Source of the DNA: Vulcanisaeta sp. JCM 16159
Lineage (GTDB): Archaea > Thermoproteota > Thermoprotei > Thermoproteales > Thermocladiaceae
DNA: 64,000 nt
Assembly: GCF_001316265.1 (NCBI RefSeq)
Contig: NZ_BBDN01000001.1
Coordinates: 1 to 64,000 of the forward strand
Reading direction: 5' to 3'
The notes beneath the pieces are model-generated. The model saw nothing but the letters and a program-made list of their open reading frames with translations, had not been told where the DNA came from and made no database searches. The stretch's first letter is position 1. The number at the start of each line of letters is the position of its first letter. Below are positions 1 through 64,000 of the stretch, in pieces. The position numbers were made by a program, and so were the translations under genes.

Positions 1-456
1 CTCAATATCAACACGTTGGATGCTAGGCTTCCACATGGCATCGCACATTGACCTACAACCCTGGAGTGCGGCGGGATTATCACTATGATACTTAACGCAG
101 TACTGGTAGCAATCAACCAACCTACTCGGTAACTGCTCCTCAGCCGCTCTTGATTGAGCAGGTGGCATCTCCATATTCTTACTCGATTGTTGTGGTGCCC
201 TACTTAACTCCTCATACCTATCAATGCAGTACTTCCTAAGGTCCTCAACCTTCCCTATGCTTAAACCACACATGCTCAGTAGGCTTCTCAACCTCTCGGC
301 ATCATCCCTCGGGATACTGCCATCCTTAGTGCCGAGTTCGAGGAGCTTCTCAGCCTTGCCAAGGCAAACCTCGTAACACCTATCCCTACCAGAGCCGATT
401 GGATATAAACCCTCACAATTACTGAGGCAGTCAATGAATGAATCAAGAACACTCAT
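1..456 (-). CDS. Cysteine-rich protein with twin CX3C pairs (partial)
   Basis: An open frame of 152 codons starts at an ATG at 456 and runs off the left edge of the window, so the C-terminus is missing. The predicted protein has eight cysteines in four CX3C motifs arranged as two pairs: C10/C14 with C27/C31 (12 residues between motifs) and C116/C120 with C134/C138 (13 between). Two more cysteines lie at 63 and 77. The residues between the pairs are charged and helix-prone, and residues 86-110 are a Pro/Gln/Ser-rich linker. No signal peptide or membrane segment is visible. A TATA-like TTTAATTT lies about 25 bp upstream. I do not recognise the family. Paired CX3C motifs suggest a disulfide-stapled helical hairpin or a metal site, and intracellular disulfides are common in Thermoproteales. 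Confidence 0.7.
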   Translation of the reverse strand, partial: MSVLDSFIDCLSNCEGLYPIGSGRDRCYEVCLGKAEKLLELGTKDGSIPRDDAERLRSLLSMCGLSIGKVEDLRKYCIDRYEELSRAPQQSSKNMEMPPAQSRAAEEQLPSRLVDCYQYCVKYHSDNPAALQGCRSMCDAMWKPSIQRVDIE

Positions 457-695
457 TAAATTAGTAAAACAGGAGTGAAATTAAAGTATTGCTAGTTGGA
501 GTTAACGTATGATGTGATTACGCCAATAGTGCTTAGGGCACGTAATCTACCCGATTTTGAAATTGCATGGGCAATGCAATGGGCAGTGAAAGGCCTTACC
601 CTGGCTATGTTGGGTGGGTTTGGCTGCTGAGGCATGAGGATTCGCGCTAATGGTAACTCAGGCATGCGCCATGTAATAACGTGTTTGTGGGTTAA

Positions 696-1433
696 TCATT
701 TTATGACCCATTCCTTAAGTCCGCAGCCTTTGTACGTGTTTTTGTCTGGGCACCTCCTTATCTTACTCTCAAGTAATTGGAACGCGTGCTGGAGGTTGAA
801 TAACCTATATTGAGTGTGCCCCATGTAAATCTTCCTCACCACATACGCGACATAATCGGCCACTTGAATGAGTGGTTCATTCCTCGAATCCCTGAATACC
901 ACGGATAGCCTAAATGTTGGCCTAGCACGGGATTTCCTAATGGCATACTCAACATCCATCTTAACTCGGCCATTCTCCCTTGGGGATTGGGAATCAAATA
1001 TTAAGGTTGCCTTGGAGCAGTTGGGAAACCACGGCTTCGACATAAAAACACGTTCAACAAGGTTTGTGATCGCAACTCTCCTCACACCATCCGGGCTCCT
1101 CACAACCACGTTTCCCAAGGCCCTCACAACAACTATATTCAGCAGTATATCTAGCCCAGAAATTGATTGGGCGAAGTCATTGAAGACCTGGACCCTCCTA
1201 GATATGTCAATCCTCCTTCTCCTCCACTCGTTGGAGTAACCGACTAAATCGCTCGTGTGAATCTCATTAATATTAATGCCAAGTCTCTGCGAAACAGAAC
1301 CCACGAAATCCCTCACACTATTTATTGCATTATCAGCACTTAATTTATCAACCGCCACGGAGGCTATGACGAAAGGACCCCTCCCAAGCTCATTAGGTTT
1401 CCCCGACTCATCAATGTAAATTAATAAACACAT
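696..1433 (-). CDS. DUF3800 domain protein
   Basis: The 245-residue protein opens with the acidic strand IYIDESGKPN (residues 5-14) and carries TLIFDSQ near residue 142 and a late QVADYVAYVVRK segment near residue 191. These are the usual landmarks of DUF3800, which is predicted to have an RNase H-like fold with conserved acidic residues. The family is frequent on mobile elements and near defence genes, but its reaction is not established. The gene stands alone, and the ATG at 1433 immediately precedes the conserved first strand, so the start is secure. Toxin-antitoxin debris lies about 0.7 kb away, consistent with an accessory region. No frameshift is visible in this gene. Confidence 0.8.
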   Translation of the reverse strand: MCLLIYIDESGKPNELGRGPFVIASVAVDKLSADNAINSVRDFVGSVSQRLGININEIHTSDLVGYSNEWRRRRIDISRRVQVFNDFAQSISGLDILLNIVVVRALGNVVVRSPDGVRRVAITNLVERVFMSKPWFPNCSKATLIFDSQSPRENGRVKMDVEYAIRKSRARPTFRLSVVFRDSRNEPLIQVADYVAYVVRKIYMGHTQYRLFNLQHAFQLLESKIRRCPDKNTYKGCGLKEWVIK

Positions 1434-2093
1434 TAATATGCACGAACTCCACTAATAATAAAAACTTCAACTTACTAATTAATGGCAGTACCATGAGACT
1501 AATATCAATGCCCACCCATAAGAGATAGCTTTTTAAGCACGTATTATGAGTTAAATAACGAACAGGCAGTGGGGGGACTTCCATGGTGGGCGGCCCACAC
1601 CTGCCGCCGCCATGGAGTGGATGAACCCCCATCCTCGTATTTCAAGTATTTCAGAACATTGTTGAGGCTTAGGGATCTTCATTCAATCCCTTAGGAGAGA
1701 CTGAACACAGAAACAGACAACCACAGAAAACCCTTTTCTGTAGTCACCACGTATCGATGTGGTCGATGGGTCACGAATGTGACCGAGGCGACTGCCAAAA
1801 AGGGACCTTTCTGCACTCACTTGTTCAATTCCCCACACCATCTGTTCCACGAAATCCGTGACTAACGCCATGATGCACATTGCGTTTTTAAATTCCTGGT
1901 TGTGGTGCTTCGTGGTGTTGAGTTCTTACACCGCTGACGAATAATGAATTGCCATGATGCACGAAATCAGTTTACAGAATCCTTGATTAAACATAATTGA
2001 GGGCTGTAACACCGAGCAACTTCCATACGGCTACGTCATACTTAATACAAATTCCAGAAACATAATAATATCACTATTACCACAATAACGTAA
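1434..2093. other. Intergenic stretch without a convincing gene
   Basis: No supported gene is seen. A 65-codon minus-strand frame (1683-1880) has no family signature; a TATA-like TTTAAA lies only about 13 bp before its ATG. The 12-mer GCCATGATGCAC occurs at 1867 and again at 1951. GGTCAC-GAAT-GTGACC forms an inverted repeat at 1769-1784, and CCACG-N5-CGTGACTAA lies at 1847-1865. GTGGG-CGG-CCCAC at about 1587 can form a short hairpin. Confidence 0.4.
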
Positions 2094-2335
2094 TCAATAA
2101 AATTAGGTAGATTTCTTTCAGATGTTATGACGTGGAGAGGTCTCGTAATTATTGACTTGCCTTTAGAAGAGGAGATTGTGGCTGCGGAATTAGCTGCTAA
2201 GGTTAACCTGGATTTTGATGAGGTCTTCATTATTACTATGTCAAGAGGATGGGTCTTAAGATCGTCTCCTTCGACAGGGATTTCGATAAAACGGATATAG
2301 AAAGGTTAGAGCCAAAGGATGTGAAAACTACATAG
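2094..2335 (+). pseudogene. Degraded VapC-type PIN-domain toxin
   Basis: Reading from 2094 gives KLGRFLSDVMTWRGLVIIDLP followed by an acidic helix containing LPLEEEIVAAELAA. After a one-base shift at about 2248 the frame continues GLKIVSFDRDFDKTDIERLEP and stops at 2335. The second half is the classic C-terminal part of archaeal PIN proteins, where the SFDRDFD stretch holds the last acidic metal ligand. The first ~50 residues, including the first catalytic Asp, are not present, and no VapB partner lies upstream. The missing N-terminus points to a dead toxin gene, not just a sequencing error. Confidence 0.65.
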
Positions 2336-2643
2336 ATGTCGCTGTCTTAAAGGACCATAGGTGCTGTGGCTATGCTTTATCGATTACCTTGCCTACTTAC
2401 GCTCAGTGACGCCTGGGCTCATCAGTTGCTCAGGCGAGGCTGAAGTCATAACATGGATTAATTATCATTGTTCTATTTTAAGCATTTACGCTATTGAGTA
2501 ATTCATTATAATGAGTATAATTTATAATGCCGATATATTTTCTAGGACTTTAACTATGTGTTTTATAATTAAATGCTGTTGTGATGAATTCCTAGACGCT
2601 GAAAATTGATGAGGGATACCCTTACTGATTTTTGCTTACATGA
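2336..2643. other. Intergenic stretch with one hairpin
   Basis: No gene is seen in these ~310 bases. At 2410-2436 CGCCTGGGC and GCTCAGGCG form a 9-bp stem with one G-U pair around a 9-base loop. It lies about 200 bases past the 3' end of the minus-strand ABC operon and could be a read-through terminator structure or a small RNA. The rest is AT-rich. Confidence 0.35.
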
Positions 2644-3582
2644 TTACGCTGTTATACCACCGCTTGTTATGTATTCCGATATTCCATCGCCAAGTAGTGC
2701 AAGTCCGATTACAACTATTGTTATTACAACTCCTGGAATTATTGCGTACCACCAAGCAGGTGCCGGGAAGTATTGAAAGCCCTCGGACACTAATCTACCC
2801 CACTCTGGGTATGGTGGTGGTACACCAAAACCTAAGAAGCTTATTATTGAGTAAGCAAGTATCACGTTACCTAAGTCGATGGTTGCGTAGGAAATAATTG
2901 GTGTTAATACGTTTGGAAAAATGTGCCTGAATATTATACCTGCACTACCTGTCCCCGAGAGCTTAGCCGCATCAATGAAGTACTGTGTCTTTACCCTAAG
3001 CGTTTCAGCCCTAAAGAGCCTCGCATACGTCGGCCACCAAACAACCACTAGTGCTATCGCTGCGTTAATAGCGCCTCTACCTATTGCTGCCTCCACCGCC
3101 AACGCCAGGATTATTGCCGGAAATGCTAAGAACATATCGGTGACCCTCATACCTGCCTCATCAACGTACTTACCGAAGTACCCAGATATCATGCCTATAA
3201 AACCTCCAATGAGTATTGCCGAACCTACGACTAATATTGAGATTAGGACCTCGGTTGGTGCACCATATAATATTTCACTAAACAAATCCCTGCCCAAGTT
3301 ATCTGTACCGAAGATGTGCTTAAGAGATGGAGGCTGAAAGGCGGCAGCATAATTTACTGCAAATGGATTATACGGTAGTAATGCCCACCCTATTGCTGGG
3401 TTGTGAAGCACCATGCCAAGTAGTTGAAGGACGCCCTCGATTATTGCCCAACCATAGAATGCCACCGTTATTATAAAGCCAATGAGTGTTGGTGGGTTAT
3501 GAAGCATGTAGGTCATGAAAAGTCTTAATGAGGAGACCCTACGTTCGGAGACTATGGTTGTCTGCACGGCCATGTGCATCAC
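2644..3582 (-). CDS. dppC: Dipeptide/oligopeptide ABC transporter permease (DppC/OppC family)
   Basis: The 312-residue protein has about six membrane helices. HIFGTDNLGRDLFSEILYG (residues ~90-108) is the hallmark N-terminal motif of DppC-type permeases, and the cytoplasmic loop that contacts the ATPase follows near residue 190 (AETLRV). It would form the pore with the DppB-type partner encoded just upstream and import short peptides or related solutes. The GTG at 3582 directly abuts the upstream stop codon; ATGs at 3579 and 3573 are alternative starts. It is the last gene of a five-gene minus-strand operon. Length and motifs are normal and no frameshift is visible. Confidence 0.9.
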   Translation of the reverse strand: MMHMAVQTTIVSERRVSSLRLFMTYMLHNPPTLIGFIITVAFYGWAIIEGVLQLLGMVLHNPAIGWALLPYNPFAVNYAAAFQPPSLKHIFGTDNLGRDLFSEILYGAPTEVLISILVVGSAILIGGFIGMISGYFGKYVDEAGMRVTDMFLAFPAIILALAVEAAIGRGAINAAIALVVVWWPTYARLFRAETLRVKTQYFIDAAKLSGTGSAGIIFRHIFPNVLTPIISYATIDLGNVILAYSIISFLGFGVPPPYPEWGRLVSEGFQYFPAPAWWYAIIPGVVITIVVIGLALLGDGISEYITSGGITA

Positions 3583-4596
3583 CTATTCAAGTTTGATCCT
3601 GGGATCTACGACGGCATATAGTATATCGGCCACTAAATTTGCAACGACAATTCCAATGGCTACGATGAATGTGCCAGCCATTACCAGTGGGTAGTCCTGC
3701 TGATATAGAGCTTGCGTTAATAACCACCCCATCCCAGTCCATGAGAATACATCCTCAATAACCACAGCACCGGCAAGTAATGAGGCGAAGGTAAGTGCCA
3801 ATACGGTTATTGCAGGTATGAGGGCATTCCTTAGCATGTGCTTGAAAACCACATCCCTCTCCCTAAGTCCCTTCATTATCGCGGTTCTTATGAATGGCTT
3901 TGAAGCTATATCAATCATACTATTCCTAATTAACCTTGAAATTATACCAAAGGCTACCAGTGCCAGTGCAGTTGCTGGTAGGATTAGGTGCCTAAGACTT
4001 GACCAAAAGAATGGCCAATCACCCTCTATTAGCGCATCAATTGTTGGCATACCAGTTATCGGCTTTGGCATGGGTAATAGTGGATTAGCTAGGCCGGTGG
4101 CTGGCAGTAACCTTAGTCCATAGGCTATGGCTAATTGAAGGAGCATTGCGACCAGGAATGGTGGCATTGACCAAGTCACTAGGTAAAATGCCCTAATTGT
4201 GTAGTCAGTCGGTGTGTTTTTACGCACTGCGGCAATAGCGCCCGTTAGAATGCCCAGGACTATTATTACAATCATAGCCGCTATGGTTAGCTCAAGCGTC
4301 CTTGGGAAGTACGTGTCAATTAATTGTATTATTGGTTGATGATACATTGGGTCTTCACCCCAATCACCCTGGAATACGGCTAATAGGAAGTAGTAGAATT
4401 GAACATAAATCGGGTCATTTAGGTGATACTCCTTGGTTATTGCCTCAACTATTGATGGCACTGGGTGCGGACCTGCCCATGCAACTGCCGGATTTGGAGT
4501 TATTACATGCGTTATTATGAACATTATGAATATGACCCCAAGAACCGTTATGACCATATTTATGCTTCTTCTAATTAGAAATGAGGCAAGACCCAT
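3583..4596 (-). CDS. dppB: Dipeptide/oligopeptide ABC transporter permease (DppB/OppB family)
   Basis: The 337-residue protein has an N-terminal helix (residues 8-30), the periplasmic-type DPIYVQFYYFL segment near residue 60, and five further helices. The SRLIRNSMIDIASKPFIRTA stretch near residue 220 is the ATPase-contact (EAA-like) loop of DppB permeases, and GRD-type spacing is replaced by GLRERDVVFKHMLRNA. Length is typical for the family. It pairs with DppC (adjacent, no gap). The substrate-binding protein gene ends 60 bp upstream on the same strand, which supports a dpp-type peptide importer. Substrate identity cannot be read from the sequence. Confidence 0.9.
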   Translation of the reverse strand: MGLASFLIRRSINMVITVLGVIFIMFIITHVITPNPAVAWAGPHPVPSIVEAITKEYHLNDPIYVQFYYFLLAVFQGDWGEDPMYHQPIIQLIDTYFPRTLELTIAAMIVIIVLGILTGAIAAVRKNTPTDYTIRAFYLVTWSMPPFLVAMLLQLAIAYGLRLLPATGLANPLLPMPKPITGMPTIDALIEGDWPFFWSSLRHLILPATALALVAFGIISRLIRNSMIDIASKPFIRTAIMKGLRERDVVFKHMLRNALIPAITVLALTFASLLAGAVVIEDVFSWTGMGWLLTQALYQQDYPLVMAGTFIVAIGIVVANLVADILYAVVDPRIKLE

Positions 4597-4655
4597 TATT
4601 ACAAAAAAATTGTTAATAATTTTTAAAATTTAACTCACCTGAACGGATAGATTCA

Positions 4656-6669
4656 CTATGAGCTACCCGTTGTTGTGTATATTGGTGTGTAGTTTGTGCA
4701 TGTACCAGTTCCGTTGTAGAAGTACATTGTTGGGTAGTAGAAACCAGTTATTAGTGGATTAATTAGGACGCCGCATACATACTTATAGGTGAAGCCGTAG
4801 AATGCCGGTTCGTACAACCATATATATGGTACATCCCTATATACCTGGTCATATACCTGCTTCATCATATTAATTCTCTGTGTTATATTTGTCGTGAACA
4901 CAGCCTCTGTGGTTAATGTATTAACTAGTGAGTTATTGTACCAACCTCATTACCGGAAATACCTCCAAAGTCAACATTAAGTATGAACCAAGCCTCCTGA
5001 GCCACCGGATCCCACCAGTCTGGGTACCAGTCAAGTAGGAAGAAACCTGGGTACTGTGGTGATGTTGGTGGATTCTCCATAGCAGATACAAGGTAGCTCA
5101 CGGGGACACCCTCAAGTATCACGTTAACACCGATATTACTAAGCATCTGCTGTATCATCTGTGCCTCCTGCGTGAATGTTAGGTCAGTGCTTATGTACCA
5201 TAAATGCACAGTTAATGGTTTACCATTTGGATTAATTACTGTACCGTTAGGTAGCGTTAGCTGGAACCCAGCACTTGCCAATAGCTCAATTGCTTTGTTT
5301 GGATCGTATGGGTATGGCGGTAAATTACCTGGGTTATAGTATGGATTAGACGGATATGGCGGTATTGGACCTAGGTATGGCGCACCGAATCCCTTTAGTA
5401 CAGTGTCTATTATTTCCGTGGTATTTATCGCATATGCAAAGGCCTTCCTCACCACGGTTAAGTTATACGGATACCTCTGGGTATCGAATACGAGGAATAC
5501 ATCACCGCCTGACCATACTGGCCCGTACATGACTATGTTGGGTATTGATAGTATGGCTGAGAGATATATTGGTGGTGGTGATTCGTGCGGGCTTGGGTCA
5601 ATTGCCTGTGCTGAGCCTGTTTTGAATGCAAGTATTTCCTCGTCAAAGCTTGTATAGTACTTAATGACTATGTTCTGTATGTGGGCAGGGGCGAGCATGA
5701 AGTTTGGTGGGTTCTTTGCAGCCCAATAGTTTGGATTGGCCGTTAGTACTATCTCTTCACCGGGTATGTACTGGGACAGTGTGTATGGTCCACTACATAG
5801 CATGTGAGTACTTAGGTAGGATGTGGATTGGTCAGGCTGTACACCGCCATTTTGGTCCACAAACGTTGGGTCTACAATCATGGCCCATGAACCAGCCATC
5901 ACACCGAGGAAGTCATAATACGGCGCAAATAAGTTGAATTGAACCTCGTATGGTCCCTTAACCACTACTGCCTGGTCTGGGTATTCCATTAGTTCGACTA
6001 TGGATTGATTATGTACGTTGAAATTGCTTAGTACGTTGGCTAGGGCGTTGGCGCACTCCTCCTCATAACCAACAAGGTTGGTCTGTGGGTTCGGGAACTG
6101 AAGACCAAAGATCTGCTCCATGGCACGGCAAACACCCCAGGGAGTCGCGTAACCAGTCGTGCTGGCTACTGTACCGTTATATAGTAGGTCAAGGAAGTTG
6201 AATGCGCCGAATTGATTCATGACTATTGACCTATAAATGCTGAACCAGACCGTTGTCGCATTTATTTGGTCCCCATTCTGGAAATACGCTCCCTGCCTTA
6301 TGTAGAAGGTCCAGTTGAGGTAGTTATTTGAGACTGTCCAGTTATATGCTAGGGCTGGTAGGAAGGATGATGGTCGGTGCCGTTGAATATCACCAGGGTC
6401 TGATAGCATGAGTACAGTATCTCCATGTCCTGCGTATATGCCGCTATTGCTGGGTCTAGGCTATCTGGTGGTGTTGTTTCTGCTACGACGAGTGTATTAT
6501 TTGATGTCGGTGTTACCGTAACCGTAGTAACATTAGACGTAGGGGTAGTAGGTTTTGATACTTTAGTTGGTGGTTTATATAGCAGATAGGCTATAACACC
6601 GACTACTATTACGACTATTATAACGGCAATTATTATCGCCGTACTTCTTGATAATCCCTTCCCCGGCAT
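4656..6669 (-). CDS. dppA: Membrane-anchored extracellular solute-binding protein, family 5 (frameshifted)
   Basis: Three overlapping frames (6349-6669, 4925-6409, 4656-4901) together encode one protein of about 670 residues. The first gives an N-terminal hydrophobic segment (residues ~8-29), a Pro/Thr-rich linker, and the family-5 entry motif AETTPPDSLDPA. The second carries the bilobal binding fold, with LLASAGF and the WYPDWWDP stretch typical of the family. The third gives the end, with QVYRDVPYIWLY. Anchoring by an N-terminal helix and a hydroxyl-rich linker is usual for archaeal peptide and sugar binding proteins. Two frameshifts (near 6380 and 4915) break the frame. Conserved sequence on both sides argues for recent or artefactual shifts. 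It would deliver peptides to the DppBC permease. Confidence 0.85.
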
Positions 6670-6802
6670 AAATATTAATAATGTAATTAATTTTTAAGTA
6701 TTATTATTATTTTCAATTTTTCATAAATAATCATTATTAAATATCTCAGGATATAGATTTCTTTTATCAATATTATACAAGGTATTTTACAAGATCATTT
6801 CT

Positions 6803-7779
6803 TTACATATAGCCAACATGCAACCCTAATACCATTTTTTTTGTTTCTATAACGGGTGGCTCCTTTTCACGGCATATATCCATTCTGAATGGGCATCTTG
6901 GGTAGAACCTACAACCCTTTGGTGGATTAACAAGGCTACCGACTCGCCACTTGGTGGTTTTAACTCGGGTTTGTTAATATCAGGTACTGATTCAATAAGT
7001 GCTTGGGTGTATGGATGCAATGGTTCCTTTAGAATTATACTGGTGTTTCCTATTTCCACGATTTTCCCCATGTACATTATCATCACTAGATCGCTCATAT
7101 ACTTAGCAACCGCTATGTTATGCGTAATGAGTAAATACGTTAGATTGTGCCTACTTTGTAAATCAATGAGAAGGTTAAGTACCTGGGCTTGTGTTGATGC
7201 ATCCAGTGCTGAGGTTGGTTCATCAAGAACTATGAATTCAGGATTAGTAATTAACGCCCTCGCAATGGCAACCCTCTGCCTCTGGCCACCAGATAATTCA
7301 CTAGGCCTTCTCGTGGCTAATGATGAATAATCAAGCCCAACCTCGCTCATTATCTTGGCCACGGCCTCGTTTAATTCCCTATCCCTAACGCCTCTGTTTC
7401 TTAGTGGTTCTCCTATTATGTCTTTGATTCTCATCATTGGATTTAGGCTTGAGTATGGATCCTGAAATACCATTTGGAGCTTGGCCCTAATGTTTCGTAA
7501 GTCTTTTCCCTTGATATTCGTTATGTCGATATTATGGAAGTATATCCTACCCGACGTGGGACGCTCAAGGGTTACTAATAATCTACCCAGGGTTGTTTTT
7601 CCGCTTCCCGACTCACCAACTAGGGCAGTTGTTTTTCCGTTGATTATTTCAATGCTAACATCATCAACAGCCCTAACAAAGAGGGGTTTCTCACCTAAGA
7701 TTTTGTTTATTATACCGTAATTCTTTGCAAGGAACACTTTAACCAAGTGCTCGGTTCTAATTATTACATCACTGCCCAT
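6803..7779 (-). CDS. dppF: Peptide ABC transporter ATPase (DppF family), 3' frameshift
   Basis: Walker A GESGSGKTTLG (residues ~55-65), Q-loop VFQDPYSSLNP, signature LSGGQRQR and Walker B FIVLDEPTSALD are all present, so this is an active-looking ATPase of the oligopeptide class. The long frame ends at 6847 with an unrelated tail. Shifting frame near 6940 restores SLVNPPKGCRFYPRCPF and RMDIC, the conserved C-terminal cysteine-containing segment of DppD/DppF proteins, and moves the stop to 6803. The intact neighbour DppD has the same segment, so the annotated end here is 6803. The start overlaps the dppD stop by 11 bp, suggesting translational coupling. Confidence 0.85.
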
Positions 7780-8743
7780 ATAGATGGCACCTCACATATG
7801 TATTATCAACCTTAACAAGACTTGGAATAACCTTGCTACATATATCCATTTTATACGGGCATCTTGGGTGGAACCTACAACCTGTTGGTGGATTTAGTAA
7901 GTTCGGTACAGTACCACCTATTGCTGGCAACTTACCCTCATCCTTACTAATCTTCGGTATACTACTCAACAATGCCTGTGTGTATGGGTGCCTTGGTTCA
8001 TAAATGACGCTTTTTGTTGGGCCTAGTTCCATTAATTGGCCTGCGTATAGTACCATTATTGAATCACCGATTATTGAGGCCACTGCCATGTCATGGGTTA
8101 TGAAGAGTATTGATATGCCATACTCCCTCTTCAAATCCCTGAGCAGCTTAAGTATCTGGGCCTGTACTGTTACGTCTAGTGCCGACGTGGGTTCATCAGC
8201 AATGTACAACTTAGGTCTCATTAATAGGCCCATGGCTATCATAATCCTCTGTATTTGGCCGCCAGATAATTGGTGTGGATACCTTTCAATTATTAATTCA
8301 GGGTCAGGTATCCTAACATCTCTAAGTACGCTCATTATCTCATTAATTGCCTTACTCTCATCGAATGCATTACCCTCCTTCTCATACCTAATCCTCACGG
8401 CCTCCATTAACTGATCCTTAACCTTAAACACGGGGTTTAGGCTTGTGGCTGGTTCCTGAAACACCATGAATATTCCCGTACCCCTAATCCTCTTAATTTC
8501 ACTACTACTCAACCTCAGTATATTAATTCCATCAAACATTATAGATCCACTTACATACCTAGCATTGGGTGGTAATAATCTGGACACGGCCAAGGCCAAT
8601 GTTGACTTTCCACTACCCGACTCACCAACAACAGCAAGTGACTCGCCTCTGTCGATGTTAAAGGTCACATCGTTAAGCGCGTTAACGATACCAAAGGGAG
8701 TTCTGTAAACCACACTTAGTTCCTTAACCTCTAAAAGGGCCAT
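7769..8743 (-). CDS. dppD: Peptide ABC transporter ATPase (DppD family)
   Basis: This 324-residue ATPase has Walker A GESGSGKSTLA, Q-loop MVFQEPATSLNP, signature QLSGGQIQR and Walker B LYIADEPTSALD, followed by the family's C-terminal NPPTGCRFHPRCPYKMDIC segment. It is intact and of normal length. It is the first gene of the ABC operon and would pair with DppF as the heterodimeric motor of the peptide importer. Its ATG lies about 35 bp from a TTTTAAAG element at 8775-8782, shared with the divergent gene at 8806. Confidence 0.92.
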   Translation of the reverse strand: MALLEVKELSVVYRTPFGIVNALNDVTFNIDRGESLAVVGESGSGKSTLALAVSRLLPPNARYVSGSIMFDGINILRLSSSEIKRIRGTGIFMVFQEPATSLNPVFKVKDQLMEAVRIRYEKEGNAFDESKAINEIMSVLRDVRIPDPELIIERYPHQLSGGQIQRIMIAMGLLMRPKLYIADEPTSALDVTVQAQILKLLRDLKREYGISILFITHDMAVASIIGDSIMVLYAGQLMELGPTKSVIYEPRHPYTQALLSSIPKISKDEGKLPAIGGTVPNLLNPPTGCRFHPRCPYKMDICSKVIPSLVKVDNTYVRCHLYGQ

Positions 8744-8774
8744 ATTTATTTTAATTAAGTAATGGCTTTAATTG

Positions 8775-8782
8775 TTTTAAAG
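8775..8782. promoter_or_regulatory. Shared TATA element between divergent genes
   Basis: TTTTAAAG lies 27 bp before the plus-strand ATG at 8806, the expected distance for a leaderless archaeal transcript. Read on the other strand it is about 35 bp from the dppD start. It is the only good TATA box in the 62-bp divergent spacer. Confidence 0.5.
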
Positions 8783-8805
8783 TCTTAACTTGATACCTCA
8801 TCTAA

Positions 8806-9225
8806 ATGAATAATACTCATAGATGCATTAAGCCTGTGATTGAAAAGACTATTATTAAGGGCACAATAGTACTGGCGATATTCTCATTATTTCTTGAAAT
8901 AACGCCGTCAAAGATTATAAATTACATAATCTTTGTGGCACTATGGTACGCAATGCTAGGTATATATGCCCTATGGAAACAAATGCATGAGTACTGCATA
9001 GAGGGTAAGTCAATAACCATAAGGAGTTTTATGGGGATTAAGACCGTAGACCTAGGGCAGGTAATTGACTGCTTCATATCTCAGGGAGTACTAGCTAAGC
9101 ATTTTAATTGTGGTTCAATATACTTGGTACTACAGAACAGGAAGGTGATAATCATCAAAGATATACCGCAACCAAGTACTTATTACGAGACACTATGTAG
9201 GGACATAGGTGGATTAAACACGTAA
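8806..9225 (+). CDS. Membrane protein with bacterial PH-like domain
   Basis: The 139-residue protein has two N-terminal hydrophobic helices (about residues 16-32 and 38-56). A soluble region follows with the strand pattern of bacterial PH-like domains: YCIEGKSITIRSFMGIKTVDL, then a strand-rich IYLVLQNRKVIIIKDI, then a C-terminal helix. Such domains (the YdbT/DUF304 group) usually sit at the membrane with unknown ligands. The ATG lies 27 bp after a TATA element. Two other PH-like membrane proteins occur in the 48-50 kb cluster, but this one stands alone between the dpp operon and tldD. Function is not assigned. Confidence 0.6.
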   Translation: MNNTHRCIKPVIEKTIIKGTIVLAIFSLFLEITPSKIINYIIFVALWYAMLGIYALWKQMHEYCIEGKSITIRSFMGIKTVDLGQVIDCFISQGVLAKHFNCGSIYLVLQNRKVIIIKDIPQPSTYYETLCRDIGGLNT

Positions 9226-9257
9226 TATCTATAAAGCCGTTATTTAGCGCCTACTTA

Positions 9258-10688
9258 ATGAGCTACCTGAGGATGTAATAACTAAGGCTCTTGACCTCGC
9301 CCTGAGCAGTGGTTCATCCTATGCCGAGGTTAGGTATCAAGTTGATGTTGTTAGGCTTGTTAATGTTAGGAATGGTGTGCTTCAGTCATTGAGTAGCTAC
9401 TCCTATGGTGGTATTTCAGTTAGGGTATTGGTGGATGGCATGTGGGGTTTCGCCGCTACGAGTAATACTGATTGGGAGTCGGTTAGGGATGCCGTGGGTA
9501 GGGCCGTGTCGTTGGCTAGGTCTGTGGCTAGGCTTAGGAGGAGGAAGGTGACCATTGGTAAGGAGAGGTTGGCTAGGATTACGTATGATGTTAGTCAGAG
9601 AGTTAGGGTTGAGGATTTATCAAATGAGTACTTAATTAAGTACTTAAGCGAGCTTGATGCCCATGCTAGTTGAACCCAGGATTAGGGTTAGGAACCTATA
9701 CCTGAGCACCACCATTACTGAGAAGCTAATTATAACCAGTGATGGGGCCCACGTTAGGAGTAGGGTGCCCAGGGTCTATCTATTCGGTTCATTAATAGCC
9801 TATGATCCACAAAGCGGTAGTGCCCAGAGGAATATTGAGTTCGGTGGTTCAGGGGGTTTTGAGGTGTTAAGCGGCGTTGATGGTGAGGTTGATAGGGAGG
9901 TCAGTGCCATTAGGGACGTGCTTGATAAGGCTAGGCCGCTCCCCCATGACGAGGTAATGGATGTAGTACTAAGCCCCGAGTTGGCGGGTATAATGGTTCA
10001 CGAGAGTATAGGCCACCCGCTGGAGTTGGATAGGATCATGGGTAGGGAGGGTGCCGAGGCAGGCGAGTCATACGCCAGGCCGGACTACCTGGGTAGTTAC
10101 AGGATTGGTAGTGAATTGGTCACAATAATTGATGACCCAACAATACCCAATAGCTACGGCTTTTACCTGGTCGATGAGGAGGGGGTCACTGCCAGGCCAA
10201 GGTTCCTGGTTAGGAATGGCGTGATTAATGAGTTCTTAATGAATAGGGAGTACGCATCATACATCGGGTTATCAAGTAATGCCGCCGCTAGGGCCAGTGA
10301 GTTTGATAAGGAGCCAATACCGAGGATGGCCAATACGTACCTGGCGCCGGGCAATTGGAAGCCTGAGGAAATAATTAGGGAGACCAAGAGGGGGCTGTAC
10401 ATCGCCTCATACACTGAGTGGAACATTGACGATAAGCGTTGGTTTGGACGTTATGGGGGTTTCGAGGCCTACTACATAGAGAATGGAGACTTGAAGTACA
10501 TGGTTAGGGAACCATTCATCGAGGTCGACACAAAGACATTATGGAGCAATGTGGATGCCGTGGCCAATGACCTCAGGTTCTACCCAGGGACCTGCGGCAA
10601 GGGTAACCCGGAGCAGGGAGTCCCTGTCTACTTGGGTGGGCCCACTTTTAGGGTTGCTAACGTCAGGGTTTTGAAGGCGCCACGCTAA
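9258..10688 (+). CDS. tldD: TldD-family metalloprotease (frameshifted)
   Basis: TldD and TldE form a heterodimeric zinc protease that cleaves unfolded peptides and matures some modified peptides. The second frame (9654-10688) carries the catalytic HESIGHPLE with the HExxxH zinc motif, followed by GREGAEAGESYA. Other TldD landmarks are the VRNGVINEF and NAAAR segments and the C-terminal NPEQGVPVYLGGP. The first frame (up to 9673) gives the usual N-terminal LALSSGSSYAEVRYQ region. A shift lies at about 9655. The only ATG upstream (9258) is one base out of frame with the protein, so a second shift just after the start is likely. The gene is convergent with its partner tldE, and the two stops overlap. 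Confidence 0.85.
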
Positions 10689-12020
10689 CCCTTTGATATG
10701 TTTAAATCCCTAATTAACACGTACGGCGCCGTGCCAGGTAGTGGCGAGTCCCACCAATAAACCTGCCTAGCCTCCCTACTTGAGTCGACGAAGTTCCTAA
10801 GCAATGCCTTGAAGGAATCCGCAATCCTTAACCCACGAACTCTAGCGCTCAACTTACCATTCCTCACTAAAAACGCCACATCCCTAACGACAGTGAGAAT
10901 ACGCCCTCCTTAACATTCTGAAACCTTGTGTACCAATTATTCGTTATGATAATGCCGTTCCCAAGCTCAGTCACTATTGCCTCAATATCACTGGGTAATC
11001 GCCCTGTGCCTATCGCCACGTGCCTTGGCCTCGGCCGCAACCAATTACCAACTGCATGACCTGTACTGGTTGTATTGAATTTAGCGGCCGTCCTATTATT
11101 ATGTAGTAACCCAGTGAGCGTTCCCCTCCTTATTACCTCCATGTTCATTGTCTTATTGCCCTCATAATCAAAGGACTCCGAACCAAAGGCGCTGGGGTCG
11201 CTTGATAAATCCATTATTGATAATCCCTCGCTAGCTACAGTATTACCAATGTCATTCTTAGAAACGCCTGACATCTCTGTTATTACTGAGTAGGCGTTAA
11301 ACCACATGGCAGTCATTAAGCCATATAAGTGAGCCGACACTAATGGGCCAAGAATTACATTATACCGACACTGTCTACACTTTCCTCGGGTAAATCCTTA
11401 GCTATCCTCACTAAGCGACCCGCCTCAACACCCGCATCTTTTGGTTTAAATCCATCCAGTGTATTGGATATTGATACTGATGTTGCGGTTAAATCATCAA
11501 TAAACGCCCTAATTGTGAGAGTCACGAAGGAGGTCTTATCCTCAAGCTCAAGTCCAGTACTATCGGTATAATAACGTTCCTCAACGCCGAAGGTCATTGC
11601 ACCTGCATTTCTCTGTGAGCCCTCACTGAGCGATGCTTGGATTGCTTCGTTTAACCCATCAATTAACCTATCGGTTTCCCTCTCAATCCTGCTGTCATAC
11701 TTACCAATTAACCGGCTTGGTCTCTCACCATGGGTTAACGGTACGTAAAGTTCATCCTCAAGTATGTTACCTAATTCCCTGAGCAACTCCTGAACTTTAT
11801 TCTTAATGGAGTTTATATCTGACGTAGAGAGAGTTGCCGTTAAATACCTCCTTGACTTGGCGATGTATATCGTTGTTTCATGAGTTACCCAGTTATTGGC
11901 TATCGTGGGTTCATTATTGGCGAACCTAATCATCGACCACCTAACCCTTCTGAAGACAATTACTCCCTCATCCACCAAGCCCTTAATACTATGAACAATA
12001 CTGTCTAACTCACTTAACAT
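10685..12020 (-). CDS. pmbA: TldE/PmbA-family protein, partner of TldD (frameshifted)
   Basis: Three frames (11355-12020, 10867-11340, 10685-10879) join into about 445 residues, the usual length for TldE/PmbA. The N-terminal part has the RWSMIRFANNEPTIA segment. The middle has SVITEMSGVSKNDIGNTVAS, GTLTGLLHNNRTAAKF and STGHAV, which are characteristic of PmbA. The last frame gives VRNGKLSARVRGLRIADSF and ends with WWDSPLPG. As in other TldE proteins, no HExxxH is present; the zinc site is supplied by TldD. Shifts lie near 11345 and 10870. It is convergent with tldD, an arrangement that would still allow balanced expression of the two subunits. Confidence 0.82.
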
Positions 12021-12101
12021 TAGATATACAATGCAGTGTTGATTTTTAACCTTTAAGCCTATGTCAATTCTTATTCTTTTTCACTACCTTAACCTTACTC
12101 A

Positions 12102-13016
12102 TTAATAATCCTGGATCTCGGGTCTTGCCTTAATGAACATACCCCTTTGTAGTTCATCAAAGGCTCTCCTTATTTCATCCCAAGTATTCATAACTATAGG
12201 TCCATACCATGCAATCGGTTCATTGATAGGCCTACCTGCCATCAATAAGAACCTAGCTGGCTTCTCGCCTGTTCTCACAACAACCTCATCACCATCCCTT
12301 GTTAAGACAACAAGCTCTCCACGTTTAGCAATATGCCACTGGTCAAGAGATGCTTCACCATTAACCATGTAAATTAATGCGGTATATCCATCATTAACTT
12401 CATAATTAAATGTTGATTCCTCGGGCAATTGAACATTTAAGTAATGTATTGGCGTTGTTAAGTCATTAACTGGTCCCTCAACAACTCCATAACTACTCAC
12501 CCTAATTCTCCCCGTAATAATCACAGCCTTACCACCGCTCTCTAACTCAACCACTGGTATATGTCTCCTAAGGACATTCCTATACTTAGGAACCCTCATC
12601 TTATACTTACTAGGTAGGTTTACCCAAAGTTGAAAGCCATTAACCTCCGTATCGTAAGCCTCATCGCCACCCAATGCAACCTTTCTAATAGGCTTTGGCA
12701 TCTCCTCATGAAAGATGCCACTGCCAGCGGTCATCCACTGAACATCTCCAGGACCGATAACCCCCTCATTCCCTGTACTATCCCTATGGCGAACCTCCCC
12801 ATTCAATAAATAGGTTACTGTTTCAATACCTCTGTGTGGATGCCATGGAAAGCCCATCATATAGTCATTAGGATCCCTTGAGCCGAAATGATCAAGGAGT
12901 AAGAATGGGTCTGTTATCTCGGCAATACGTGGATCACCAAATACCCTATATAGCTTAACACCTGCCCCATCCCTTGTCCAATGACCCCTAATTATGTGAA
13001 TCGCGGTCTTCCTCAC
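12102..13016 (-). CDS. Pirin-family bicupin protein
   Basis: The 304-residue protein shows the pirin N-terminal cupin with the metal-ligand cluster in FPWHPHRGIETVTYLLNG (residues ~54-71) and the conserved DVQWMTAGSGIFHEEMP (residues ~91-107), where the last His and Glu complete the site. The C-terminal cupin begins near residue 190 and includes GRPINEPIAWYGPIVMNT. Some pirins are iron-dependent quercetinases and others act as redox-linked regulators; which applies here cannot be told. The gene is monocistronic, intact and of typical length. Confidence 0.9.
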   Translation of the reverse strand: MRKTAIHIIRGHWTRDGAGVKLYRVFGDPRIAEITDPFLLLDHFGSRDPNDYMMGFPWHPHRGIETVTYLLNGEVRHRDSTGNEGVIGPGDVQWMTAGSGIFHEEMPKPIRKVALGGDEAYDTEVNGFQLWVNLPSKYKMRVPKYRNVLRRHIPVVELESGGKAVIITGRIRVSSYGVVEGPVNDLTTPIHYLNVQLPEESTFNYEVNDGYTALIYMVNGEASLDQWHIAKRGELVVLTRDGDEVVVRTGEKPARFLLMAGRPINEPIAWYGPIVMNTWDEIRRAFDELQRGMFIKARPEIQDY

Positions 13017-13069
13017 ATTAATGCATGCATTCTTAACATTAATAAAACCGTATTTATTTATCTTAAATT

Positions 13070-13687
13070 ATGAACAAAAATATTATTTTCTATACAATTG
13101 ATAATAGGCATGCGGCAATAGTCTACATGGTACTAAAGGCCCTTGGTTTTAAACGCGTGTCGCTACTTAACGGTGGCAAGGTGAATTGGCTGGTACACAA
13201 GGGTCCTCTATGCACATGTAATTGGCACGTGTATAGAGGCAATTTCAATCCAGGGGATTGGCTAAGTATCATTGTTAACTTTAATGATTACTTCATTAAT
13301 TTTGATCAAGTATATGAGTTATTCGCTAATGGTAATATTGGCAATAATACGCTGCTTATCGATGTTAGGTCCCCCTGTGAGTACATGGGCAGTGACGTGG
13401 ATATTTGGGGCCATATACCAGGCGCCATTAACATGCCCTGGAATCTGTTTCTCGAATCCCGAACCAATAGATTTAGGGATCATGATGAAATTATGAAGGT
13501 GGTTGATAGCTACGGACTTTCACCAAATGACGACATAATACTTTATTGCAGGACTGGCGGTAGGTCAGCCCTTGTGTGGTTTGCCCTAACTGAATTGCTT
13601 GGTTTTAGTAGGGTTAGGGTTTACCTTGGCTCCTGGCTTGACTGGATGAGCCATGGTGCTCCAATTAAACGTAGCGAGGAACCTTAA
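13070..13687 (+). CDS. Rhodanese-domain sulfurtransferase
   Basis: The 205-residue protein ends in a full rhodanese domain: LLIDVRSPCEYMG (residues ~95-107), GHIPGAINMPW, and the active-site loop LYCRTGGRSA (residues ~163-172) with the catalytic Cys. The first ~80 residues resemble a shortened, inactive rhodanese repeat (LKALGFKRVSLLNGGKVNW). This gives a compact two-domain thiosulfate sulfurtransferase architecture. It may handle sulfur transfer or detoxification in a sulfur-using thermophile. The gene is divergent from the pirin gene, with a short promoter region between them. It is intact. Confidence 0.85.
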   Translation: MNKNIIFYTIDNRHAAIVYMVLKALGFKRVSLLNGGKVNWLVHKGPLCTCNWHVYRGNFNPGDWLSIIVNFNDYFINFDQVYELFANGNIGNNTLLIDVRSPCEYMGSDVDIWGHIPGAINMPWNLFLESRTNRFRDHDEIMKVVDSYGLSPNDDIILYCRTGGRSALVWFALTELLGFSRVRVYLGSWLDWMSHGAPIKRSEEP

Positions 13688-13734
13688 CTATTAATGCCGT
13701 GTTAGTATTTACTAAACTTAGTAGCGTTCTTTTT

Positions 13735-13919
13735 AACACATATACATACGCCGAATTAATGGACATTAACGAGAGAATTCAATGCCTTACGCCAACCCCA
13801 CCAATGACAAAAAAACTTAACACCCGGGGTACCAAGTCCTTAGCAGCCCTCATAACCGACACCGCATACTCTCTCCACCTCCTTAAATGCTCGAAGTGAT
13901 ACCTAACCCAACTTGACAT
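13735..13919 (-). pseudogene. Degraded MNT-type nucleotidyltransferase
   Basis: From the ATG at 13919 the frame reads MSSWVRYHFEHLRRWREYA, then VMRAAKDLVP and FFVIGGVGV, and stops at 13779 after 46 residues. The piece matches the N-terminal helix and the GG-containing strand of archaeal minimal nucleotidyltransferases. The catalytic DID region after the break is scrambled; a frame past the stop reads ILSLMSINS where ILSDIDV would be expected. A run of seven A's lies inside. The HEPN fragment next to it suggests a dead HEPN-MNT pair. Confidence 0.55.
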
Positions 13920-13930
13920 TACTAACAACC

Positions 13931-14052
13931 TTAATTCCTTATTATGTAAAGTTGAAGTGCTTGATCTATGAGAAACATTGCCAAATCAAAGTCATCAGTA
14001 TCCTCAGCAATACGGAGTGCATTCGGAACTACCCTCTTTAATTTATTGACAT
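13931..14052 (-). pseudogene. Fragment of HEPN-domain protein
   Basis: The minus strand reads PNALRIAEDTDDFDLAMFLI followed by DQALQLY before a stop at 13931. This is the first helix pair of a small archaeal HEPN protein, where the DLA-FxxEQA pattern is diagnostic. Everything after the second helix is gone. The MNT fragment starts 12 bp downstream on the same strand, the usual HEPN-MNT gene order. Confidence 0.5.
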
Positions 14053-14092
14053 ATTAACCGCTCATACATTGCTAAGCTCATGCCGTATTTAA

Positions 14093-14671
14093 TTACTTTA
14101 ACTTCTTACCAATGGCTATTATTAGCGGGAACATCTTCCTAATACTAATGCTAAAGTATGGCGATAACAACTCAATAAAGCACCTCTCGGTACATCCATG
14201 ACTACCAACAAACCTAACCCTATCCTTATCAGCCTCGACAATGATTAAGGCAGAACCAGGCCTCAATAACTCATATATGATCCTAATAGACTCCTCCCGC
14301 CTGCTCCAATGATGAAGCGTGAGTGTGGCCACCGCGGCATCAAACCTGCCATTAACAATGGGCATCTGCCAACTAGTGCCATTAATGAAGTCAGGCTTGT
14401 TAAACCTCCTAGCCTGCCTGAGCATTGGTAGGCTAATGTCTATGCCAACCACGTAATAGCCATACCCAGCCAACATGTTGGCCAACCTGCCAGTGCCCGG
14501 GCCAATCTCGAGGATCCTCGCGGGCGGCCTAACAATTCTCCTAAGTACCCTGGCTGTTATTATGTACACCCAACACAGTGGTAACTCTTCCAATCTATAG
14601 GCTCTCGCCACTTTTTCATTAAAGTGCCTGAGCTCCTCGTACATGCCATCACCCATTATTGCCAAACTCAC
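14093..14671 (-). CDS. Class I SAM-dependent methyltransferase
   Basis: The 192-residue protein has the SAM-binding motif I ILEIGPGTGRLANML (residues ~56-70), an acidic end of strand 2 in VVGIDISLPMLRQA, motif II around FDAAVATLTLHHW, and motif III near LLRPGSALIIVEAD. This is the UbiE/Methyltransf_11 layout. The substrate is not evident. The start overlaps the stop of the upstream SDR gene by four bases, so the two are probably co-translated and may act in one small-molecule pathway. The gene is intact and somewhat short at the C-terminus. Confidence 0.85.
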   Translation of the reverse strand: MSLAIMGDGMYEELRHFNEKVARAYRLEELPLCWVYIITARVLRRIVRPPARILEIGPGTGRLANMLAGYGYYVVGIDISLPMLRQARRFNKPDFINGTSWQMPIVNGRFDAAVATLTLHHWSRREESIRIIYELLRPGSALIIVEADKDRVRFVGSHGCTERCFIELLSPYFSISIRKMFPLIIAIGKKLK

Positions 14672-15441
14672 GTTAGTGTTATTGACCCATCAACAACGAC
14701 TACGGAACCATTCATGTAAGACGAGTCATCAGATGCCAGGAAAAGCACTACCCTGGCTATCTCCATCGGGTCTGCGAACCTACCAAGAGTAATCCTCTGC
14801 AGGAATAGTTTTGTGAAGTCCTCATACGTTGCTCCATAGGCAGACGCGGCCCTAACGGCCATCGGCGTACTGACCCACCCAGGCGCCACAGCGTTAACCC
14901 TAATGCCCCTGCTGCCGTACTCCACAGCCATAACTTCCGTGAGCATTATCAAGCCGGCCTTCGAAACCGAGTAGGGCATTGCATATGGCAGTGGCTTCAA
15001 CCCAGCCACAGACGCGACATTAATGATCACGCCCCTACCCTGCCTAAGCATTTCAGGTATTGCGTACTTACTCATTAACCACACACCCTTAAGGTTCACG
15101 TTAATAACTCTGTCAAACTCCTCAATCGTGAAGTCAGCACTGGGCTTCGCCCTTGGCAAGTCAATTCCCGCATTGTTCACAAGTATGTCTAACCGCCCAT
15201 AATGATTGATTGTTTCCTTAACAGCACTTGAACAATCTGATTCCCTAGACACATCGGCATGTATGAAGAAGGCATCGCCACCATTATTCCTAATCATACC
15301 TACCGTCTCCTCACCACCCCTATCATTGACATCAATAACCACAACCCTAGAACCCTCACTGGCGAATAATAACGCAATGGCCTTACCAATACCACTCCCT
15401 GCCCCGGTAACTATCGAAACCCTACCATCCAACTTACCCAT
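14668..15441 (-). CDS. Short-chain dehydrogenase/reductase (FabG-like)
   Basis: The 257-residue classical SDR has the cofactor motif TGAGSGIGKA (residues ~12-21), VLVNNAGID, catalytic Ser in VASVAGL, and the YSVSKAG Tyr-Lys pair near residues 156-162. VNAVAPGWVSTPM follows and the C-terminus ends in VVDGSITLT, as in 3-oxoacyl-ACP reductase-like enzymes. The Asp-rich end of the second strand (VIDVND) favours NAD(H). It is first in a two-gene unit with the methyltransferase. The substrate is unknown; many archaeal homologues act on alcohols, sugars or acyl compounds. Confidence 0.9.
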   Translation of the reverse strand: MGKLDGRVSIVTGAGSGIGKAIALLFASEGSRVVVIDVNDRGGEETVGMIRNNGGDAFFIHADVSRESDCSSAVKETINHYGRLDILVNNAGIDLPRAKPSADFTIEEFDRVINVNLKGVWLMSKYAIPEMLRQGRGVIINVASVAGLKPLPYAMPYSVSKAGLIMLTEVMAVEYGSRGIRVNAVAPGWVSTPMAVRAASAYGATYEDFTKLFLQRITLGRFADPMEIARVVLFLASDDSSYMNGSVVVVDGSITLT

Positions 15442-15544
15442 ACCACTAACTAAATCATATATCTGTATTTAAGTACATACTAATTATAGAATATGTAATC
15501 ACGTGGGACTGCGTAATACTTTACTTATGAGGTAAGGGTTAGCG

Positions 15545-16195
15545 ATGCTTAAAACGGCGTATTTAAGATTCATTAATGTGAGTCTCGGGGAATTAATAAG
15601 AAAGGCTAAGGAGGGGGGTCTACTGAGTTCATTAATAATGGAGTTACTTAAGGATGAAGATGCCATTTATGAACTATCAAAGTACTTCGTAATGAACGAG
15701 AACGGCTTGTTCCTAAGGCCAATAGGTATTGTTAGGCATGGACTTAATGACGATGTAATAAGGGCATCCAGTGAAGGTGTTGACGGCGTTATCGAGGTTT
15801 TTGAGGAATTTGCCGATGGATTAAGGGGCATTGACGGCTTCTCCCACCTAATATTAATCTCGTTATTCAATAAGGTCAATAGGGAGCAGCGCAGGGTCCT
15901 CGTGGTCAAGCCAAGAAGGCTCATTAAGTTCGGTATTAACCCTGAGGAATTACCCGAGGTTGGTGTATTTGCTACAGACTCGCCACATAGGCCGAACCCA
16001 ATCGGCCTTAGTATTGTTAGGCTCATTGGTAGGGATGGCAGGTTTCTTAGGGTTTCTGGGCTTGACCTATTTGATGGAACGCCAATACTAGATATCAAGC
16101 CCTATACACCTGATAGATCCATTAGTGCCAGCGATCTAAAAGCACCTGAGTGGTATTCCAGGCTTTGGAGGAGGATTGGTGGTGGCGTTATTTAG
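15545..16195 (+). CDS. TsaA/TrmO-like tRNA A37 methyltransferase family protein
   Basis: Residues ~57-200 form a TsaA-type domain: RPIGIVRHGL at its start, GLRGIDGFSHLILI, then FATDSPHRPNPIGLSIVRL and LDIKPYTP. TrmO enzymes of this family N6-methylate t6A at tRNA position 37 using SAM, and the DSPHRPNPIG loop is the family signature. An N-terminal extension of about 55 residues is not part of the domain. The next gene is Taw1, which modifies G37 of tRNA-Phe, so two position-37 modification genes lie side by side. The gene is intact, with an ATG at 15545. Confidence 0.82.
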   Translation: MLKTAYLRFINVSLGELIRKAKEGGLLSSLIMELLKDEDAIYELSKYFVMNENGLFLRPIGIVRHGLNDDVIRASSEGVDGVIEVFEEFADGLRGIDGFSHLILISLFNKVNREQRRVLVVKPRRLIKFGINPEELPEVGVFATDSPHRPNPIGLSIVRLIGRDGRFLRVSGLDLFDGTPILDIKPYTPDRSISASDLKAPEWYSRLWRRIGGGVI

Positions 16196-16255
16196 TTAAA
16201 TAGTGCTAGATAAAAGTTTATATTTCTAAATTTAGGACATAATGGCTTGATAGTA

Positions 16256-17350
16256 ATGGAGAAGATCGAACAGGTAATTAAGGAATCACTGAAGTATCAT
16301 ACAATTGGTGAGGTTAATGGCAGGATTAGGATACGGATCACTGACGAGACAAAGGCCAAATTAATAAAGGCTAGCTATGGCATATACAATCACTCAACCG
16401 TCGAGCTGTGTCACTGGACGAAAAGCGCCTTGGTTAGGGGGCAAAGCTGTTACAAGTTTAAGTTCTACGGTGCACCGGCAGGCGGTTCCCACAGGTGCGC
16501 TGAGTTTAGCCCAGTGGGCATGATATGTAGTAATAGGTGCGTTTACTGCTGGAGACCTACTGAGTCCTTTGACTCCTTCATACCCAGTGAGGACTTGGTT
16601 GATGACCCTGAAGAGGTTGTTCAAGGAGTCCTTAGGGAGAGATATAGGTTATTGACGGGTTACTTCGGTAATCCAAAGTCCAAGGACAGGGCTAAGGAGG
16701 CTCTCGTACCAACTCACTGGTCAATATCACTGTCTGGGGAACCAACACTATACCCAAAGCTACCGCAGCTCGTTAAGTACCTCAAGAGCCTGCCGAGTAC
16801 CAAGTCCGTGTTCATAGTCACGAATGGGGAACACCCAGAGATGCTCGAGAGACTGCAGCGTGAGGATGCACTACCAACGCAGCTTTACCTATCCTGCAAC
16901 GCACCAAACAGGGAGTTGTTCTATAGGATTAATGTGCCGGTGATGTATAGGGAGGATGCGTGGGAGAGGTGGTTGAGGAGCCTTGAGTTACTCAGTAGGT
17001 TGAATACGAGGACCGTTATTAGGATAACCCTGATAAGGAGCCTCAACTACGACTTCAAATACATACCCGAATTCGCAAAGCTAATGCTAATCGGCAACCC
17101 ACACTTCATTGAGGCCAAGTCCTACATGCACCTAGGGCACTCCACCTTCAGACTGAAGAGGAGTGACATGCTTAGGCATGAGGAGGTTAGGGAGTGGGCC
17201 TTGAAACTGCTCGAGGAGATTAATAGGCTTGGTGGTAACTTCAGGTACATGGATGAGGATGAGCCGAGTAGGATAGTGGTTCTTCAGAACATGAGCAGGT
17301 ATGTTGATAGGTGGATCGTTAGGCCCGAGGACCAGGCAAAGATTAAGTGA
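16256..17350 (+). CDS. taw1: tRNA 4-demethylwyosine synthase (Taw1)
   Basis: Taw1 is a radical SAM enzyme that condenses m1G37 of tRNA-Phe with pyruvate to make 4-demethylwyosine. The protein has the CSNRCVYCWRP cluster motif (CxxxCxxC) near residues 90-100, preceded by HRCAEFSPVGMIC, which supplies further conserved cysteines. SLSGEPTLYP, VTNGEHPE and the EAKSYMHLG region all match the family. ATG 16256 gives 364 residues. A TTG at 16247 would add three residues and is less likely. The gene follows the TrmO-like gene on the same strand with a ~50-bp AT-rich spacer. Confidence 0.93.
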   Translation: MEKIEQVIKESLKYHTIGEVNGRIRIRITDETKAKLIKASYGIYNHSTVELCHWTKSALVRGQSCYKFKFYGAPAGGSHRCAEFSPVGMICSNRCVYCWRPTESFDSFIPSEDLVDDPEEVVQGVLRERYRLLTGYFGNPKSKDRAKEALVPTHWSISLSGEPTLYPKLPQLVKYLKSLPSTKSVFIVTNGEHPEMLERLQREDALPTQLYLSCNAPNRELFYRINVPVMYREDAWERWLRSLELLSRLNTRTVIRITLIRSLNYDFKYIPEFAKLMLIGNPHFIEAKSYMHLGHSTFRLKRSDMLRHEEVREWALKLLEEINRLGGNFRYMDEDEPSRIVVLQNMSRYVDRWIVRPEDQAKIK

Positions 17351-17373
17351 TTGATTTAACGGCAGGGATAAAA

Positions 17374-18209
17374 TCACGTATAGGTTACCCTCTCCTCATG
17401 CTTAATATACTCATTGAACTTACCGGAATTCACAAGCTCCACGTGGCGAACAACCTGCCCATTAAACTCACTGGGTCTCTCGATATACACGGCATGCCCA
17501 GCGTCAGGGAATACCACAAACCTAGAATTCGGTATACCACTGAACAGCTTCTTCCCATTCTCAATGGGTATCAACCTATCAGCTCCCCATGGATTATGGT
17601 AGTCGGCACCCTAATATCACCAAGCCTAGGCGTCAAATCAGCACCCATCGCCTCTAACTGGGCCACGTAGGCTCCTTAGGCATCCTCCTATTGAAGAACA
17701 TCCTCGTTAATTCCTGGAAGACCTGCTCATTCCTACTAATCCAACCCTCACTAAAGGCAACCTGCAGTGCGCCAGTGAACATGTTGAAGTCATCATAGAG
17801 CTTAAGGGCCATTTCCGTGAACTGCCTAAGCTCAGGGGTTATTTCCAGGTGGGGCATCGTGGAAACGAGGATTAGGGACTTAACCGCATCACCATGCCTA
17901 AGCACGAAGTCCTGGGCAATCATACCACCCATAGAGAAACCAAGCAAGTGAATAGACCTAAACCCAAGCTCACTAACCACGACATACACGTCATCGGCCA
18001 TGGAATCCAGGGAATACGGCCCCCTCGGCTTGTCGGAAAGACCCACGCCCTATTATCAATGAGGACAAGCCTAAACCTATAGGCTAACTCCCACTGAAAG
18101 TGCCAGGCAGTCAAGTCCCAACTAAAGCCTGAACCAAAACCAATGGCTCACCCCTACCAACTACCTCATAGTAAATCTTAGTACCATCACTGGATATCGC
18201 GTATGGCAT
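17374..18209 (-). CDS. Alpha/beta hydrolase (multiply frameshifted)
   Basis: Starting at ATG 18209 the pieces read IYYEVVGRGEPLVLVQ, then FSWDLTAWHFQWELA, RLVLIDNRG, and LLGFSMGGMIAQ with the nucleophile elbow G-F-S-M-G-G. The last frame gives the catalytic-His region FVVFPDAGHAVYIE. The layout is that of a proline-iminopeptidase or esterase-like hydrolase of about 275 residues. At least three or four frame changes are needed (near 18115, 18045, 17655 and 17575). This is more than in most neighbours, so the gene may be truly decaying and not only mis-sequenced. It is convergent with taw1. Confidence 0.7.
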
Positions 18210-18545
18210 ATTGAAATAATAATCCGCAAGGCAATTAAGTATTTACATTACTTACTATATATAATTTAATAATCCATAAAGATAACACAATAATGCATCC
18301 ATAATATATAATACTATATTCATTATCGACAAATCTATATAGTTTACTTCATTAGTAATTGAACATTAACTAGGAATAGAATGGTTACGAAAATTATGCG
18401 CGCGCCCGACCCACCTCACACACGCCATAGGTAATTCATAGTTCATTATTAATATTATTATTGCCATATTATATTATTTATCATATGCCTAGGAATTTGT
18501 GTACTATGTCTTGTATAACCTAGTTGTTTGTATTATTTTAATTGC
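18210..18545. other. AT-rich intergenic stretch
   Basis: I see no gene here. The stretch is strongly AT-rich with many TATAAT-like runs. One GC-rich spot, GCGCGCGCCCGACCC, lies at about 18399. It separates the hydrolase from the plasmid-like ParA island and may mark an old insertion border. Confidence 0.4.
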
Positions 18546-18899
18546 TTATTCAATTTTTAATAAATCGCAGTCATACTGGATACACCTGAAGATGTAGGTT
18601 TCAATGCCCAGTTTATTACGTGCCCACCTTAGGAAGTTCATTAATTGGCTTAATTTATTGTTGTCTTCGTCCGTTGTTATTACTATGAGTCCTGCCCGTA
18701 ATCCACCGTATTGATAGGCTATGGCTTGTCCAACGCCATAATGTACCTTGTCCTCGCACTCAACTTCGTATGCAGTGCCATTGCATGACAGGTCGGGTTT
18801 TACGTTAATAAAGCCGAGATTTATTGAGTATTGTTCGTTACAATTTAGGCGGCGTGCTATTATTGCCATGTACTCGTTTTCCCTACATTGCCTTACCAC
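18546..18899 (-). CDS. Putative PD-(D/E)XK nuclease-like protein
   Basis: The 117-residue protein has a core VKPDLSCNGTAYEVECEDK (residues ~33-51). Its spacing fits a PD-(D/E)XK site: Asp in VKPD, then ExExxK at the next strand. A helix with GQAIAYQYG follows, resembling the QxxxY element of Cas4/RecB-type nucleases. The rest is a short alpha/beta core. No membrane or signal segment is present. It lies 25 bp downstream of the ParA gene on the same strand, as in small archaeal plasmids. Family membership is inferred from the motif only. Confidence 0.5.
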   Translation of the reverse strand: MVRQCRENEYMAIIARRLNCNEQYSINLGFINVKPDLSCNGTAYEVECEDKVHYGVGQAIAYQYGGLRAGLIVITTDEDNNKLSQLMNFLRWARNKLGIETYIFRCIQYDCDLLKIE

Positions 18900-18923
18900 T
18901 CTTCAGCACCTGCGTTTAATTAC

Positions 18924-19863
18924 TTAGTGATCTACCTCCACTGGTGTCATCTCTGAAATGAACTGCTTCAGTAACTTATAATATGCTTCAAACTGCTTAA
19001 TGGGTCTTGTGCTCTTCGTAGTACGTTTCCTTACGTATAATGGGCCGCTTTCTACATATGAGTCTAAGGACATTTCATCTAAGTACCTGAATCCTACGAA
19101 TTCGGTATCCTCATCACCATAATACTTATCAAGCATGTTATTAGTTACTAATGGACGTGTATTTGGGAATTCTCTGCTTATGATTTCATTTACCTCATGC
19201 CAAGCCTTCATGATCTCTTGTGCTTTCATGTTAGATCTATACTGGTTAACTACGTATGATACTAAGCTTTCATAATTCTTATTTCTTGGAACAAAGATTT
19301 TCTGGTTATATAACATATTCACGACCCTTCTAAGGAAGTCCACAAACTTATTAATTTCCTGAAGCCCAGGCCTCGTAATAGCCACATAAAGTGGGGCAAG
19401 TGGAAATGTCATTTCGAAGATTGATAAACCCAATTTGGTGAGTCCAAAATTATTACATCAAAATCATACCCTATTTCCTCCATTAACTTATCAATAAGTG
19501 ACCTGAGAAGTAATCCCCAGTCAGGTACGTTCTTTATATCACTGCTAATTTCATCTAAATTTCCCCCAGGTAGTACGTAAAAGGCCGCGTTATTTCCTGG
19601 AATCACATGTTGGCGAAGACATTCATTGATCACGGGCATGCTTTTTAAGTAACCTCTACGGTATTCAACGAGCCTCTTCATTAAGGTCTTTAGGTTGCAT
19701 TCGTCAATTGTCCTACCCAGTAGTACGCGGGTTGCCATTGCCGATGGGTCAAAGTCTATGAATAATACTTTGCGTCCATCGATGGTAGGGACGCCGCCGT
19801 ATTCACCGCCAGGGTTGTTTTTCCCGCACCGCCGCTTGCTGATATGAATGCTATTGTAAACAT
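18924..19863 (-). CDS. ParA-like partition ATPase (frameshifted)
   Basis: ATG 19863 begins FTIAFISASGGAGKTTL, a Walker A of the ParA/MinD type, then shifts frame at about 19790 into VLFIDFDPSAMATRVLLG. A second shift at about 19425 joins VIILDSP to the long C-terminal part (IFEMTFPLAPLYVAITRPG). The ATPase core is clear: Walker A, the DFDPSA switch and ILDSP as Walker B. The deviant-Walker lysine that normally precedes GG is a Ser here (SGGAGKT). Chromosomal or plasmid segregation is the family role. Next to a nuclease-like gene and a recombinase-bearing region, this looks like an integrated plasmid remnant. Confidence 0.7.
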
Positions 19864-19958
19864 TATAATTGTTTATTGGGCACACCTCCTAATAAGTTTT
19901 ATGTTCAATTGTAAAACGCAAAACATTTATTAAATTCTCATCACATAGCCCAACGGAT

Positions 19959-20792
19959 ATGTGTAGGCTTGTTGTTGCCCTTGGTAGGTTCAATAATGCG
20001 GGTGATACCCTGGTTGGTATCGGCAATAGCCTTGTGCAGGCAGCATCCATGGACCCACACGGTAAGAGATTCCTTAATGAGGAGAGGCATGAGGATGGTT
20101 GGGGGATTCTGTTCGTTAATGTTGCTTCCTCATTTGCGGTTCATCATAGGAGCGTGAGGGCCATATACATGGATAACCCCATTAATGTCATTAGGGGCTT
20201 TCTAAGTAATGTAAATAATGATGATGCCGTGCTAATGATGATGCACGCCAGAGCCGCGAGTACTGGCACGCCTAAAAACATATTCTCTACGCACCCTGTT
20301 AGGGCCGTGACTAGGGATGGCCTTGAGCTTTACATGATCCATAATGGTTCCTTCTATAGGGATGATATTGCCAGGGAGGTTGGTATTGACAAGGATTACG
20401 CGGCTAGGTTTAATGATACTTACATCGCCAATTTGGCCCTTGCAAGTCGTATTAAGGGTGACATAGCCAAGGACGACCTAGCTTGGCTGCTTAGGTTCGT
20501 GAGGACAGGCGCGAACCTGGGCATTGCATTGGTTGGGGATGGTTACATCACTCTAATTGTTGGTAGTTATTACAAGGTTCTTGATGATGATAAGAGAGAG
20601 GCTAGGGAGGCGTATTATAGGCTTTATCAATGTGAGGTTCATGGCGGTGTGCTTTATGCGTCATCAACCGTGATTGACTTCTACAGGCCGGGTTTCGTTG
20701 GCGATTGCCGCGCACTTGGTAATGGTGAGTACCATAAGTACCGCATATCAGCCGATGGGGATGTACGCATGGTTGATGCTTGGAAAATTTAA
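19959..20792 (+). CDS. Class II glutamine amidotransferase-like protein
   Basis: The protein starts Met-Cys-Arg-Leu, so Cys2 would be the N-terminal nucleophile of an Ntn-type glutaminase. Further landmarks are MMHARAAS (residues ~88-95), THPVRAV, and YMIHNGSFYRD with the conserved HNG loop. No synthase or transferase domain follows in its 277 residues, which is the layout of the YafJ/EgtC-like group. It would release ammonia from glutamine or hydrolyse a gamma-glutamyl amide; the partner is unknown. It is intact and divergent from the ParA gene. Confidence 0.82.
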   Translation: MCRLVVALGRFNNAGDTLVGIGNSLVQAASMDPHGKRFLNEERHEDGWGILFVNVASSFAVHHRSVRAIYMDNPINVIRGFLSNVNNDDAVLMMMHARAASTGTPKNIFSTHPVRAVTRDGLELYMIHNGSFYRDDIAREVGIDKDYAARFNDTYIANLALASRIKGDIAKDDLAWLLRFVRTGANLGIALVGDGYITLIVGSYYKVLDDDKREAREAYYRLYQCEVHGGVLYASSTVIDFYRPGFVGDCRALGNGEYHKYRISADGDVRMVDAWKI

Positions 20793-20795
20793 GGC

Positions 20796-23194
20796 CTAGT
20801 TAAGTCTTGGTTTGTTTCGTGACCTCCTTACTAATAATGTTGTTAATGCTATGGCGATTACAATGGCTGAATAGAGCATGGCTGTGAGCGCCCAGTTCAC
20901 TGTCCATTTGATGTTTATGTTAATGGGTTCATTAACCGTAATTATGTAACCTGGCTCCTGGAGTAGGAGGCCGTCTATGAATGTGATGCTTGGCCTTACT
21001 GTCACGGTTGTTCCCTGGTTTAGCCAGTTGGTGTATTGCATCGTTACCGTTCCGTTTATGGTCAGTGGGTATTGGCTTGTTATGTTGACTAGGTATTGCC
21101 TTGTCCATTGGTTTATGGTTAATTCCTCAGGGCTGTTTACTGTGAGTATTATTGTTGTGGTATTTCCGTTGAATAAATAGCGTGTTTGGTTATTGAGTTG
21201 ATAGTACCTTGGTATTGAAACCGTCAGTGTTGATCCCTCGTTGACCCAGTCCGTGTAGTTCGTATATGCTGTGTTGTTTATGTAAATGGGTACCGTGGAT
21301 ACTACGTTAACTAGGTATTGCCTTGCGTATATTGCTGTGAATGACATTGGTGAATTTATCGTGAATGATATGTTGTATGGGTAATTAATTGTGTAGTATG
21401 GCTCGTAATTAATGACGTAGAAGTATTGGAAGGCCAGCCTTGTTTTATTGTTTAGTACGTAGTATGCGGGTGCGTCCAATGTGAGGGTTGAGTAGGCATC
21501 TACCCAGCCGTTGTATGTGCTTACCACGCTGCCATTTACTAATATAGGTACTGGGCTTGTTACATTGATTAGGTATTGCTTAATCCACTCAATGTCTATG
21601 TTTGTTGATCCATTAATGGCGACATTAAGGCTCGCATTACTCACAAGCTCAGAGCCATTAATCACATAGCCGTAAAATACATACCTAGTCCCGTTATTGA
21701 ATGTAATAGTGCTTGGTTCATTGACCTTGATTAACGTGCCTGGAGTCAATATCGACGTATTCGATATACCGTTAAGGCCATTATGAATTGTAAGTAAGGC
21801 GAAGTAACTCGTTAAGTATGCTGGTTCTTCATAACCATTTCTCACAAAAACCATGCCCGGGCCTACGGATATTGATGATGCGTTAAATATTGATTCAGCC
21901 GTGTGCATGCCGAAATTCCACATGTACGGTATTGGAACCAGATAACTACCATACTTAAAGTAAAGACCAACTCTACGCCTAGGGTATTGGCTACAGTACA
22001 CTCGCTACTCCATGGGCCTGCGATCACCAACTCAGCGTCATTAAATGGTACGTACTTACTTGATAGGGGATTAGGCGGTGTTACGACGATGTCCACATAA
22101 CTTGATGGTATCTTTATTGTTACGTTGTCGTACCACGTGGTTGATTGCCCGTTGAGTGAGTATCCGAAGGCTGCCCATGGGTAGCCGTTGCTGCTTAGCC
22201 CGGTCTTTATGACCAGGTAAATGGTGAATGGCAAGGTTGCCGACTCCGGCTGCTCTACACCCCAATCATAATAAAGCACACTACCGTCTGAGGAAGTCAC
22301 TCCACCATTGCCACTAATTAACGCCGAATTAATCACGCTAGTACTACCCGAATCATTCCAAACATTATCAAGAACCTGAAACTGATCACCCTGAGAATTA
22401 AACTCCAACACATTCTGTAACCAATAATATTGATTAACACCATTGACTGTTTGAACAAGCATCACCACATTCAGTTGAACACTAAACCAATCATTACCTG
22501 GCTCATTCTCCAGCGATGGACAGTAATTAGGCTCCACCGTACTTGCATTATAGATTGTGACCTCCCCAACGAACATATTCGTGGAATATTCATACGCAAC
22601 TAAATTGCCCTGAAGCATGGCTAGTCCATAATCGGCAATTCCCACTGGAAAAACAGGCCCCTCTGGACTTGGCGATTCTGTTATTTCATAAAGCACGAAC
22701 GCAGTACCTTGATTATTATTATCAATGACTATATAGTAAGTACCACCGTTACTTATATAGAACGCCTTCTCAATAACGTTCCCGCCGGCCTCACCAATGT
22801 AGTTGTACGATTCACCCGACGAGAAGGACAAGTACTCTCCATTGTTCATTAAGTAAACCGTTACCGATTGATTAGACCAAACATATATATTGATGTATTG
22901 GCCAGTTGATACATTATACTGAAACGGTAAATAATAACTAGGTAGTAGTATAACCATTCCGGCGGTCGTATCATTAACCCCAGACTGAGCTGGGTATTTC
23001 GTGAGTCCCGTGGTGATTGGATTTATGTAGCTGAACATGTTTGGTTGTGGTTCAGTGACTTCATAACCAAGTATTGATTGAGCCGCCGCTGAACCCGCGA
23101 TTATTAATGGCGCAATTACCATCATTGCTAATGCTATGCCTATTGCCAACTTTACATTATAATCTATGGAAAAATTAACGTGCATACTCAGCAT
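20796..23194 (-). CDS. Thermopsin-family surface protease with C-terminal repeats and membrane anchor (frameshifted)
   Basis: Two frames (21863-23194 and 20796-22001) join near 21985 into about 795 residues. A signal peptide (residues ~12-38, ending SAAAQ) is followed by thermopsin landmarks: VGIADYGLA, FVGEVTIYN, FSVQLNVVM, YYWLQNVLEF, DNVWNDSGS, FNDAELVIAGPWSS and then the MWNFGMHTAES region. Thermopsins (peptidase A5) are acid proteases of thermoacidophilic archaea. Behind the domain are three ~75-residue repeats, each with RQYLVNV-S-PI-INGT and a W-containing turn (GWVDAYST, DWVNEGST, NWLNQGTT). A single membrane helix and RRSRNK close the protein. So the protease would be displayed on the cell surface on a repeat stalk. 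A pilin-like gene lies upstream. Confidence 0.8.
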
Positions 23195-23338
23195 CCCATT
23201 TACTTGGCTAGACCTTTTTATCTTTTATTTAGGGATAGAACACCTCATTTTCATACTCCCTACCAATAATCATCAATTGAAAGAAGACTTAACAAGTCTT
23301 GGTCCTCAATTCTTAGAATGCGCTGAAAATTATGCTGT

Positions 23339-23884
23339 TCATTGATTAACGTTTACGTAAATATTACCACCATTAACCGTACTAAACACTATGGTGAAGC
23401 CGTTATTATCCGCCAAACTTAGGTAGGTTCCGTAACAAAATATTTGAGGTGTACCTGTTGAGTATGCGTCACCGCCGACGTTTACGGTTACTGGGTCTGA
23501 CATTGTATTATCCATTGTGTATATGGATAGCGTTAACTCACCTGTGCTCTGTGGTGGAATAATTATTAAGGGGCTCAGGTTGCATTTGGCCGATCCAATT
23601 AGTGTGGTGCCGCTCAGTATTATTGAGCTGTTGCCGTTGTTTCTTATGGTTATTGTTATTGTGACTATATTATCTGAGCTGCTCATGGTGGCGCTCGTCT
23701 CTATGTAACTTGGGTTACTACCACTATAGGCACTTGATCCACTAATCAGTGAGTATATTGTCTGCCCAAGCCTACCTACATTAAAGTGGAATGGCGCAAG
23801 TATAGCTATTGCCAAAGTGAACAAAGTGATTATTACGAGTATATGTGAAATCTCCATAGCGCCCCTATTTATTTTGTAATACAT
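23339..23884 (-). CDS. Type IV pilin-like secreted protein
   Basis: The 181-residue protein has a short charged N-terminus (YKINRGAME) followed by a hydrophobic helix of about 22 residues (ISHILVIITLFTLAIAIL) and then a beta-rich, Thr/Ser-rich domain with two cysteines (about residues 104 and 151). This layout fits an archaeal class III (prepilin) signal processed next to RGA. NGNSSIILSG and DPVTVNVGG look like a pilin-type beta-sandwich. The neighbouring gene downstream is the surface thermopsin. No prepilin peptidase or pilus ATPase gene is in the window, so assignment to a pilus is inference. Confidence 0.55.
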   Translation of the reverse strand: MYYKINRGAMEISHILVIITLFTLAIAILAPFHFNVGRLGQTIYSLISGSSAYSGSNPSYIETSATMSSSDNIVTITITIRNNGNSSIILSGTTLIGSAKCNLSPLIIIPPQSTGELTLSIYTMDNTMSDPVTVNVGGDAYSTGTPQIFCYGTYLSLADNNGFTIVFSTVNGGNIYVNVNQ

Positions 23885-24256
23885 TAAATGAAAGTCAAGC
23901 TACCCCTATTTAAGTTTTTCTTCAATTTTCTAAGAACAGGCCGTTTATTTCTATTCTTTTATTCTAATATTCAATTCTTAATTTAAATAAAATAAAAAAA
24001 TATTGATAAAATAAAAGACTATGTTATATAAAACTTGAAGACAAAAATAAAAAGGTCTCTAAAGTATCGTAATTGAATTATATAACCTAGCCAATATAAA
24101 AAAGTCAAAGTTTCAATGCAGCATTAAAGACCATAACCTATAGGGCACTCTACAAAGTAACTTATGCCCGGTGAATCCATTGCGTATTGAATTATTTAGT
24201 ATTATACCATGAATGGCAGTAGTAAGTAATATTAAATTTAGGAATGACAATATACT
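23885..24256. other. AT-rich intergenic stretch with likely promoters
   Basis: No gene is seen. The spacer is divergent: the pilin-like gene reads leftward and a small acidic/basic protein reads rightward. TTTAAAT-type boxes lie at about 23980, and ATTAAATTT lies about 25 bp before the GTG start at 24257, consistent with leaderless transcription to the right. Confidence 0.4.
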
Positions 24257-24623
24257 GTGTCCAGAAGGGCTAGGAAGAAGGAGGAAAGCAAGGAACAGGG
24301 AACAGCATCAATAACATCATTCCTCTATGGCACTGAGGAAAAACCAAAGACTGAAACTAAGGCCGTAATCAAGCCAAATGAGACGTCGGAGTCGAGACAG
24401 CTTGAGAATACTGTTCAGCAGCATTCTTCCAGTACCGAGGATGCCGTACTAAGCCACATAATGAGTAGGGGTGTTATTACTAAGGATGAGTTAATGGCCT
24501 GGGGCAAGTCCAGGGTCTTAGGGTTGCTGATATTCTCAGGGCTATAGAGAGCTAAGTAGTAAGGGTAGGATTAGGAAGAGACTTAACGATAAGGGTAACC
24601 TAGTCTATGAGTATGTTAAGTAA
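24257..24623 (+). CDS. Small conserved hypothetical protein, possible winged-helix (frameshifted)
   Basis: The GTG at 24257 starts a basic, disordered N-terminus (SRRARKKEESKEQ) and a polar linker. A C-terminal helical part, VLSHIMSRGVITKDELMAWG, follows. Frame changes near 24520 and 24550 continue it as LRVADILRAIE, then ELSSKGRIRKRLNDKGNLVY, ending at 24623. The last ~60 residues look like a small helix-turn-helix or winged-helix with a beta wing (GNLVYEYVK). No family was recognised. Two shifts in 100 bases could be sequencing errors. It may be a DNA-binding protein. Confidence 0.45.
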
Positions 24624-24734
24624 TACCTAGGTAAGACGCGGGTATTGATAGCCCATTAATAATGGCCTCCCTTATTAAGCCAGGCATTATACATGTACCA
24701 AGCCTAGAAAGGATTAGCAATGAAGTGGTAATGA

Positions 24735-24792
24735 GTCCCCAAGGTAGATCACTCTGGTTAAGCCAGGGCGAAGCCTTGGGGATGATCCAAGG
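24735..24792 (-). ncRNA. Structured RNA element with two competing stems
   Basis: TCCCCAAGG (24736-24744) pairs with CCTTGGGGA (24774-24782), enclosing an inner hairpin CTGG-TTAAG-CCAG. A second CCAAGG at 24787-24792 could instead pair with the same CCTTGG (24774-24779) around a 7-base loop, so the two stems exclude each other. On the minus strand the element lies about 20-75 bases past the AmrS stop codon, and a T5 run sits just before it. It could be a 3' UTR/terminator structure or a small RNA. Confidence 0.35.
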
Positions 24793-24810
24793 AAAAATAC
24801 CTAGCATTGA

Positions 24811-25913
24811 CTATACGAACCTCCTGTATAGGTTACCATACCTACCAATGAAGCCCCTAATCCTTATCTCATAACCGCATCTAGGGCATTTATAATTGGC
24901 TAACTTAACATCAACAACCCTATCCTCAAACCTCTTAATCAACACCGCACCACACCTTGGACAATACGTGTGCTGACCTGGGTGACCAGGTACATTACCA
25001 ACATAGACATAGTCAAGCTCCTTCCTAGCCCTCCTCCAAATACTCTCAATTAACTCAACAGGCGTTGGCGGGTTATGCAATTTATGGGCAGTGTAGTAAG
25101 CCGTTATGTGGAGTGGTACATCCCTGCCCAACCTAGCCACCGCGTTAATTACCTCATCAGCCTCATCATCATTGACCCCAGGTATTACTAAGTACGTAAC
25201 CTCCAGGTGAACGCCCAACTTAACGGCGTACTCAAGAGTACTCATTAACTTATCAAAATCAGCAGCCAACCACTGCCTATATGTTTCACGACCACCCTTA
25301 ACATCCGAGTTCATGCCATCCATGCCGGCATCAAATAAGGCTTCAGGGCCTCAGGGGTTAGGTAGCCATTCGTATTAATCGAGGCATGCAAGCCCCTTGC
25401 CCTTGCAAGCCTAAAGACGTCGATCGCATACTCAGTCAGCATTGTTGGCTCGTTAAAGCTTACGTTAATGCCTGAATCCCCATTTTCAATTGCCCATTCA
25501 ATGAGCCTCTCAGGCGGTACGTAAACGCCGTCCAAACTAGCGAACTTGCTCAGGTGCCAATTTTGGCACCATGCGCAGGGGAAGTTGCAACTAAACGTAC
25601 TAATTGTCAGCGCTGATGTGCGTGGGTAGTAATTGAATAGGGGCTTTATCTCCATTGGTCTTGATTCAGCCGCTGTTAATAATCCGTATGCAGCCGTGTA
25701 GAGTCTACCGTTTATGTTGAATCTCATGCCGCAGAGCCCAACCTGCCCATTTGACAATGTGCAGTGCCTATGGCATAGGGTGCACTTGACCTTGTTATTC
25801 TCGAGTTTTACACTAAATGGGCTTTCCCTAACGTTGGGTAGTCTGAGCAATTCGCTTGATGGTTTATATATTCTCAATGGCCATGAGTAAATGGGCATCT
25901 CAGTAATACTCAT
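24811..25913 (-). CDS. amrS: AmmeMemoRadiSam-system radical SAM enzyme (AmrS, frameshifted)
   Basis: Two frames (25311-25913 and 24811-25323) join near 25315 into about 365 residues. The N-terminal part has CTLCHRHCTLSNGQVGLCG and then the radical SAM motif FSCNFPCAWCQNWHLS (CxxxCxxC) near residue 110. GINVSFNEPT and the INTNGY strand follow. The second frame gives VTYLVIPGVND and a C-terminal zinc-binding pair, CPRCGAVLI and CPRCGYEI. AmrS proteins occur with Memo-like and AMMECR1 genes, but neither is in the window. The chemistry is unsettled. Confidence 0.88.
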
Positions 25914-25962
25914 GGTTCGGACCTTTATACACTTTTAACCTTAGTCAAGTCCTTCAGAAATA

Positions 25963-26391
25963 ATGAGTACTGGTGTTGATGTTGAGGAGTTCAGTAGGTG
26001 GATTTTAATGGCTAAGAGAACGCTTGAGTCAGCGAGGGGTGATGAGGAGAGGGGAGATTATAATTGGTCGTGTTTCAAGGCGCATCAGGCATCGGAATTT
26101 GCCGTGAAGGCTATTCTCTATGGAGTTGGTAGGCCCACGAGGGGTCACTCTATTACTCATCTGCTCAGCGAATTGAGTAGGATGGTTCAGGTCCCCATTG
26201 ATATTATGGATTTAGGTAAATTTCTTGATAAGTTCTATGTACCGACTAGGTACGTTGATGCCTGGAGCGAGGGTGTGCCCTACGAGTACTTTACGCGTAG
26301 CGATGCAGAAATGGCTATTAAGGCTGCCGAGAGAATTATAACGTTTATTGAGGATTTATGGAGAGGATTATTAAGTGGCGTGAGGAGTTGA
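25963..26391 (+). CDS. HEPN-domain protein (toxin half of HEPN-MNT pair)
   Basis: The 142-residue all-helical protein has the HEPN start WILMAKRTLESARGD, the CFKAHQASEFAVKAIL helix, and RGHSITHLL (residues ~67-75), where R and H form the Rx4-6H site of HEPN ribonucleases. C-terminal YEYFTRSDAEMAIKAAERII is also typical. It overlaps the downstream MNT gene by 34 bp. HEPN toxins of this type are RNases neutralised by the MNT partner, in characterised cases by transfer of adenylyl groups onto the HEPN protein. The gene is intact. Confidence 0.85.
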   Translation: MSTGVDVEEFSRWILMAKRTLESARGDEERGDYNWSCFKAHQASEFAVKAILYGVGRPTRGHSITHLLSELSRMVQVPIDIMDLGKFLDKFYVPTRYVDAWSEGVPYEYFTRSDAEMAIKAAERIITFIEDLWRGLLSGVRS

Positions 26392-26723
26392 GGAGTAGGG
26401 CTTTGGAACTAGCTAGGCAGGTCGCTGATAGAGTTCGTGGTACGGTATTCTTAGTAGGTTCCTACGCCAGGGGCGATTTTGCTGAGGATAGCGATGTCGA
26501 TATTGTTATCATAGGCAGCTTTAATGAGCCACCTCATAGGAGGCTCCTTGACCTTGATATCCCACCTAATGTTGAGGCTCTCGCGTTCAACATCAATGAA
26601 ATAATGAGGATCGTTGACCGGTGCTACCCCCTCGCACTAGACCTGGCCATTGGCATTGTCCTTAAGGATGACCTGGGCATCTCGGGAGAGTTAGTGGCTA
26701 GGGCGAGGAGGTGCTTGGGGTGA
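26358..26723 (+). CDS. MNT-type nucleotidyltransferase (antitoxin half of HEPN-MNT pair)
   Basis: The 121-residue protein carries VFLVGSYARGDFAEDSDVD followed by IVI, the GSxxxG...DxD active-site pattern of minimal nucleotidyltransferases, and a later acidic strand LALDLAIGIV with the third carboxylate. The N-terminal helix KWREELRSRALELARQ is the usual partner-contact region. ATG 26358 lies inside the end of the HEPN gene, so the two are translationally coupled. All catalytic residues are present. A dead pair of the same type lies at 13735-14052. Confidence 0.85.
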   Translation: MERIIKWREELRSRALELARQVADRVRGTVFLVGSYARGDFAEDSDVDIVIIGSFNEPPHRRLLDLDIPPNVEALAFNINEIMRIVDRCYPLALDLAIGIVLKDDLGISGELVARARRCLG

Positions 26724-26794
26724 TGTATTATTCATGATTTATTTATTGGTCACTGAGGCAAAGCTCTTTAGTTAGTTTTCAGGTCCTTGTCTCA

Positions 26795-27651
26795 ATGGCT
26801 AGGGTATTCCTGGGACCTGCTGGGATTCCAATAGGTGCCAAGGAGAGGAAGAGGAGTGCCGGTACAATAGATGGTATTAGGTATGTTAGGGAGGTTGGTC
26901 TGAATGCCATGGAGGTTGAGTTTGTACAGGGTGTTAAGATGAGTAGGGAAGCTGCGCAGGAGGCTGGTGAGGTTGCCAGGGAGCTTGGTGTTAGACTGTC
27001 GGTTCATGCGCCGTACTTCATAAACCTGTGCAGTGAGGAGAAGGAGAAGGTTGAGGCGAGCATAGCGAGGCTTGAGGAGTCCCTGGATAGGGTGAGGCGA
27101 TGGGCGCTACGGTTGTTGTATTTCACCCTGCCTATTACGGTAAGCTTGGACCGGAGGGATGCTACAATGCCGTTAGGGATAGCGTTCTTAGGGTTGTTGA
27201 TTGGATGAGGGAGAATGGCATTAAGAACGTGAAGTTGGGTCTCGAGGTCATGGCTAGGAAGAGCCAGTTTGGTAATTTAGAGGAGACCTTTAGGCTCGTT
27301 AAGGAAATAAACCATCCACAGATTGTTGCGGTCATTGATTGGGGTCACGTGTTTGCCAGGAATGGAGGCTCAATAGACTATAGGGCTGTTTTAAACACGT
27401 GGCATGAGTACTTTGGTGACCAGCCAATGCACACCCACTTTACATGTGTTAAGTATAAGAAGGGTGAGTGGGTTGATGAGCACGAGCCCATAGACACGAA
27501 TAATCCACCATTCGAGCCACTGGCTAAGGAGTTGGCTAATGAGGATATTGAGATAACGATAATAAACGAATCACCACTCCTAGAGAAGGATGCGCTTAAG
27601 ATGAAGGAAATGCTACTTAGGTATAATAATACGCTCGTTGGTCTTCAATAA
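26795..27651 (+). CDS. TIM-barrel endonuclease IV-like protein (frameshifted)
   Basis: Two frames (26795-27208 and 27100-27651) join near 27105 into about 285 residues. The first has GIPIGAKERKRSAG, MEVEFVQGV and LSVHAPYFINL. The second has VVFHPAYYGKL, LGLEVMARKSQFG, VIDWGHVFARN, MHTHFTCV and IINESPLL. The repeated His/Glu/Asp positions at strand ends are those of the AP endonuclease 2 superfamily, which includes Nfo-type DNA repair enzymes and sugar isomerases. The SVHAPY and INES segments resemble archaeal deoxyribonuclease IV annotations. DNA repair is the most likely role but sugar isomerisation is not excluded. Confidence 0.72.
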
Positions 27652-27741
27652 AGTAGGCAGTGCTAGAAAACTGCGTGTCCTTGTATTACCTTTATTGTAA
27701 GTAAGATTTATAATAATGCATGACTAAGGTAGTACGGAGAT

Positions 27742-27969
27742 ATGGGTTACGTAACCGTCTCTGCAAAAATAAGGAGGGAGTTATGGGAGAAATTGAGGAG
27801 GTATAACATATCAATTAGTGATGTAATAAGGAGGGCGCTTGAGGAGGAGGTTAGGAAGGCTGAGGAGGAGGAGTTGGTTAAGTTACTTGATGAGGTCGGT
27901 CAAATACTTAGTAAGGTGCCGGATGAAGAAATAGTTAGGGCTGTTAGGATGAGTCGTGATGAGAGATGA
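27742..27969 (+). CDS. vapB: VapB-type ribbon-helix-helix antitoxin
   Basis: The 75-residue protein begins GYVTVSAKIRRELWEKLRRY, then NISISDVIRRALEEEV, a compact ribbon-helix-helix DNA-binding domain. A charged helical tail (EEEELVKLLDEVGQIL) would wrap the toxin. Its stop overlaps the downstream VapC start by four bases (ATGA), the usual VapBC arrangement. By family analogy the pair should repress its own promoter; no operator was identified. Confidence 0.85.
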   Translation: MGYVTVSAKIRRELWEKLRRYNISISDVIRRALEEEVRKAEEEELVKLLDEVGQILSKVPDEEIVRAVRMSRDER

Positions 27970-28402
27970 GTTACCTATTTGATGCTTCATCAATCATGAA
28001 TATAATTAAACACATGAAGCGTGGTGCATTAAGTATTCTACGTGGAAATTACGTACTTGATCTAACGATGTATGAAATCGGTAATGCCCTTTGGAAAGAT
28101 GTAACGCTATTTAGGATTTTAACAGAGAATGAGGCAATAATTACGTATAGGGATATATTAGAGATTCTTAATCGAATGAATGTTATTAAACCAAGTAATG
28201 CAGAGGCGATACTGAAATTAGCTGTGAGGCTAATTTGACGTATTATGATGCATCCTACGTCGTCGCCGCATCAGAGAAGAGCTTAGTATTGGTGACGGAT
28301 GATGAAGTACTAATTAGGAGAATTAATGATAAGAGGAGAGAAATCCACGAAATACTTGGTAGGGAAGTAACGATTAAAACCAGTAGGGATTTTATGGGCT
28401 AA
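27966..28402 (+). CDS. vapC: VapC-type PIN-domain toxin (frameshifted)
   Basis: The frame opens YLFDASSIMNIIKH with the first catalytic Asp, then YEIGNALWKD with the conserved Glu. A shift at about 28228 restores LTYYDASYVVAASEKSLVLVT and DDEVLI, which carry the third and fourth acidic residues. The reconstructed protein is about 145 residues, normal for a PIN RNase toxin, and ends at 28402. Because all four acidic positions survive, the shift may be a sequence error. If it is real, the antitoxin is orphaned. The stop is one base from the convergent binding-protein gene. Confidence 0.8.
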
Positions 28403-28403
28403 T

Positions 28404-29147
28404 TTATGGCTTCGCAATCCACCTAAACCCGTACTTCTCGTATAATCTTTTAACGTAATCGCTACGTAATAGCTCAAAGACATTAACGGCCTCATTACTT
28501 GCCCACGGCATTAATGCGAAGGAAAGCCTACCAACCCTATTCTTACTGGGCACCGTGTACCTAAAGCCCCAGTAAATCGCCTCAGTTCTCCAAACCACAC
28601 CCGCATCGATTAATCCATTACGGAGCAATTCAGGTATTTCCCTATGGTGTATCCTCGTTAGGTACACCGAGCCCCTGCCAACAAACTCCGAGTAATCACC
28701 ACAGTACTCAGTGTATATCTCCCTAAATAATGTACCAATACCCTCCGTGACAGGGTTAGGGATTGCAACCCTCTTACTCCTTAAATCGCACCAATCATTT
28801 ATGGGTTCACTGACGAAGACTATCGCTAGGTCGTTCTCGACATACTCAAAGTGATCTCTTACATTCAATTCATTAAGCATGTTAGGCGGCAACGACACGA
28901 TGTCAGGCCTAACGTCGATTGTTAAATCGCCAATAATCAACGGCTCACCCAACGCCCTCCTTAGCACGAGAGCTGGCGGTATGGTTTCGACATACACGGT
29001 AAACCCTCTCGACTTCAAAAACATCATTAATTCGTCAACTACAAACCATTGATTACCGGCAAGGCTCATCTTAACGCCACTTAATGAACCCCTCACATCG
29101 GTGATTACGTTAAAGCCAGGTAACGTTATGTTGGCCCCACTCATCAA
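28404..29147 (-). CDS. Periplasmic-type substrate-binding domain protein lacking a signal peptide
   Basis: The 247-residue protein resembles the ModA/WtpA-like type 2 periplasmic-binding fold, with strands such as LAIVFVSEPINDWCDL, KRVAIPNPVTEGIGTLFR and the RNGLIDAGVVWRTEA hinge strand. The N-terminus, MMSGANITLPGFNV, has no signal peptide or lipobox and leads straight into the fold. No ABC permease or ATPase lies nearby. It may therefore be a cytosolic ligand-binding protein, for example an oxyanion sensor or enzyme of the PBP-like class. The start could be mis-set, but no hydrophobic segment occurs in frame upstream. Confidence 0.6.
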   Translation of the reverse strand: MMSGANITLPGFNVITDVRGSLSGVKMSLAGNQWFVVDELMMFLKSRGFTVYVETIPPALVLRRALGEPLIIGDLTIDVRPDIVSLPPNMLNELNVRDHFEYVENDLAIVFVSEPINDWCDLRSKRVAIPNPVTEGIGTLFREIYTEYCGDYSEFVGRGSVYLTRIHHREIPELLRNGLIDAGVVWRTEAIYWGFRYTVPSKNRVGRLSFALMPWASNEAVNVFELLRSDYVKRLYEKYGFRWIAKP

Positions 29148-29197
29148 TTGCGGTCAATCGAGGAAGCTCTTTAAGTTGGTTTCTCAACGGGTTTCTG

Positions 29198-29527
29198 ATG
29201 CCTAGGGTTGTGGTGCAGGTTTCGGATATTAACAATATTGATCAGGCACTGACTTCATGCAATAACCTAATAAATGAAATACCTGATGCGGTAGTTGAGG
29301 TTGTTTTTCATCAATCGGCAATAAGCGCTGTGGTTAGGGGCAGCAATGTTGAGGATAGGATAAGGGATTTAATGAAGCGTGGGGTTATCGTGATTGCCTG
29401 TAGAAATTCTATGAGGAGTAGAAATATATCCGAGGACCAATTAATAGATGGTGTGAAAATAGTTAATGCTGGCGTTGCGGAGATTGTTAGAAAACAGGCG
29501 GAGGGTTGGGCATACCTAAAGTTATGA
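29198..29527 (+). CDS. DsrE-family protein
   Basis: The 109-residue protein fits the DsrE/DsrF-like fold: an opening strand VVVQVSD, a helix with QALTSCNNLIN, then VVEVVFHQSAISAVV, and IVIACRNSMRS with the conserved Cys near residue 71. It ends with GVAEIVRKQAEGWAYLKL, the usual C-terminal helix and strand. DsrE-like proteins carry persulfide sulfur, and the Cys in ACRNS is the candidate site. It stands alone and overlaps the convergent hypothetical gene at 29522 by six bases. The partner is unknown. Confidence 0.8.
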   Translation: MPRVVVQVSDINNIDQALTSCNNLINEIPDAVVEVVFHQSAISAVVRGSNVEDRIRDLMKRGVIVIACRNSMRSRNISEDQLIDGVKIVNAGVAEIVRKQAEGWAYLKL

Positions 29528-29827
29528 TGGTTGTTTGCCAATGAGTTCCCTATTCAACTTCTCGATAACCTCAACAGCCCTTCTCAATTGTTCAACATTA
29601 CCTGGCTTAAATGTGAAATTCTCATCACCAACGGCATACTCAATATCGCACTCGTTATTACATACCACGGAAACATAAACACCAAAGTCCTCACCTAACT
29701 CCAGTATTACAACTTTCTCACGCCCATACTCCTCAACCGATGCTGCAACGCCTAATTCCCTCGCAATACTCAGTACCTTATTCACGATACTATTTACGTC
29801 AACCATTAATACGTAATATGCTAGCAT
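29522..29827 (-). CDS. Small hypothetical protein
   Basis: A 101-residue alpha/beta protein of unrecognised family. The N-terminal helix VNSIVNKVLSIARELGV is followed by strands VEEYGREKVVILELG, FGVYVSVVCN and CDIEYAVGDENFTFK, and a C-terminal helix. The likely start is the internal ATG at 29806 (MVDVNS), because the first seven residues are hydrophobic and atypical. Two cysteines lie five residues apart (C-NNE-C). No membrane segment is present. A structured element lies 60-110 bases upstream. Confidence 0.5.
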   Translation of the reverse strand: MLAYYVLMVDVNSIVNKVLSIARELGVAASVEEYGREKVVILELGEDFGVYVSVVCNNECDIEYAVGDENFTFKPGNVEQLRRAVEVIEKLNRELIGKQPS

Positions 29828-29890
29828 GGTATAAAACTTTTACAGTAATACGGAGAAACGGAAATAAACCTCCTATAATTCATTAAGTGC

Positions 29891-29938
29891 GACCGCTGAG
29901 AGGGCTTAAAAGCCCACGATGATGCGTGTCGTCAGGTC
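29891..29938. other. Compact inverted-repeat structure, possible RNA element
   Basis: Within 48 bases three nested helices can form: GACC-GC-TGA with TCA-GGTC as the closing stem, GGGCTT-AA-AAGCCC as a 6-bp hairpin, and CACG-N6-CGTG as a second hairpin. It lies between serA and the downstream small gene, both on the minus strand. No tRNA or clear C/D-box pattern fits. Confidence 0.3.
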
Positions 29939-29968
29939 CCCCTGTCAAACACAATCCTCACTTCACTA

Positions 29969-30901
29969 CTACTTAATGTTATTACTCATTATGTAATTCA
30001 CTACCTTATTAACGAGTATCTCTGCAATCCTTCTTTGAGCCTCCCTAGTCTCTGCGCCAATGTGTGGCGTTATTATAACCCTTGGGTGCTTAACAAGCTC
30101 TATTTCCCAGGGTTCCCTTGGCGGTTCATTCTCAAGCACATCAAGTGCCGCGGCAGCCACCTTGCCGTCATTGAGCGCCTTGAGCAACGCCCTCGTGTCT
30201 ATTACCTCACCCCTGGATGTATTAATTATTATCACGCCATCCTTCATCATTTGCAACTCCCTCTCGCCAATCATGCGTTTTGCATTTGGCGTTAGGGATA
30301 CGTGTATTGTTATGAAATCACTACTCCTAATCAGTGTCTCGAAATCCACGAAGTCAACGCCGAGTTTAACGGCCCTATCCCTCATGTCGACTATATCATA
30401 TGCCTGAACCTTCATGCCAATAGCCCTGGCCAACTCAGCAACCCTCTGCCCAATCCTACCAAACCCAATAATACCAAGAACCTTACCAAACAACTCAGTA
30501 CCCATGAACTTACCCTTAGGCCAATCACCACCCTTAACAAGCCTATCCTGAAGAGCCACGAGCCTCGCTGCAGTGATCATTAGACCAATAGCTAACTCAG
30601 CAACTGACTGCGTTGAACCCTCCGGCGCGTTAATTACCTCGATGCCCCTTGACCTGGCGTAATTCACGTCAATATTGTCAAGGCCAACGCCAGCCCTAGC
30701 GATGACCTTTAACTTACCCGCGGCATCGATGACCTCCCTAGTGACCTTTGTTCTACTCCTAACTACTAGTATTTCGTAATCACCAACAATTCTTAATAAA
30801 TCGTCCTTACTAATTCCTGGTTTATAATCAACTATAACACCATGCCTACCTAATTCATTGACTATGTACTCATCTACTGGATCCGTTATCAACGCCCTAA
30901 C
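29969..30901 (-). CDS. serA: D-3-phosphoglycerate dehydrogenase-like D-2-hydroxyacid dehydrogenase
   Basis: The protein has the substrate-domain start VRALITDPVDEYIV, LKVIARAGVGLDNIDV, the NAD-binding GIIGFGRIGQRVA (G-x-G-x-x-G), and INTSRGEVID with the conserved Arg. VLENEPP carries the catalytic Glu and HPRVIITPHIGAET the catalytic His. It has no ACT domain (about 310 residues), as in many archaeal SerA enzymes, which oxidise 3-phosphoglycerate in serine synthesis. I chose ATG 30901 because a TTAAAAAC box lies 27 bp before it. The frame also extends to an ATG at 30937. The gene is intact. Confidence 0.88.
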   Translation of the reverse strand, partial: VRALITDPVDEYIVNELGRHGVIVDYKPGISKDDLLRIVGDYEILVVRSRTKVTREVIDAAGKLKVIARAGVGLDNIDVNYARSRGIEVINAPEGSTQSVAELAIGLMITAARLVALQDRLVKGGDWPKGKFMGTELFGKVLGIIGFGRIGQRVAELARAIGMKVQAYDIVDMRDRAVKLGVDFVDFETLIRSSDFITIHVSLTPNAKRMIGERELQMMKDGVIIINTSRGEVIDTRALLKALNDGKVAAAALDVLENEPPREPWEIELVKHPRVIITPHIGAETREAQRRIAEILVNKVVNYIMSNNIK

Positions 30902-31031
30902 CATATAATGCCTAAATAGGTTATGGTTTTTAAGCATTATTATTTATATTATTTATAAATTAAGAATACGCAATGAAACCAGTAATATTCAGACGCATCA
31001 TTTAATAAGTGTTCGCAATAACACCGTTGTT

Positions 31032-31787
31032 GTGATCCCAGCCATAGCCTATGTCAGGGTATCCACCGAGATGCAGGATCCAGCTAACCAAGTTGATTAC
31101 CTGAGGCGGTGGAGTGAGTCCAGGGGTTTCCAGATACTGAAGTTTTACATTGATGAGCTATCAGCGGCGCATCGCCAATAATGGATAGGCCAGCCTTTAA
31201 GGAGTTGGTTGAGGATATTGAGAGTAACGCATTTAGTCCGAGGCCGATGGTTCTCCTGGTCTATGAAACATCGAGGCTCGTTAGGAATTTTCAGGAGCTC
31301 TTTAGGCTTTTGGACATTGTTGAGAATAGGCTTGGCCTGCTCATAGTTAGCACCAGTGAGAAGGAGGCTGTGCTCCAAAACCTAGATGGTGCCTATAGGC
31401 AGTTCTTAAGGACCGTATTGGCCTTCGTGGCTTCCATGGAGAGGGAGTTCATTAGGCAGAGGACTAAGGCAGCCATGGAGAGACTTAGGCTGAGGGTAAG
31501 ATTGTTTCTAAGGTTGACTTAATGCCAAGTGACGTGGTTAGGGAGGTCTTGAGACTGTATAGTGAGGGTTTGAGCCAGAGGCTATATCGACTAAGTTAGG
31601 CATTAGCCTTTATGCCGTGAGGAGAATATTGAGTAGGCATGGTTATAGGGGTAATTACACGTGTCCACGCTGCCTGCATAGGATGGTTATTGCCGATAAG
31701 GCGTTGATACAGGTTGATGGTAGGTACGGCATTAAGTACGTGCTTCACTGCCCTAATTGTGGTTATGAGGAGACTAGGATTGAGTGA
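31032..31787 (+). pseudogene. Serine recombinase with C-terminal zinc ribbon (frameshifted)
   Basis: GTG 31032 begins IPAIAYVRVSTEMQDPANQ, with the catalytic Ser in the VRVST motif of serine recombinases. A shift near 31160 leads into IMDRPAFKELVEDI and LVYETSRLVRN, then FVASMEREFIRQRTKAAMERL, the core and long helix. Shifts near 31495 and 31575 give a helix-turn-helix (EVLRLYSEGLSPEAISTKLG) and a zinc ribbon, CPRC...CPNCG. Small serine recombinases of this kind mobilise IS607-like elements or resolve plasmids. Three shifts in 750 bp suggest a decayed gene or poor consensus. No TnpB gene is adjacent. It could be a relic of the same mobile element as the ParA island. Confidence 0.7.
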
Positions 31788-31800
31788 TTTTAACTCAACG

Positions 31801-32046
31801 TCATAACTCGCCCTTTATGTACTCCCTGAACTTACCAAGGGCGTTAAGCACCCTGGCAACCATAAGCTCATCACCCCACTCAACGTAGTAGACCTTCCAC
31901 TTATCAAGCCCCAACTTATCGCTCTGCCCCAGGTAACCATGCCACCACTGCAGGGATTCCTCAATCATCCTAATTAGGCGAACCTTATCATCCTCCTCAG
32001 GATGTACGTTATCTAAGTCCAGGATCACTATTGCGAATCTCCTCAT
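31801..32046 (-). CDS. Small hypothetical protein
   Basis: An 81-residue intact frame of unrecognised family. It opens with a hydrophobic strand, FAIVILDLDNVHPEEDD, whose DxDN pattern is reminiscent of acidic metal sites but is not enough to assign a fold. A Trp-rich helix follows (MIEESLQWWHGYLGQ), then KWKVYYVEWGDELMVARVL. It is convergent with the recombinase relic (13-bp gap) and divergent from the CinA gene. AT-rich sequence with a TTTAAACA box lies in the divergent spacer. Confidence 0.5.
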   Translation of the reverse strand: MRRFAIVILDLDNVHPEEDDKVRLIRMIEESLQWWHGYLGQSDKLGLDKWKVYYVEWGDELMVARVLNALGKFREYIKGEL

Positions 32047-32141
32047 ACCAAATCAAGTACATAAATTGCTAACCCATTTATTAACATGTCCTTGTTAACC
32101 AAGTACAAAGATAATTTAAACAAGCCCTTTAGGCACCAATT

Positions 32142-32938
32142 ATGATGAGTTACACAGCATGGATCATATCAATAGGCAATGAACTACTCATTGGGAAGAC
32201 CGTGAACACGAACGCTACCTGGCTCGCAAGGAAGCTAACACTACTCGGTTATGACGTTAGGAGGATAATAACCGTACCTGACAACGAGGAGGACGAGGTC
32301 GAGGTATTTAGGGACGCCATTAGAAGGGGCATTAGGGTTGTTATCTCAACAGGCGGCTTAGGACCGACCTTCGATGATAAGACAAGTGAGTACCTGGCCA
32401 AGGCATTGAATAGGAAGTACGTGATTAATGACGACGCGTTGAGACTCGTGGTTGAGACGTTTAAGTCAAGGGGCCTAGAGCTAACTGAGCCTAGGCTTAA
32501 GCAGCAAAAATGCCCGAGGGGGCAAAGCCGTTACCTAACCCCGTTGGTACTGCACCAGGTATTTGGGTTGAGGAAGGAAACACAATCATTATTGCGCTAC
32601 CCGGCGTGCCAGCGGAGATGATGGCGATCTTCGAGAACTACGTGGAACCTAAACTACGTGAGATAGGGCCTAAACTACACTTTGTTGAGAGGTCAATAAC
32701 GGTTAAGGGAGTTCCCGAGGCTGACCTGGCACCAATAATAGAGAGGGGTATGAAGATGAGTAATAGAATCTACATCAAGAGCCACCCCAAGGGCCATGAA
32801 ATTAAGTCACCATTGGTTGAGATTCATGTGTATGTTAGTTCCGAGGACGTTAGGAGTACTGAGAATGAGATTAATAAGGTCCTTAATTTCTTAACATCAG
32901 CGATAAAGGAGAAGGGAGGTGAAGTTTTAACTGGGTGA
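32142..32938 (+). CDS. CinA-like MoCF-domain protein (frameshifted)
   Basis: Two frames (32142-32621 and 32510-32938) join near 32505 into about 265 residues. The first has AWIISIGNELLIGKTVNTNA, and ISTGGLGPTFDDKT, the molybdopterin-binding-like GGxGPTxDD motif. The second has MPEGAKPLPNPVGTAPG and IIALPGVPAEM, then VEIHVY. This is the N-terminal CinA (competence/damage-inducible) domain found alone in archaea, related to MoaB/MogA. The C-terminal amidohydrolase domain of bacterial CinA is absent. The shift lies in GCAGCAAAAATG, next to an A5 run. Confidence 0.85.
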
Positions 32939-32955
32939 AATTAATTGCAGTAAAA

Positions 32956-33812
32956 TCATGCATACTTAATTATTGAGTACTTAAGGCAGTCACCAGAACT
33001 AACCTTATGTGGATGCCCAAGCACGAGTATCCTCTCCATGTCATCGTATGAGAAGACCAGGTCAGGCTGCGCACCGCAGAGTAAGCCCAAGCCCATTAAC
33101 TCCGGTACCTGCCCTGGAACAATGCTCGAGAAGACTCTCTGTATGTAATCCTTCATTGTACTCGACATACTTAAGTCAAACAATGTGCTGAGCATAACCT
33201 CATTACCCGTCAACGTTATGTCCCCAGGCTCAAAACCATACGTATTAATGAAGTCATCACGAAGATTAACAAACCTACCCCTAACGCTATTAATCACATC
33301 AAAGGCAGCCTTAAACAAGTCACCAGGGCTAGCGCTTACATCACTAGTTACGTTGTCCGAGAACTTAATACTGACCTTCTTCGCACAAACCACCTGCCCA
33401 GGTCCTTATCCTCAACACTCTCAACACCATTGTAGATGGACACCATGGGACCACTAACCTTAACACCCGTGGACTCACTTGGGGCTGACTGCATATAGCA
33501 CTCAATACCACCCATTAGGTACGTTGGGAAGAAATTCTCATCGATGTTGAAGAATCCCTTGAAGGCATTCACCAGGTAATTATTGGGATCATAATTCGGC
33601 TCAGTAATTGATGATTGAATTAGGAAGACCCTCTTGCTATTTTCAACAGTACCAAGACTAACCTGCTGGGTCTCAAAGCCTGAAATGCCCCTGTAAATAT
33701 CAACGTACTTAGAAAACGTACTCCTAATCTCATCAGACATATAACGTGCAGAACCTGATAACGCATTCATTATCTCCTTAATTATTTGTTCCTCGTTCCC
33801 AACCTGAGCCAC
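32956..33812 (-). CDS. Conserved-looking hypothetical protein (frameshifted)
   Basis: Two frames (33348-33812 and 32956-33393) overlap and join near 33370, giving about 285 residues. It starts with a helix (EEQIIKEIMNALSGSARYMS) and is soluble, mixed alpha/beta. IECYMQSAPSE and LLCGAQPDLVFSYDDMERIL are the most distinctive stretches. There is no signal peptide, membrane helix or recognised catalytic motif, and I do not recognise the family. The upstream spacer of about 590 bp is unusually long. Coding quality is good on both sides of the shift. Confidence 0.5.
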
Positions 33813-34402
33813 TAAATTCGCCGAATGTGAATCAACGACCTAATTAATAAAGGTTTCTAAGTGCACAATACTAAACGAGACCCCCACACCAATTCGCAAT
33901 AAATCCGCCAACCTACCCATCATCCGTAAATATTATTTTCCCATCGCTATCATAATAAACTATAACATCAAAAATTAACGCAAGACCGTTGATACATCAA
34001 CGCCAAAGCCAGTAGATCGATACTGACCATGGTCAGCACTCACATAAGAAATTATTATATAGTATTAAATACTCAAAGCCCTATTTAATATCTTATATTT
34101 ACTAAGGCATAATAATCTAATATACATAGCATATCTCATGAATGACCTACCCACTCACTAACATCCCACCAAAGCCTCTACACAATGCACAAAAGTAACC
34201 TATCAATCACATCTTAAAGTCAGACCCCTAGGTATTGGGACGCTGATGAGGTATTTGAAGCATAAACAATAATGATTACGGCTGTAAATTAACACAATGC
34301 AAGTAAAGACTTTTTAATACCCCTTATCATTTAAAGATCAATGTGTGCAGGATATTCGCATTCAATTAATCTTCATTATATGGAATTAGAAATAAATACA
34401 AG
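33813..34402. other. Long intergenic region with palindromes
   Basis: No gene is evident over 590 bases. CTGACCATGGTCAG at 34023-34036 is a perfect 14-bp palindrome, and TTGATACATCAA at 33989-34000 is a second one, 22 bp apart. The region is the left border of the signalling cluster. An AAGGTGG ribosome-binding-like site at about 34400 precedes the ATG at 34415. Confidence 0.4.
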
Positions 34403-34414
34403 GTGGTATTTACT

Positions 34415-35813
34415 ATGAAAGTTAAGAATATTATTATAAATTCTATAAGAAATATTATTATTCTTGCAGTTATAGCCTTAGCGATCTACATTGTACCCTA
34501 TATCATATATCTCCCCTACTTTATTTCATCAACACTTATATTCGTTGCGAGTGGCATACTCATGCCAATAATAATTTACTTAATAATTGATCTCGTAGGT
34601 AATTTATTAATGTCTACGAACATTAACACCATTAAGACCTTGGGCGTAGTTACGGTGCAGTTAATATCACCGGCCGTGTTAATATACCTAGTTCTTGCCG
34701 CGTTTGCATCTACATTATCACCGTTTAATAGGTTCATTAGTGTATCGGCGATTTTAATGTCAACATATTTAGCAATCCTTGGGTTATTGATTAGGGCATT
34801 CGGGTCTAGGTTTAATTATGTAGTTGGAGATTTAATAAGGGGCATTGGTACTACGGTACTGCTATTTGGCATGGCAATGCTTTTCTTACCAATATATGCA
34901 TTCACATATTCACTATATACCCAGTCAATAATTCCAGCGGCTCTACCCATATTAGCATTAGCCATATATAACGCATTCCTCTACACTGCCGTGACGGCCA
35001 TAGTAATCACGGCAATAATTTTTCTCGGATTCATAGCCCCATTAAGGCCCGTGTCCATGGACATGGCATACATGTCTGGTATGCTTATGTACGTAATAGC
35101 AATGATAAGTATGGTGATAGTACTTGGTACATTAACACCCTATAGTGGCTATATAACGGCATTATCAGTAATAGCATTAGTAATAACCATAGCCCTAATA
35201 AGCTATAGGCTCTTAACAGCATACTTAAGACTTGGCGAGAGTAAGGTGAGGGATGTATATCATGAATACGCAATTAGGGTTATGGAAAGAATTACGGTTA
35301 GTGATTATGAATTAATTAACGCCATAAATAACTTCATGATGAACGGGAATAAAGACGCATTATTAGAATACTCAATGAAAGCGCTGACACGCTGTAAGAA
35401 CGTAGGAACAAAAATACTGGATGAAATTAAGAAGTACGAACCGCCGTATTATGGAGGACTGTGGCCGTGGGGATCAAGTGACATTAGAAATAGAGCCATT
35501 AAAGACGCTGAATTAAGATCAAAAATATCCACAGAAATAATAACTTTAATATCAACATGCCAAGGAGGAAAACAAGAAATCCAGGTTGCGTCCAGCCACT
35601 ACCTCACCTGCCGTTTCAGCGTTCCAGTACACAGCCGAGGATGGTACTAGGGTTTATGCTCAGTCGTCTGAGGAGTTGCCTGTGAGGCCTATTGAGGAGG
35701 GGACTAGGGTGAGGCAGGAGGGCACGGTGGTTAGGTCGGGTGAATCCACGGTCGTAAGGACAAACGAGGAAAAGGAAGACGCAGAAAACACAGAAACAAC
35801 AAACCAACAATGA
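34415..35813 (+). CDS. Polytopic membrane protein with Thr-motif cytoplasmic tail (frameshifted)
   Basis: ATG 34415 (AAGGTGG site 8 bp before it) starts about eight or nine membrane helices up to residue ~275, followed by a soluble helical part (MERITVSDYELINAINNF). A shift near 35575 joins the frame 35586-35813. That frame encodes a charged tail with TAEDGTRVYAQSS, EEGTRVRQEGTVV and ESTVVRTNEE, so four Thr sit in the pattern acidic/Gly-Thr-x-Val/Ile. The same tail, identical at DNA level over 154 bp, ends the single-span protein at 53454. I infer that the tail is a substrate of the nearby kinase. The membrane family itself is not recognised. A PP2C gene follows 160 bp downstream on the same strand. 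Confidence 0.65.
35634..35787 (+). repeat. 154-bp inverted repeat, left copy (Thr-tail coding)
   Basis: This segment is identical, base for base as read by eye, to the reverse complement of 53495-53648. It codes for the acidic Thr-rich tail in both proteins, in the same reading frame. The two copies face each other 17.7 kb apart and bracket the signalling cluster. Confidence 0.9.
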
Positions 35814-35973
35814 TTGATACTGTTTTATTCCCTTAAACTTAGGGTTTACACCAATAAATTCATTAATAAGTAAGAAAAAGGAAAGAGATTAACGAGGTAA
35901 TTAATGATAATGGCATTATAATAAATTAATCATAATACTTAAAATTAGAGTTAAATAAATTGGAGTGGGGATT

Positions 35974-36985
35974 ATGTTCAATAAATTAACGCCTAAGGAG
36001 AGGTACAGGTTCTGGTGACCACATGCACGAATTACGCAGAATCACTGGCATTTACATACAAGGCCTACTTAAATGGCTATCCAACACTATCGTATGGCGT
36101 CCTCGTACCACACGAGGATACCAATACCGCATTGGCAGTATTGAGGAGGTTATTGTTAAACATGCCCATAGGTAATGAATTATTGATTAATTCGCATCAT
36201 TATATTTGGCATAATAATGTTGAGATAGTATCATCAAAGCAATTAAGGAAGTACTTACATGTAGTAGATGCTGAGGTCACTTCAGGTAAAGTCATTATCG
36301 CATCCCCATACTCAATAAAGGGCGCCAATAAGGAGAGGAATGAAGACTCAGCAGGCATACTATCAATTAAGTACTGTGGAGATACGATAACTTTATTTCA
36401 TATATTCGCTATAGCTGACGGCGTAAGTAGCCTCCATGGCGGTGACTACGCAAGCTCATTCTCAGTAAGGAGCTTCATCTCAGGCGCCCTATCATTAATA
36501 AATACCGTAAATACAGATCTCAAAGCCAACCTGAAGGAACTACTAATGAGAATACATATGGAGCTTCAGGACTATGCTGAGAAAAACAACGTTAATGTTG
36601 GAACCACCTTCACAGGCGGCATAATAATACAGAGAGACAATGCCGCAACAGCCACCATAGCACACATCGGTGATTCAAGGGCCTATAAGATAACCAGTAA
36701 TACCGTGAGTAGGTTAACGACCGACCATTCCCTCGGTGGTCACGTAATAACCCAGGCACTAGGCTACGTAATTAAGAATATTGATACATACGAAACAATG
36801 ATAGGACGAAACACATACCTGGTCCTAACCACGGATGGAGTAACCGACGTGGTGACTGATGACACGATAGGACGCATAGTCCATGAGTATAGGTACCCGA
36901 GGCACATATCATGGCTCTCGTGAGCGCGGCAGAGAAGCTTGGCTCTAAGGATGACACAACAGCATTAACAATATGGCGAACCTAG
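35974..36985 (+). CDS. PP2C-type protein phosphatase (frameshifted ends)
   Basis: The central frame (36015-36923) has PP2C motifs in order: KERNEDSAG, FAIADGVSS, GTTFTGG, AHIGDSRAYKI, LTTDHSLG, and LVLTTDGVTDVV. These provide the Asp ligands of the two-metal site. A shift near 36900 adds GSKDDTTALTIW, the usual last strand, ending at 36985. At the other end, ATG 35974 opens FNKLTPKERYRFW one frame off, so the true start is probably there. About 90 N-terminal residues form an extra domain not seen in minimal PP2Cs. It should reverse threonine phosphorylation by the kinase encoded convergently at 38.5-39.3 kb. Confidence 0.85.
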
Positions 36986-36986
36986 G

Positions 36987-38060
36987 CTAGGCCGTCGCCA
37001 CATCATCAAATGCATTACGTGACCTAAAACGCAAAACTACAAGCGCCACAGTAACCAGGATAATAAGGGATACTACGATAATAATTACGTCGCTAATAAT
37101 GGGCATACGCTTAGACTTAAAGCCGACTCCTATAATCATCGGTTCATTCACCGTTAAACCATTCAGCGACAGACTTCTATTAGTTATATTCGCAACGTAA
37201 CCATTAACTGGGAGGATCTCGTATTGATATGTTCCATTGGGAAGTAGAAGGGTTATTGTATTAGTATTTGATGACTCACGAGTACCATTAATACTAACCC
37301 ACCAAAGTGTACCTGAGGGCAAACCACTCTCAGTAAAGCTCACAAGGTAAACAGTAATTATTGGCGTCCAGTCGTATTGGTCTGTGGTTCTTGGTTGACC
37401 TAGTGGTTGGGTAACATATACCTTAAGCACCACATAGGCGTAGTAAGTGCCTGGTTGGCTTAGTGTGTAGGTGAAGTTGACGTTATTCACTCCTGGGTTT
37501 AAGGTTACTGACTGATTTCGTACCTGGGCGTTTAATGGGCTCTCCTGGCTTGATATGTAGACCGTGACTACGCCATTGAAGCTTACGCTCTGCGGATTAT
37601 AAACAACGACACTTACCGTAATTATCGCGCGCGACCCATTGCCCAATTGAGTGGAATTTACATAGACGTTCTTAATCCACGGCATATTCCTGGTGAAGTT
37701 GTACGTGATTGCCTTGCCTGGGAACACGTTTATTGTGAGGTTTCCCCAGTACTCCGTGTAGTTAAAGGCCGTGCTATTGGGGTAATAATACACATACAAT
37801 ATGTAGGTTCCGGGCTGGATACCTTTGAATATTAGTTGTGAATTATTGTTCATGAAGACAGGGCCCATGCCCTTCTCGTTGTATGCATTCACGAGTATGC
37901 CGTACACCACACCGTGCATGCTTGAGGCTGGCTTGCCGTTAACGTTAAAGATATTAACAGTAACGTTGCCCGCACTCGATTCAGCCATAACAACGTGAAT
38001 ACCCATCAATAATAGTATTAGGACTAAAATGCTGAGTCTAATCACGTAATCACCCAGCAC
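36987..38060 (-). CDS. Secreted single-span surface protein with Ig-like domains
   Basis: A signal peptide (about residues 6-26, ending VVMAES) precedes a beta-rich exterior. First comes a domain with VNIFNVNGKPASS, FMNNNSQLIF and PGTYILYVYYYP, then YTEYWGNLTINV, then a CARDB-like part with MPWIKNVYVN and SQPGTYYAYVVLKVYV, then a PEGA-like part (FTESGLPSGTLWWVSINGT). A membrane helix and a short basic tail follow. The first two domains recur closely in the giant protein at 39316-44593. The FHA frame's stop codon (38050) lies inside the beginning of this gene, so translation is probably coupled. Start is GTG 38060 or GTG 38045. No Thr motif is present in its 14-residue tail. Confidence 0.7.
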   Translation of the reverse strand: MLGDYVIRLSILVLILLLMGIHVVMAESSAGNVTVNIFNVNGKPASSMHGVVYGILVNAYNEKGMGPVFMNNNSQLIFKGIQPGTYILYVYYYPNSTAFNYTEYWGNLTINVFPGKAITYNFTRNMPWIKNVYVNSTQLGNGSRAIITVSVVVYNPQSVSFNGVVTVYISSQESPLNAQVRNQSVTLNPGVNNVNFTYTLSQPGTYYAYVVLKVYVTQPLGQPRTTDQYDWTPIITVYLVSFTESGLPSGTLWWVSINGTRESSNTNTITLLLPNGTYQYEILPVNGYVANITNRSLSLNGLTVNEPMIIGVGFKSKRMPIISDVIIIVVSLIILVTVALVVLRFRSRNAFDDVATA

Positions 38061-38507
38061 CTGGGTTCACCTTAAAGAGTATTTGTAAGTACGGGCCTTT
38101 GTTAACATCATAGGCTAGAGCGATTACGTCGCCATCCTAAGCTCGAACTCTGGGGACTCCTGCTTATAGCCTCTGTAAACCTCGATCCAGCGGCCGTCCC
38201 TGTAAACCGCCGTCCTATTCAGACTACCCAGGTCCTTGAGAAACCACTTATCGCCTTTCCTAAATATCATACAGTGTCTCTTACTGATGAACTTGTTCTC
38301 ATCGTAAATCTCAATCACAGCCTCACTACCCCTGTAATAAAACTCCGTTACGCCAGAAATGTCGTTCCTACCGAGTATTATGACGTCACTATTCACGTCA
38401 TACTTGGCACCCTTAATCACGAGAGAGATTGGTGTCTCGGCGGCCTTAACCTCACCACCGAGTAGGTCACGGAGCAGGTCACCTGCGGTTAAGTACCTAT
38501 TGCTCAT
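38050..38507 (-). CDS. FHA domain, probably the C-terminal half of a kinase-FHA protein
   Basis: Residues ~40-125 form a forkhead-associated domain, which binds phosphothreonine: VIILGRNDISGV, then FISKRHCMIFRKGDKWFL (Ser-x-x-His core) and DLGSLNRTAVYRDGRW in place of the usual N-G-T loop. Near 38140 a frame change replaces the stray end with DGDVIALAYDVNKGPYLQIL, the expected last strands, stopping at 38050. The beginning, NRYLTAGDLLRDLLGG, is not FHA sequence. It is the last helix of a Hanks-type kinase, so this frame very likely continues the kinase encoded immediately upstream. Confidence 0.8.
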
Positions 38508-39277
38508 GACGGGTCCATGGCCTTCCGAATAACCTTAACGATCCTCTCATCAACATTCTCGTTATACTTCCTTGGATCGGGGGGCGCAATTATGTTGTCG
38601 GGGTAGCCGGGCATGTCATACTCAGGGTCACGCCCAGTCACTAGGAAGTAAAGCACGGCACCAAGAGACCAAATATCACTCTGCGGTGACGAGAGAAACC
38701 GCCTTTGTTCAGGAGCCGTATAACCACCCGGTGATATTACAGCCTCATTAGACATGGGCTGATCATAGTAATACCTACTCGTTCCAAAGTCAATGAGCTT
38801 AACAACATTACCACCCCTCTCAATTAGTATGTTCTTGGGCTTTATATCCCTGTGAATAACATTGTTCTTATGCATGAAGGAGACAGCATCGCAGAGCTGC
38901 TTCATTACCTCAATGGCCATGCCTATAGAAGGCTTATTACTACGCACGAAGGAGTCCAGGCTAGGTCCATCGATATACTCAAGGACGAGTATCACGGGGT
39001 ACAAGTCGACATTAGAAACCGTGCGTAGGACCTCAAAGGCCTCGATGAGGCTCACGATATTCCTATGCCTAAGTATCTTGAGAACCCTCGCCTCATGCCT
39101 AATCTTCTCAATGTTAAGTCGAGTGCTTTGTAAATCATCCTCCCTGATGATGGGCTCCTTAACCACGAAGTGCTCACCGGAGTCAAGTCTCTTAGCCAGC
39201 CAGACATAGCTCATGCCACCCCCACCAAGCTCCCTAACCACAACATAATCCCTAAACTTAATACCAGGCTTAAGCAT
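38504..39277 (-). CDS. Hanks-type Ser/Thr protein kinase
   Basis: The catalytic domain is complete apart from its last helix. It has a glycine loop ELGGGGMSYVWLA, lysine in FVVKEP, HRDIKPKNIL as the catalytic loop (Asp and Asn present), DFGTSR for metal binding, and GGYTAPEQ as the APE motif. SDIWSLGAVLYFLVTGRDP forms helix F. It ends KAMDPS at 38504, exactly where kinases continue with a RYxTAxELL helix; that helix begins the overlapping FHA frame. No membrane segment is present, so it is cytosolic. It lies between a giant surface protein gene (upstream) and another surface protein gene (downstream), and probably shares the operator at 44626. Confidence 0.92.
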   Translation of the reverse strand: MLKPGIKFRDYVVVRELGGGGMSYVWLAKRLDSGEHFVVKEPIIREDDLQSTRLNIEKIRHEARVLKILRHRNIVSLIEAFEVLRTVSNVDLYPVILVLEYIDGPSLDSFVRSNKPSIGMAIEVMKQLCDAVSFMHKNNVIHRDIKPKNILIERGGNVVKLIDFGTSRYYYDQPMSNEAVISPGGYTAPEQRRFLSSPQSDIWSLGAVLYFLVTGRDPEYDMPGYPDNIIAPPDPRKYNENVDERIVKVIRKAMDPS

Positions 39278-39315
39278 TCAAAAATAATAAATGAAGAGAA
39301 TTATTTAAGCAATAC

Positions 39316-41544
39316 CTATGAAAGCCCTCTCCTACGTAACAAACCAATGTAAATAATAAACAAAGCCGCAACAACGGCTAGGGCAATAGCAACAATAGGC
39401 AAAACAACATTATTAAAGATATAACCCGAACTCGAAGAAACACCAGTGGAGGAAGGAACGGGGCTGGGCGAAACAACACTTGACGTATTAGAAACCCCGC
39501 CAATAGAAACCACACTCGCCCAATTTACACCAATTAACTCCGTAGAATTAATAAAGGAAGCCTTACTAGGCTCTAACTTAGCTGTTGTGGAATTAACAAC
39601 AACCTTAGTACTGCTCATGTAGAAGCCGGTTACGTTTAGGCTTGCCGAGGAGTTGGACTTTATCACAAGTCCATTTGGTGCTAGGCCGATAGTAACGGTG
39701 ACTGGCTTGCTCGAAGTGACATTAACTAGGAAACCAATGGCTGATGTTCTTGAAACACTCATGATAAAAGCACCAACACTCTCGTTAACCGGAGGATCTA
39801 AAACCAATAGATTTTCAACCAAGTTACCTATGAATTGATATAACAATGAGTTTGGAACAGCATATATCGATATACCACCATCAACCACGCTGACAACACC
39901 GAGATTTGTCAATGTAGAAGAAACTATTGATGAGGAAGGAGCAGCAATTACGGTATATCCATATAAATCATTTATTATTGATTCAATGAGTTGATTAGAA
40001 AATGTGCTAATAGTAAGTATATCAGGAGAGCTAATAAACCAATTCCATTCAGCTGGAGTGGGCTGAACCACGTAGAATGTTGTGAACGTATAACCGCTAG
40101 ATGTGTAGCTGAATGTACCAGTTGATGGGTTATAAATCGCAACCCTAATAGTACCTGGATAATCAGGGTCGCTAACCAATATTGCGTAGGAGCCATTGAC
40201 AAGCTTCGCATAACCCCAAGCAACAACAGCGTGAGCGATAACATTCCATTTATTCTGCGAATAGCTCCAGCTTTGCATGGCTAAAATTACAGGAGTTGGA
40301 GCCCCTTGTTTTGGATTTAAGTACGTAACTAAATCATTAAAATCATTTAATGTAATCCAGACGCCATTTACCTCTACCTGGTTGGGAATACTGCTACTAC
40401 CAGAATAATAATAATAACCATGGTTGTATGGATCAAATATTTGGTGTATTGCTATTTCTAGGGCTGCTGGTGTTAGCGGGTATTGCAGTGACGACACGAT
40501 TAAGTCGTTATGCGAATTTACCTGGCCTAGGTATAGTTGTGCCGTGGCTGTTGGCGTACTCGTTGGCCCATAATTCTGCAACGGGTAATAGGGCACTACT
40601 AGTCCATTGATTGTGTCCTCGCCAAGCACGTAACGATCAAAATAAAGTATTGCCGTGCTTGAGAAGCCATAGCAATTACCACCAGGCGAATAATTAGTGT
40701 TATAATTGGCGTAGGAGTACATGTCGAGGAACGGGTTCCAACCACTCACAACACTATAATCATTACCCTGTGGAATGAAAACAATATATATTGGGTCAAT
40801 GAAATTGAAACCGTTTCCACCCGTATATGCCTCCTGAGGCCATAACAGATCTGTTAAGTTTATCGTGAGCTGGTTCGGTATTGGTACATAGATAACCTTA
40901 TCATAATTATAATTATTAATAAATATTCTAACTATATAATAAATTATATGGCTAAAATCAACATCAAGTAAATTTTTATAGCCAATAAGTGGAGTTGCTG
41001 TAGTTGTACTAGGTAATCCCACACCCATTAAGATAGCATCTATCCATCCTTTAAGGGTAGATAATACTGCATTAGAAGAACCTTGAACATAAGAAACATA
41101 ATTATCAGCAACATTGTAATAGCTCTCCGATATAAGATACCATTCCCCATAATGAAGGCCTGTAGCCGAGCCGATGCCAAAAATGTAGCTACTTGATTTT
41201 GGCAGTATGAAGTAATTACTTAAGTTAAGAATGAAGAATGATAACCCTGTACCTGTGCTATGTTTAGTTAGATATCCTGCATATACTATACCTGTTAATA
41301 TATTATTACTTGAATTATAACTAATTATGATATTCAATTGCTTGGGTGCCATTAATGTTGTTAGGTTTATCGACCCTACCCCTATTCCGTTCCATGCCTT
41401 TATCACCTGCCCATTCGGCCCAATTATCCACACGTTCCACTGCCCGACAACGCCCACCTGCCTATAGGTGTTTTGCCAAACTGGATCCCACTGAACCACT
41501 ATGTATGGTGTTGAGCTCTGTGGGAAGAGTACCTCACCCATCAC
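39316..41544 (-). CDS. C-terminal 742-residue part of the giant protein: lectin-like plus papain-like peptidase
   Basis: This uninterrupted frame starts in a lectin-like domain (GQWNVWIIGPNGQVIKAW, parallel to the paralogue at 45915). It then has a domain with GGNCYGFSSTAILYFDRY (residues ~290-310), AHAVVAWGYAKL (residues ~450-461) and VSDPDYPG. The order Cys, His, Asp with these flanks fits a papain-fold peptidase of the C39-like kind. A Thr/Ser-rich stalk, a membrane helix (residues ~710-735) and RRRGLS close it. The peptidase would lie outside the cell. It could also be an isopeptide-forming or adhesive domain of the same fold. This piece is the C-terminus of the larger reconstructed gene. 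Confidence 0.6.
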   Translation of the reverse strand: MMGEVLFPQSSTPYIVVQWDPVWQNTYRQVGVVGQWNVWIIGPNGQVIKAWNGIGVGSINLTTLMAPKQLNIIISYNSSNNILTGIVYAGYLTKHSTGTGLSFFILNLSNYFILPKSSSYIFGIGSATGLHYGEWYLISESYYNVADNYVSYVQGSSNAVLSTLKGWIDAILMGVGLPSTTTATPLIGYKNLLDVDFSHIIYYIVRIFINNYNYDKVIYVPIPNQLTINLTDLLWPQEAYTGGNGFNFIDPIYIVFIPQGNDYSVVSGWNPFLDMYSYANYNTNYSPGGNCYGFSSTAILYFDRYVLGEDTINGLVVPYYPLQNYGPTSTPTATAQLYLGQVNSHNDLIVSSLQYPLTPAALEIAIHQIFDPYNHGYYYYSGSSSIPNQVEVNGVWITLNDFNDLVTYLNPKQGAPTPVILAMQSWSYSQNKWNVIAHAVVAWGYAKLVNGSYAILVSDPDYPGTIRVAIYNPSTGTFSYTSSGYTFTTFYVVQPTPAEWNWFISSPDILTISTFSNQLIESIINDLYGYTVIAAPSSSIVSSTLTNLGVVSVVDGGISIYAVPNSLLYQFIGNLVENLLVLDPPVNESVGAFIMSVSRTSAIGFLVNVTSSKPVTVTIGLAPNGLVIKSNSSASLNVTGFYMSSTKVVVNSTTAKLEPSKASFINSTELIGVNWASVVSIGGVSNTSSVVSPSPVPSSTGVSSSSGYIFNNVVLPIVAIALAVVAALFIIYIGLLRRRGLS

Positions 41545-44500
41545 AGCTTATGCCTGATATTGAGTATGAGGGCACGTTATAATTATACTGAGACTCAATA
41601 CCCCAGTTACTTGGGTTGAGGAATAGGTAGAATACGAAGCCATCGCCTGGGGTGGCTTCAGTACTTGGAAAGCTAACATTACCAGTAATTTCGATATTCA
41701 GTATTTTACTGTTATCGAAGTAGCTTTGCCAGAACACGGCACCAAACGTGCCTGGCTGGTCATTAGTTAGTATGAGTTGGTTATTCTGTATGTTGGCGTC
41801 ACCAACGAGTATGAAGGGCGTGATTGTTGGTGATGGTGGCGCTACCTGAATTACTTGTGCCCAGTTGTATTGGTCCGTGGGTACTGGCTCTCCCAAGTAT
41901 TGATTCACATAGGCATCTATCATTACGTAGGCGTAGTAAGTGCCTGACTGGCTCGGTGTGTATGTGAATGAGAACTCATTGGTCCCAGGCTCATAGGTCA
42001 CGTAGTTAATGAACTTGGTGGCATCCGAGAAGCTCTGGTCTGGCGAGATGTATAGGAATACCCTACCGTTAATCGGTGTGTCCTGTGGGTTAATTACCGT
42101 GACCGTTACTCTATACTCATCATTACCAATGTAGGTGGCTTGGACATTCTCTATCCACGGCATGTCCCTGGTGAAGATGTAGGTGCTGGTTTTACCGGTC
42201 GTAACAGTGATGGTTAAGTTACCCCAGTACTCGGTCTCGTTGAGGCCAAGGTTGGATAATGATATATGTATAGCGTATACGTGCCGGCTGGCACGTTGCT
42301 AAAGATTAATTGCGAATTATTGTTCATGTAGGCCATGGCCACCACATGCATGTTCGTAGCATTCACAAGCAAACCATAAACGACGCCAGGCGCAGTCGAC
42401 GCAGGCTCACCATTAACGTTATAGACGTTAATAATAATAGTACCATTCTGCACTCTCTGCATCTTAGAGTACCTAAGCGGTAAGTAATCTATATTGTTAG
42501 GTCCTATTACATATGGCTGGCTGCAGAACTCTGGATTACTGGATAATGGCTGGCAAACCTGAGAGTAGCCAGTACCGTTTGGTGAAAGCCAAACATTGCC
42601 ACCGATCCAATCACCGCCAAGAATATTTCTACCAGAAGAAAGTGTTGTATTCCAGTAGGCCCATGAATTACCATATAAGCAGACATTATTAGTATTATTA
42701 AATAAATTATTATAAATTAAATTATTAACCGAGAAAAGATAAATACCGCACGTATTATTTATAGCATAAGAATTCTTTATGATAGTATTATTACCTACAA
42801 TGTAAAATCCACTATATGCATTATTAGTTATAGCATATTCAACAATATTATTATTACCTATAATATCGATATCCATACCAGAATTATTGCTGGCATAAAC
42901 ATTGCTGATTATATTATTATTCGAATCTATAGAAATGCCAGACGCCGTATTATTGCTAGCATTGGCGTATTCGACAATATCATCATTACCAGCTATATAA
43001 ATACCAATAAAATTCCCGCTTACCGTAATGTTCTTTACAATAGCATCATTACCAAGAACCTCAATACCACTACCAGGATGTTCGATTGGTCTATAGATCC
43101 ATTACTATAAGCAGTTGCGCCGCAGCATGCTAAGAAAGTATGATAATTTATTACCTTCAAGTCCTCTATCGTTACATTATAGGCTGAGTTATTAACATAT
43201 ATTCCCACCCCAACTGTACCATTACCATTTATAATAAAGCCGTTACCGTTCAATACCACGTTACTTGAAAATATTCCTATGCAATAACCAGCGGGCTGAG
43301 CCCCGTAAAGATTTGACGTCAATTCGTAGTAACCAGGTGAGGTTATGTTAATACATTGATTAATCTCCTGACCAACCTGATAATTTTGTTGATTAGACTC
43401 GTATTGAGTTATTATGTAAAGCATAGTCCATGCTGGATTATCCGTGGCCTCTGTACTTACGTACAATTTATTTATTTGCGGTATGTAGTATATTGCTCGT
43501 CCTAAGAACGGTACTCCCCCGAGGGTTAGGCTACCCGTTATTTGATTCGTATAGCCGGATATTGCTAATATGCTTGTTACGCCCGAAGATCCAAAGCCAC
43601 GACAAGGATAGTAAATACTACTATTGATTACGTAAATGTAGTTATGCATTGGGTCATAAAACATCGTAAGCGGGCCTAAAGCCGATACGCAAAAGCCGCT
43701 ACTGTTCCAGAGACCGCTTTCTATCGGTACCTCGGTTATTACGCTGTAATTTAATGCCGATAGTACGACAATACCGTTGTTGGCCATGAGGTATAGCTCA
43801 TTGTTTTCGGGATCGTATAGTACCTTACTTATGTTTTCTTGTAAAGTTACTTGGTTTATTACCTGGTTTCCTGAGATTATGAACAGGGTATTGTTGGCTA
43901 TTGCATATATCAATCCGTTACTTGGGTTGTAATCCATTGATGATACGAAATAATTAGGTTTGAGGGCTATGCGGTTTATGATTGATAAGCCGGAAATGAC
44001 CGTGATATACCCTGAACCACCCACGTAGATGAGCCATTGGCTTGATCATAAAGTATCGCACCTGGGTTTGATATTGGTATTGAGACGAGGATGTTGTTCG
44101 TGCTGCCTGAGATGACGATTATTTCGTTTAGTGATGGCGATACGACATATATGTAATTATTTATTGGGTTATATACCATGTTTAATATTGTACCATTCAT
44201 GCTTATTGTAGTAATTACTGTATTTGTAGATGTTGAAAATACATAAATAACGCCAACTTTAGTGTATGGATTAGAGGCGGCAATGTATATATTACTATTA
44301 TTGGGATCATATATTGAGACCTCTGGAATAAGAAATGATGAAATTGGAATATTTACCGCATTTATTACTTGATTAGTTATTGCAGAAACTATTAACATTG
44401 TATCATTATTTAATATAACATACACATCGTTATTTACCGGATTATAGACTAAAGAAAATACCTGCGAGCCATATAGTGGGATTTCATTCACAACCTTAAG

Positions 44501-44593
44501 GGAGATGCTCTGATTCTCGGCATAGGTCACGTACGTTAAGGCCATTAGTATTAACAAAGTAATACCTACCAGCCATAACCAACGCATTACCAC
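39316..44593 (-). CDS. Giant multidomain surface protein, membrane anchored (frameshifted)
   Basis: Five frames (43976-44593, 43035-44024, 42214 to about 43080, 41534-42163, 39316-41544) join into about 1,750 residues. The order is as follows: signal peptide (MRWLWLVGITLLILMAL); a YVTN-type beta-propeller (NDVYVILNNDTM, NYIYVVSPSLNEIIVI); NosD-like beta-helix repeats (NNTIIKNSYAINN); and Ig-like domains, of which YGLLVNA and MPWIENVQA match the protein at 36987. Then come a lectin-like domain (VVQWDPVWQN, GQWNVW), a papain-like peptidase and a C-terminal membrane helix. Frame changes lie near 44000, 43080, 42240 and 41540. An operator and TATA box precede the GTG at 44593. The kinase gene starts 38 bp after the stop. 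It is probably an adhesin or surface enzyme. Confidence 0.7.
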
Positions 44594-44625
44594 AGAATCC
44601 TCAAGATCTTTATTACTTTTTAACC

Positions 44626-44651
44626 TTTAGTCACGTCTGGTCGTGGCTAAA
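44626..44651. promoter_or_regulatory. Operator 1 of the shared regulon
   Basis: TTTAGTCACG-TCTGGT-CGTGGCTAAA, with one mismatch in the right arm. It directly abuts the minus-strand TATA box (GGTTAAAAAG, centre near 44620), which lies 27 bp before the GTG of the giant surface protein at 44593. Confidence 0.85.
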
Positions 44652-44724
44652 CATGATTGGTTTCATTTAATAATGAAGTTAAGAGTATGTTTTTAATTCG
44701 ATGCTTTGATTCGAATGCCCTCGT

Positions 44725-45831
44725 TCACTTACGCCTTCTCAGGAACACCACTGTAATGGTCACTATGGCTATAATAACCACTATCATCATCGTGATTAAT
44801 GACCAATTTTGCGTTGTAGCCGCCGAAGGTTTGCCTGATGTATTAACCGTTATGGAGTAACCAGCCCACATATTACTTTGAAGATTTGCACCAGAGGTCA
44901 CTAGCATTAGGTCTGGATTGGCTATACCAAGTTCATGCAGTGCCGTATTATTCACGTAGTATGGTGTTAAGGCTCCAGTGTTTACGTTGAAGAAGCTTGG
45001 TGAGAATACGTAAGCCACCATAAGGTCCTGCATTGGTAAGTAGATGCTAATCCCATTGCTCATGACTTGACTATTCTTCCACATCTGATTAATGACGCTA
45101 TCTGGGAGTAACACATTGTAAAAGGCGACTATGGCTATGGTACCATTATAGAAGAAATACCTACCATTACCAGCAGGCCAATCTGCGTAAGCAACGCCGA
45201 TGAAGCCAAATGGGTAAGTATCTATCCCATTAGCTGGGAAGTTTGGTGTTGACCCAAAGAGTTGTGGTAAAATGCTACTTGAGGGATAGAATAAATCAGC
45301 GGTACCTACATACTTTCCATCTAAGTATAGTGTTAAATAGAAATGTCCTGAGGATGCATACTCCTCAATCACTGCCATATGCCACCCTACGGGCAATGCA
45401 TTGGTTATAACCTCTGGTGGAGGGTAATAATAAAGCCAATCACCGCCAAGTAAACTATTATTAGTACCTACGTAGAGCCACGGCGTATTATCATACGGTG
45501 TACTTGGCATGGGGCTATTTTGATCGCTCAGTAATCCACCTTGACCATTCGGTGGTTGATAAAACCACACAACAGCAGTAACAACACCATACTTTATCGC
45601 AATCGCATTTATCAAAGTGTAATTGCCGGTGTTACCACCATATGGATTATCATTTATGACAGTAGTTGGTAATTGAAAAGCATAGCCGTAGAAATTACCA
45701 TTATCGTAACTTACCCCAGTCGGTCCACCGGTTGGTGTAAAGCCGCCAGTAACGGTATTGGCGTAAGTTGATACCGCCAGTGCTATTGCGCTTAATATTA
45801 CGGCTATTATAAATATTACTTTCAAGTTCAT
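44725..45831 (-). CDS. Secreted single-span protein with LamG-like domain
   Basis: The 368-residue protein has a signal peptide (residues ~4-24, VIFIIAVILSAIALAVSTYA) and a concanavalin-like/LamG-type jelly roll. GVVTAVVWFYQPP, PWLYVGTNNSLLGGDWLYYY, GWHMAVIEEY, FYLTLYLDGKYVGTADLFYP and GTIAIVAFYNVLLPDSVINQMW are typical LamG strands. A membrane helix (residues ~343-363) and RRRK anchor it. Such domains usually bind carbohydrate. It has its own operator (45865-45890) and TATA box. The short basic C-terminus has no Thr motif. Intact. Confidence 0.75.
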   Translation of the reverse strand: MNLKVIFIIAVILSAIALAVSTYANTVTGGFTPTGGPTGVSYDNGNFYGYAFQLPTTVINDNPYGGNTGNYTLINAIAIKYGVVTAVVWFYQPPNGQGGLLSDQNSPMPSTPYDNTPWLYVGTNNSLLGGDWLYYYPPPEVITNALPVGWHMAVIEEYASSGHFYLTLYLDGKYVGTADLFYPSSSILPQLFGSTPNFPANGIDTYPFGFIGVAYADWPAGNGRYFFYNGTIAIVAFYNVLLPDSVINQMWKNSQVMSNGISIYLPMQDLMVAYVFSPSFFNVNTGALTPYYVNNTALHELGIANPDLMLVTSGANLQSNMWAGYSITVNTSGKPSAATTQNWSLITMMIVVIIAIVTITVVFLRRRK

Positions 45832-45864
45832 TATGTGCGTATTGAATGCTTTGCCCTTTTAAAT

Positions 45865-45890
45865 TTTAGTCACAAATATTCGTGACTAAC
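45865..45890. promoter_or_regulatory. Operator 2 of the shared regulon
   Basis: TTTAGTCACA-AATATT-CGTGACTAAC, two deviations from the consensus. Next to it on the minus strand is ATTTAAAAGG, about 29 bp before the ATG of the LamG-like protein at 45831. Confidence 0.85.
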
Positions 45891-45914
45891 CTCACTGAAT
45901 TACCTAGGTTAAGT

Positions 45915-46946
45915 TTATGATTTTCGTCTTCTTAATAATGCAATTACTATTACAATAATTACTATGACTACTGCCAATGCTATTTCAATTAATTGTGTAG
46001 ACCATTGAATTTGTTGTGCATAATTTGAAGAGTATAACAAGCCACCCGTGGTCACATTTATTAACCCCCAATTTGCATAGGAACCTCCTGTGTTTCCTGC
46101 TATTCCGAATGTGTATTGGCCTGGGCTTGGTGGTGTGAAATTACCATTTAGGCTGTAACTGAATGATGCAATCTGTCCAGTATTTAAATCCTCAGCATAG
46201 CCACTAACCGTATTATTGTATGGATTATAAATGACTGTAACTCTAATTAAGTCACCCGGATTAGGCTCAAAGGCGCCGGAACCAACACCATCAATAACAT
46301 CGGTTATTCCTGGCGTTGAGTTGCCATTACCAACGCCAATCCACACATTCCAATCACCTTGAGGTGTTAGCCCGGATCCATAACTCCACCACGGATCCCA
46401 CTGAACCACTATATACTTTGCGTTAGGCATTGCGTAGGGGAATATTACCTCGCCCTGAACGGAATAACTATTATCATTTGTGGCATATGGTATTGAGTAG
46501 TTTGATGCTGGGTTTATTGTTGACCAACCGCTCGGCTTTATGAAGAGGTATATCTCAAAGCCATCGGCTACACTTCCTATTGTACCTGTTGTGTACGTAC
46601 CCACGAGCATTATTGTAACATTACTACCATTGTAGTAACCACTCCAGAACATGGCGCCTGCGGAGCCGGTTTGTGATGGTACGAGCTCAAGGATTGGTTG
46701 ATTACTGCTTATGCCCGCTAAGGACCAGTATAGAGAGGCATTACTCGGACCATAATAAACCGGGTAATTATTAACAGGTTGACCGCCGTTATCACCCTGG
46801 TATACATGGGGTATGCACCAAACCTGCTCCGCAGATGTTAAGTACATAACCGTTTCACCATTACTGCATATACTCTGAGCATAGGTTACATGCACTAAAA
46901 TCACCAATAGTAAGGCCATTGTAACTAACACTACCCAACGCATCAT
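45915..46946 (-). CDS. Secreted single-span lectin-like protein
   Basis: The 343-residue protein starts MMRWVVLVTMALLLVILVHV, a signal peptide resembling that of the giant protein at 44593. The exterior is an L-type lectin-like beta-sandwich: GAMFWSGYYNGSNVTI, GFEIYLFIKPSGW, EVIFPYAMPNAKYIVVQWD, QGDWNVWIGVGNG, and YTFGIAGNTGGSYANW. Its middle matches the lectin-like part of the giant protein almost segment for segment. A membrane helix (residues ~315-338) and RRRKS anchor it. Operator 3 and a TTTATTAG box precede the ATG by the standard distance. Intact. Confidence 0.75.
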   Translation of the reverse strand: MMRWVVLVTMALLLVILVHVTYAQSICSNGETVMYLTSAEQVWCIPHVYQGDNGGQPVNNYPVYYGPSNASLYWSLAGISSNQPILELVPSQTGSAGAMFWSGYYNGSNVTIMLVGTYTTGTIGSVADGFEIYLFIKPSGWSTINPASNYSIPYATNDNSYSVQGEVIFPYAMPNAKYIVVQWDPWWSYGSGLTPQGDWNVWIGVGNGNSTPGITDVIDGVGSGAFEPNPGDLIRVTVIYNPYNNTVSGYAEDLNTGQIASFSYSLNGNFTPPSPGQYTFGIAGNTGGSYANWGLINVTTGGLLYSSNYAQQIQWSTQLIEIALAVVIVIIVIVIALLRRRKS

Positions 46947-46975
46947 GCAACACCAAAATCAAGATCCTAATAAAC

Positions 46976-47001
46976 TTTAGTCACGTCTATTCGTGACTAA
47001 G
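46976..47001. promoter_or_regulatory. Operator 3 of the shared regulon
   Basis: TTTAGTCACG-TCTATT-CGTGACTAAG. On the minus strand it abuts AGTTTATTAG, whose centre is about 25 bp from the ATG of the lectin-like gene at 46946. Confidence 0.87.
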
Positions 47002-47509
47002 GTTCAGAACTAGATACATTAGAGCTATATCAATATTAATAGTGTTTAAAACACTTGAAAGATTCCTAGGTCATGCAACATTATATCTACTCTTCATTAG
47101 TCTCTCTTTTAGAGACATTACTTCTAATGTTTACTGATCTCTGATTCCATAGATGGAGACTGTGAAGGGGTTGGCACTTTGCCTTTTACGCCACGGCTTA
47201 TCACACATGGGTAACCTTACCTCAGTCATTACCTGTGGGCTAATTACATACATGGTATTACCCCAGCTGGCGTACACATGTCCACAACACCGCAGATGTT
47301 ATGTCAAGTATACGTTAGTACTTTAGAAGTAATGCGTCACTGAGATAATATTATGGTTAAAGGTGACTTTCCCAGGTGGAATGATCTATGACCCTACCAT
47401 CGACTACGTTAATACCATTGAAAAATCACTACTCAAGGTATATAGCCATGACATATCGTGATTTTTAATACTCATCAATAACTAAGTCAATTAATAGATT
47501 ATGACATAG
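47002..47509. other. Intergenic region with hairpins and a possible gene remnant
   Basis: No intact gene is seen. AGTGTTT-A-AAACACT (47041-47055) and GTCTCT-CTTTT-AGAGAC (47100-47116) are clean hairpins. On the plus strand, MVKGDFPRWNDL (from about 47353) and, one frame over, DPTIDYVNTIEKSLLKVYS (ending about 47462) look like the broken end of a protein. A 57-codon frame from 47152 has no recognised features. Confidence 0.35.
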
Positions 47510-48743
47510 CTACTGTTCTTTCTCCTTCACCCTTGTTTCCTCCTGCGCAGATTTTACCAATGTTTCACTACTATAAATTCTAGTTCCCTCCATCGATTGT
47601 TGCGGTAGTGAAGGCGGTGGAGGTGGTGCTGATTCTATGGGTCCCCTTGTCTCTCCACCGCCTTTACTACGCCTGCCCCTAATAGACATAATTAGTACTA
47701 TACCTATGATGATTACTAGGACAATAACTATAATCGTAACTATTAAGGATAAGCCTAAGGCTGGTTGCGTAGATGTGTGCGTAGACGGCTTTGTCGACAC
47801 GCCCAGTATACTTAATGCCTCATTTATATTCTGCTCTAGGTTACTTAGGCTACTACCATAAACGACAAGGAGTGCGCCATTAGCTGATGTGGTATCGTTA
47901 CTAAATACTAGGCCTATTACCTTATCAAATCCCCAGCCGTTGGCTGAAACTACGTAGTACCCATCAATGGGTGTTAGTGGGTATAGTGCTAAGTAGTATG
48001 TGCCCACGCCAGGTTGGTTAATCTCCATCCAGGCAAATTGACCCGCACTTGGCGGTATATAAATAATAGCAAAGCTACCTGGCGTGAATTGATCCGGGGT
48101 TAGGGTTGCCTTAAAGCCCCAGTTAATGGCTAGGTTATACATCTCATTGGGATCCTGGGCTGGGAAGGAGTAATTACCAACACCTAAAGCAACAACCCAC
48201 GTTGTTTCTCCAGGATTAGCGTCAACGTAAATGTCATTAATGAAGTTAATTCCATACCAAACCATTGTGGATTGAGGCAGGTTACTTACAGTGAAGTTAA
48301 CGTAAACCACCGGGAGATTACCAACCAATTCATAGTAGGTAACCTCCCTTAAACCATTGCTTGCATTAATTACTCCAAGTATTGTGCGCCCATTCACAAT
48401 GTATAACTTAGTATAAGGCCCTATCTGCGGGGCACCATCACCAGCACCAGTATAACCATTATAGTAAAAGAGGTGCACAGTCTCACTAGCCTTAAGTCGC
48501 CTATGAATAGGTTAGGATAGTTGCATGGGTTTCCACCGTTTAACGCCACACTAAAAACATCCCAATGCACTGGGTAGGTATTACCGGGGTAGGGCGGTGG
48601 GTTATTAAACTGAATACAGGCGACCCCATTTGAAATTAGGGGGCTGGTTAAAGGACCCTGTAACTGGGCGAGGGCTATTAGGGAGCTACAGACATTATTA
48701 ATATTAAGATTGCCATTCCCATTAGTAATTGCCTAGCCTTCAC
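47510..48743 (-). CDS. Secreted single-span protein with Thr-motif tail (frameshifted)
   Basis: GTG 48743 gives KARQLLMGMAILILIMSVAP, a signal peptide whose end (IALAQLQGPL) requires a shift near 48690. A second shift near 48500 joins the long frame. The extracellular part (about 320 residues) is beta-rich and unrecognised. A membrane helix (LIVTIIVIVLVIIIGIVLIM) is followed by a cytoplasmic tail with a poly-Pro stretch, then MEGTRIYSSETLVKSAQEETRVKEKEQ written in parts as EGTRIYSS, SETLVKS and EETRVKE. The Thr motifs match those of the 35.8 and 53.5 kb proteins. Operator 4 and a TATA box precede it, shared with the divergent gene at 48836. Confidence 0.7.
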
Positions 48744-48777
48744 AAAGATTGATTCCTCATAATAATCTTTTTTAAAT

Positions 48778-48803
48778 TTTAGTCACGACTAGTCGTGACT
48801 AAA
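48778..48803. promoter_or_regulatory. Operator 4 of the shared regulon (divergent, perfect palindrome)
   Basis: TTTAGTCACG-ACTAGT-CGTGACTAAA is a perfect palindrome, and the symmetry extends to 46 bp (48768-48813) through flanking TTTAAA boxes. It sits exactly between two mirror-image TATA boxes, one 30 bp before GTG 48743 (minus) and one 28 bp before ATG 48836 (plus). Confidence 0.92.
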
Positions 48804-48835
48804 ATTTAAAAAAAATAAGAAATAAACGCCTGTTT

Positions 48836-49411
48836 ATGCAGGCGGAAGGAGTGTTTAGGATTAATAAGAATTTAATAATATATGCGACGGAGTATGGCTT
48901 GGTATTTCAAGTTAGGAATTCACGTAATTTATTGATAAACTACAATAATATACTTAGGGCTAGGTATATTCGTAAAGGGAGGAATATCGATGCTGACTCG
49001 CTTATAAGTGGGATAACGATGTTAATGCTCACATTCTCTTTCTACTATATGGCTGCTCAATTGCAGATACCAGTTTCCGGCGGATTATTTTTCGTTAGCA
49101 TTTCCTTTCTTATCGTGGGTATACTAATCATAATTGCCAGTGTTATTGGTAGTAAGACCAAGCATAGGCTAGTACTATATGTTGCAAGATCAAAGAATCC
49201 TATAATAATAGATGGAGATCCATCCCAAATAGCTGCGTTATTTAGCATTATAAAGAATAAAATAGCTACAATTAATTCGCAATACGCATCTTCATCGACG
49301 GTTTCACAACCACTGCCACAAACTAAGGTTCAAACCACAGTAACTGAGAGCTATGAGGAGCTTGAAGTGAGGCCGTTTACGGGAGATGATCAAACAGTTG
49401 TAAAAAGTTGA
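48836..49411 (+). CDS. PH-like membrane protein with Thr-motif tail
   Basis: The 191-residue protein has a strand-rich start (NLIIYATEYGLVFQVRN), two membrane helices in the middle (about residues 60-78 and 84-103) and a second strand-rich part (HRLVLYVARSKNPIIIDGD), as in PH-like domains split by a helical hairpin. The tail from residue ~150 is Ser/Thr/Gln-rich and ends ESYEELEVRPFTGDDQTVVKS, written here as EELEVRPF and DDQTVVKS. EEL-VRP recalls SEELPVRPIEE of the 154-bp repeat tails, and DQTVV fits the same Thr pattern. ATG 48836 lies 28 bp from its TATA box beside operator 4. Confidence 0.65.
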   Translation: MQAEGVFRINKNLIIYATEYGLVFQVRNSRNLLINYNNILRARYIRKGRNIDADSLISGITMLMLTFSFYYMAAQLQIPVSGGLFFVSISFLIVGILIIIASVIGSKTKHRLVLYVARSKNPIIIDGDPSQIAALFSIIKNKIATINSQYASSSTVSQPLPQTKVQTTVTESYEELEVRPFTGDDQTVVKS

Positions 49412-49534
49412 AGTTAAGGATAATATTTCTAAAAGTTAACTAATCTAGATCATGACTATTGATTAAGCGAATTTCCCACCCATCTTTGCTTTATTCTGAA
49501 ATAAAATTAATACAGTACCGTAACCGCAAATGTT

Positions 49535-50129
49535 TTAATCTTTAAGTTTCGTTGCCAGCGGTGTTGTTCTTAAGGCGTTCTTAATTTCATTAATAAGGTC
49601 CGGATTATTAATAGGAATTGAGAATAACTCTAATTTACTCCAACCGGCATCTATACTAATGGTTACTTTATTAGGATCTTTGGATGGAACGTAAACGGAA
49701 ATGTTTTTTTACTTTCTCATGCATAATGTTCTTATAGTTACTTGGAAGCTTATACAGGTTTAGGGACTTATTAACTATACTAACCCATGAATTAATAGTA
49801 CCTATAGCACTTAGGACCCTAGACTTTCTATAACTCGTAGATATATATGAACTTGTGAGCCCATAAATACCACTTATTATCATGATAACAGTACCTTCAG
49901 AAGCGCTATTAATAATACCTTGAGAGAGCCCCCATGCTAATAGTATAAAACCAAGTACAAAAATTATTAGAAAAATACCCCAGCTTATAAGGCTTACGAC
50001 GGCCTTATTAATTATTTTTGGTGCATCAAAGTAAATAATCCTCCTATCCGTAATTAAGAGCCTCTTGGGGTTCCAATTCATGTCGACAACTAATGGTATC
50101 TCAACCAGTAGGGTTTCACCCTGCTTCAC
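49535..50129 (-). CDS. PH-like membrane protein (frameshifted in a T7 run)
   Basis: GTG 50129 starts KQGETLLVEIPLVVDMNWN and KRLLITDRRIIYFD, the first half of a bacterial PH-like domain. Two membrane helices follow (residues ~47-70 and ~80-95), then YRKSRVLSAI and a soluble part. The frame breaks at a run of seven T's (49703-49709). The restored frame, KNISVYVPSKDPNKVTISID and ISIDAGWSKLELFSIPI, adds the second half of the domain and stops at 49535. Total about 197 residues. Operator 5 and TATAAATA (26 bp before the GTG) precede it. No Thr motif was seen in its tail. Confidence 0.65.
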
Positions 50130-50159
50130 ATAAAGACCATTATTAACTGGTATTTATAC

Positions 50160-50185
50160 TTTAGTCACGAGTATATGTGACTAAA
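50160..50185. promoter_or_regulatory. Operator 5 of the shared regulon
   Basis: TTTAGTCACG-AGTATA-TGTGACTAAA, one deviation in the right arm. The minus-strand TATA box (GTATAAATA) follows directly, 26 bp before GTG 50129. Confidence 0.85.
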
Positions 50186-50229
50186 AGTATTTTTAGCATT
50201 TTAAGGTATAAATTTAGGTTTCATTGAGT

Positions 50230-50949
50230 TTAAATAATCGTGCTTGATTGAACTATAGCTAAGGCCTTATCCACGGCTGTGGAGTATTTCCTTAGGGCTG
50301 GGAAGACGAGTATAAATACTATGATGTATGATAGTATGAGTAGGATTGTGGCCGTCTTGAACTCCTCTATGCCGTATCTATCCCTTAACCTCAGGGAACC
50401 TATAATAACCGCCATTACGAAGCCGACCAGATCCACTAAGGCTATTATACCAATGATAATGAGAAGAATCAAGTCTCCCAAGTTAGGGACAGGTTGAAGC
50501 GTTGTAATGTAGATTAACATGTTAGGTTTAGCAAGTAGCAATATAAGAAGTAATGCTAACGCAGATAACGCAAGGTTAGCCCCAAGGTAGGGCCTAGCGA
50601 AGATAGGCGATATCCCACTTAATATCTTGAGCGATCTACGTAAATAAATTAATGCAATTAGTTGCATTAGGATACCCACGTAGGCAGCGACAAGCCCACC
50701 CTCAATACCGGCATTAATGTCTGAACCACTGATGCTGATGATTGATACCTGTGAAGCGAGTGATAAATAAACTGATACTATTATTAAGACGGCCCCTATA
50801 TTGCCAATTATTACGCTATTAAAGAGGAGTTTAGCAAAGTTTTTCGCATTAAGTAGGGCGGGAATTTCATCCTTAGAGAATGAGACAGCTTGGTGTTGAG
50901 CAAAGCTGCTTTGCGTGGGTCCTTCGCTAAAATTACCCTGAGTAGTCAT
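50230..50949 (-). CDS. Polytopic membrane protein of the cluster
   Basis: The 239-residue protein has a hydrophilic start (QGNFSEGPTQSSFAQH) and about six membrane helices, in pairs, with short loops such as RRSLKILSGISPIFAR and SLRLRDRYGIEEFKTA. The family is not recognised; the layout is like small membrane proteins of the DUF996 type. It is intact. Its promoter shares operator 6 with the divergent membrane protein gene at 51041, so both respond to the same regulator. The short tail has no Thr motif. Confidence 0.6.
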   Translation of the reverse strand: MTTQGNFSEGPTQSSFAQHQAVSFSKDEIPALLNAKNFAKLLFNSVIIGNIGAVLIIVSVYLSLASQVSIISISGSDINAGIEGGLVAAYVGILMQLIALIYLRRSLKILSGISPIFARPYLGANLALSALALLLILLLAKPNMLIYITTLQPVPNLGDLILLIIIGIIALVDLVGFVMAVIIGSLRLRDRYGIEEFKTATILLILSYIIVFILVFPALRKYSTAVDKALAIVQSSTII

Positions 50950-50982
50950 AGATGATGAACCTAAGTAATTGAACTAATAAAT

Positions 50983-51008
50983 TTTAGTCACGGATCAACG
51001 TGACTAAA
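50983..51008. promoter_or_regulatory. Operator 6 of the shared regulon (divergent)
   Basis: TTTAGTCACG-GATCAA-CGTGACTAAA with perfect arms. It lies between two TATA boxes, serving ATG 50949 (minus, 28 bp) and ATG 51041 (plus, 30 bp). Read on the minus strand, its spacer (TTGATC) equals that of operator 7. Confidence 0.9.
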
Positions 51009-51040
51009 TTTAAGAGGATTAAGCTAAGTGTCATAAGGCT

Positions 51041-51991
51041 ATGACTGATCAAGGACCTGGATCAGTTAGTACATCTTCAATACTTAGTAGGGTTCTTGAT
51101 GTATCGATGCTTACGGAATATAATAAACGTTTTATTAGTTTATGGGCAGGTTTGCTTACTGGTTTAAGTATTATACTTTACTCTGTCTCGTTCATATTCT
51201 TAAACCTTGCATCTGCAGCTCCCCTTATTAGTACGGTTGCATACGCGTTTTACTTACTACTTGGCCTATTAGCGTTATTCATAGGCTTTAAGAGGACAGT
51301 CCCATCAACCATCTTCATTTACGTATCACTCATATTGGTTTCTCTATACTTTGTTCTTCTTGGTGTATCAATAATTTTTTTTCCGGATATATAATTTCCC
51401 CCACTGTTCTGATAATTAGTGGCATATTAATTCTGACACCGTTATTTAGAAGGAAGCAAAGGGAAACAGTGGATAGGGTTATTACGTACTTTTTTTGTGA
51501 TGGTCGGGTTAATCCTTGCATATATAGGGGTAATTACAATTAGTATAGTAATCACTGGTAATATGTGGATGAGCGCCAATATTCCTTACATTGTTCTTAC
51601 TTCAAGCTTCTTTGCGTCATACACCTCAATGGCATCTGCAATACTTTACATACTTACATTAATGGTTAGGGAATACATCAATAAGTATCCAATTGGCAGG
51701 GACATAATAGAGTTCCTCACTTACCTTGTATTCCTAATTTACGGCGCAGGTGAGATATACCTAGGGGGGTCTGTGATATCACTTATTGGGTCTGTAATTT
51801 CATTCTACGCATTAGCTAGGTATTCCATGTTCACTTTCTTATTTATCGCCGGGTTAATAAATGCGTTGGCCGGCGTCTTAGTCATGCTCTCAGCCTTAAT
51901 AGCAATCTACCTTCAATATAAGCGGTTGCAACCAATACTGCGGCAAGTCAAGGCGGCGCTAGGTCCATACATCCAGCCACAACAAGTGTAA
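51041..51991 (+). CDS. Polytopic membrane protein (frameshifted in two T runs)
   Basis: Three frames join into about 316 residues: 51041-51394, a middle frame, and 51497-51991. The shifts fall at a run of eight T's (about 51376-51383) and a run of seven T's (about 51490-51496), the clearest evidence in the window for homopolymer errors. The middle piece reads FFSGYIISPTVLIISGILIL and RRKQRETVDRVITYFF. In all there are about eight membrane helices. The start TDQGPGSVSTSSILSR is hydrophilic. The final segment (YLQYKRLQPILRQVKAALG) is soluble. Family not recognised. It shares operator 6 with the gene at 50949. Confidence 0.6.
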
Positions 51992-52109
51992 CCTTATAAC
52001 CTAGATATTTATAGTATTACATGTAAAAATTAACTTTTCAAAATAATGCATTTATATACTCTGTCTCATCATGCCAAAGAAAAGGTAATAATCCTACTTC
52101 TCTTTTATT

Positions 52110-52135
52110 TTTAGTCACGTTGATCCGTGACTAAA
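52110..52135. promoter_or_regulatory. Operator 7 of the shared regulon
   Basis: TTTAGTCACG-TTGATC-CGTGACTAAA with perfect arms. The TATA box TTTATTAA (52137-52144) follows at once and lies 27 bp before ATG 52168. Confidence 0.9.
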
Positions 52136-52167
52136 ATTTATTAATGCTTATTATGATTAATTAGTGT

Positions 52168-52569
52168 ATGTCGAGTCAGGGTGGTTCTGGTCAGGGTGGT
52201 CAAAGACCTGAGTTGGGTAGTATTAGGACTGAGTTGCTTGTTGCGTTTATCTTCGCCATAATAGCTGCCATAATTTACCTTGTGGAGATGGGTATAATAT
52301 TCGCAGGTGCGGCAGCCATGGGTGCCTATGGATTTGGAGTTGGTGTTGGTATGTTTGTTGGTATTGGCATAGTTTGGCTTATTCTGCTTATTATCGACAT
52401 CGTTGTTCTTCTGCGTATTTACAGGATGTACAAGGCCGCGGGCAGTGGTGATGTGGCTACACTGAAGTCCCTAAACTCCATTGGCTGGGCAATAATTGCA
52501 TTGCTCTTTAGTGGTTTAATACCGGGAATAATGTTATTAATAGCTCATGGACCAATAGAGAGATTGTAA
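52168..52569 (+). CDS. Small membrane protein with Gly-rich N-terminus
   Basis: The 133-residue protein starts SSQGGSGQGGQRPELGS and has about three membrane helices (residues ~22-45, ~52-80 and ~105-125), with YRMYKAAGSGDVATLKSLNS as the cytoplasmic loop. This resembles small DUF4064/DUF996-like membrane proteins, but the assignment is weak. It is intact and has its own operator (52110-52135) and TATA box at leaderless distance, so it belongs to the regulon. It is the last operator-controlled gene on the right side. Confidence 0.6.
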   Translation: MSSQGGSGQGGQRPELGSIRTELLVAFIFAIIAAIIYLVEMGIIFAGAAAMGAYGFGVGVGMFVGIGIVWLILLIIDIVVLLRIYRMYKAAGSGDVATLKSLNSIGWAIIALLFSGLIPGIMLLIAHGPIERL

Positions 52570-52663
52570 ATTACCTGTTAATTGAATTTTAGTAAAAATA
52601 GTATTAATTATTCCTTATCTGAAGGTTAATGCTTAAATATGACTATACACTGAATTCTAGTCT

Positions 52664-53431
52664 ATGAAAGTTAATGAGTTTGGTACTATTGATGGTGACC
52701 TAGCATTTATAGCCAATATAATGATGAAGCTTTCCTATAGTGATCCCTGTATTAGGTTTGGTTTGCTCGCGGATCAAGTTGGTTGGCATAGGCAGAAGCT
52801 CCTGAGGGTTTTGAGGAGGGGCATTAGGATGGGGGTTATTGCTAAGTGCGGTGATGGTAGTTATGAATTAGTAATGCCGATCTTCAGGAGCGTGGTTGAG
52901 AAGGAGGATATAACACTTAATGTGGTTAGACTTACGAATGGGGGTCTCGTAGTGAACCACAATGTTCACGTTATACTTCGCAATACAGGGTTGATGGACA
53001 TGGATCGCGTCTTTGTTAGGGTCTACGGAGACCTTGACTGGGGCGAACCCCTCAGGTTTACGTGCTGCGGTGTTACTATTACCGAGAAACTTAATAGGAT
53101 TAGGTGCCCACATGGTTTCTGCAACTTCATATTTAGGCTTGGTAGGGCCGTTAAGTCAGGAGAGACTATTAGATACGGCTATTCATTCAATCTGTATTAC
53201 TACATGCCCATGGACTACTTCAGCATTGACGCCATTAATCATATAAAGAGGTTGATAATTAGGGTGCCCAGGTCATTTAATGAATGGGGTATAAGGATTG
53301 AGGATGCCGAGTTATTGGGTAATGGCTTTATGACGAAGCACGTGAATAATAAGCATAATATATTAGTTGGGAAAAACCTAATGCCGCCCACGGTGTTAAA
53401 GATGAGGATAGCGTTTCTGAGAATTGAATAA
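52664..53431 (+). CDS. Winged-helix DNA-binding-like protein, candidate regulator
   Basis: Residues ~10-75 look like a winged helix: ANIMMKLSYSDPCIRFGLLA, ADQVGWHRQKLLRVLRRGIR as the probable recognition helix, then the wing MGVIAKCGDGSYELV. The rest (about 180 residues) is beta-rich, with CCGVTITEKLNRIRCPHGFC carrying four cysteines that could bind a metal. No membrane segment is present. It lies within the cluster, directly right of operator 7, but has no operator of its own. It is a reasonable but unproven candidate for the protein that binds TTTAGTCACG-N6-CGTGACTAAA. Intact. Confidence 0.55.
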   Translation: MKVNEFGTIDGDLAFIANIMMKLSYSDPCIRFGLLADQVGWHRQKLLRVLRRGIRMGVIAKCGDGSYELVMPIFRSVVEKEDITLNVVRLTNGGLVVNHNVHVILRNTGLMDMDRVFVRVYGDLDWGEPLRFTCCGVTITEKLNRIRCPHGFCNFIFRLGRAVKSGETIRYGYSFNLYYYMPMDYFSIDAINHIKRLIIRVPRSFNEWGIRIEDAELLGNGFMTKHVNNKHNILVGKNLMPPTVLKMRIAFLRIE

Positions 53432-53453
53432 TAAGGCATTTTAAGTAGGACCC

Positions 53454-55666
53454 TTACCCCTTATCCTTGGTCTCCTCTTTCTGTTGGCCGCTGCTTTCTG
53501 CGTCTTCCTTTTCCTCGTTTGTCCTTACGACCGTGGATTCACCCGACCTAACCACCGTGCCCTCCTGCCTCACCCTAGTCCCCTCCTCAATAGGCCTCAC
53601 AGGCAACTCCTCAGACGACTGAGCATAAACCCTAGTACCATCCTCGGCAACTCCCCTAACCGCTGTGCCCGGTTCGCTACCGCCCCTCCTGACCATGGTT
53701 GTTGCCCTCCTAATTATCATCGTAGTCACATACCTAACCTTATCCCTATAGGCAATACCGAGACCTAGCAGGGCAACGCCAGCTCCAAGGCCTATTACAT
53801 TAACTAGGTTGTAGTTCCATACTAGTTCTATGGTTGTTGGTCCGTTTATTGAGGATAGGCTGACCACGCTTGAGGAGGTGGTGCTTGAGCCCGTACTTGT
53901 CTGTATCACGGCGTGGCTATAGGCCAGTGGAATTATTGGGTTTGAATTGTTCGGTTTATAGTTAAGTGCATTAATGCTAAAGCTTCCTCCTTTATCGACC
54001 CAGTAAGTCCCCTCCGTAATTGTTGTTGAGCTACCTAGGCCTGAAATAACATCCTCAACGATTACCTGGTACTGCATCACCCACTGGGCCATACAATTAA
54101 TCGGTGAGTTCACGGTTATCACGGTCGTGGATGCTGGATAACCGCAGGACCAACCTGGAATACTAGTCTCGAGCCATTGTTGTAGCTTATTGATGGTGGT
54201 ATTGATGGTAGGTTTACTGTGGAACCCTTATTAAACCAACCACTCACTGACTTGCCGGTGACGGGGTCCGTAATTGATACGTAGTACTCCTTAATGTAGT
54301 ATGCTGTTAAGGTCGTTGGTCCGTTAACGTTCACAGTGATGGTGGTGGAGGTACCATAACCGTTGGACCAGTAATCAAATACGTATTGTTCGTCATTACT
54401 AATGCTCACTGTGCCTGGTACAGAAATGACGTAAGTGCCTGGTGTAACCCATAGGCTATTGGTCTCCTGTCCATTTATGCTTGCTAATGCATTAACCGGT
54501 GTGCCATCCACAGAGACCAGGTTAACCGTTAATTGCGTGAGAACTGTGACGTTTATCTTGAAGGTATCTATAAACACGCCGCTGCCGAATGGCCATGAGT
54601 AGGTTAGGCCTAGGGTTATTACGCCATTGCCTGCCGTAGTGGGGGTTAGGTATAATGTGACTGTTAAGTCGCCACCACTATCTACCTGTGTGGTTGATGG
54701 CACGGCATAAACATTTGAGGCGATGTTGGATACTGCCGTTACTTCGATATTGCTTGCGGTATAGCCTGTGTTTTGTAGGGTAATGGTTATTACGTTTTGT
54801 TCGCCCTCATGGAGTATTGTGGTGCTTACACTAACTATGGTAAATGGCCCTGGCCTACTTGGTAATACATTGATGCCTATGGACGCTGAATTATCTAAGT
54901 AGCCATCACCGTATACCGAAACAGTTATTGTGTCGCTAATGGGGTTGTTCGATGGCTTCACATATATCGGTACATTAATCGTTGCCTCGCCCTGGGCAGG
55001 TACCGTGACTTGCATCGGCTGTGCACTTATCAGGCCCGCACTATCGCTAACCTCTACGGTGTAGGTGTAGGAAATGTAGCCCGTATTTTCTATACTGACA
55101 ACCAGTCTGTATGTATTATTGCTAGGCAATGCCGTTACTTCCTGATTATTGCTGTTGACTATATAAGGGGTACCCACAATAGTGGCAGGTGGGTGATCCT
55201 CCTCAACATAATTGGCACTGCCACTAACGCAGTCTGGTGTGATTGCATTATTAACAACGAGACACGCGGTCACCTGCGCCGTGTATGTGGCGCCATTATA
55301 AATTGGCGGTACTATCTCAAATGGCACATAATACGCATAACCACCTGGTATAACGCCTGAGTATTCCTGTGTACCTGATGGTCCGCTCATGGTTATGGTT
55401 AAATAAACCTGCTGCCCCGAGAACACATTTTCAAGGTTTATAATCATATTGAACTCCTCACCATTATAAAACACTGATTGTGGTTGGAAATTTGTATTGG
55501 TAAAATACACGATCTGATTTTCTAGCGATACGCCAGATGGGACGGGTAATATGGGAATGCCATTGGAGCCCTGTGCGTGTATTGCCATGGCCGTGGCAAT
55601 TAATATCAGTGATATAATGATGAATGATTTTGATAAGTACACTCTGCCATGGTTCATTTTATCCAC
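53454..55666 (-). CDS. Secreted single-span protein with Ig-like domains and Thr-motif tail (frameshifted)
   Basis: Two frames (54119-55666 and 53454-54122) join near 54135 into about 735 residues. A signal peptide (ending AMAIHAQ) precedes several CARDB-like domains (VFYNGEEFNMIINLENVFSG, VVSIENTGYISYTYTVEV, ITLQNTGYTASNIEVTAV). Repeat-type domains follow (LTAYYIKEYYVSITDPVTG, WVDKGGSF). After a membrane helix (VIGLGAGVALLGLGIAY) the tail reads AEDGTRVYAQ, SEELPVRP, EEGTRVRQEGTVV and ESTVVRTNEE. It is identical in this part to the tail of the 34.4 kb protein. Its start overlaps the upstream FHA-receptor gene by eight bases, so the two are co-translated. Confidence 0.75.
53495..53648 (-). repeat. 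154-bp inverted repeat, right copy (Thr-tail coding)
   Basis: Reverse complement of 35634-35787 without a mismatch that I could find. It encodes the acidic Thr-rich tail of the protein at 53454-55666. Sequence on both sides is unrelated to the left copy, so only the tail module is shared. Confidence 0.9.
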
Positions 55667-56717
55667 CGCCTGTGTATACCTGTGTTGATTCCTCAGCTAT
55701 GAATTTTATGTCTAGTACTCCTGCTGGGCTTATTGTGTCTCCGTTTTTGAGTTCCTGTGGTCCCTTGCCCTTTATCTCCTTGCCGTTGAGTAGTGTTCCG
55801 TTTGTGCTGTTTAGGTCCTCCACATACCACTTATTACCCCTTAGGAAAATCCTGAAATGCCCACCACGCTCCTCCCTACTAATCATCTGGAGAACATCAG
55901 GCGGAACACCATACCTCTCAAAGGTCTCCCTACCAAAAACCCTAACAGCCTCAGTAACCGGAACCTCAACACCATTAGGCAACCTCAAACGATAAAGAAC
56001 AACACCAACCTTGGTCGCTTCCCTCCTTTCAGAGACGATGGTTGGCCCCGTAACTGATGGGCGTGGTGAGGGCGGTGGCGCGGTGATCTGTGGGGGTGGT
56101 TGTGCCGGGGCTGCCTGGCGTTGGGTACTCGGTCTCCTTAGATACATAACGGCACCTATTGCGGCTATGATTATTACTACCGCCACTATTATTGCTATGA
56201 ACAATGGTGACATGGAGGATGACGGTGTTGGTGCAGGTGTTGGCGTTGGTGAAACGCCAATGTCTACCTCAAAGGATGCTGACTGAGTCTGCCCCGTGTT
56301 TGGATTTGATACGGTGACCACTATCGTCCAGGTACCGGTGGGTGTTGAACTGCTTATTGGGTTTATTAATGGTAAATACGAATTTTGATAATCAACTAAA
56401 CTAAGTGATCCCGAATACAAAGTTTCTGTAGCGCCGCTTGGTGTTCGCCCAGTTACAACAATATTAACGTTACAATTTGATGCTGACTGCGATTGTAACC
56501 TAAGTGTTACGTAAAGAGATTCACCGACATTAAATACTGATTGAGGATTACCACTTGAGTCAGACGGGTAAATGACTATTGGACCGCATCCAACATCGAC
56601 GAATGTCTGAGGTACTTGCGACATTAGGATTGATGGTAGTATTAATGTGGTTATTATGAAGACTATTATAAGACTTGCCTTTAGCGTCTTAATTCCGTGG
56701 TTAGTCATTGTTATCAC
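55659..56717 (-). CDS. Receptor-like membrane protein with cytoplasmic FHA domain
   Basis: The 352-residue protein has a signal peptide (residues ~12-34), an extracellular Ig-like domain (VFNVGESLYVTLRLQSQS, GTWTIVVTVSNPNTGQTQSA), a Pro/Thr/Ser stalk, and a membrane helix at about 168-190. A Pro-rich cytoplasmic linker and an FHA domain from about 250 follow: RVFGRETFERYGVP, MISREERGGHFRIFLRGNKW, and VEDLNSTNGTLLNGKEI. The N-S-T-N-G loop and Ser-Arg pair are canonical for phosphothreonine binding. The last residues, EESTQVYTGGG, themselves fit the Thr motif and could be phosphorylated and bound by an FHA domain. It is first in a two-gene operon with 53454. No TTTAGTCACG operator precedes it, but TTATCA-CA-TGATAA lies near 56773. 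Confidence 0.82.
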   Translation of the reverse strand: MITMTNHGIKTLKASLIIVFIITTLILPSILMSQVPQTFVDVGCGPIVIYPSDSSGNPQSVFNVGESLYVTLRLQSQSASNCNVNIVVTGRTPSGATETLYSGSLSLVDYQNSYLPLINPISSSTPTGTWTIVVTVSNPNTGQTQSASFEVDIGVSPTPTPAPTPSSSMSPLFIAIIVAVVIIIAAIGAVMYLRRPSTQRQAAPAQPPPQITAPPPSPRPSVTGPTIVSERREATKVGVVLYRLRLPNGVEVPVTEAVRVFGRETFERYGVPPDVLQMISREERGGHFRIFLRGNKWYVEDLNSTNGTLLNGKEIKGKGPQELKNGDTISPAGVLDIKFIAEESTQVYTGGG

Positions 56718-56923
56718 ATTTGGGTAATTCCCTACATGGTTTTTAAATTTTTCCTAAGTAGATAAAAAAAATTATCACATGATAAATAAATTATTATCTT
56801 CTTGAAATTAAAAGCAAATTTTCTTCTTTGCACATTCTTCATAAATATCCTAATAGCACTATTTCAATTTATTTACCATTTACCAATAAATATTCGATTA
56901 TATTAGAAATTAATACTACATTA

Positions 56924-57750
56924 TTATATTTTTGTTCTCATTTTCCACTCATCCTCTGCGGTGATACATTTAACGCCGTAATCCCTGCAAAGTCTCATTA
57001 TTGAGTTTAGGGTCTTTATCCACCACTCCCTGGTTACTGGGTGTACTGGGTTTAGTTTCCTGCTCATGAACCTGATTATGATAGGCCTTGGCCTAAACCT
57101 GTCAATTATTACCTGGGAGTTTGTTTCCTTGGCTAGGCGTATTACTGGCTCGTAATCCTCCACCCTATCGTTTATGCCAGGTATCACCGGACCTAGGAAT
57201 ATCCAGGTTTCAATGCCTAAATCAGCGATTTTCCTAAGTGCCGACGCCCTTGCCATTGGGTGGGCAGCCATGGGCTCTATTACCCTGTATGTATCCCTCA
57301 TTGTGGTTATTGTGAAGCCTACGTCCACTGACCTACCGCACTTGCTAATTACGTCTATGTCCCTGATGATTAATGCGGACTTCGTTTGAATACTAACGTG
57401 GTAGCCCGCGTTGCACAATATCTCGATTGACCTCCTGGTCAGTTTGTACCTGGACTCCACGGGTTGGTACGGATCCGTTATTGTGGACACACCAACAATG
57501 CCCGGCCTAAGTCTCCTGATATCCCTTAGTAACGCCTGTATTAGGTTTACCTTGACGTATACGACCTTACCCCATTTAACGCCAGGTTCGCCTCTCGTGA
57601 AGTCCATGGCATAGCAGTAAATACAACCATGTTGACAGCCTAGGTACGGTTCAATGCATAGTCATACTCAGGTAGTCCAGACCTGGATAGTGCTGACTTA
57701 ACCCTTATCTCCTTCGCGACTATATTGCCTAACTTAATTATACCGCTCAT
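56924..57750 (-). CDS. SPL-family radical SAM protein (frameshifted)
   Basis: ATG 57750 starts SGIIKLGNIVAKEIRVKSAL. A shift near 57655 then gives IEPYLGCQHGCIYCYAMDF, with the radical SAM CxxxCxxC motif, and the long frame 56924-57607 (ISTITDPYQPVE, VSIQTKSALIIRDIDVI, VGFTITT, IFLGPVIPGIND). The pattern is that of the spore photoproduct lyase-like group, of which only bacterial SPL has a proven DNA-repair reaction. The ATG follows the NreA stop by one base (TAGGATG), so the two form an operon and a role in DNA repair is plausible. Confidence 0.8.
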
Positions 57751-57751
57751 C

Positions 57752-58990
57752 CTACTTTCCGCCCAACCATTTGATTAGGCTTGATTGACTTGTGAGAACC
57801 CTAATCACGTAGGACCTCGATATCCAGGTACTTATCGGTAGTTTTAGGAAACCTGCCACGTACCTCAGGCGTCGCTTAGTTCGTAAAATCTCTCATACGG
57901 TCCATTAAGCATTGCCCTAATGTTCTCCCTAACCCACCAAACACCAATTGGCAGGTTAAAGCCTGGATAGATCTCACGCCATAGTATGACAGCCGCCTGT
58001 CTGCGCATCGAGCGTAATGCCTCAAGTACGGCTATCCTAGCTGCGTAGTAGCAACCGCCTATTGATGGGTAGTCATCACGCCCCCGGTAACCCTCATAGT
58101 CAAGCTCGAGAACCACATCACCACCCACACATTCCATGTGGAGCCAGGCCACCAGGCCTCAGCCCACTCATAAAGCCAGGTATGCGGTGCCAGGATCCCT
58201 ATGAAGGTATTATCCTTAAAGCTCCTCACGTATACCCTATACTCACTTATGAGCGGGTAGTCACGAACCTCACTGAGCAGTTTATCGGAGACCTGCTTAT
58301 CAACGGCAGTTATCGACCACCTAGTTGGCACGAGCCTCCTCCTCTTACCAACACCAAGAGCACCCACGCTTAGTAGCCTTGATATGTGGTGCACGCCAAT
58401 ACCATGGCTATACAACGTCCATATAGCCTCCGTAGCGTTTAAGTCCGTGTCGCCGTAAACCTTATCAACTATCCTTGGCGGTGGTGGTAACGAGCTAATC
58501 CTTAATTCTTGCAATGGCGCTGATGGTCCAAAGGGTGGTGAGTGCTCATCAAACACGTACCTGGTACCCACAGGTTTCTCGAGTATTAACTCGGAATCCA
58601 CTGGCTTGTTCGGTAATGCCATGACCTGTATATCGTGTAGAGTCCTGGGAGGGTTCCTGGCATCCTCAACCCTAGCCCTGATAGAACCCCTAATTAGTGA
58701 TAATCTACTTGATATGAAGTCCTCAAGTCTCATGTTTAGCCAGGTCTTTGGGTTCTCGAGATTGCTGGTATCGCCGTGGATGGATGGTGCTGCTGGGTAT
58801 ACATTAACCCTTGGGTAGCCGATACGCCCAACGAATATGCTTGGCGGTGAGGATCCATCAATGCGTTCCTTATTAACGACATTCCTAAGCGTGTACCTTG
58901 CACGTAGTTCCGCCAGGACTGGGCAGTAGGATAGGCCGCATAGGTTGTATTCTCCCTGCACCTGATGCATAGCGCTGGGTTTATCCGCAC
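57752..58990 (-). CDS. nreA: NreA-family DNA repair protein with C-terminal PIP box (frameshifted)
   Basis: GTG 58990 begins RINPALCIRC. A shift near 58955 adds EYNLCGLSYCPVLAELRARY, completing a four-Cys zinc site. The main frame (58059-58970) has SSPPSIFVGRIGYPRVNVYP, DIQVMALPNKPVD and LVPTRWSITAVDKQ, typical of Nre proteins. Shifts near 58130 and 57870 continue with YPSIGGCYYAARIAVLEAL, YPGFNLPIGVWWVREN, and RLRYVAGFLKLPISTW. The frame ends SQSSLIKWLGGK, a PIP box (QxxLxxWL) for binding the PCNA clamp. Without the last frame correction the stop at 57865 would lose the PIP box. Archaeal NreA is involved in resistance to DNA damage. Confidence 0.85.
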
Positions 58991-59113
58991 CTCAATAATA
59001 TAGCCTTAAAGCAGTATATAGGTGTTTCGATTAACTCTACTCGTGAGTGGGAACCTTAAAAGGCGCTTCGTGATTTTCTACGTCAAACCTATGAGTAAGG
59101 CTTGGGTGGGTTA

Positions 59114-59404
59114 ATGAAGTGTGGCAGGGAGGTATTGGTGGCTAGTGGATTTGGTTATTTCGTTAAGTTGATTAAGAGGAGATGTATTGTTGGTGATGGT
59201 ATGTCCATAATCCATGTTGATCCTAGGGTGATCGGTGTTTGGAGGGATGGCGAGTTGGTGGAACTTAATTATGATTGGAGGGCATCGTTTATTGATTACG
59301 AGTATGGCGTAATAACGGTGATCGTTAGGGATAAGTCACTTGAAACGATCATTAGGATTAGAGGTGGTAAAATAATTGATGCGTTCACGATGGAGGTTAA
59401 TTAA
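59114..59404 (+). CDS. Small hypothetical protein
   Basis: About 96 residues from ATG 59114; an upstream TTG at 59102 is a less likely start. The protein is beta-rich: EVLVASGFGYFVKLIKRRC, MSIIHVDPRVIGVW, LVELNYDWRASFIDYEYG, and ITVIVRDKSLETIIRIRGGK. No membrane segment, signal peptide or recognised family. It is convergent with the permease gene (two-base gap) and divergent from nreA. Leaderless transcription is plausible from a TTAAAAGG box at about 59075. Confidence 0.5.
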   Translation: MKCGREVLVASGFGYFVKLIKRRCIVGDGMSIIHVDPRVIGVWRDGELVELNYDWRASFIDYEYGVITVIVRDKSLETIIRIRGGKIIDAFTMEVN

Positions 59405-59406
59405 GC

Positions 59407-60969
59407 TCATTCAGGCGGTATCTCCTTAAATAACATATTTACGTCAATGCCCTCCCTCCTAAGCCTGTAAAGCCTAACTGCGTAATATACTGTGATGCCA
59501 ATCGCAAATAATGCCGCAAAGAACCCTATTATGTAGGCGTTTATTGATGGTACGAATAAGTACGCCATTGGATTCATTACCTCCTCATAGGCTATCCACG
59601 CGAATAACGCGGTCATGTAAATGCCAAGCACAGCTGTTACTTTCGACTTTGTCCTTACACCAAGCACTATGGCTGTTATTGTTATTATCATGAAGTACAT
59701 GAGTATCGTGACCAGGGTGCTCACGTCCATGGTTGCCGATAGCAATGGAACAACGCTGAAATTATAGAGATACATTATCACGAGGGTTATTACAAGGTCG
59801 GTTATATGGGCTGTAATGGGTGTGTGGGTCCTTGGGCTTACGTAAGCGAGGAATGAAGGCAACACCCTGTCAAAGGATAGTGCCAGTAGGTATCTGGCTA
59901 TCTGTATTATTAGGACTGAGACGACATTTATGTACCAGGTGAATGATCCAACAACTATCAACCACTGAAGCAACGGATTCCTCAACACCATTATGAGTAG
60001 GGCCTGTGGATATGGAGGCGGTAATGAGCTCGGCCAGGAAACACCACTGGCGACGCCGTAGTATATGGCGAATAATCCATTTAACCTATTAATGCCTATT
60101 GACGATATCGTAATCCAGACACCGAGAATTAAAAATACAGCACTCAATACATAGGTTCCAAATATCGCCATGGGCATTGCACGGCCCCTCCTAACCTCAC
60201 CACCAACCGATAATACGAAGTTTACGAAGGGGAATACATAGGCTAGGTACGGTATTAAGTATATTGTGTCCATAATCATGCCATTACTCGGCAACCCCCC
60301 TGATGTAGAAACCGCCTGGCTAAGTATGTTAGGCGCCGTGGTCTTTATGGCATTAATTATTTGCGGCGCATAAACATGAAGTAGTATTATTGTTAATGCG
60401 AATGTTGCTATGCCAAATAACGAGATTGCAGATGCTAAGTATGTACCTGCCCTCGATGAAACGATATTAATTAATACGAGGATTGTAAATATCACGGAAC
60501 CCATTAAGAATATCATTAATGGGCTACTCATTAATGAGTTGCCAAGGGATACGAGGCTTGGTGCATTATCCGAGATGCCTATTGCCAGTATTGCAGGTGC
60601 TAACCCCGTGATTATTCCAAGGCTTATTAATACGGCATTGAAGAACATCTGATCTACTGTGAACATGAACATGGTTGCGAAGCCTACTGATGGGTGTAGA
60701 TTCCTCGTTATGAACACATAGTCACTGGCTGTCCTGTAATATGTAATGCCTACCTTATTGAGTAGTATCGTTAGTGGTAGAAATAATAATGCGCTAATGG
60801 CTATGGCAATTAATGGGTTTCCCTTTGGGAAATTGAACATGCTAGATACCAACAGTATAAACCCTGATTGGAAGGCTATGAATGCAGTATTCATTAGTAG
60901 GGCTGTCCAAGGGCCAATTTCCCTAACGAGTCCCGTGGACTCCCTAAGGAAGGGCGTTGGTTTCTTCAC
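59407..60969 (-). CDS. APC-superfamily amino acid permease
   Basis: The 520-residue protein has about 13-14 membrane helices and opens with LREIGPWTALLMNTAFI, the first broken helix of APC transporters (REIGPW). INIVSSRAGTYLASAI near residue 170 and PFVNFVLSVGGEVRRGRA near 240 are further APC landmarks, and FDRVLPSFLAYVSPRTHTP fits the family's cytoplasmic loop after helix 8. Substrate is unknown; amino acids are likely. Length is typical. Intact, monocistronic. Confidence 0.88.
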   Translation of the reverse strand: MKKPTPFLRESTGLVREIGPWTALLMNTAFIAFQSGFILLVSSMFNFPKGNPLIAIAISALLFLPLTILLNKVGITYYRTASDYVFITRNLHPSVGFATMFMFTVDQMFFNAVLISLGIITGLAPAILAIGISDNAPSLVSLGNSLMSSPLMIFLMGSVIFTILVLINIVSSRAGTYLASAISLFGIATFALTIILLHVYAPQIINAIKTTAPNILSQAVSTSGGLPSNGMIMDTIYLIPYLAYVFPFVNFVLSVGGEVRRGRAMPMAIFGTYVLSAVFLILGVWITISSIGINRLNGLFAIYYGVASGVSWPSSLPPPYPQALLIMVLRNPLLQWLIVVGSFTWYINVVSVLIIQIARYLLALSFDRVLPSFLAYVSPRTHTPITAHITDLVITLVIMYLYNFSVVPLLSATMDVSTLVTILMYFMIITITAIVLGVRTKSKVTAVLGIYMTALFAWIAYEEVMNPMAYLFVPSINAYIIGFFAALFAIGITVYYAVRLYRLRREGIDVNMLFKEIPPE

Positions 60970-61013
60970 GGTCCGGACCTGAGTTAAGCGCTTTAATTTC
61001 TTTCGGTGGGTAA

Positions 61014-61574
61014 TCAGTGCTTCATTGAGTATTCCCTAATAACCTGCAGTAATTCACTGTGATGCTTCTCATCATCCGATATACCCTTAAGCAACTTAAC
61101 AATAAGCTTTGAGGCTGCACGGTGTTTGGCTTCAATCCTAGTACTGGTTATTGGTAGGTAACTCCTTAGTAGGAAGCTGTAGACCCTCACGGCATTATCC
61201 TCATAACCCTCCAATTCATTTAACTTATCAATTATTACGTTCGTTACATCATAATGAACCTTCTCCATTGAGCTTATGTACTCAATTAGTGACTTTGTGT
61301 GGGTTATGGCTTCCTCAATATTTCCCTGCAATGAGGTTAATGTCTCCATGTCAAAGACCTTCTTTGGCGGGCATTCATGAATCAACTCCTTTATTGTAGT
61401 TAATATGTAATTGTGCATTGCAGATTCAATGCTTATCTTCCTCATTATGGCGCTTATGAATGGCTCATTGGTGCTCGAGGCGGCTATGCCGTATAGAATG
61501 GCTAGGTATCTCTCGAGCTCCCTCATCATATCAATGATCTTAGACAATTTATCATTAATATTGCTATTATGCAT
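61014..61574 (-). CDS. Rubrerythrin/ferritin-like helical protein
   Basis: The 186-residue all-helical protein has a four-helix-bundle pattern. LERYLAILYGIAA and ISIESAMHNYILTTI provide Glu/His positions, and the last helix has GISDDEKHHSELLQVI, the E-x-x-H spacing of ferritin-like proteins. Not all ligands of a di-iron site can be matched, so iron binding is uncertain. Divergent from the CoA-disulfide-reductase-like gene, with only about 60 bp between, which suits an oxidative-stress role. No frameshift. Confidence 0.55.
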   Translation of the reverse strand: MHNSNINDKLSKIIDMMRELERYLAILYGIAASSTNEPFISAIMRKISIESAMHNYILTTIKELIHECPPKKVFDMETLTSLQGNIEEAITHTKSLIEYISSMEKVHYDVTNVIIDKLNELEGYEDNAVRVYSFLLRSYLPITSTRIEAKHRAASKLIVKLLKGISDDEKHHSELLQVIREYSMKH

Positions 61575-61637
61575 TTGTATTCACGCATGCCTTATTTAAA
61601 GGGTATAATTTATTTTTTCTTCCTTAATTCACGCAGT

Positions 61638-62953
61638 ATGAGGGTCGTAATAATCGGTGGCGGTGCCGCTGGAATGAGTGCGGCGTCTAGAATAAGGAGG
61701 TTGAGACGTGACTTTGAGGTTGTGGTTTTTGAGAGGACAGGCATGATTAGTCACGCGCCCTGCGGAATTCCTTACTACCTCGAGGGATTATTCGATAATT
61801 ATGAATTATTCATGCATTATACACCTGACTATTTCGGGAGGGAGAGGGGTATTGATGTTAGGACTAATGAGGCCGTCATTGAGGTTGGCCTGGGTTACGT
61901 TGTCACGGATAGGGGTAATAAAGTAGGGTGGGATTACCTGGTACTCGCCACCGGCGCTATTCCCGCTATACCGAACATACCGATTAAGGGGGATCACGTA
62001 TTCACGGTACATCACCCGGCCGATGCCATAAATCTGAGGAATGTACTCTACTCGATGGATAGCGTTGGTATTATTGGTACTGGCTATATTGGGCTTGAGG
62101 TTGCGAGCACTTAGGTTTAGGGGTAAGGAGGTGTTGATGATTGGTAGGTCTGGTTATCCATTACGTAAGTCCCTGGATGAGGATATGGGTAATATCGTTA
62201 TAAATGAGTTAATTAAGCATGGCGTAAAGTTGCGATTGAATGAGAGAGTAATCGAGATTGATTACCAGGGTGATAAGCAGGTAATAATTACTGATGGTGG
62301 TAAGCACGCTGTTGACGCCGTAATACTCGCAACGGGCATAAAACCAAATGCGGAATTGGCAAAACAACTCAATTTACGCATTGGTGAAACGGGTGCCGTG
62401 TGGGTTGATAGTCGCATGAGGACAAGCATCGATAATGTCTATGCCGCGGGTGATATTGCCGAGACAAAGAACCTAATAACTGGTAAGCCCTACTGGCACC
62501 CCTTTGGGACTACGGCTAATAAGATGGGGTTCGTGGCAGGTAGTAACATAGCTGGTAAGCCCATGGCCTTCCCCGGGGTTGTTGGTACCTCAATGACTAG
62601 GTTCATGAACCTATACATAGCAAGTGCGGGATTAACAACGCAGGAAGCAATAAGGCATGGATTAAGGTGAGGAGTGCCGTAATAACCGCCAGGACTAAGG
62701 CAAGGTATTACCCAGGCGGTGGTTATGTGACGATAAAACTAATAATTGATGAGGACAGCATGAGGATCCTGGGCGCCCAAGTACTTGGCGATGATGGCTC
62801 CTACGTGCTTGGTAAAATCGATACATTAGCGGCATTAATGGCTAAGGGGGCAACCGTTGAAGACCTATTCATGAGCGACCTGGCTACCTACCTGCCGTAA
62901 CCCAGGTCTGGGATCCATTAATAATTGCCGCGAGACAATTTCTCAGGAATTGA
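61638..62953 (+). CDS. FAD-dependent CoA-disulfide reductase-like enzyme (frameshifted)
   Basis: ATG 61638 starts RVVIIGGGAAGMSAASRIRR (FAD GxGxxG). ISHAPCGIPYYLEG follows with the single redox-active Cys (near residue 43), as in CoA-disulfide and NADH:polysulfide reductases. Shifts near 62108, 62665 and 62890 join GIIGTGYIGLEVAS (NAD site), VDAVILATGIKPNAEL, VYAAGDIAET and the dimerisation domain (GYVTIKLIIDED, LAALMAKGATVEDL). The end is QVWDPLIIAARQFLRN at 62953. Length after correction (about 439) is normal. The enzyme reduces CoA or polysulfide with NAD(P)H. Confidence 0.85.
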
Positions 62954-63090
62954 CGCATTCTTTTATATTTAAATAAATTTAAGTATTTATAACTAAATGC
63001 TGATATTTTTAATGAACATACATATGCCTATTTAAGTAAAAATATAGGATGCATCACTATATAAATTGTTAATTCACATAACTATGCGCG

Positions 63091-64000
63091 ATGGTAGACC
63101 AACCCATACTCGGGGCGCCAACTGATGTTAGGGTTGTGACTGCGGTTGGTGTTTTAGCCCATTTAGCAATGGCATCGAGCTTCCTTGGCACAATACTCCT
63201 GGCCGTGGTTGCCGAGTACCTATACATAAGGAGCCGTAATCCCTTCTGGTATAACACTGCCAGGACGTTCTCAGTAATATCGACAATATTCTTCGGCGTT
63301 GGTGCGGCCTTCGGTACGCTGGTTGAGTTTGGCCTAGTTACGTTGTGGAGTAACTTCATATCGTTAATTGGCGAGACCATTGTGTTACCGTTTTACCTGG
63401 AGTTGTTTGCATTCCTAACTGAGGTAATAATATTGCCGCTCTATGTATTTACGTGGAACAAGATTGGGAATCAAGTCCTTCACTGGATAATAGGTATAGC
63501 CGCAGCATTTGGTGGCTATTATAGTGCCTACAACATATTGGCGGTCATGGCATCATTGAGCATGAGACCGCCAGGTCTCGAGGTTATTAACTTGTACCAG
63601 GCCACTGGCAGAACGTGGTTGGTTTAACGGATTACGTTGTTAAGTGGGCCTCGCCGACAGATGCTTGGAACATGTTCTGGTGGGGTGCCAATGTCTTCAT
63701 ATTCCACGGTATACTGGCCGCCGTCATACTTACCTGGTCGATAATAGCCGCGATATACCTATACCTATACATACGTGATAGGAAGCCCGAGAGACTAATG
63801 ATGCTTAAGGTACTGGTACCCACTGTGGCCGTGCTAACGGCAATTCAAGGCTTCGTACTTGGCCACCTACAGGGCGAGCTAGTTCTGCAGAATGACCCAC
63901 TTAAGTTGGCGGCTCTTGAGGGTATGTTCTGGAGTGGTCTCAGGGTTGATCCATTAACGAGCTTCCTTGCATATGGAACATTCAACCACGCCTTCTGGGG
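63091..64000 (+). CDS. cydA: Cytochrome bd-type oxidase subunit I (frameshifted, partial)
   Basis: The first frame (63091-63627) gives four helices with VGVLAHLAMASSFLGTIL, TLVEFGLVTLWSNF and YLELFAFLTEVIILPLYVF. A shift near 63610 continues WASPTDAWNMFWWGANVFIF, then FVLGHLQGELVLQNDPLKLA and ALEGMFWSG. The QxxP/DPLKLAALEG segment corresponds to the Q-loop-side helix of CydA, and the His positions are candidates for haem ligands. The gene runs off the right edge. It would be the quinol-oxidising, oxygen-reducing subunit of an archaeal bd-like oxidase. Subunit II is expected beyond the window. Confidence 0.8.

Follow-up and report, generated by a model that had tools for sequence, protein, structure and literature searches.

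The window analyzed here is a stretch of 64,000 nucleotides from Vulcanisaeta sp. JCM 16159. Positions 34260–56940 (no strand assigned) contain a block of genes with no counterpart at the same site in sister genomes. The flanks of this block are direct neighbors, 0.1–0.9 kb apart, in seven of the seven sister genomes examined at the site. Homology to the DNA of the empty sites extends up to ~34.2–34.25 kb on the left in four of the six genomes compared, and it restarts at ~56.94 kb on the right in all six. The limits given in the initial annotation (34415–56717) are a near-exact fit to the ends located by this empty-site comparison. The block at ~34.26–56.94 kb of this Vulcanisaeta-like genome is a genomic island that is present or absent as one unit.

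A Hanks-type kinase, a PP2C phosphatase, and an FHA domain joined to the kinase had been proposed for this block, and all three were identified with scores above the curated Pfam cut-offs. The kinase-FHA gene (38053–39277, reverse strand) contains two frame breaks. Its PknB-like kinase domain at 38507–39277 (Pkinase, E = 2.8e-41) is followed downstream by the FHA domain (E = 7.8e-9), and the two domains are encoded by a single ORF in relatives. Residues K40, E62, D144, N149, and D163 of the kinase (numbering of the G024b protein) are invariant in nine of nine aligned sequences, as are the GR and His residues of the FHA domain in nine of nine aligned kinase-FHA proteins. No transmembrane (TM) segment was predicted in the kinases of the window and of G024, and PASTA domains are absent, with the C-terminal FHA domain in their place. 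The closest solved structures are those of bacterial Stk1/PknB-type kinases. The PP2C phosphatase (36015–36985, forward strand) matches PF00481 (E = 2.1e-8) and PF13672, and its last ~20 amino acids, which include SKDDTTALTIW, are found in another frame.

The membrane receptor-like FHA protein is likewise present (55659–56717, reverse strand; Pfam FHA, E = 2.3e-12, above the curated cut-off). It is composed of a signal helix, a beta-sandwich ectodomain (residues 37–153), a TM helix (171–193), and an FHA domain (240–341). An AF2 model was made, and the best six Foldseek matches to the receptor are FHA domains; FhaA, DgcB, OdhI, and GarA are among the best matches. The phosphothreonine-binding residues of FHA domains are GR, R..H, and N-G. 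Residues G262, R263, R281, H287, N311, and G312 are invariant in nine of nine receptors, and thus the phosphothreonine-binding residues of PF00498 are present. The receptor also has a threonine in the linker before the FHA domain (T235) and another in its tail (T345, within STQVY). Five receptors (those of the window, G020, G008, G009, and G023) have T-K-[VL]-G immediately ahead of the FHA domain, and the alignment shows that the linker threonine is absent from those of G035, G042, and G033. A third FHA protein of the window genome, on contig 8, is of a short kind that occurs singly in many genomes of the order.

Tails with threonine motifs had been described for four proteins. We count five, because the tail of the 8TM (multi-TM) protein (34403–35813, forward strand) is cytosolic but sits in a second frame, at 35586–35813. 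The homologues of this protein in G020 and G024 are single ORFs that include the tail, and the frame switch was located using the G024a protein. The large surface protein IgTM (53454–55666, reverse strand) has an Ig-like/beta-repeat ectodomain, one TM segment, and a cytosolic threonine tail. Its two ORFs in the window are one gene; a frame switch was seen, and the homologues in G033, G035, G042, G008, and G009 are single ORFs. AF2 models the G042 homologue as an all-beta protein whose 61 C-terminal residues are disordered. From the sequence, a surface protein with a C-terminal TM segment (47510–48478, reverse strand) ends in the tail GTRIYSSETLVK..EETRVK; its ectodomain is homologous in G020, where the tail region has no DNA match. 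A small membrane protein (48836–49411, forward strand) ends in the tail YEELEVRPF..DDQTVVKS. The PH-like assignment suggested earlier for membrane proteins is weak: 49671–50129 matches bPH_3 only below the cut-off (E = 0.035), and 48836–49411 matches nothing in Pfam.

In the window, frame breaks interrupt four genes (kinase-FHA, PP2C, IgTM, and 8TM), and in G020 the kinase-FHA and IgTM genes are broken as well, as might be expected if the block were decaying and these genes were pseudogenes. However, there are 14 frame switches over 13.6 kb of conserved flanking genes (1.03/kb; tallied with 19 G015 proteins alone, the G018 proteins having been run but left out) and 7 over 9.6 kb of the island (0.73/kb; nine partly overlapping queries). 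The assembly of 2.25 Mb has a completeness score of 63%, and the genes broken in the window are intact in other genomes. Several island genes appear split because the assembly contains approximately one frame break per kb, inside and outside of the island. Because the backbone is broken no less often than the island, decay is highly improbable.

An exact 154-bp repeat (35634–35787, forward strand) is found again in inverted orientation at 53495–53648 (reverse strand). This cassette gives the 8TM and IgTM proteins, which are otherwise dissimilar, an identical tail of 51 amino acids that contains TRVY, TRVR, TVVR, and TVVR. A core of EEL-x-V-[RK]-P and T-x-V is common to both proteins and to the 48836–49411 protein. 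Six protein matches to the cassette with E < 0.01 were obtained in 45 genomes of the order, all at loci of this gene module, and no further copy of the tail with E < 0.01 was found outside of module loci in the genomes searched.

With the 8TM copy set aside, five stretches of tail or linker in the window contain 10 sites with the motif acid-T-x-[VI], compared with 1.35 expected in composition-preserving shuffles (~seven-fold), and 0 of 20,000 shuffles reached 10; the test is not blind because the stretches were chosen by eye, after being seen, and T235-K-V is not counted because the linker stretch ended before its V. In 14 stretches from relatives (excluding the G020 tails, the G009 IgTM, and the second G035 IgTM) 19 sites were found against 3.8 expected, and again 0 of 20,000 shuffles reached this number. 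The motif is absent from 4 of these 14 stretches (G042 IgTM, G042 7149–9272, G033 IgTM, and G007 IgTM), and the tail of the second G035 IgTM is Lys/Arg-rich without such a pattern. Two or more sites within the last 60 residues are found in 12 of 355 ORFs of at least 150 amino acids: nine module membrane proteins, two PP2C cores, and one vWA protein. Judged by sequence, the motif fits bacterial phosphosites (TssL pT-V-V and DgcB pT-S-I); the accessible text of PMC5995506 gives ..DLPpTVVEITEE for TssL, and the peptide available for DgcB is ..LEKpTSIVASDT. According to the portions of the literature that are accessible, FHA domains often recognize the residue at +3. In the tails described here, the +3 residue is variable and the +2 residue is constant.

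It may be asked whether the island simply holds two independent neighbors, namely an Arn-like kinase/FHA/PP2C regulator and a set of unrelated surface genes whose tails are low-complexity acidic sequences with no role as phosphosites. The tails are acidic, repetitive, and in part motif-free in relatives, and a kinase next to an FHA protein, with or without a vWA protein, is common in these archaea. The excess of the motif over composition-preserving shuffles, the core common to three membrane proteins, the restriction of the cassette to module loci among clear matches, and the all-or-none presence of the island nevertheless make this explanation quite improbable.

The genes are also kept together in relatives: two families of the order retain the co-location, and it is seen outside the order as well. 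In the stretches examined from 17 genomes with a kinase-FHA gene, PP2C is present in 14, the TM-FHA receptor or part of it in 12, and IgTM in 8; those from G049 and G366 have kinase-FHA but lack both PP2C and a second FHA. Of the 12 PP2C matches in the order, 8 have an FHA match no more than 10 kb away, for which the probability by chance is ~1e-10 or ~1e-5, depending on which of two crude rates is assumed. The 12 matches are a lower bound because the PP2C genes on G024 C74 and G023 C124 were missed by that search. These two genes were recovered by BLAST and by our own profiles, which were built from module loci and therefore match those same loci by construction. A scan of contigs with the receptor profile returned at least 80 loci; among the matches listed, 5 are archaeal and 75 bacterial by title. 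The archaeal loci L097, L098, and L100 among these matches are ordinary vWA-FHA-kinase trios, and L096 alone was inspected from the 75 bacterial-titled loci.

A secreted or TM protein (36987–38060, reverse strand) has a conserved C-terminal DDV(A/T)TA, and its homologues are found beside PP2C and kinase-FHA in G020 and G024b. A phage reading was rejected after 10 island proteins were compared with PHROGs, which gave one match, of 45915–46946 to phrog_17320 (function unknown). A defense reading was rejected as well, since the kinase alone was matched when 10 island proteins were run through PADLOC.

A surface-variation or conflict island, in which secreted or adhesin-like proteins are central and the kinase, PP2C, and FHA are a private regulator of expression or of cell–cell conflict rather than of clustering, would accord with the patchy presence of the block and its insertion at one site. 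Different secreted genes are present in G000 and G020, the protein at 52664–53431 resembles a DNA-binding protein by eye (with no match in Pfam or NCBIfam), and the PADLOC hits of the kinase domain include many kinase models, led by mad6 (E = 2.2e-56). However, the nine other proteins run through PADLOC gave no matches, and a Pfam scan of 23 island ORFs found no integrase, transposase, or phage family. Moreover, the core of kinase, PP2C, receptor, and IgTM is kept across families, whereas the secreted genes are not. We regard a conflict island as unlikely.

Two loci, in G035 and G042, also encode a type IV filament ATPase in which EETxV-like repeats are combined with an FHA domain. The repeats, followed by the FHA domain, are EETLVAEETKVVEETLVA in G035 and EETVVWEETRLLEETLVA in G042. 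The whole G035 protein scores 86.2 bits with PF00437 (T2SSE; cut-off 24.9 bits), and the G042 protein, which is 71% identical to it, matches in two pieces of 39 and 30 bits. The ATPase is adjacent to PF00482 (T2SSF) in both genomes, which identifies it as a type IV filament ATPase. In G110, T2SSF scores 85.8 bits (cut-off 25.2 bits) and T2SSE was found by our own profile alone. Seven short G042 proteins were compared with Pfam, and none resembled a pilin family. Because the 23 island ORFs scanned in the window have no T2SSE or T2SSF match in Pfam, the link to a filament does not necessarily extend to this locus.

The threonine phosphorylation pathway of type VI secretion (PpkA-PppA-Fha) similarly co-encodes a Hanks-type threonine kinase, a PP2C phosphatase, and an FHA protein, and some variants of the present module co-encode a secretion/pilus-type machine. 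In Agrobacterium, phosphorylated inner-membrane TssL (pT-V-V) recruits the FHA protein, as described in the accessible part of PMC5995506. Pfam found no structural families of type VI secretion in the 23 island ORFs scanned in the window or in the scanned G035/G042 proteins. In contrast to that pathway, the kinase here is soluble with a C-terminal FHA domain, a TM receptor has an FHA domain too, one tail cassette is shared by several membrane proteins, the system is archaeal, and a type IV filament ATPase is the machine partner. The PknB (Stk1)-Stp1/PstP-FhaB set resembles the module in that NCBIfam ranks PknB_PASTA, Stp1/IreP (for PP2C), and FhaB highest for the parts; all scores lie far below the equivalog cut-offs (170 vs 450 bits for the G024b kinase-FHA, 91.6 vs 230 bits for Stp1, and 38.6 vs 125 bits for FhaB). 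The kinase here differs in having an FHA domain instead of predicted TM or PASTA domains.

GarA/OdhI and DgcB, in which an FHA domain is combined with its own phosphorylated N-terminal tail, also have a threonine motif before the FHA domain; the peptides given in the available sources are pT-S-I-V for DgcB and ETTS for GarA. Here the FHA domains are instead on a membrane receptor, a kinase, and, in variants, a filament ATPase, and they would be expected to bind the tails of other proteins in trans.

The Arn network of Sulfolobus (ArnA, FHA; ArnB, vWA; ArnC/ArnD; PP2A) is, in the accounts available, another case of archaeal FHA/kinase signaling tied to a type IV pilus-like machine. The phosphatase of the island is PP2C and that of Arn is PP2A, and the FHA proteins of the window are a TM receptor and a kinase-FHA, not a soluble zinc-ribbon FHA protein (ArnA) with a vWA protein (ArnB). 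vWA-FHA proteins were found in G033, G035, and G042, and a zinc-ribbon FHA protein with vWA in G003. ArnA and ArnB are never in pilus or archaellum loci according to the accessible text of PMC4858521, whereas G035 and G042 have an FHA domain fused to the filament ATPase. PP2C is known in archaea, with 439 of 57,520 PF13672 sequences in the available part of PMC12088040. No description of the module was found in the open-access literature searched, and the claim that no archaeal system of this composition is known is tempered by the Arn network, which is related in kind, and by the archaeal PP2C enzymes already reported.

Archaeal Ser/Thr signaling is known mostly from Sulfolobus, and few substrates have been defined. 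The observation made in the initial annotation is confirmed in a stronger form than first stated, and its interpretation is supported in part. A single system of writer, eraser, reader, and probable substrates is favored by their co-location, the all-or-none island, and the tail cassette confined, among clear matches, to module loci; the surface-sensing role is hypothetical. We consider it fairly probable that the module is a mobile, self-contained switch based on phosphothreonine, which brings surface proteins together in clusters and, in certain lineages, governs a pilus-like apparatus.

In such a switch, a putative surface signal would cause the soluble PknB-like kinase-FHA to phosphorylate threonines in the cytosolic acid-T-x-[VI] tails of membrane proteins. 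Both the kinase and the membrane receptor would then bind the phosphorylated tails through their FHA domains, and this binding may gather the tail-bearing proteins and the kinase into a membrane patch, a form of positive feedback that PP2C would reset. The tail would serve as a transferable address label that has been copied to membrane proteins otherwise unlike one another. This code may extend, in the G035/G042 variant, to the type IV filament ATPase, and because this ATPase carries EETxV-like repeats and an FHA domain, the switch most likely controls filament assembly or activity there, which would parallel the threonine phosphorylation pathway that acts on type VI secretion.

More tentatively, the islands may represent an archaeal form of phosphothreonine addressing, with one tail cassette and FHA readers on the kinase, the receptor, and, in Thermoproteus/Pyrobaculum-type loci, the ATPase, that serves as a post-translational, contact-triggered switch for surface machines in the manner of type VI secretion. 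The writer, eraser, readers, and probable substrates are co-encoded as a portable unit, and the peptide sequences are testable. Variants are found in genomes that are probably those of cultured species, G042, which we take to be Thermoproteus uzoniensis, and G110, probably Pyrolobus fumarii. If the proposal is correct, this would be, as far as a limited literature search shows, the first archaeal case of a type IV filament ATPase with an integral FHA domain, and it would provide a direct route to the post-translational control of pili in archaea.

The initial annotation had placed a Hanks-type kinase, a PP2C phosphatase and two FHA domains in the block, and Pfam matches bore this out. The PknB-like kinase is joined to an FHA domain (kinase-FHA, 38053-39277, - strand), and the phosphatase lies at 36015-36985 (+). 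In the window, the last residues of the kinase ORF are ..KAMDPS, and a different frame carries the continuation, the FHA ORF with ..SNRYLTAGDLLRDLL. In relatives, the kinase-FHA is a single protein of 394-420 amino acids (both G024 module copies, G024a and G024b, and genomes G008, G009, G033, G035, G042 and G003) or of 574 amino acids (G023). The catalytic Lys, Glu, HRD-Asp, Asn and DFG-Asp were invariant in 9 of 9 aligned proteins. The genes for the PP2C, for a multi-TM protein (8TM; 34403-35813, +) and for an Ig-like/beta-repeat surface protein with one TM helix (IgTM; 53454-55666, -) are likewise split across frames in the window. Comparison with relatives gave 14 frame switches in 13.6 kb of conserved flank (19 proteins of G015) and 7 in 9.6 kb of the island, the latter rate being rough because some of the 9 queries are homologous to one another. 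Conserved genes at 24000-64000 have about 1 frame break per kb. Since both flank and island are affected, the split genes are most likely noise of this assembly, and ORF calls at 24000-64000 thus understate the genes there. The window is contig 1 of 28 in a 2.25-Mb genome assembly with a completeness score of 63%.

In the AF2 model of the membrane receptor (55659-56717, -; mean pLDDT 77.2), a signal helix is followed by a beta-sandwich ectodomain (37-153) and a single TM helix (171-193); a disordered linker then leads to the FHA domain (240-341) on the cytosolic side. The top six Foldseek matches were FHA domains, namely FhaA, DgcB with its tail, Ki67, OdhI, GarA and DgcB with a phosphopeptide. 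The next was RbmA, a Vibrio biofilm scaffold protein, possibly matched through the modeled ectodomain. The FHA residues GR, R, H and N-G were invariant in 9 of 9 aligned receptors. The sequence T-K-[VL]-G stands directly before the FHA domain in the receptors of the window, G020, G008, G009 and G023, and is absent there from those of G035, G042 and G033.

Candidate phosphothreonine sites of the form acid-T-x-[VI] were found in the predicted cytosolic tails or linkers of five window proteins: the 8TM tail (35586-35813), a surface protein (47510-48478), a small membrane protein (48836-49411), the tail-bearing ORF of IgTM (53454-54122) and the receptor (T235 and T345). In five stretches chosen by eye after they had been seen (the tails of IgTM and the proteins at 47510 and 48836, the receptor linker and the receptor C-tail), 10 sites were observed versus 1.35 in shuffles, and 0 of 20,000 shuffles reached 10. 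With the acid condition dropped, T-x-[VI] occurred 15 times versus 3.7. The corresponding values for 14 stretches from relatives, likewise chosen after they had been seen, were 19 versus 3.8 and 27 versus 8.2. The density was 38 acid sites per 1000 amino acids in the five window stretches versus 2.2 in 51 window ORFs outside the block. Similar ends occur outside the order. Membrane proteins with CxxC pairs, which we read as putative zinc-ribbon proteins, adjoin kinase-FHA and PP2C in G125 and G323 and share T-K-[VI]-Y ends (..DEETKVY beside the G125 module, L089; ..DDTKIY in G323, L093/L084). Another G125 module neighbor has ..SDTKIY, and the IgTM of G189 has EGTRVR in the tail after its TM helix. 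Separately, the TM protein adjoining PP2C in the window (36987-38060) has a second conserved tail without T-x-V, ending in DDVATA, as in G020; the end is DDVTTA in G024b.

An exact 154-bp repeat (35634-35787, +, in 8TM; 53495-53648, -, in IgTM) gives an identical tail to two membrane proteins that show no other resemblance. Both tails in G020 are homologous to those of the window and diverged, and therefore the sharing is not merely assembly error. The exactness of the repeat suggests recent gene conversion. When 45 genomes were searched with the 51-residue cassette, 16 matches reached E<=1. Six of them had E<0.01, every one at a module locus (2 each in the window's own genome G000, G020 and G024), and the remaining 10 (E 0.027-0.53) look like chance.

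The flanking genes (32956-33812 and 56924-57607) are 0.1-0.9 kb apart in 7 of 7 genomes examined (G015, G016, G018, G019, G022, G024 and G025). The genus search covered 12 genomes, with G017, G021 and G023 outside the site comparison. By intergenic DNA homology, a comparison to which G025 did not belong, the island ends at about 34.25 and 56.94 kb. At the same site, G020 has a 14-kb version with a different gene order. In G024, module genes are on contigs 74 and 87, yet the site on contig 115 is empty. Together these arrangements indicate that the block comes and goes as one unit. No mobility gene was found among the 23 island ORFs scanned with Pfam. In the conserved flank outside the island, 20796-22001 and 23339-23884 match the IgTM profile, the latter having a homologue in G015 and G018. 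For the secreted protein at 45915-46946, there was a match to the C-terminal part of phrog_17320, a family of 1373 positions with no known function (E 1.2e-15).

Of the 45 genomes searched in the order, FHA was matched in 42 and PP2C in 10. Eight of 12 PP2C matches, a lower bound because genes on G024 contig 74 and G023 contig 124 were missed, have an FHA match no more than 10 kb away. One of the other 4 is on G000 contig 2, in a vWA-PP2C-kinase triad separate from the module (L024, 230324-233890) that is presumably TerY-P-like. A broken vWA and PP2C pair homologous to that of L024 lies about 25 kb from the G020 module (L192). In a phylum sample of 398 genomes, the kinase-FHA profile had matches at E<=1e-25 in 56, mostly via the kinase part only. 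We inspected 17 kinase-FHA genomes (16 from this search plus G009), counting G000 and G020, where the gene is broken, and G125, where it is partial, but not G007 (kinase and IgTM near a contig end). PP2C was found in 14 of the inspected stretches, the others being G339 (a 6.1-kb contig), G049 and G366; IgTM was found in 8. A TM-FHA receptor was present in 12, counting partial ones in G024 (ectodomain only) and G023 (cut by the contig end). The four core genes stand alone, side by side, in G008 and G009. The G003 variant (L040, 13926-19162) has zinc-ribbon FHA, vWA, kinase-FHA and PP2C genes, followed by a protein with many ankyrin repeats. Among the matches listed, L097, L098 and L100 are ordinary vWA-FHA-kinase trios of Desulfurococcales or Thermoproteota MAGs.

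The module locus of G035 and G042 also encodes a T2SSE ATPase with a C-terminal FHA domain, immediately preceded by EETLVAEETKVVEETLVA or EETVVWEETRLLEETLVA. The best NCBIfam models for the G035 ATPase were FlaI and then BasE, both below cut-off. The same locus contains genes for a T2SSF protein, for a large secreted protein and for a vWA-FHA protein, together with seven short ORFs whose N-termini include hydrophobic stretches. Of the seven, MRAVAGISGVVVTVLL.. resembles a pilin in our reading; no Pfam pilin family matched those of G042. A stand-alone FHA protein is also present in G035 and G033. The module of G110 likewise adjoins a T2SSF protein (E 3e-24) and a T2SSE-like ATPase, whose C-terminus lacks an FHA domain. 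According to PMC4858521, at least 6 additional unique components belong to the pilus locus of Thermoproteus uzoniensis; the text of that paper names FHA for ArnA only, besides one reference title.

The nearest NCBIfam models, all far below equivalog cut-offs, were bacterial PknB for the kinase, Stp1 for PP2C and FhaB for FHA, and it is thus possible that the set descends from a bacterial one. FHA-kinase fusions are reported from cyanobacteria and Chloroflexus, and glycoprotease fusions are named among the multidomain kinases of archaea (PMC1262709). No description of the module was found in the sections searched of the open-access literature, including PMC1262709, PMC4858521, PMC4158269, PMC6509490, PMC2877116, PMC3189178, PMC7226565, PMC2887360 and PMC12088040.

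In its working, the module may be likened to the threonine phosphorylation pathway of the T6SS and to the GarA and DgcB switches, but it is a member of neither. In GarA, VF comes after ETTS. Phosphorylation of GarA occurs at ETTS ahead of the FHA domain (PMC12321487). The phosphosite of Agrobacterium TssL, ..DLPpTVVEITEE, has the same form as acid-T-x-[VI] (PMC5995506), and the FHA domain of Bdellovibrio DgcB binds its own ..LEKpTSIVASDT, of similar form (PMC6733907). FHA domains often read the +3 residue (PMC6733907), whereas in the module tails +2 is constant and +3 variable; the motif may therefore reflect the preference of the kinase more than that of the FHA domains.
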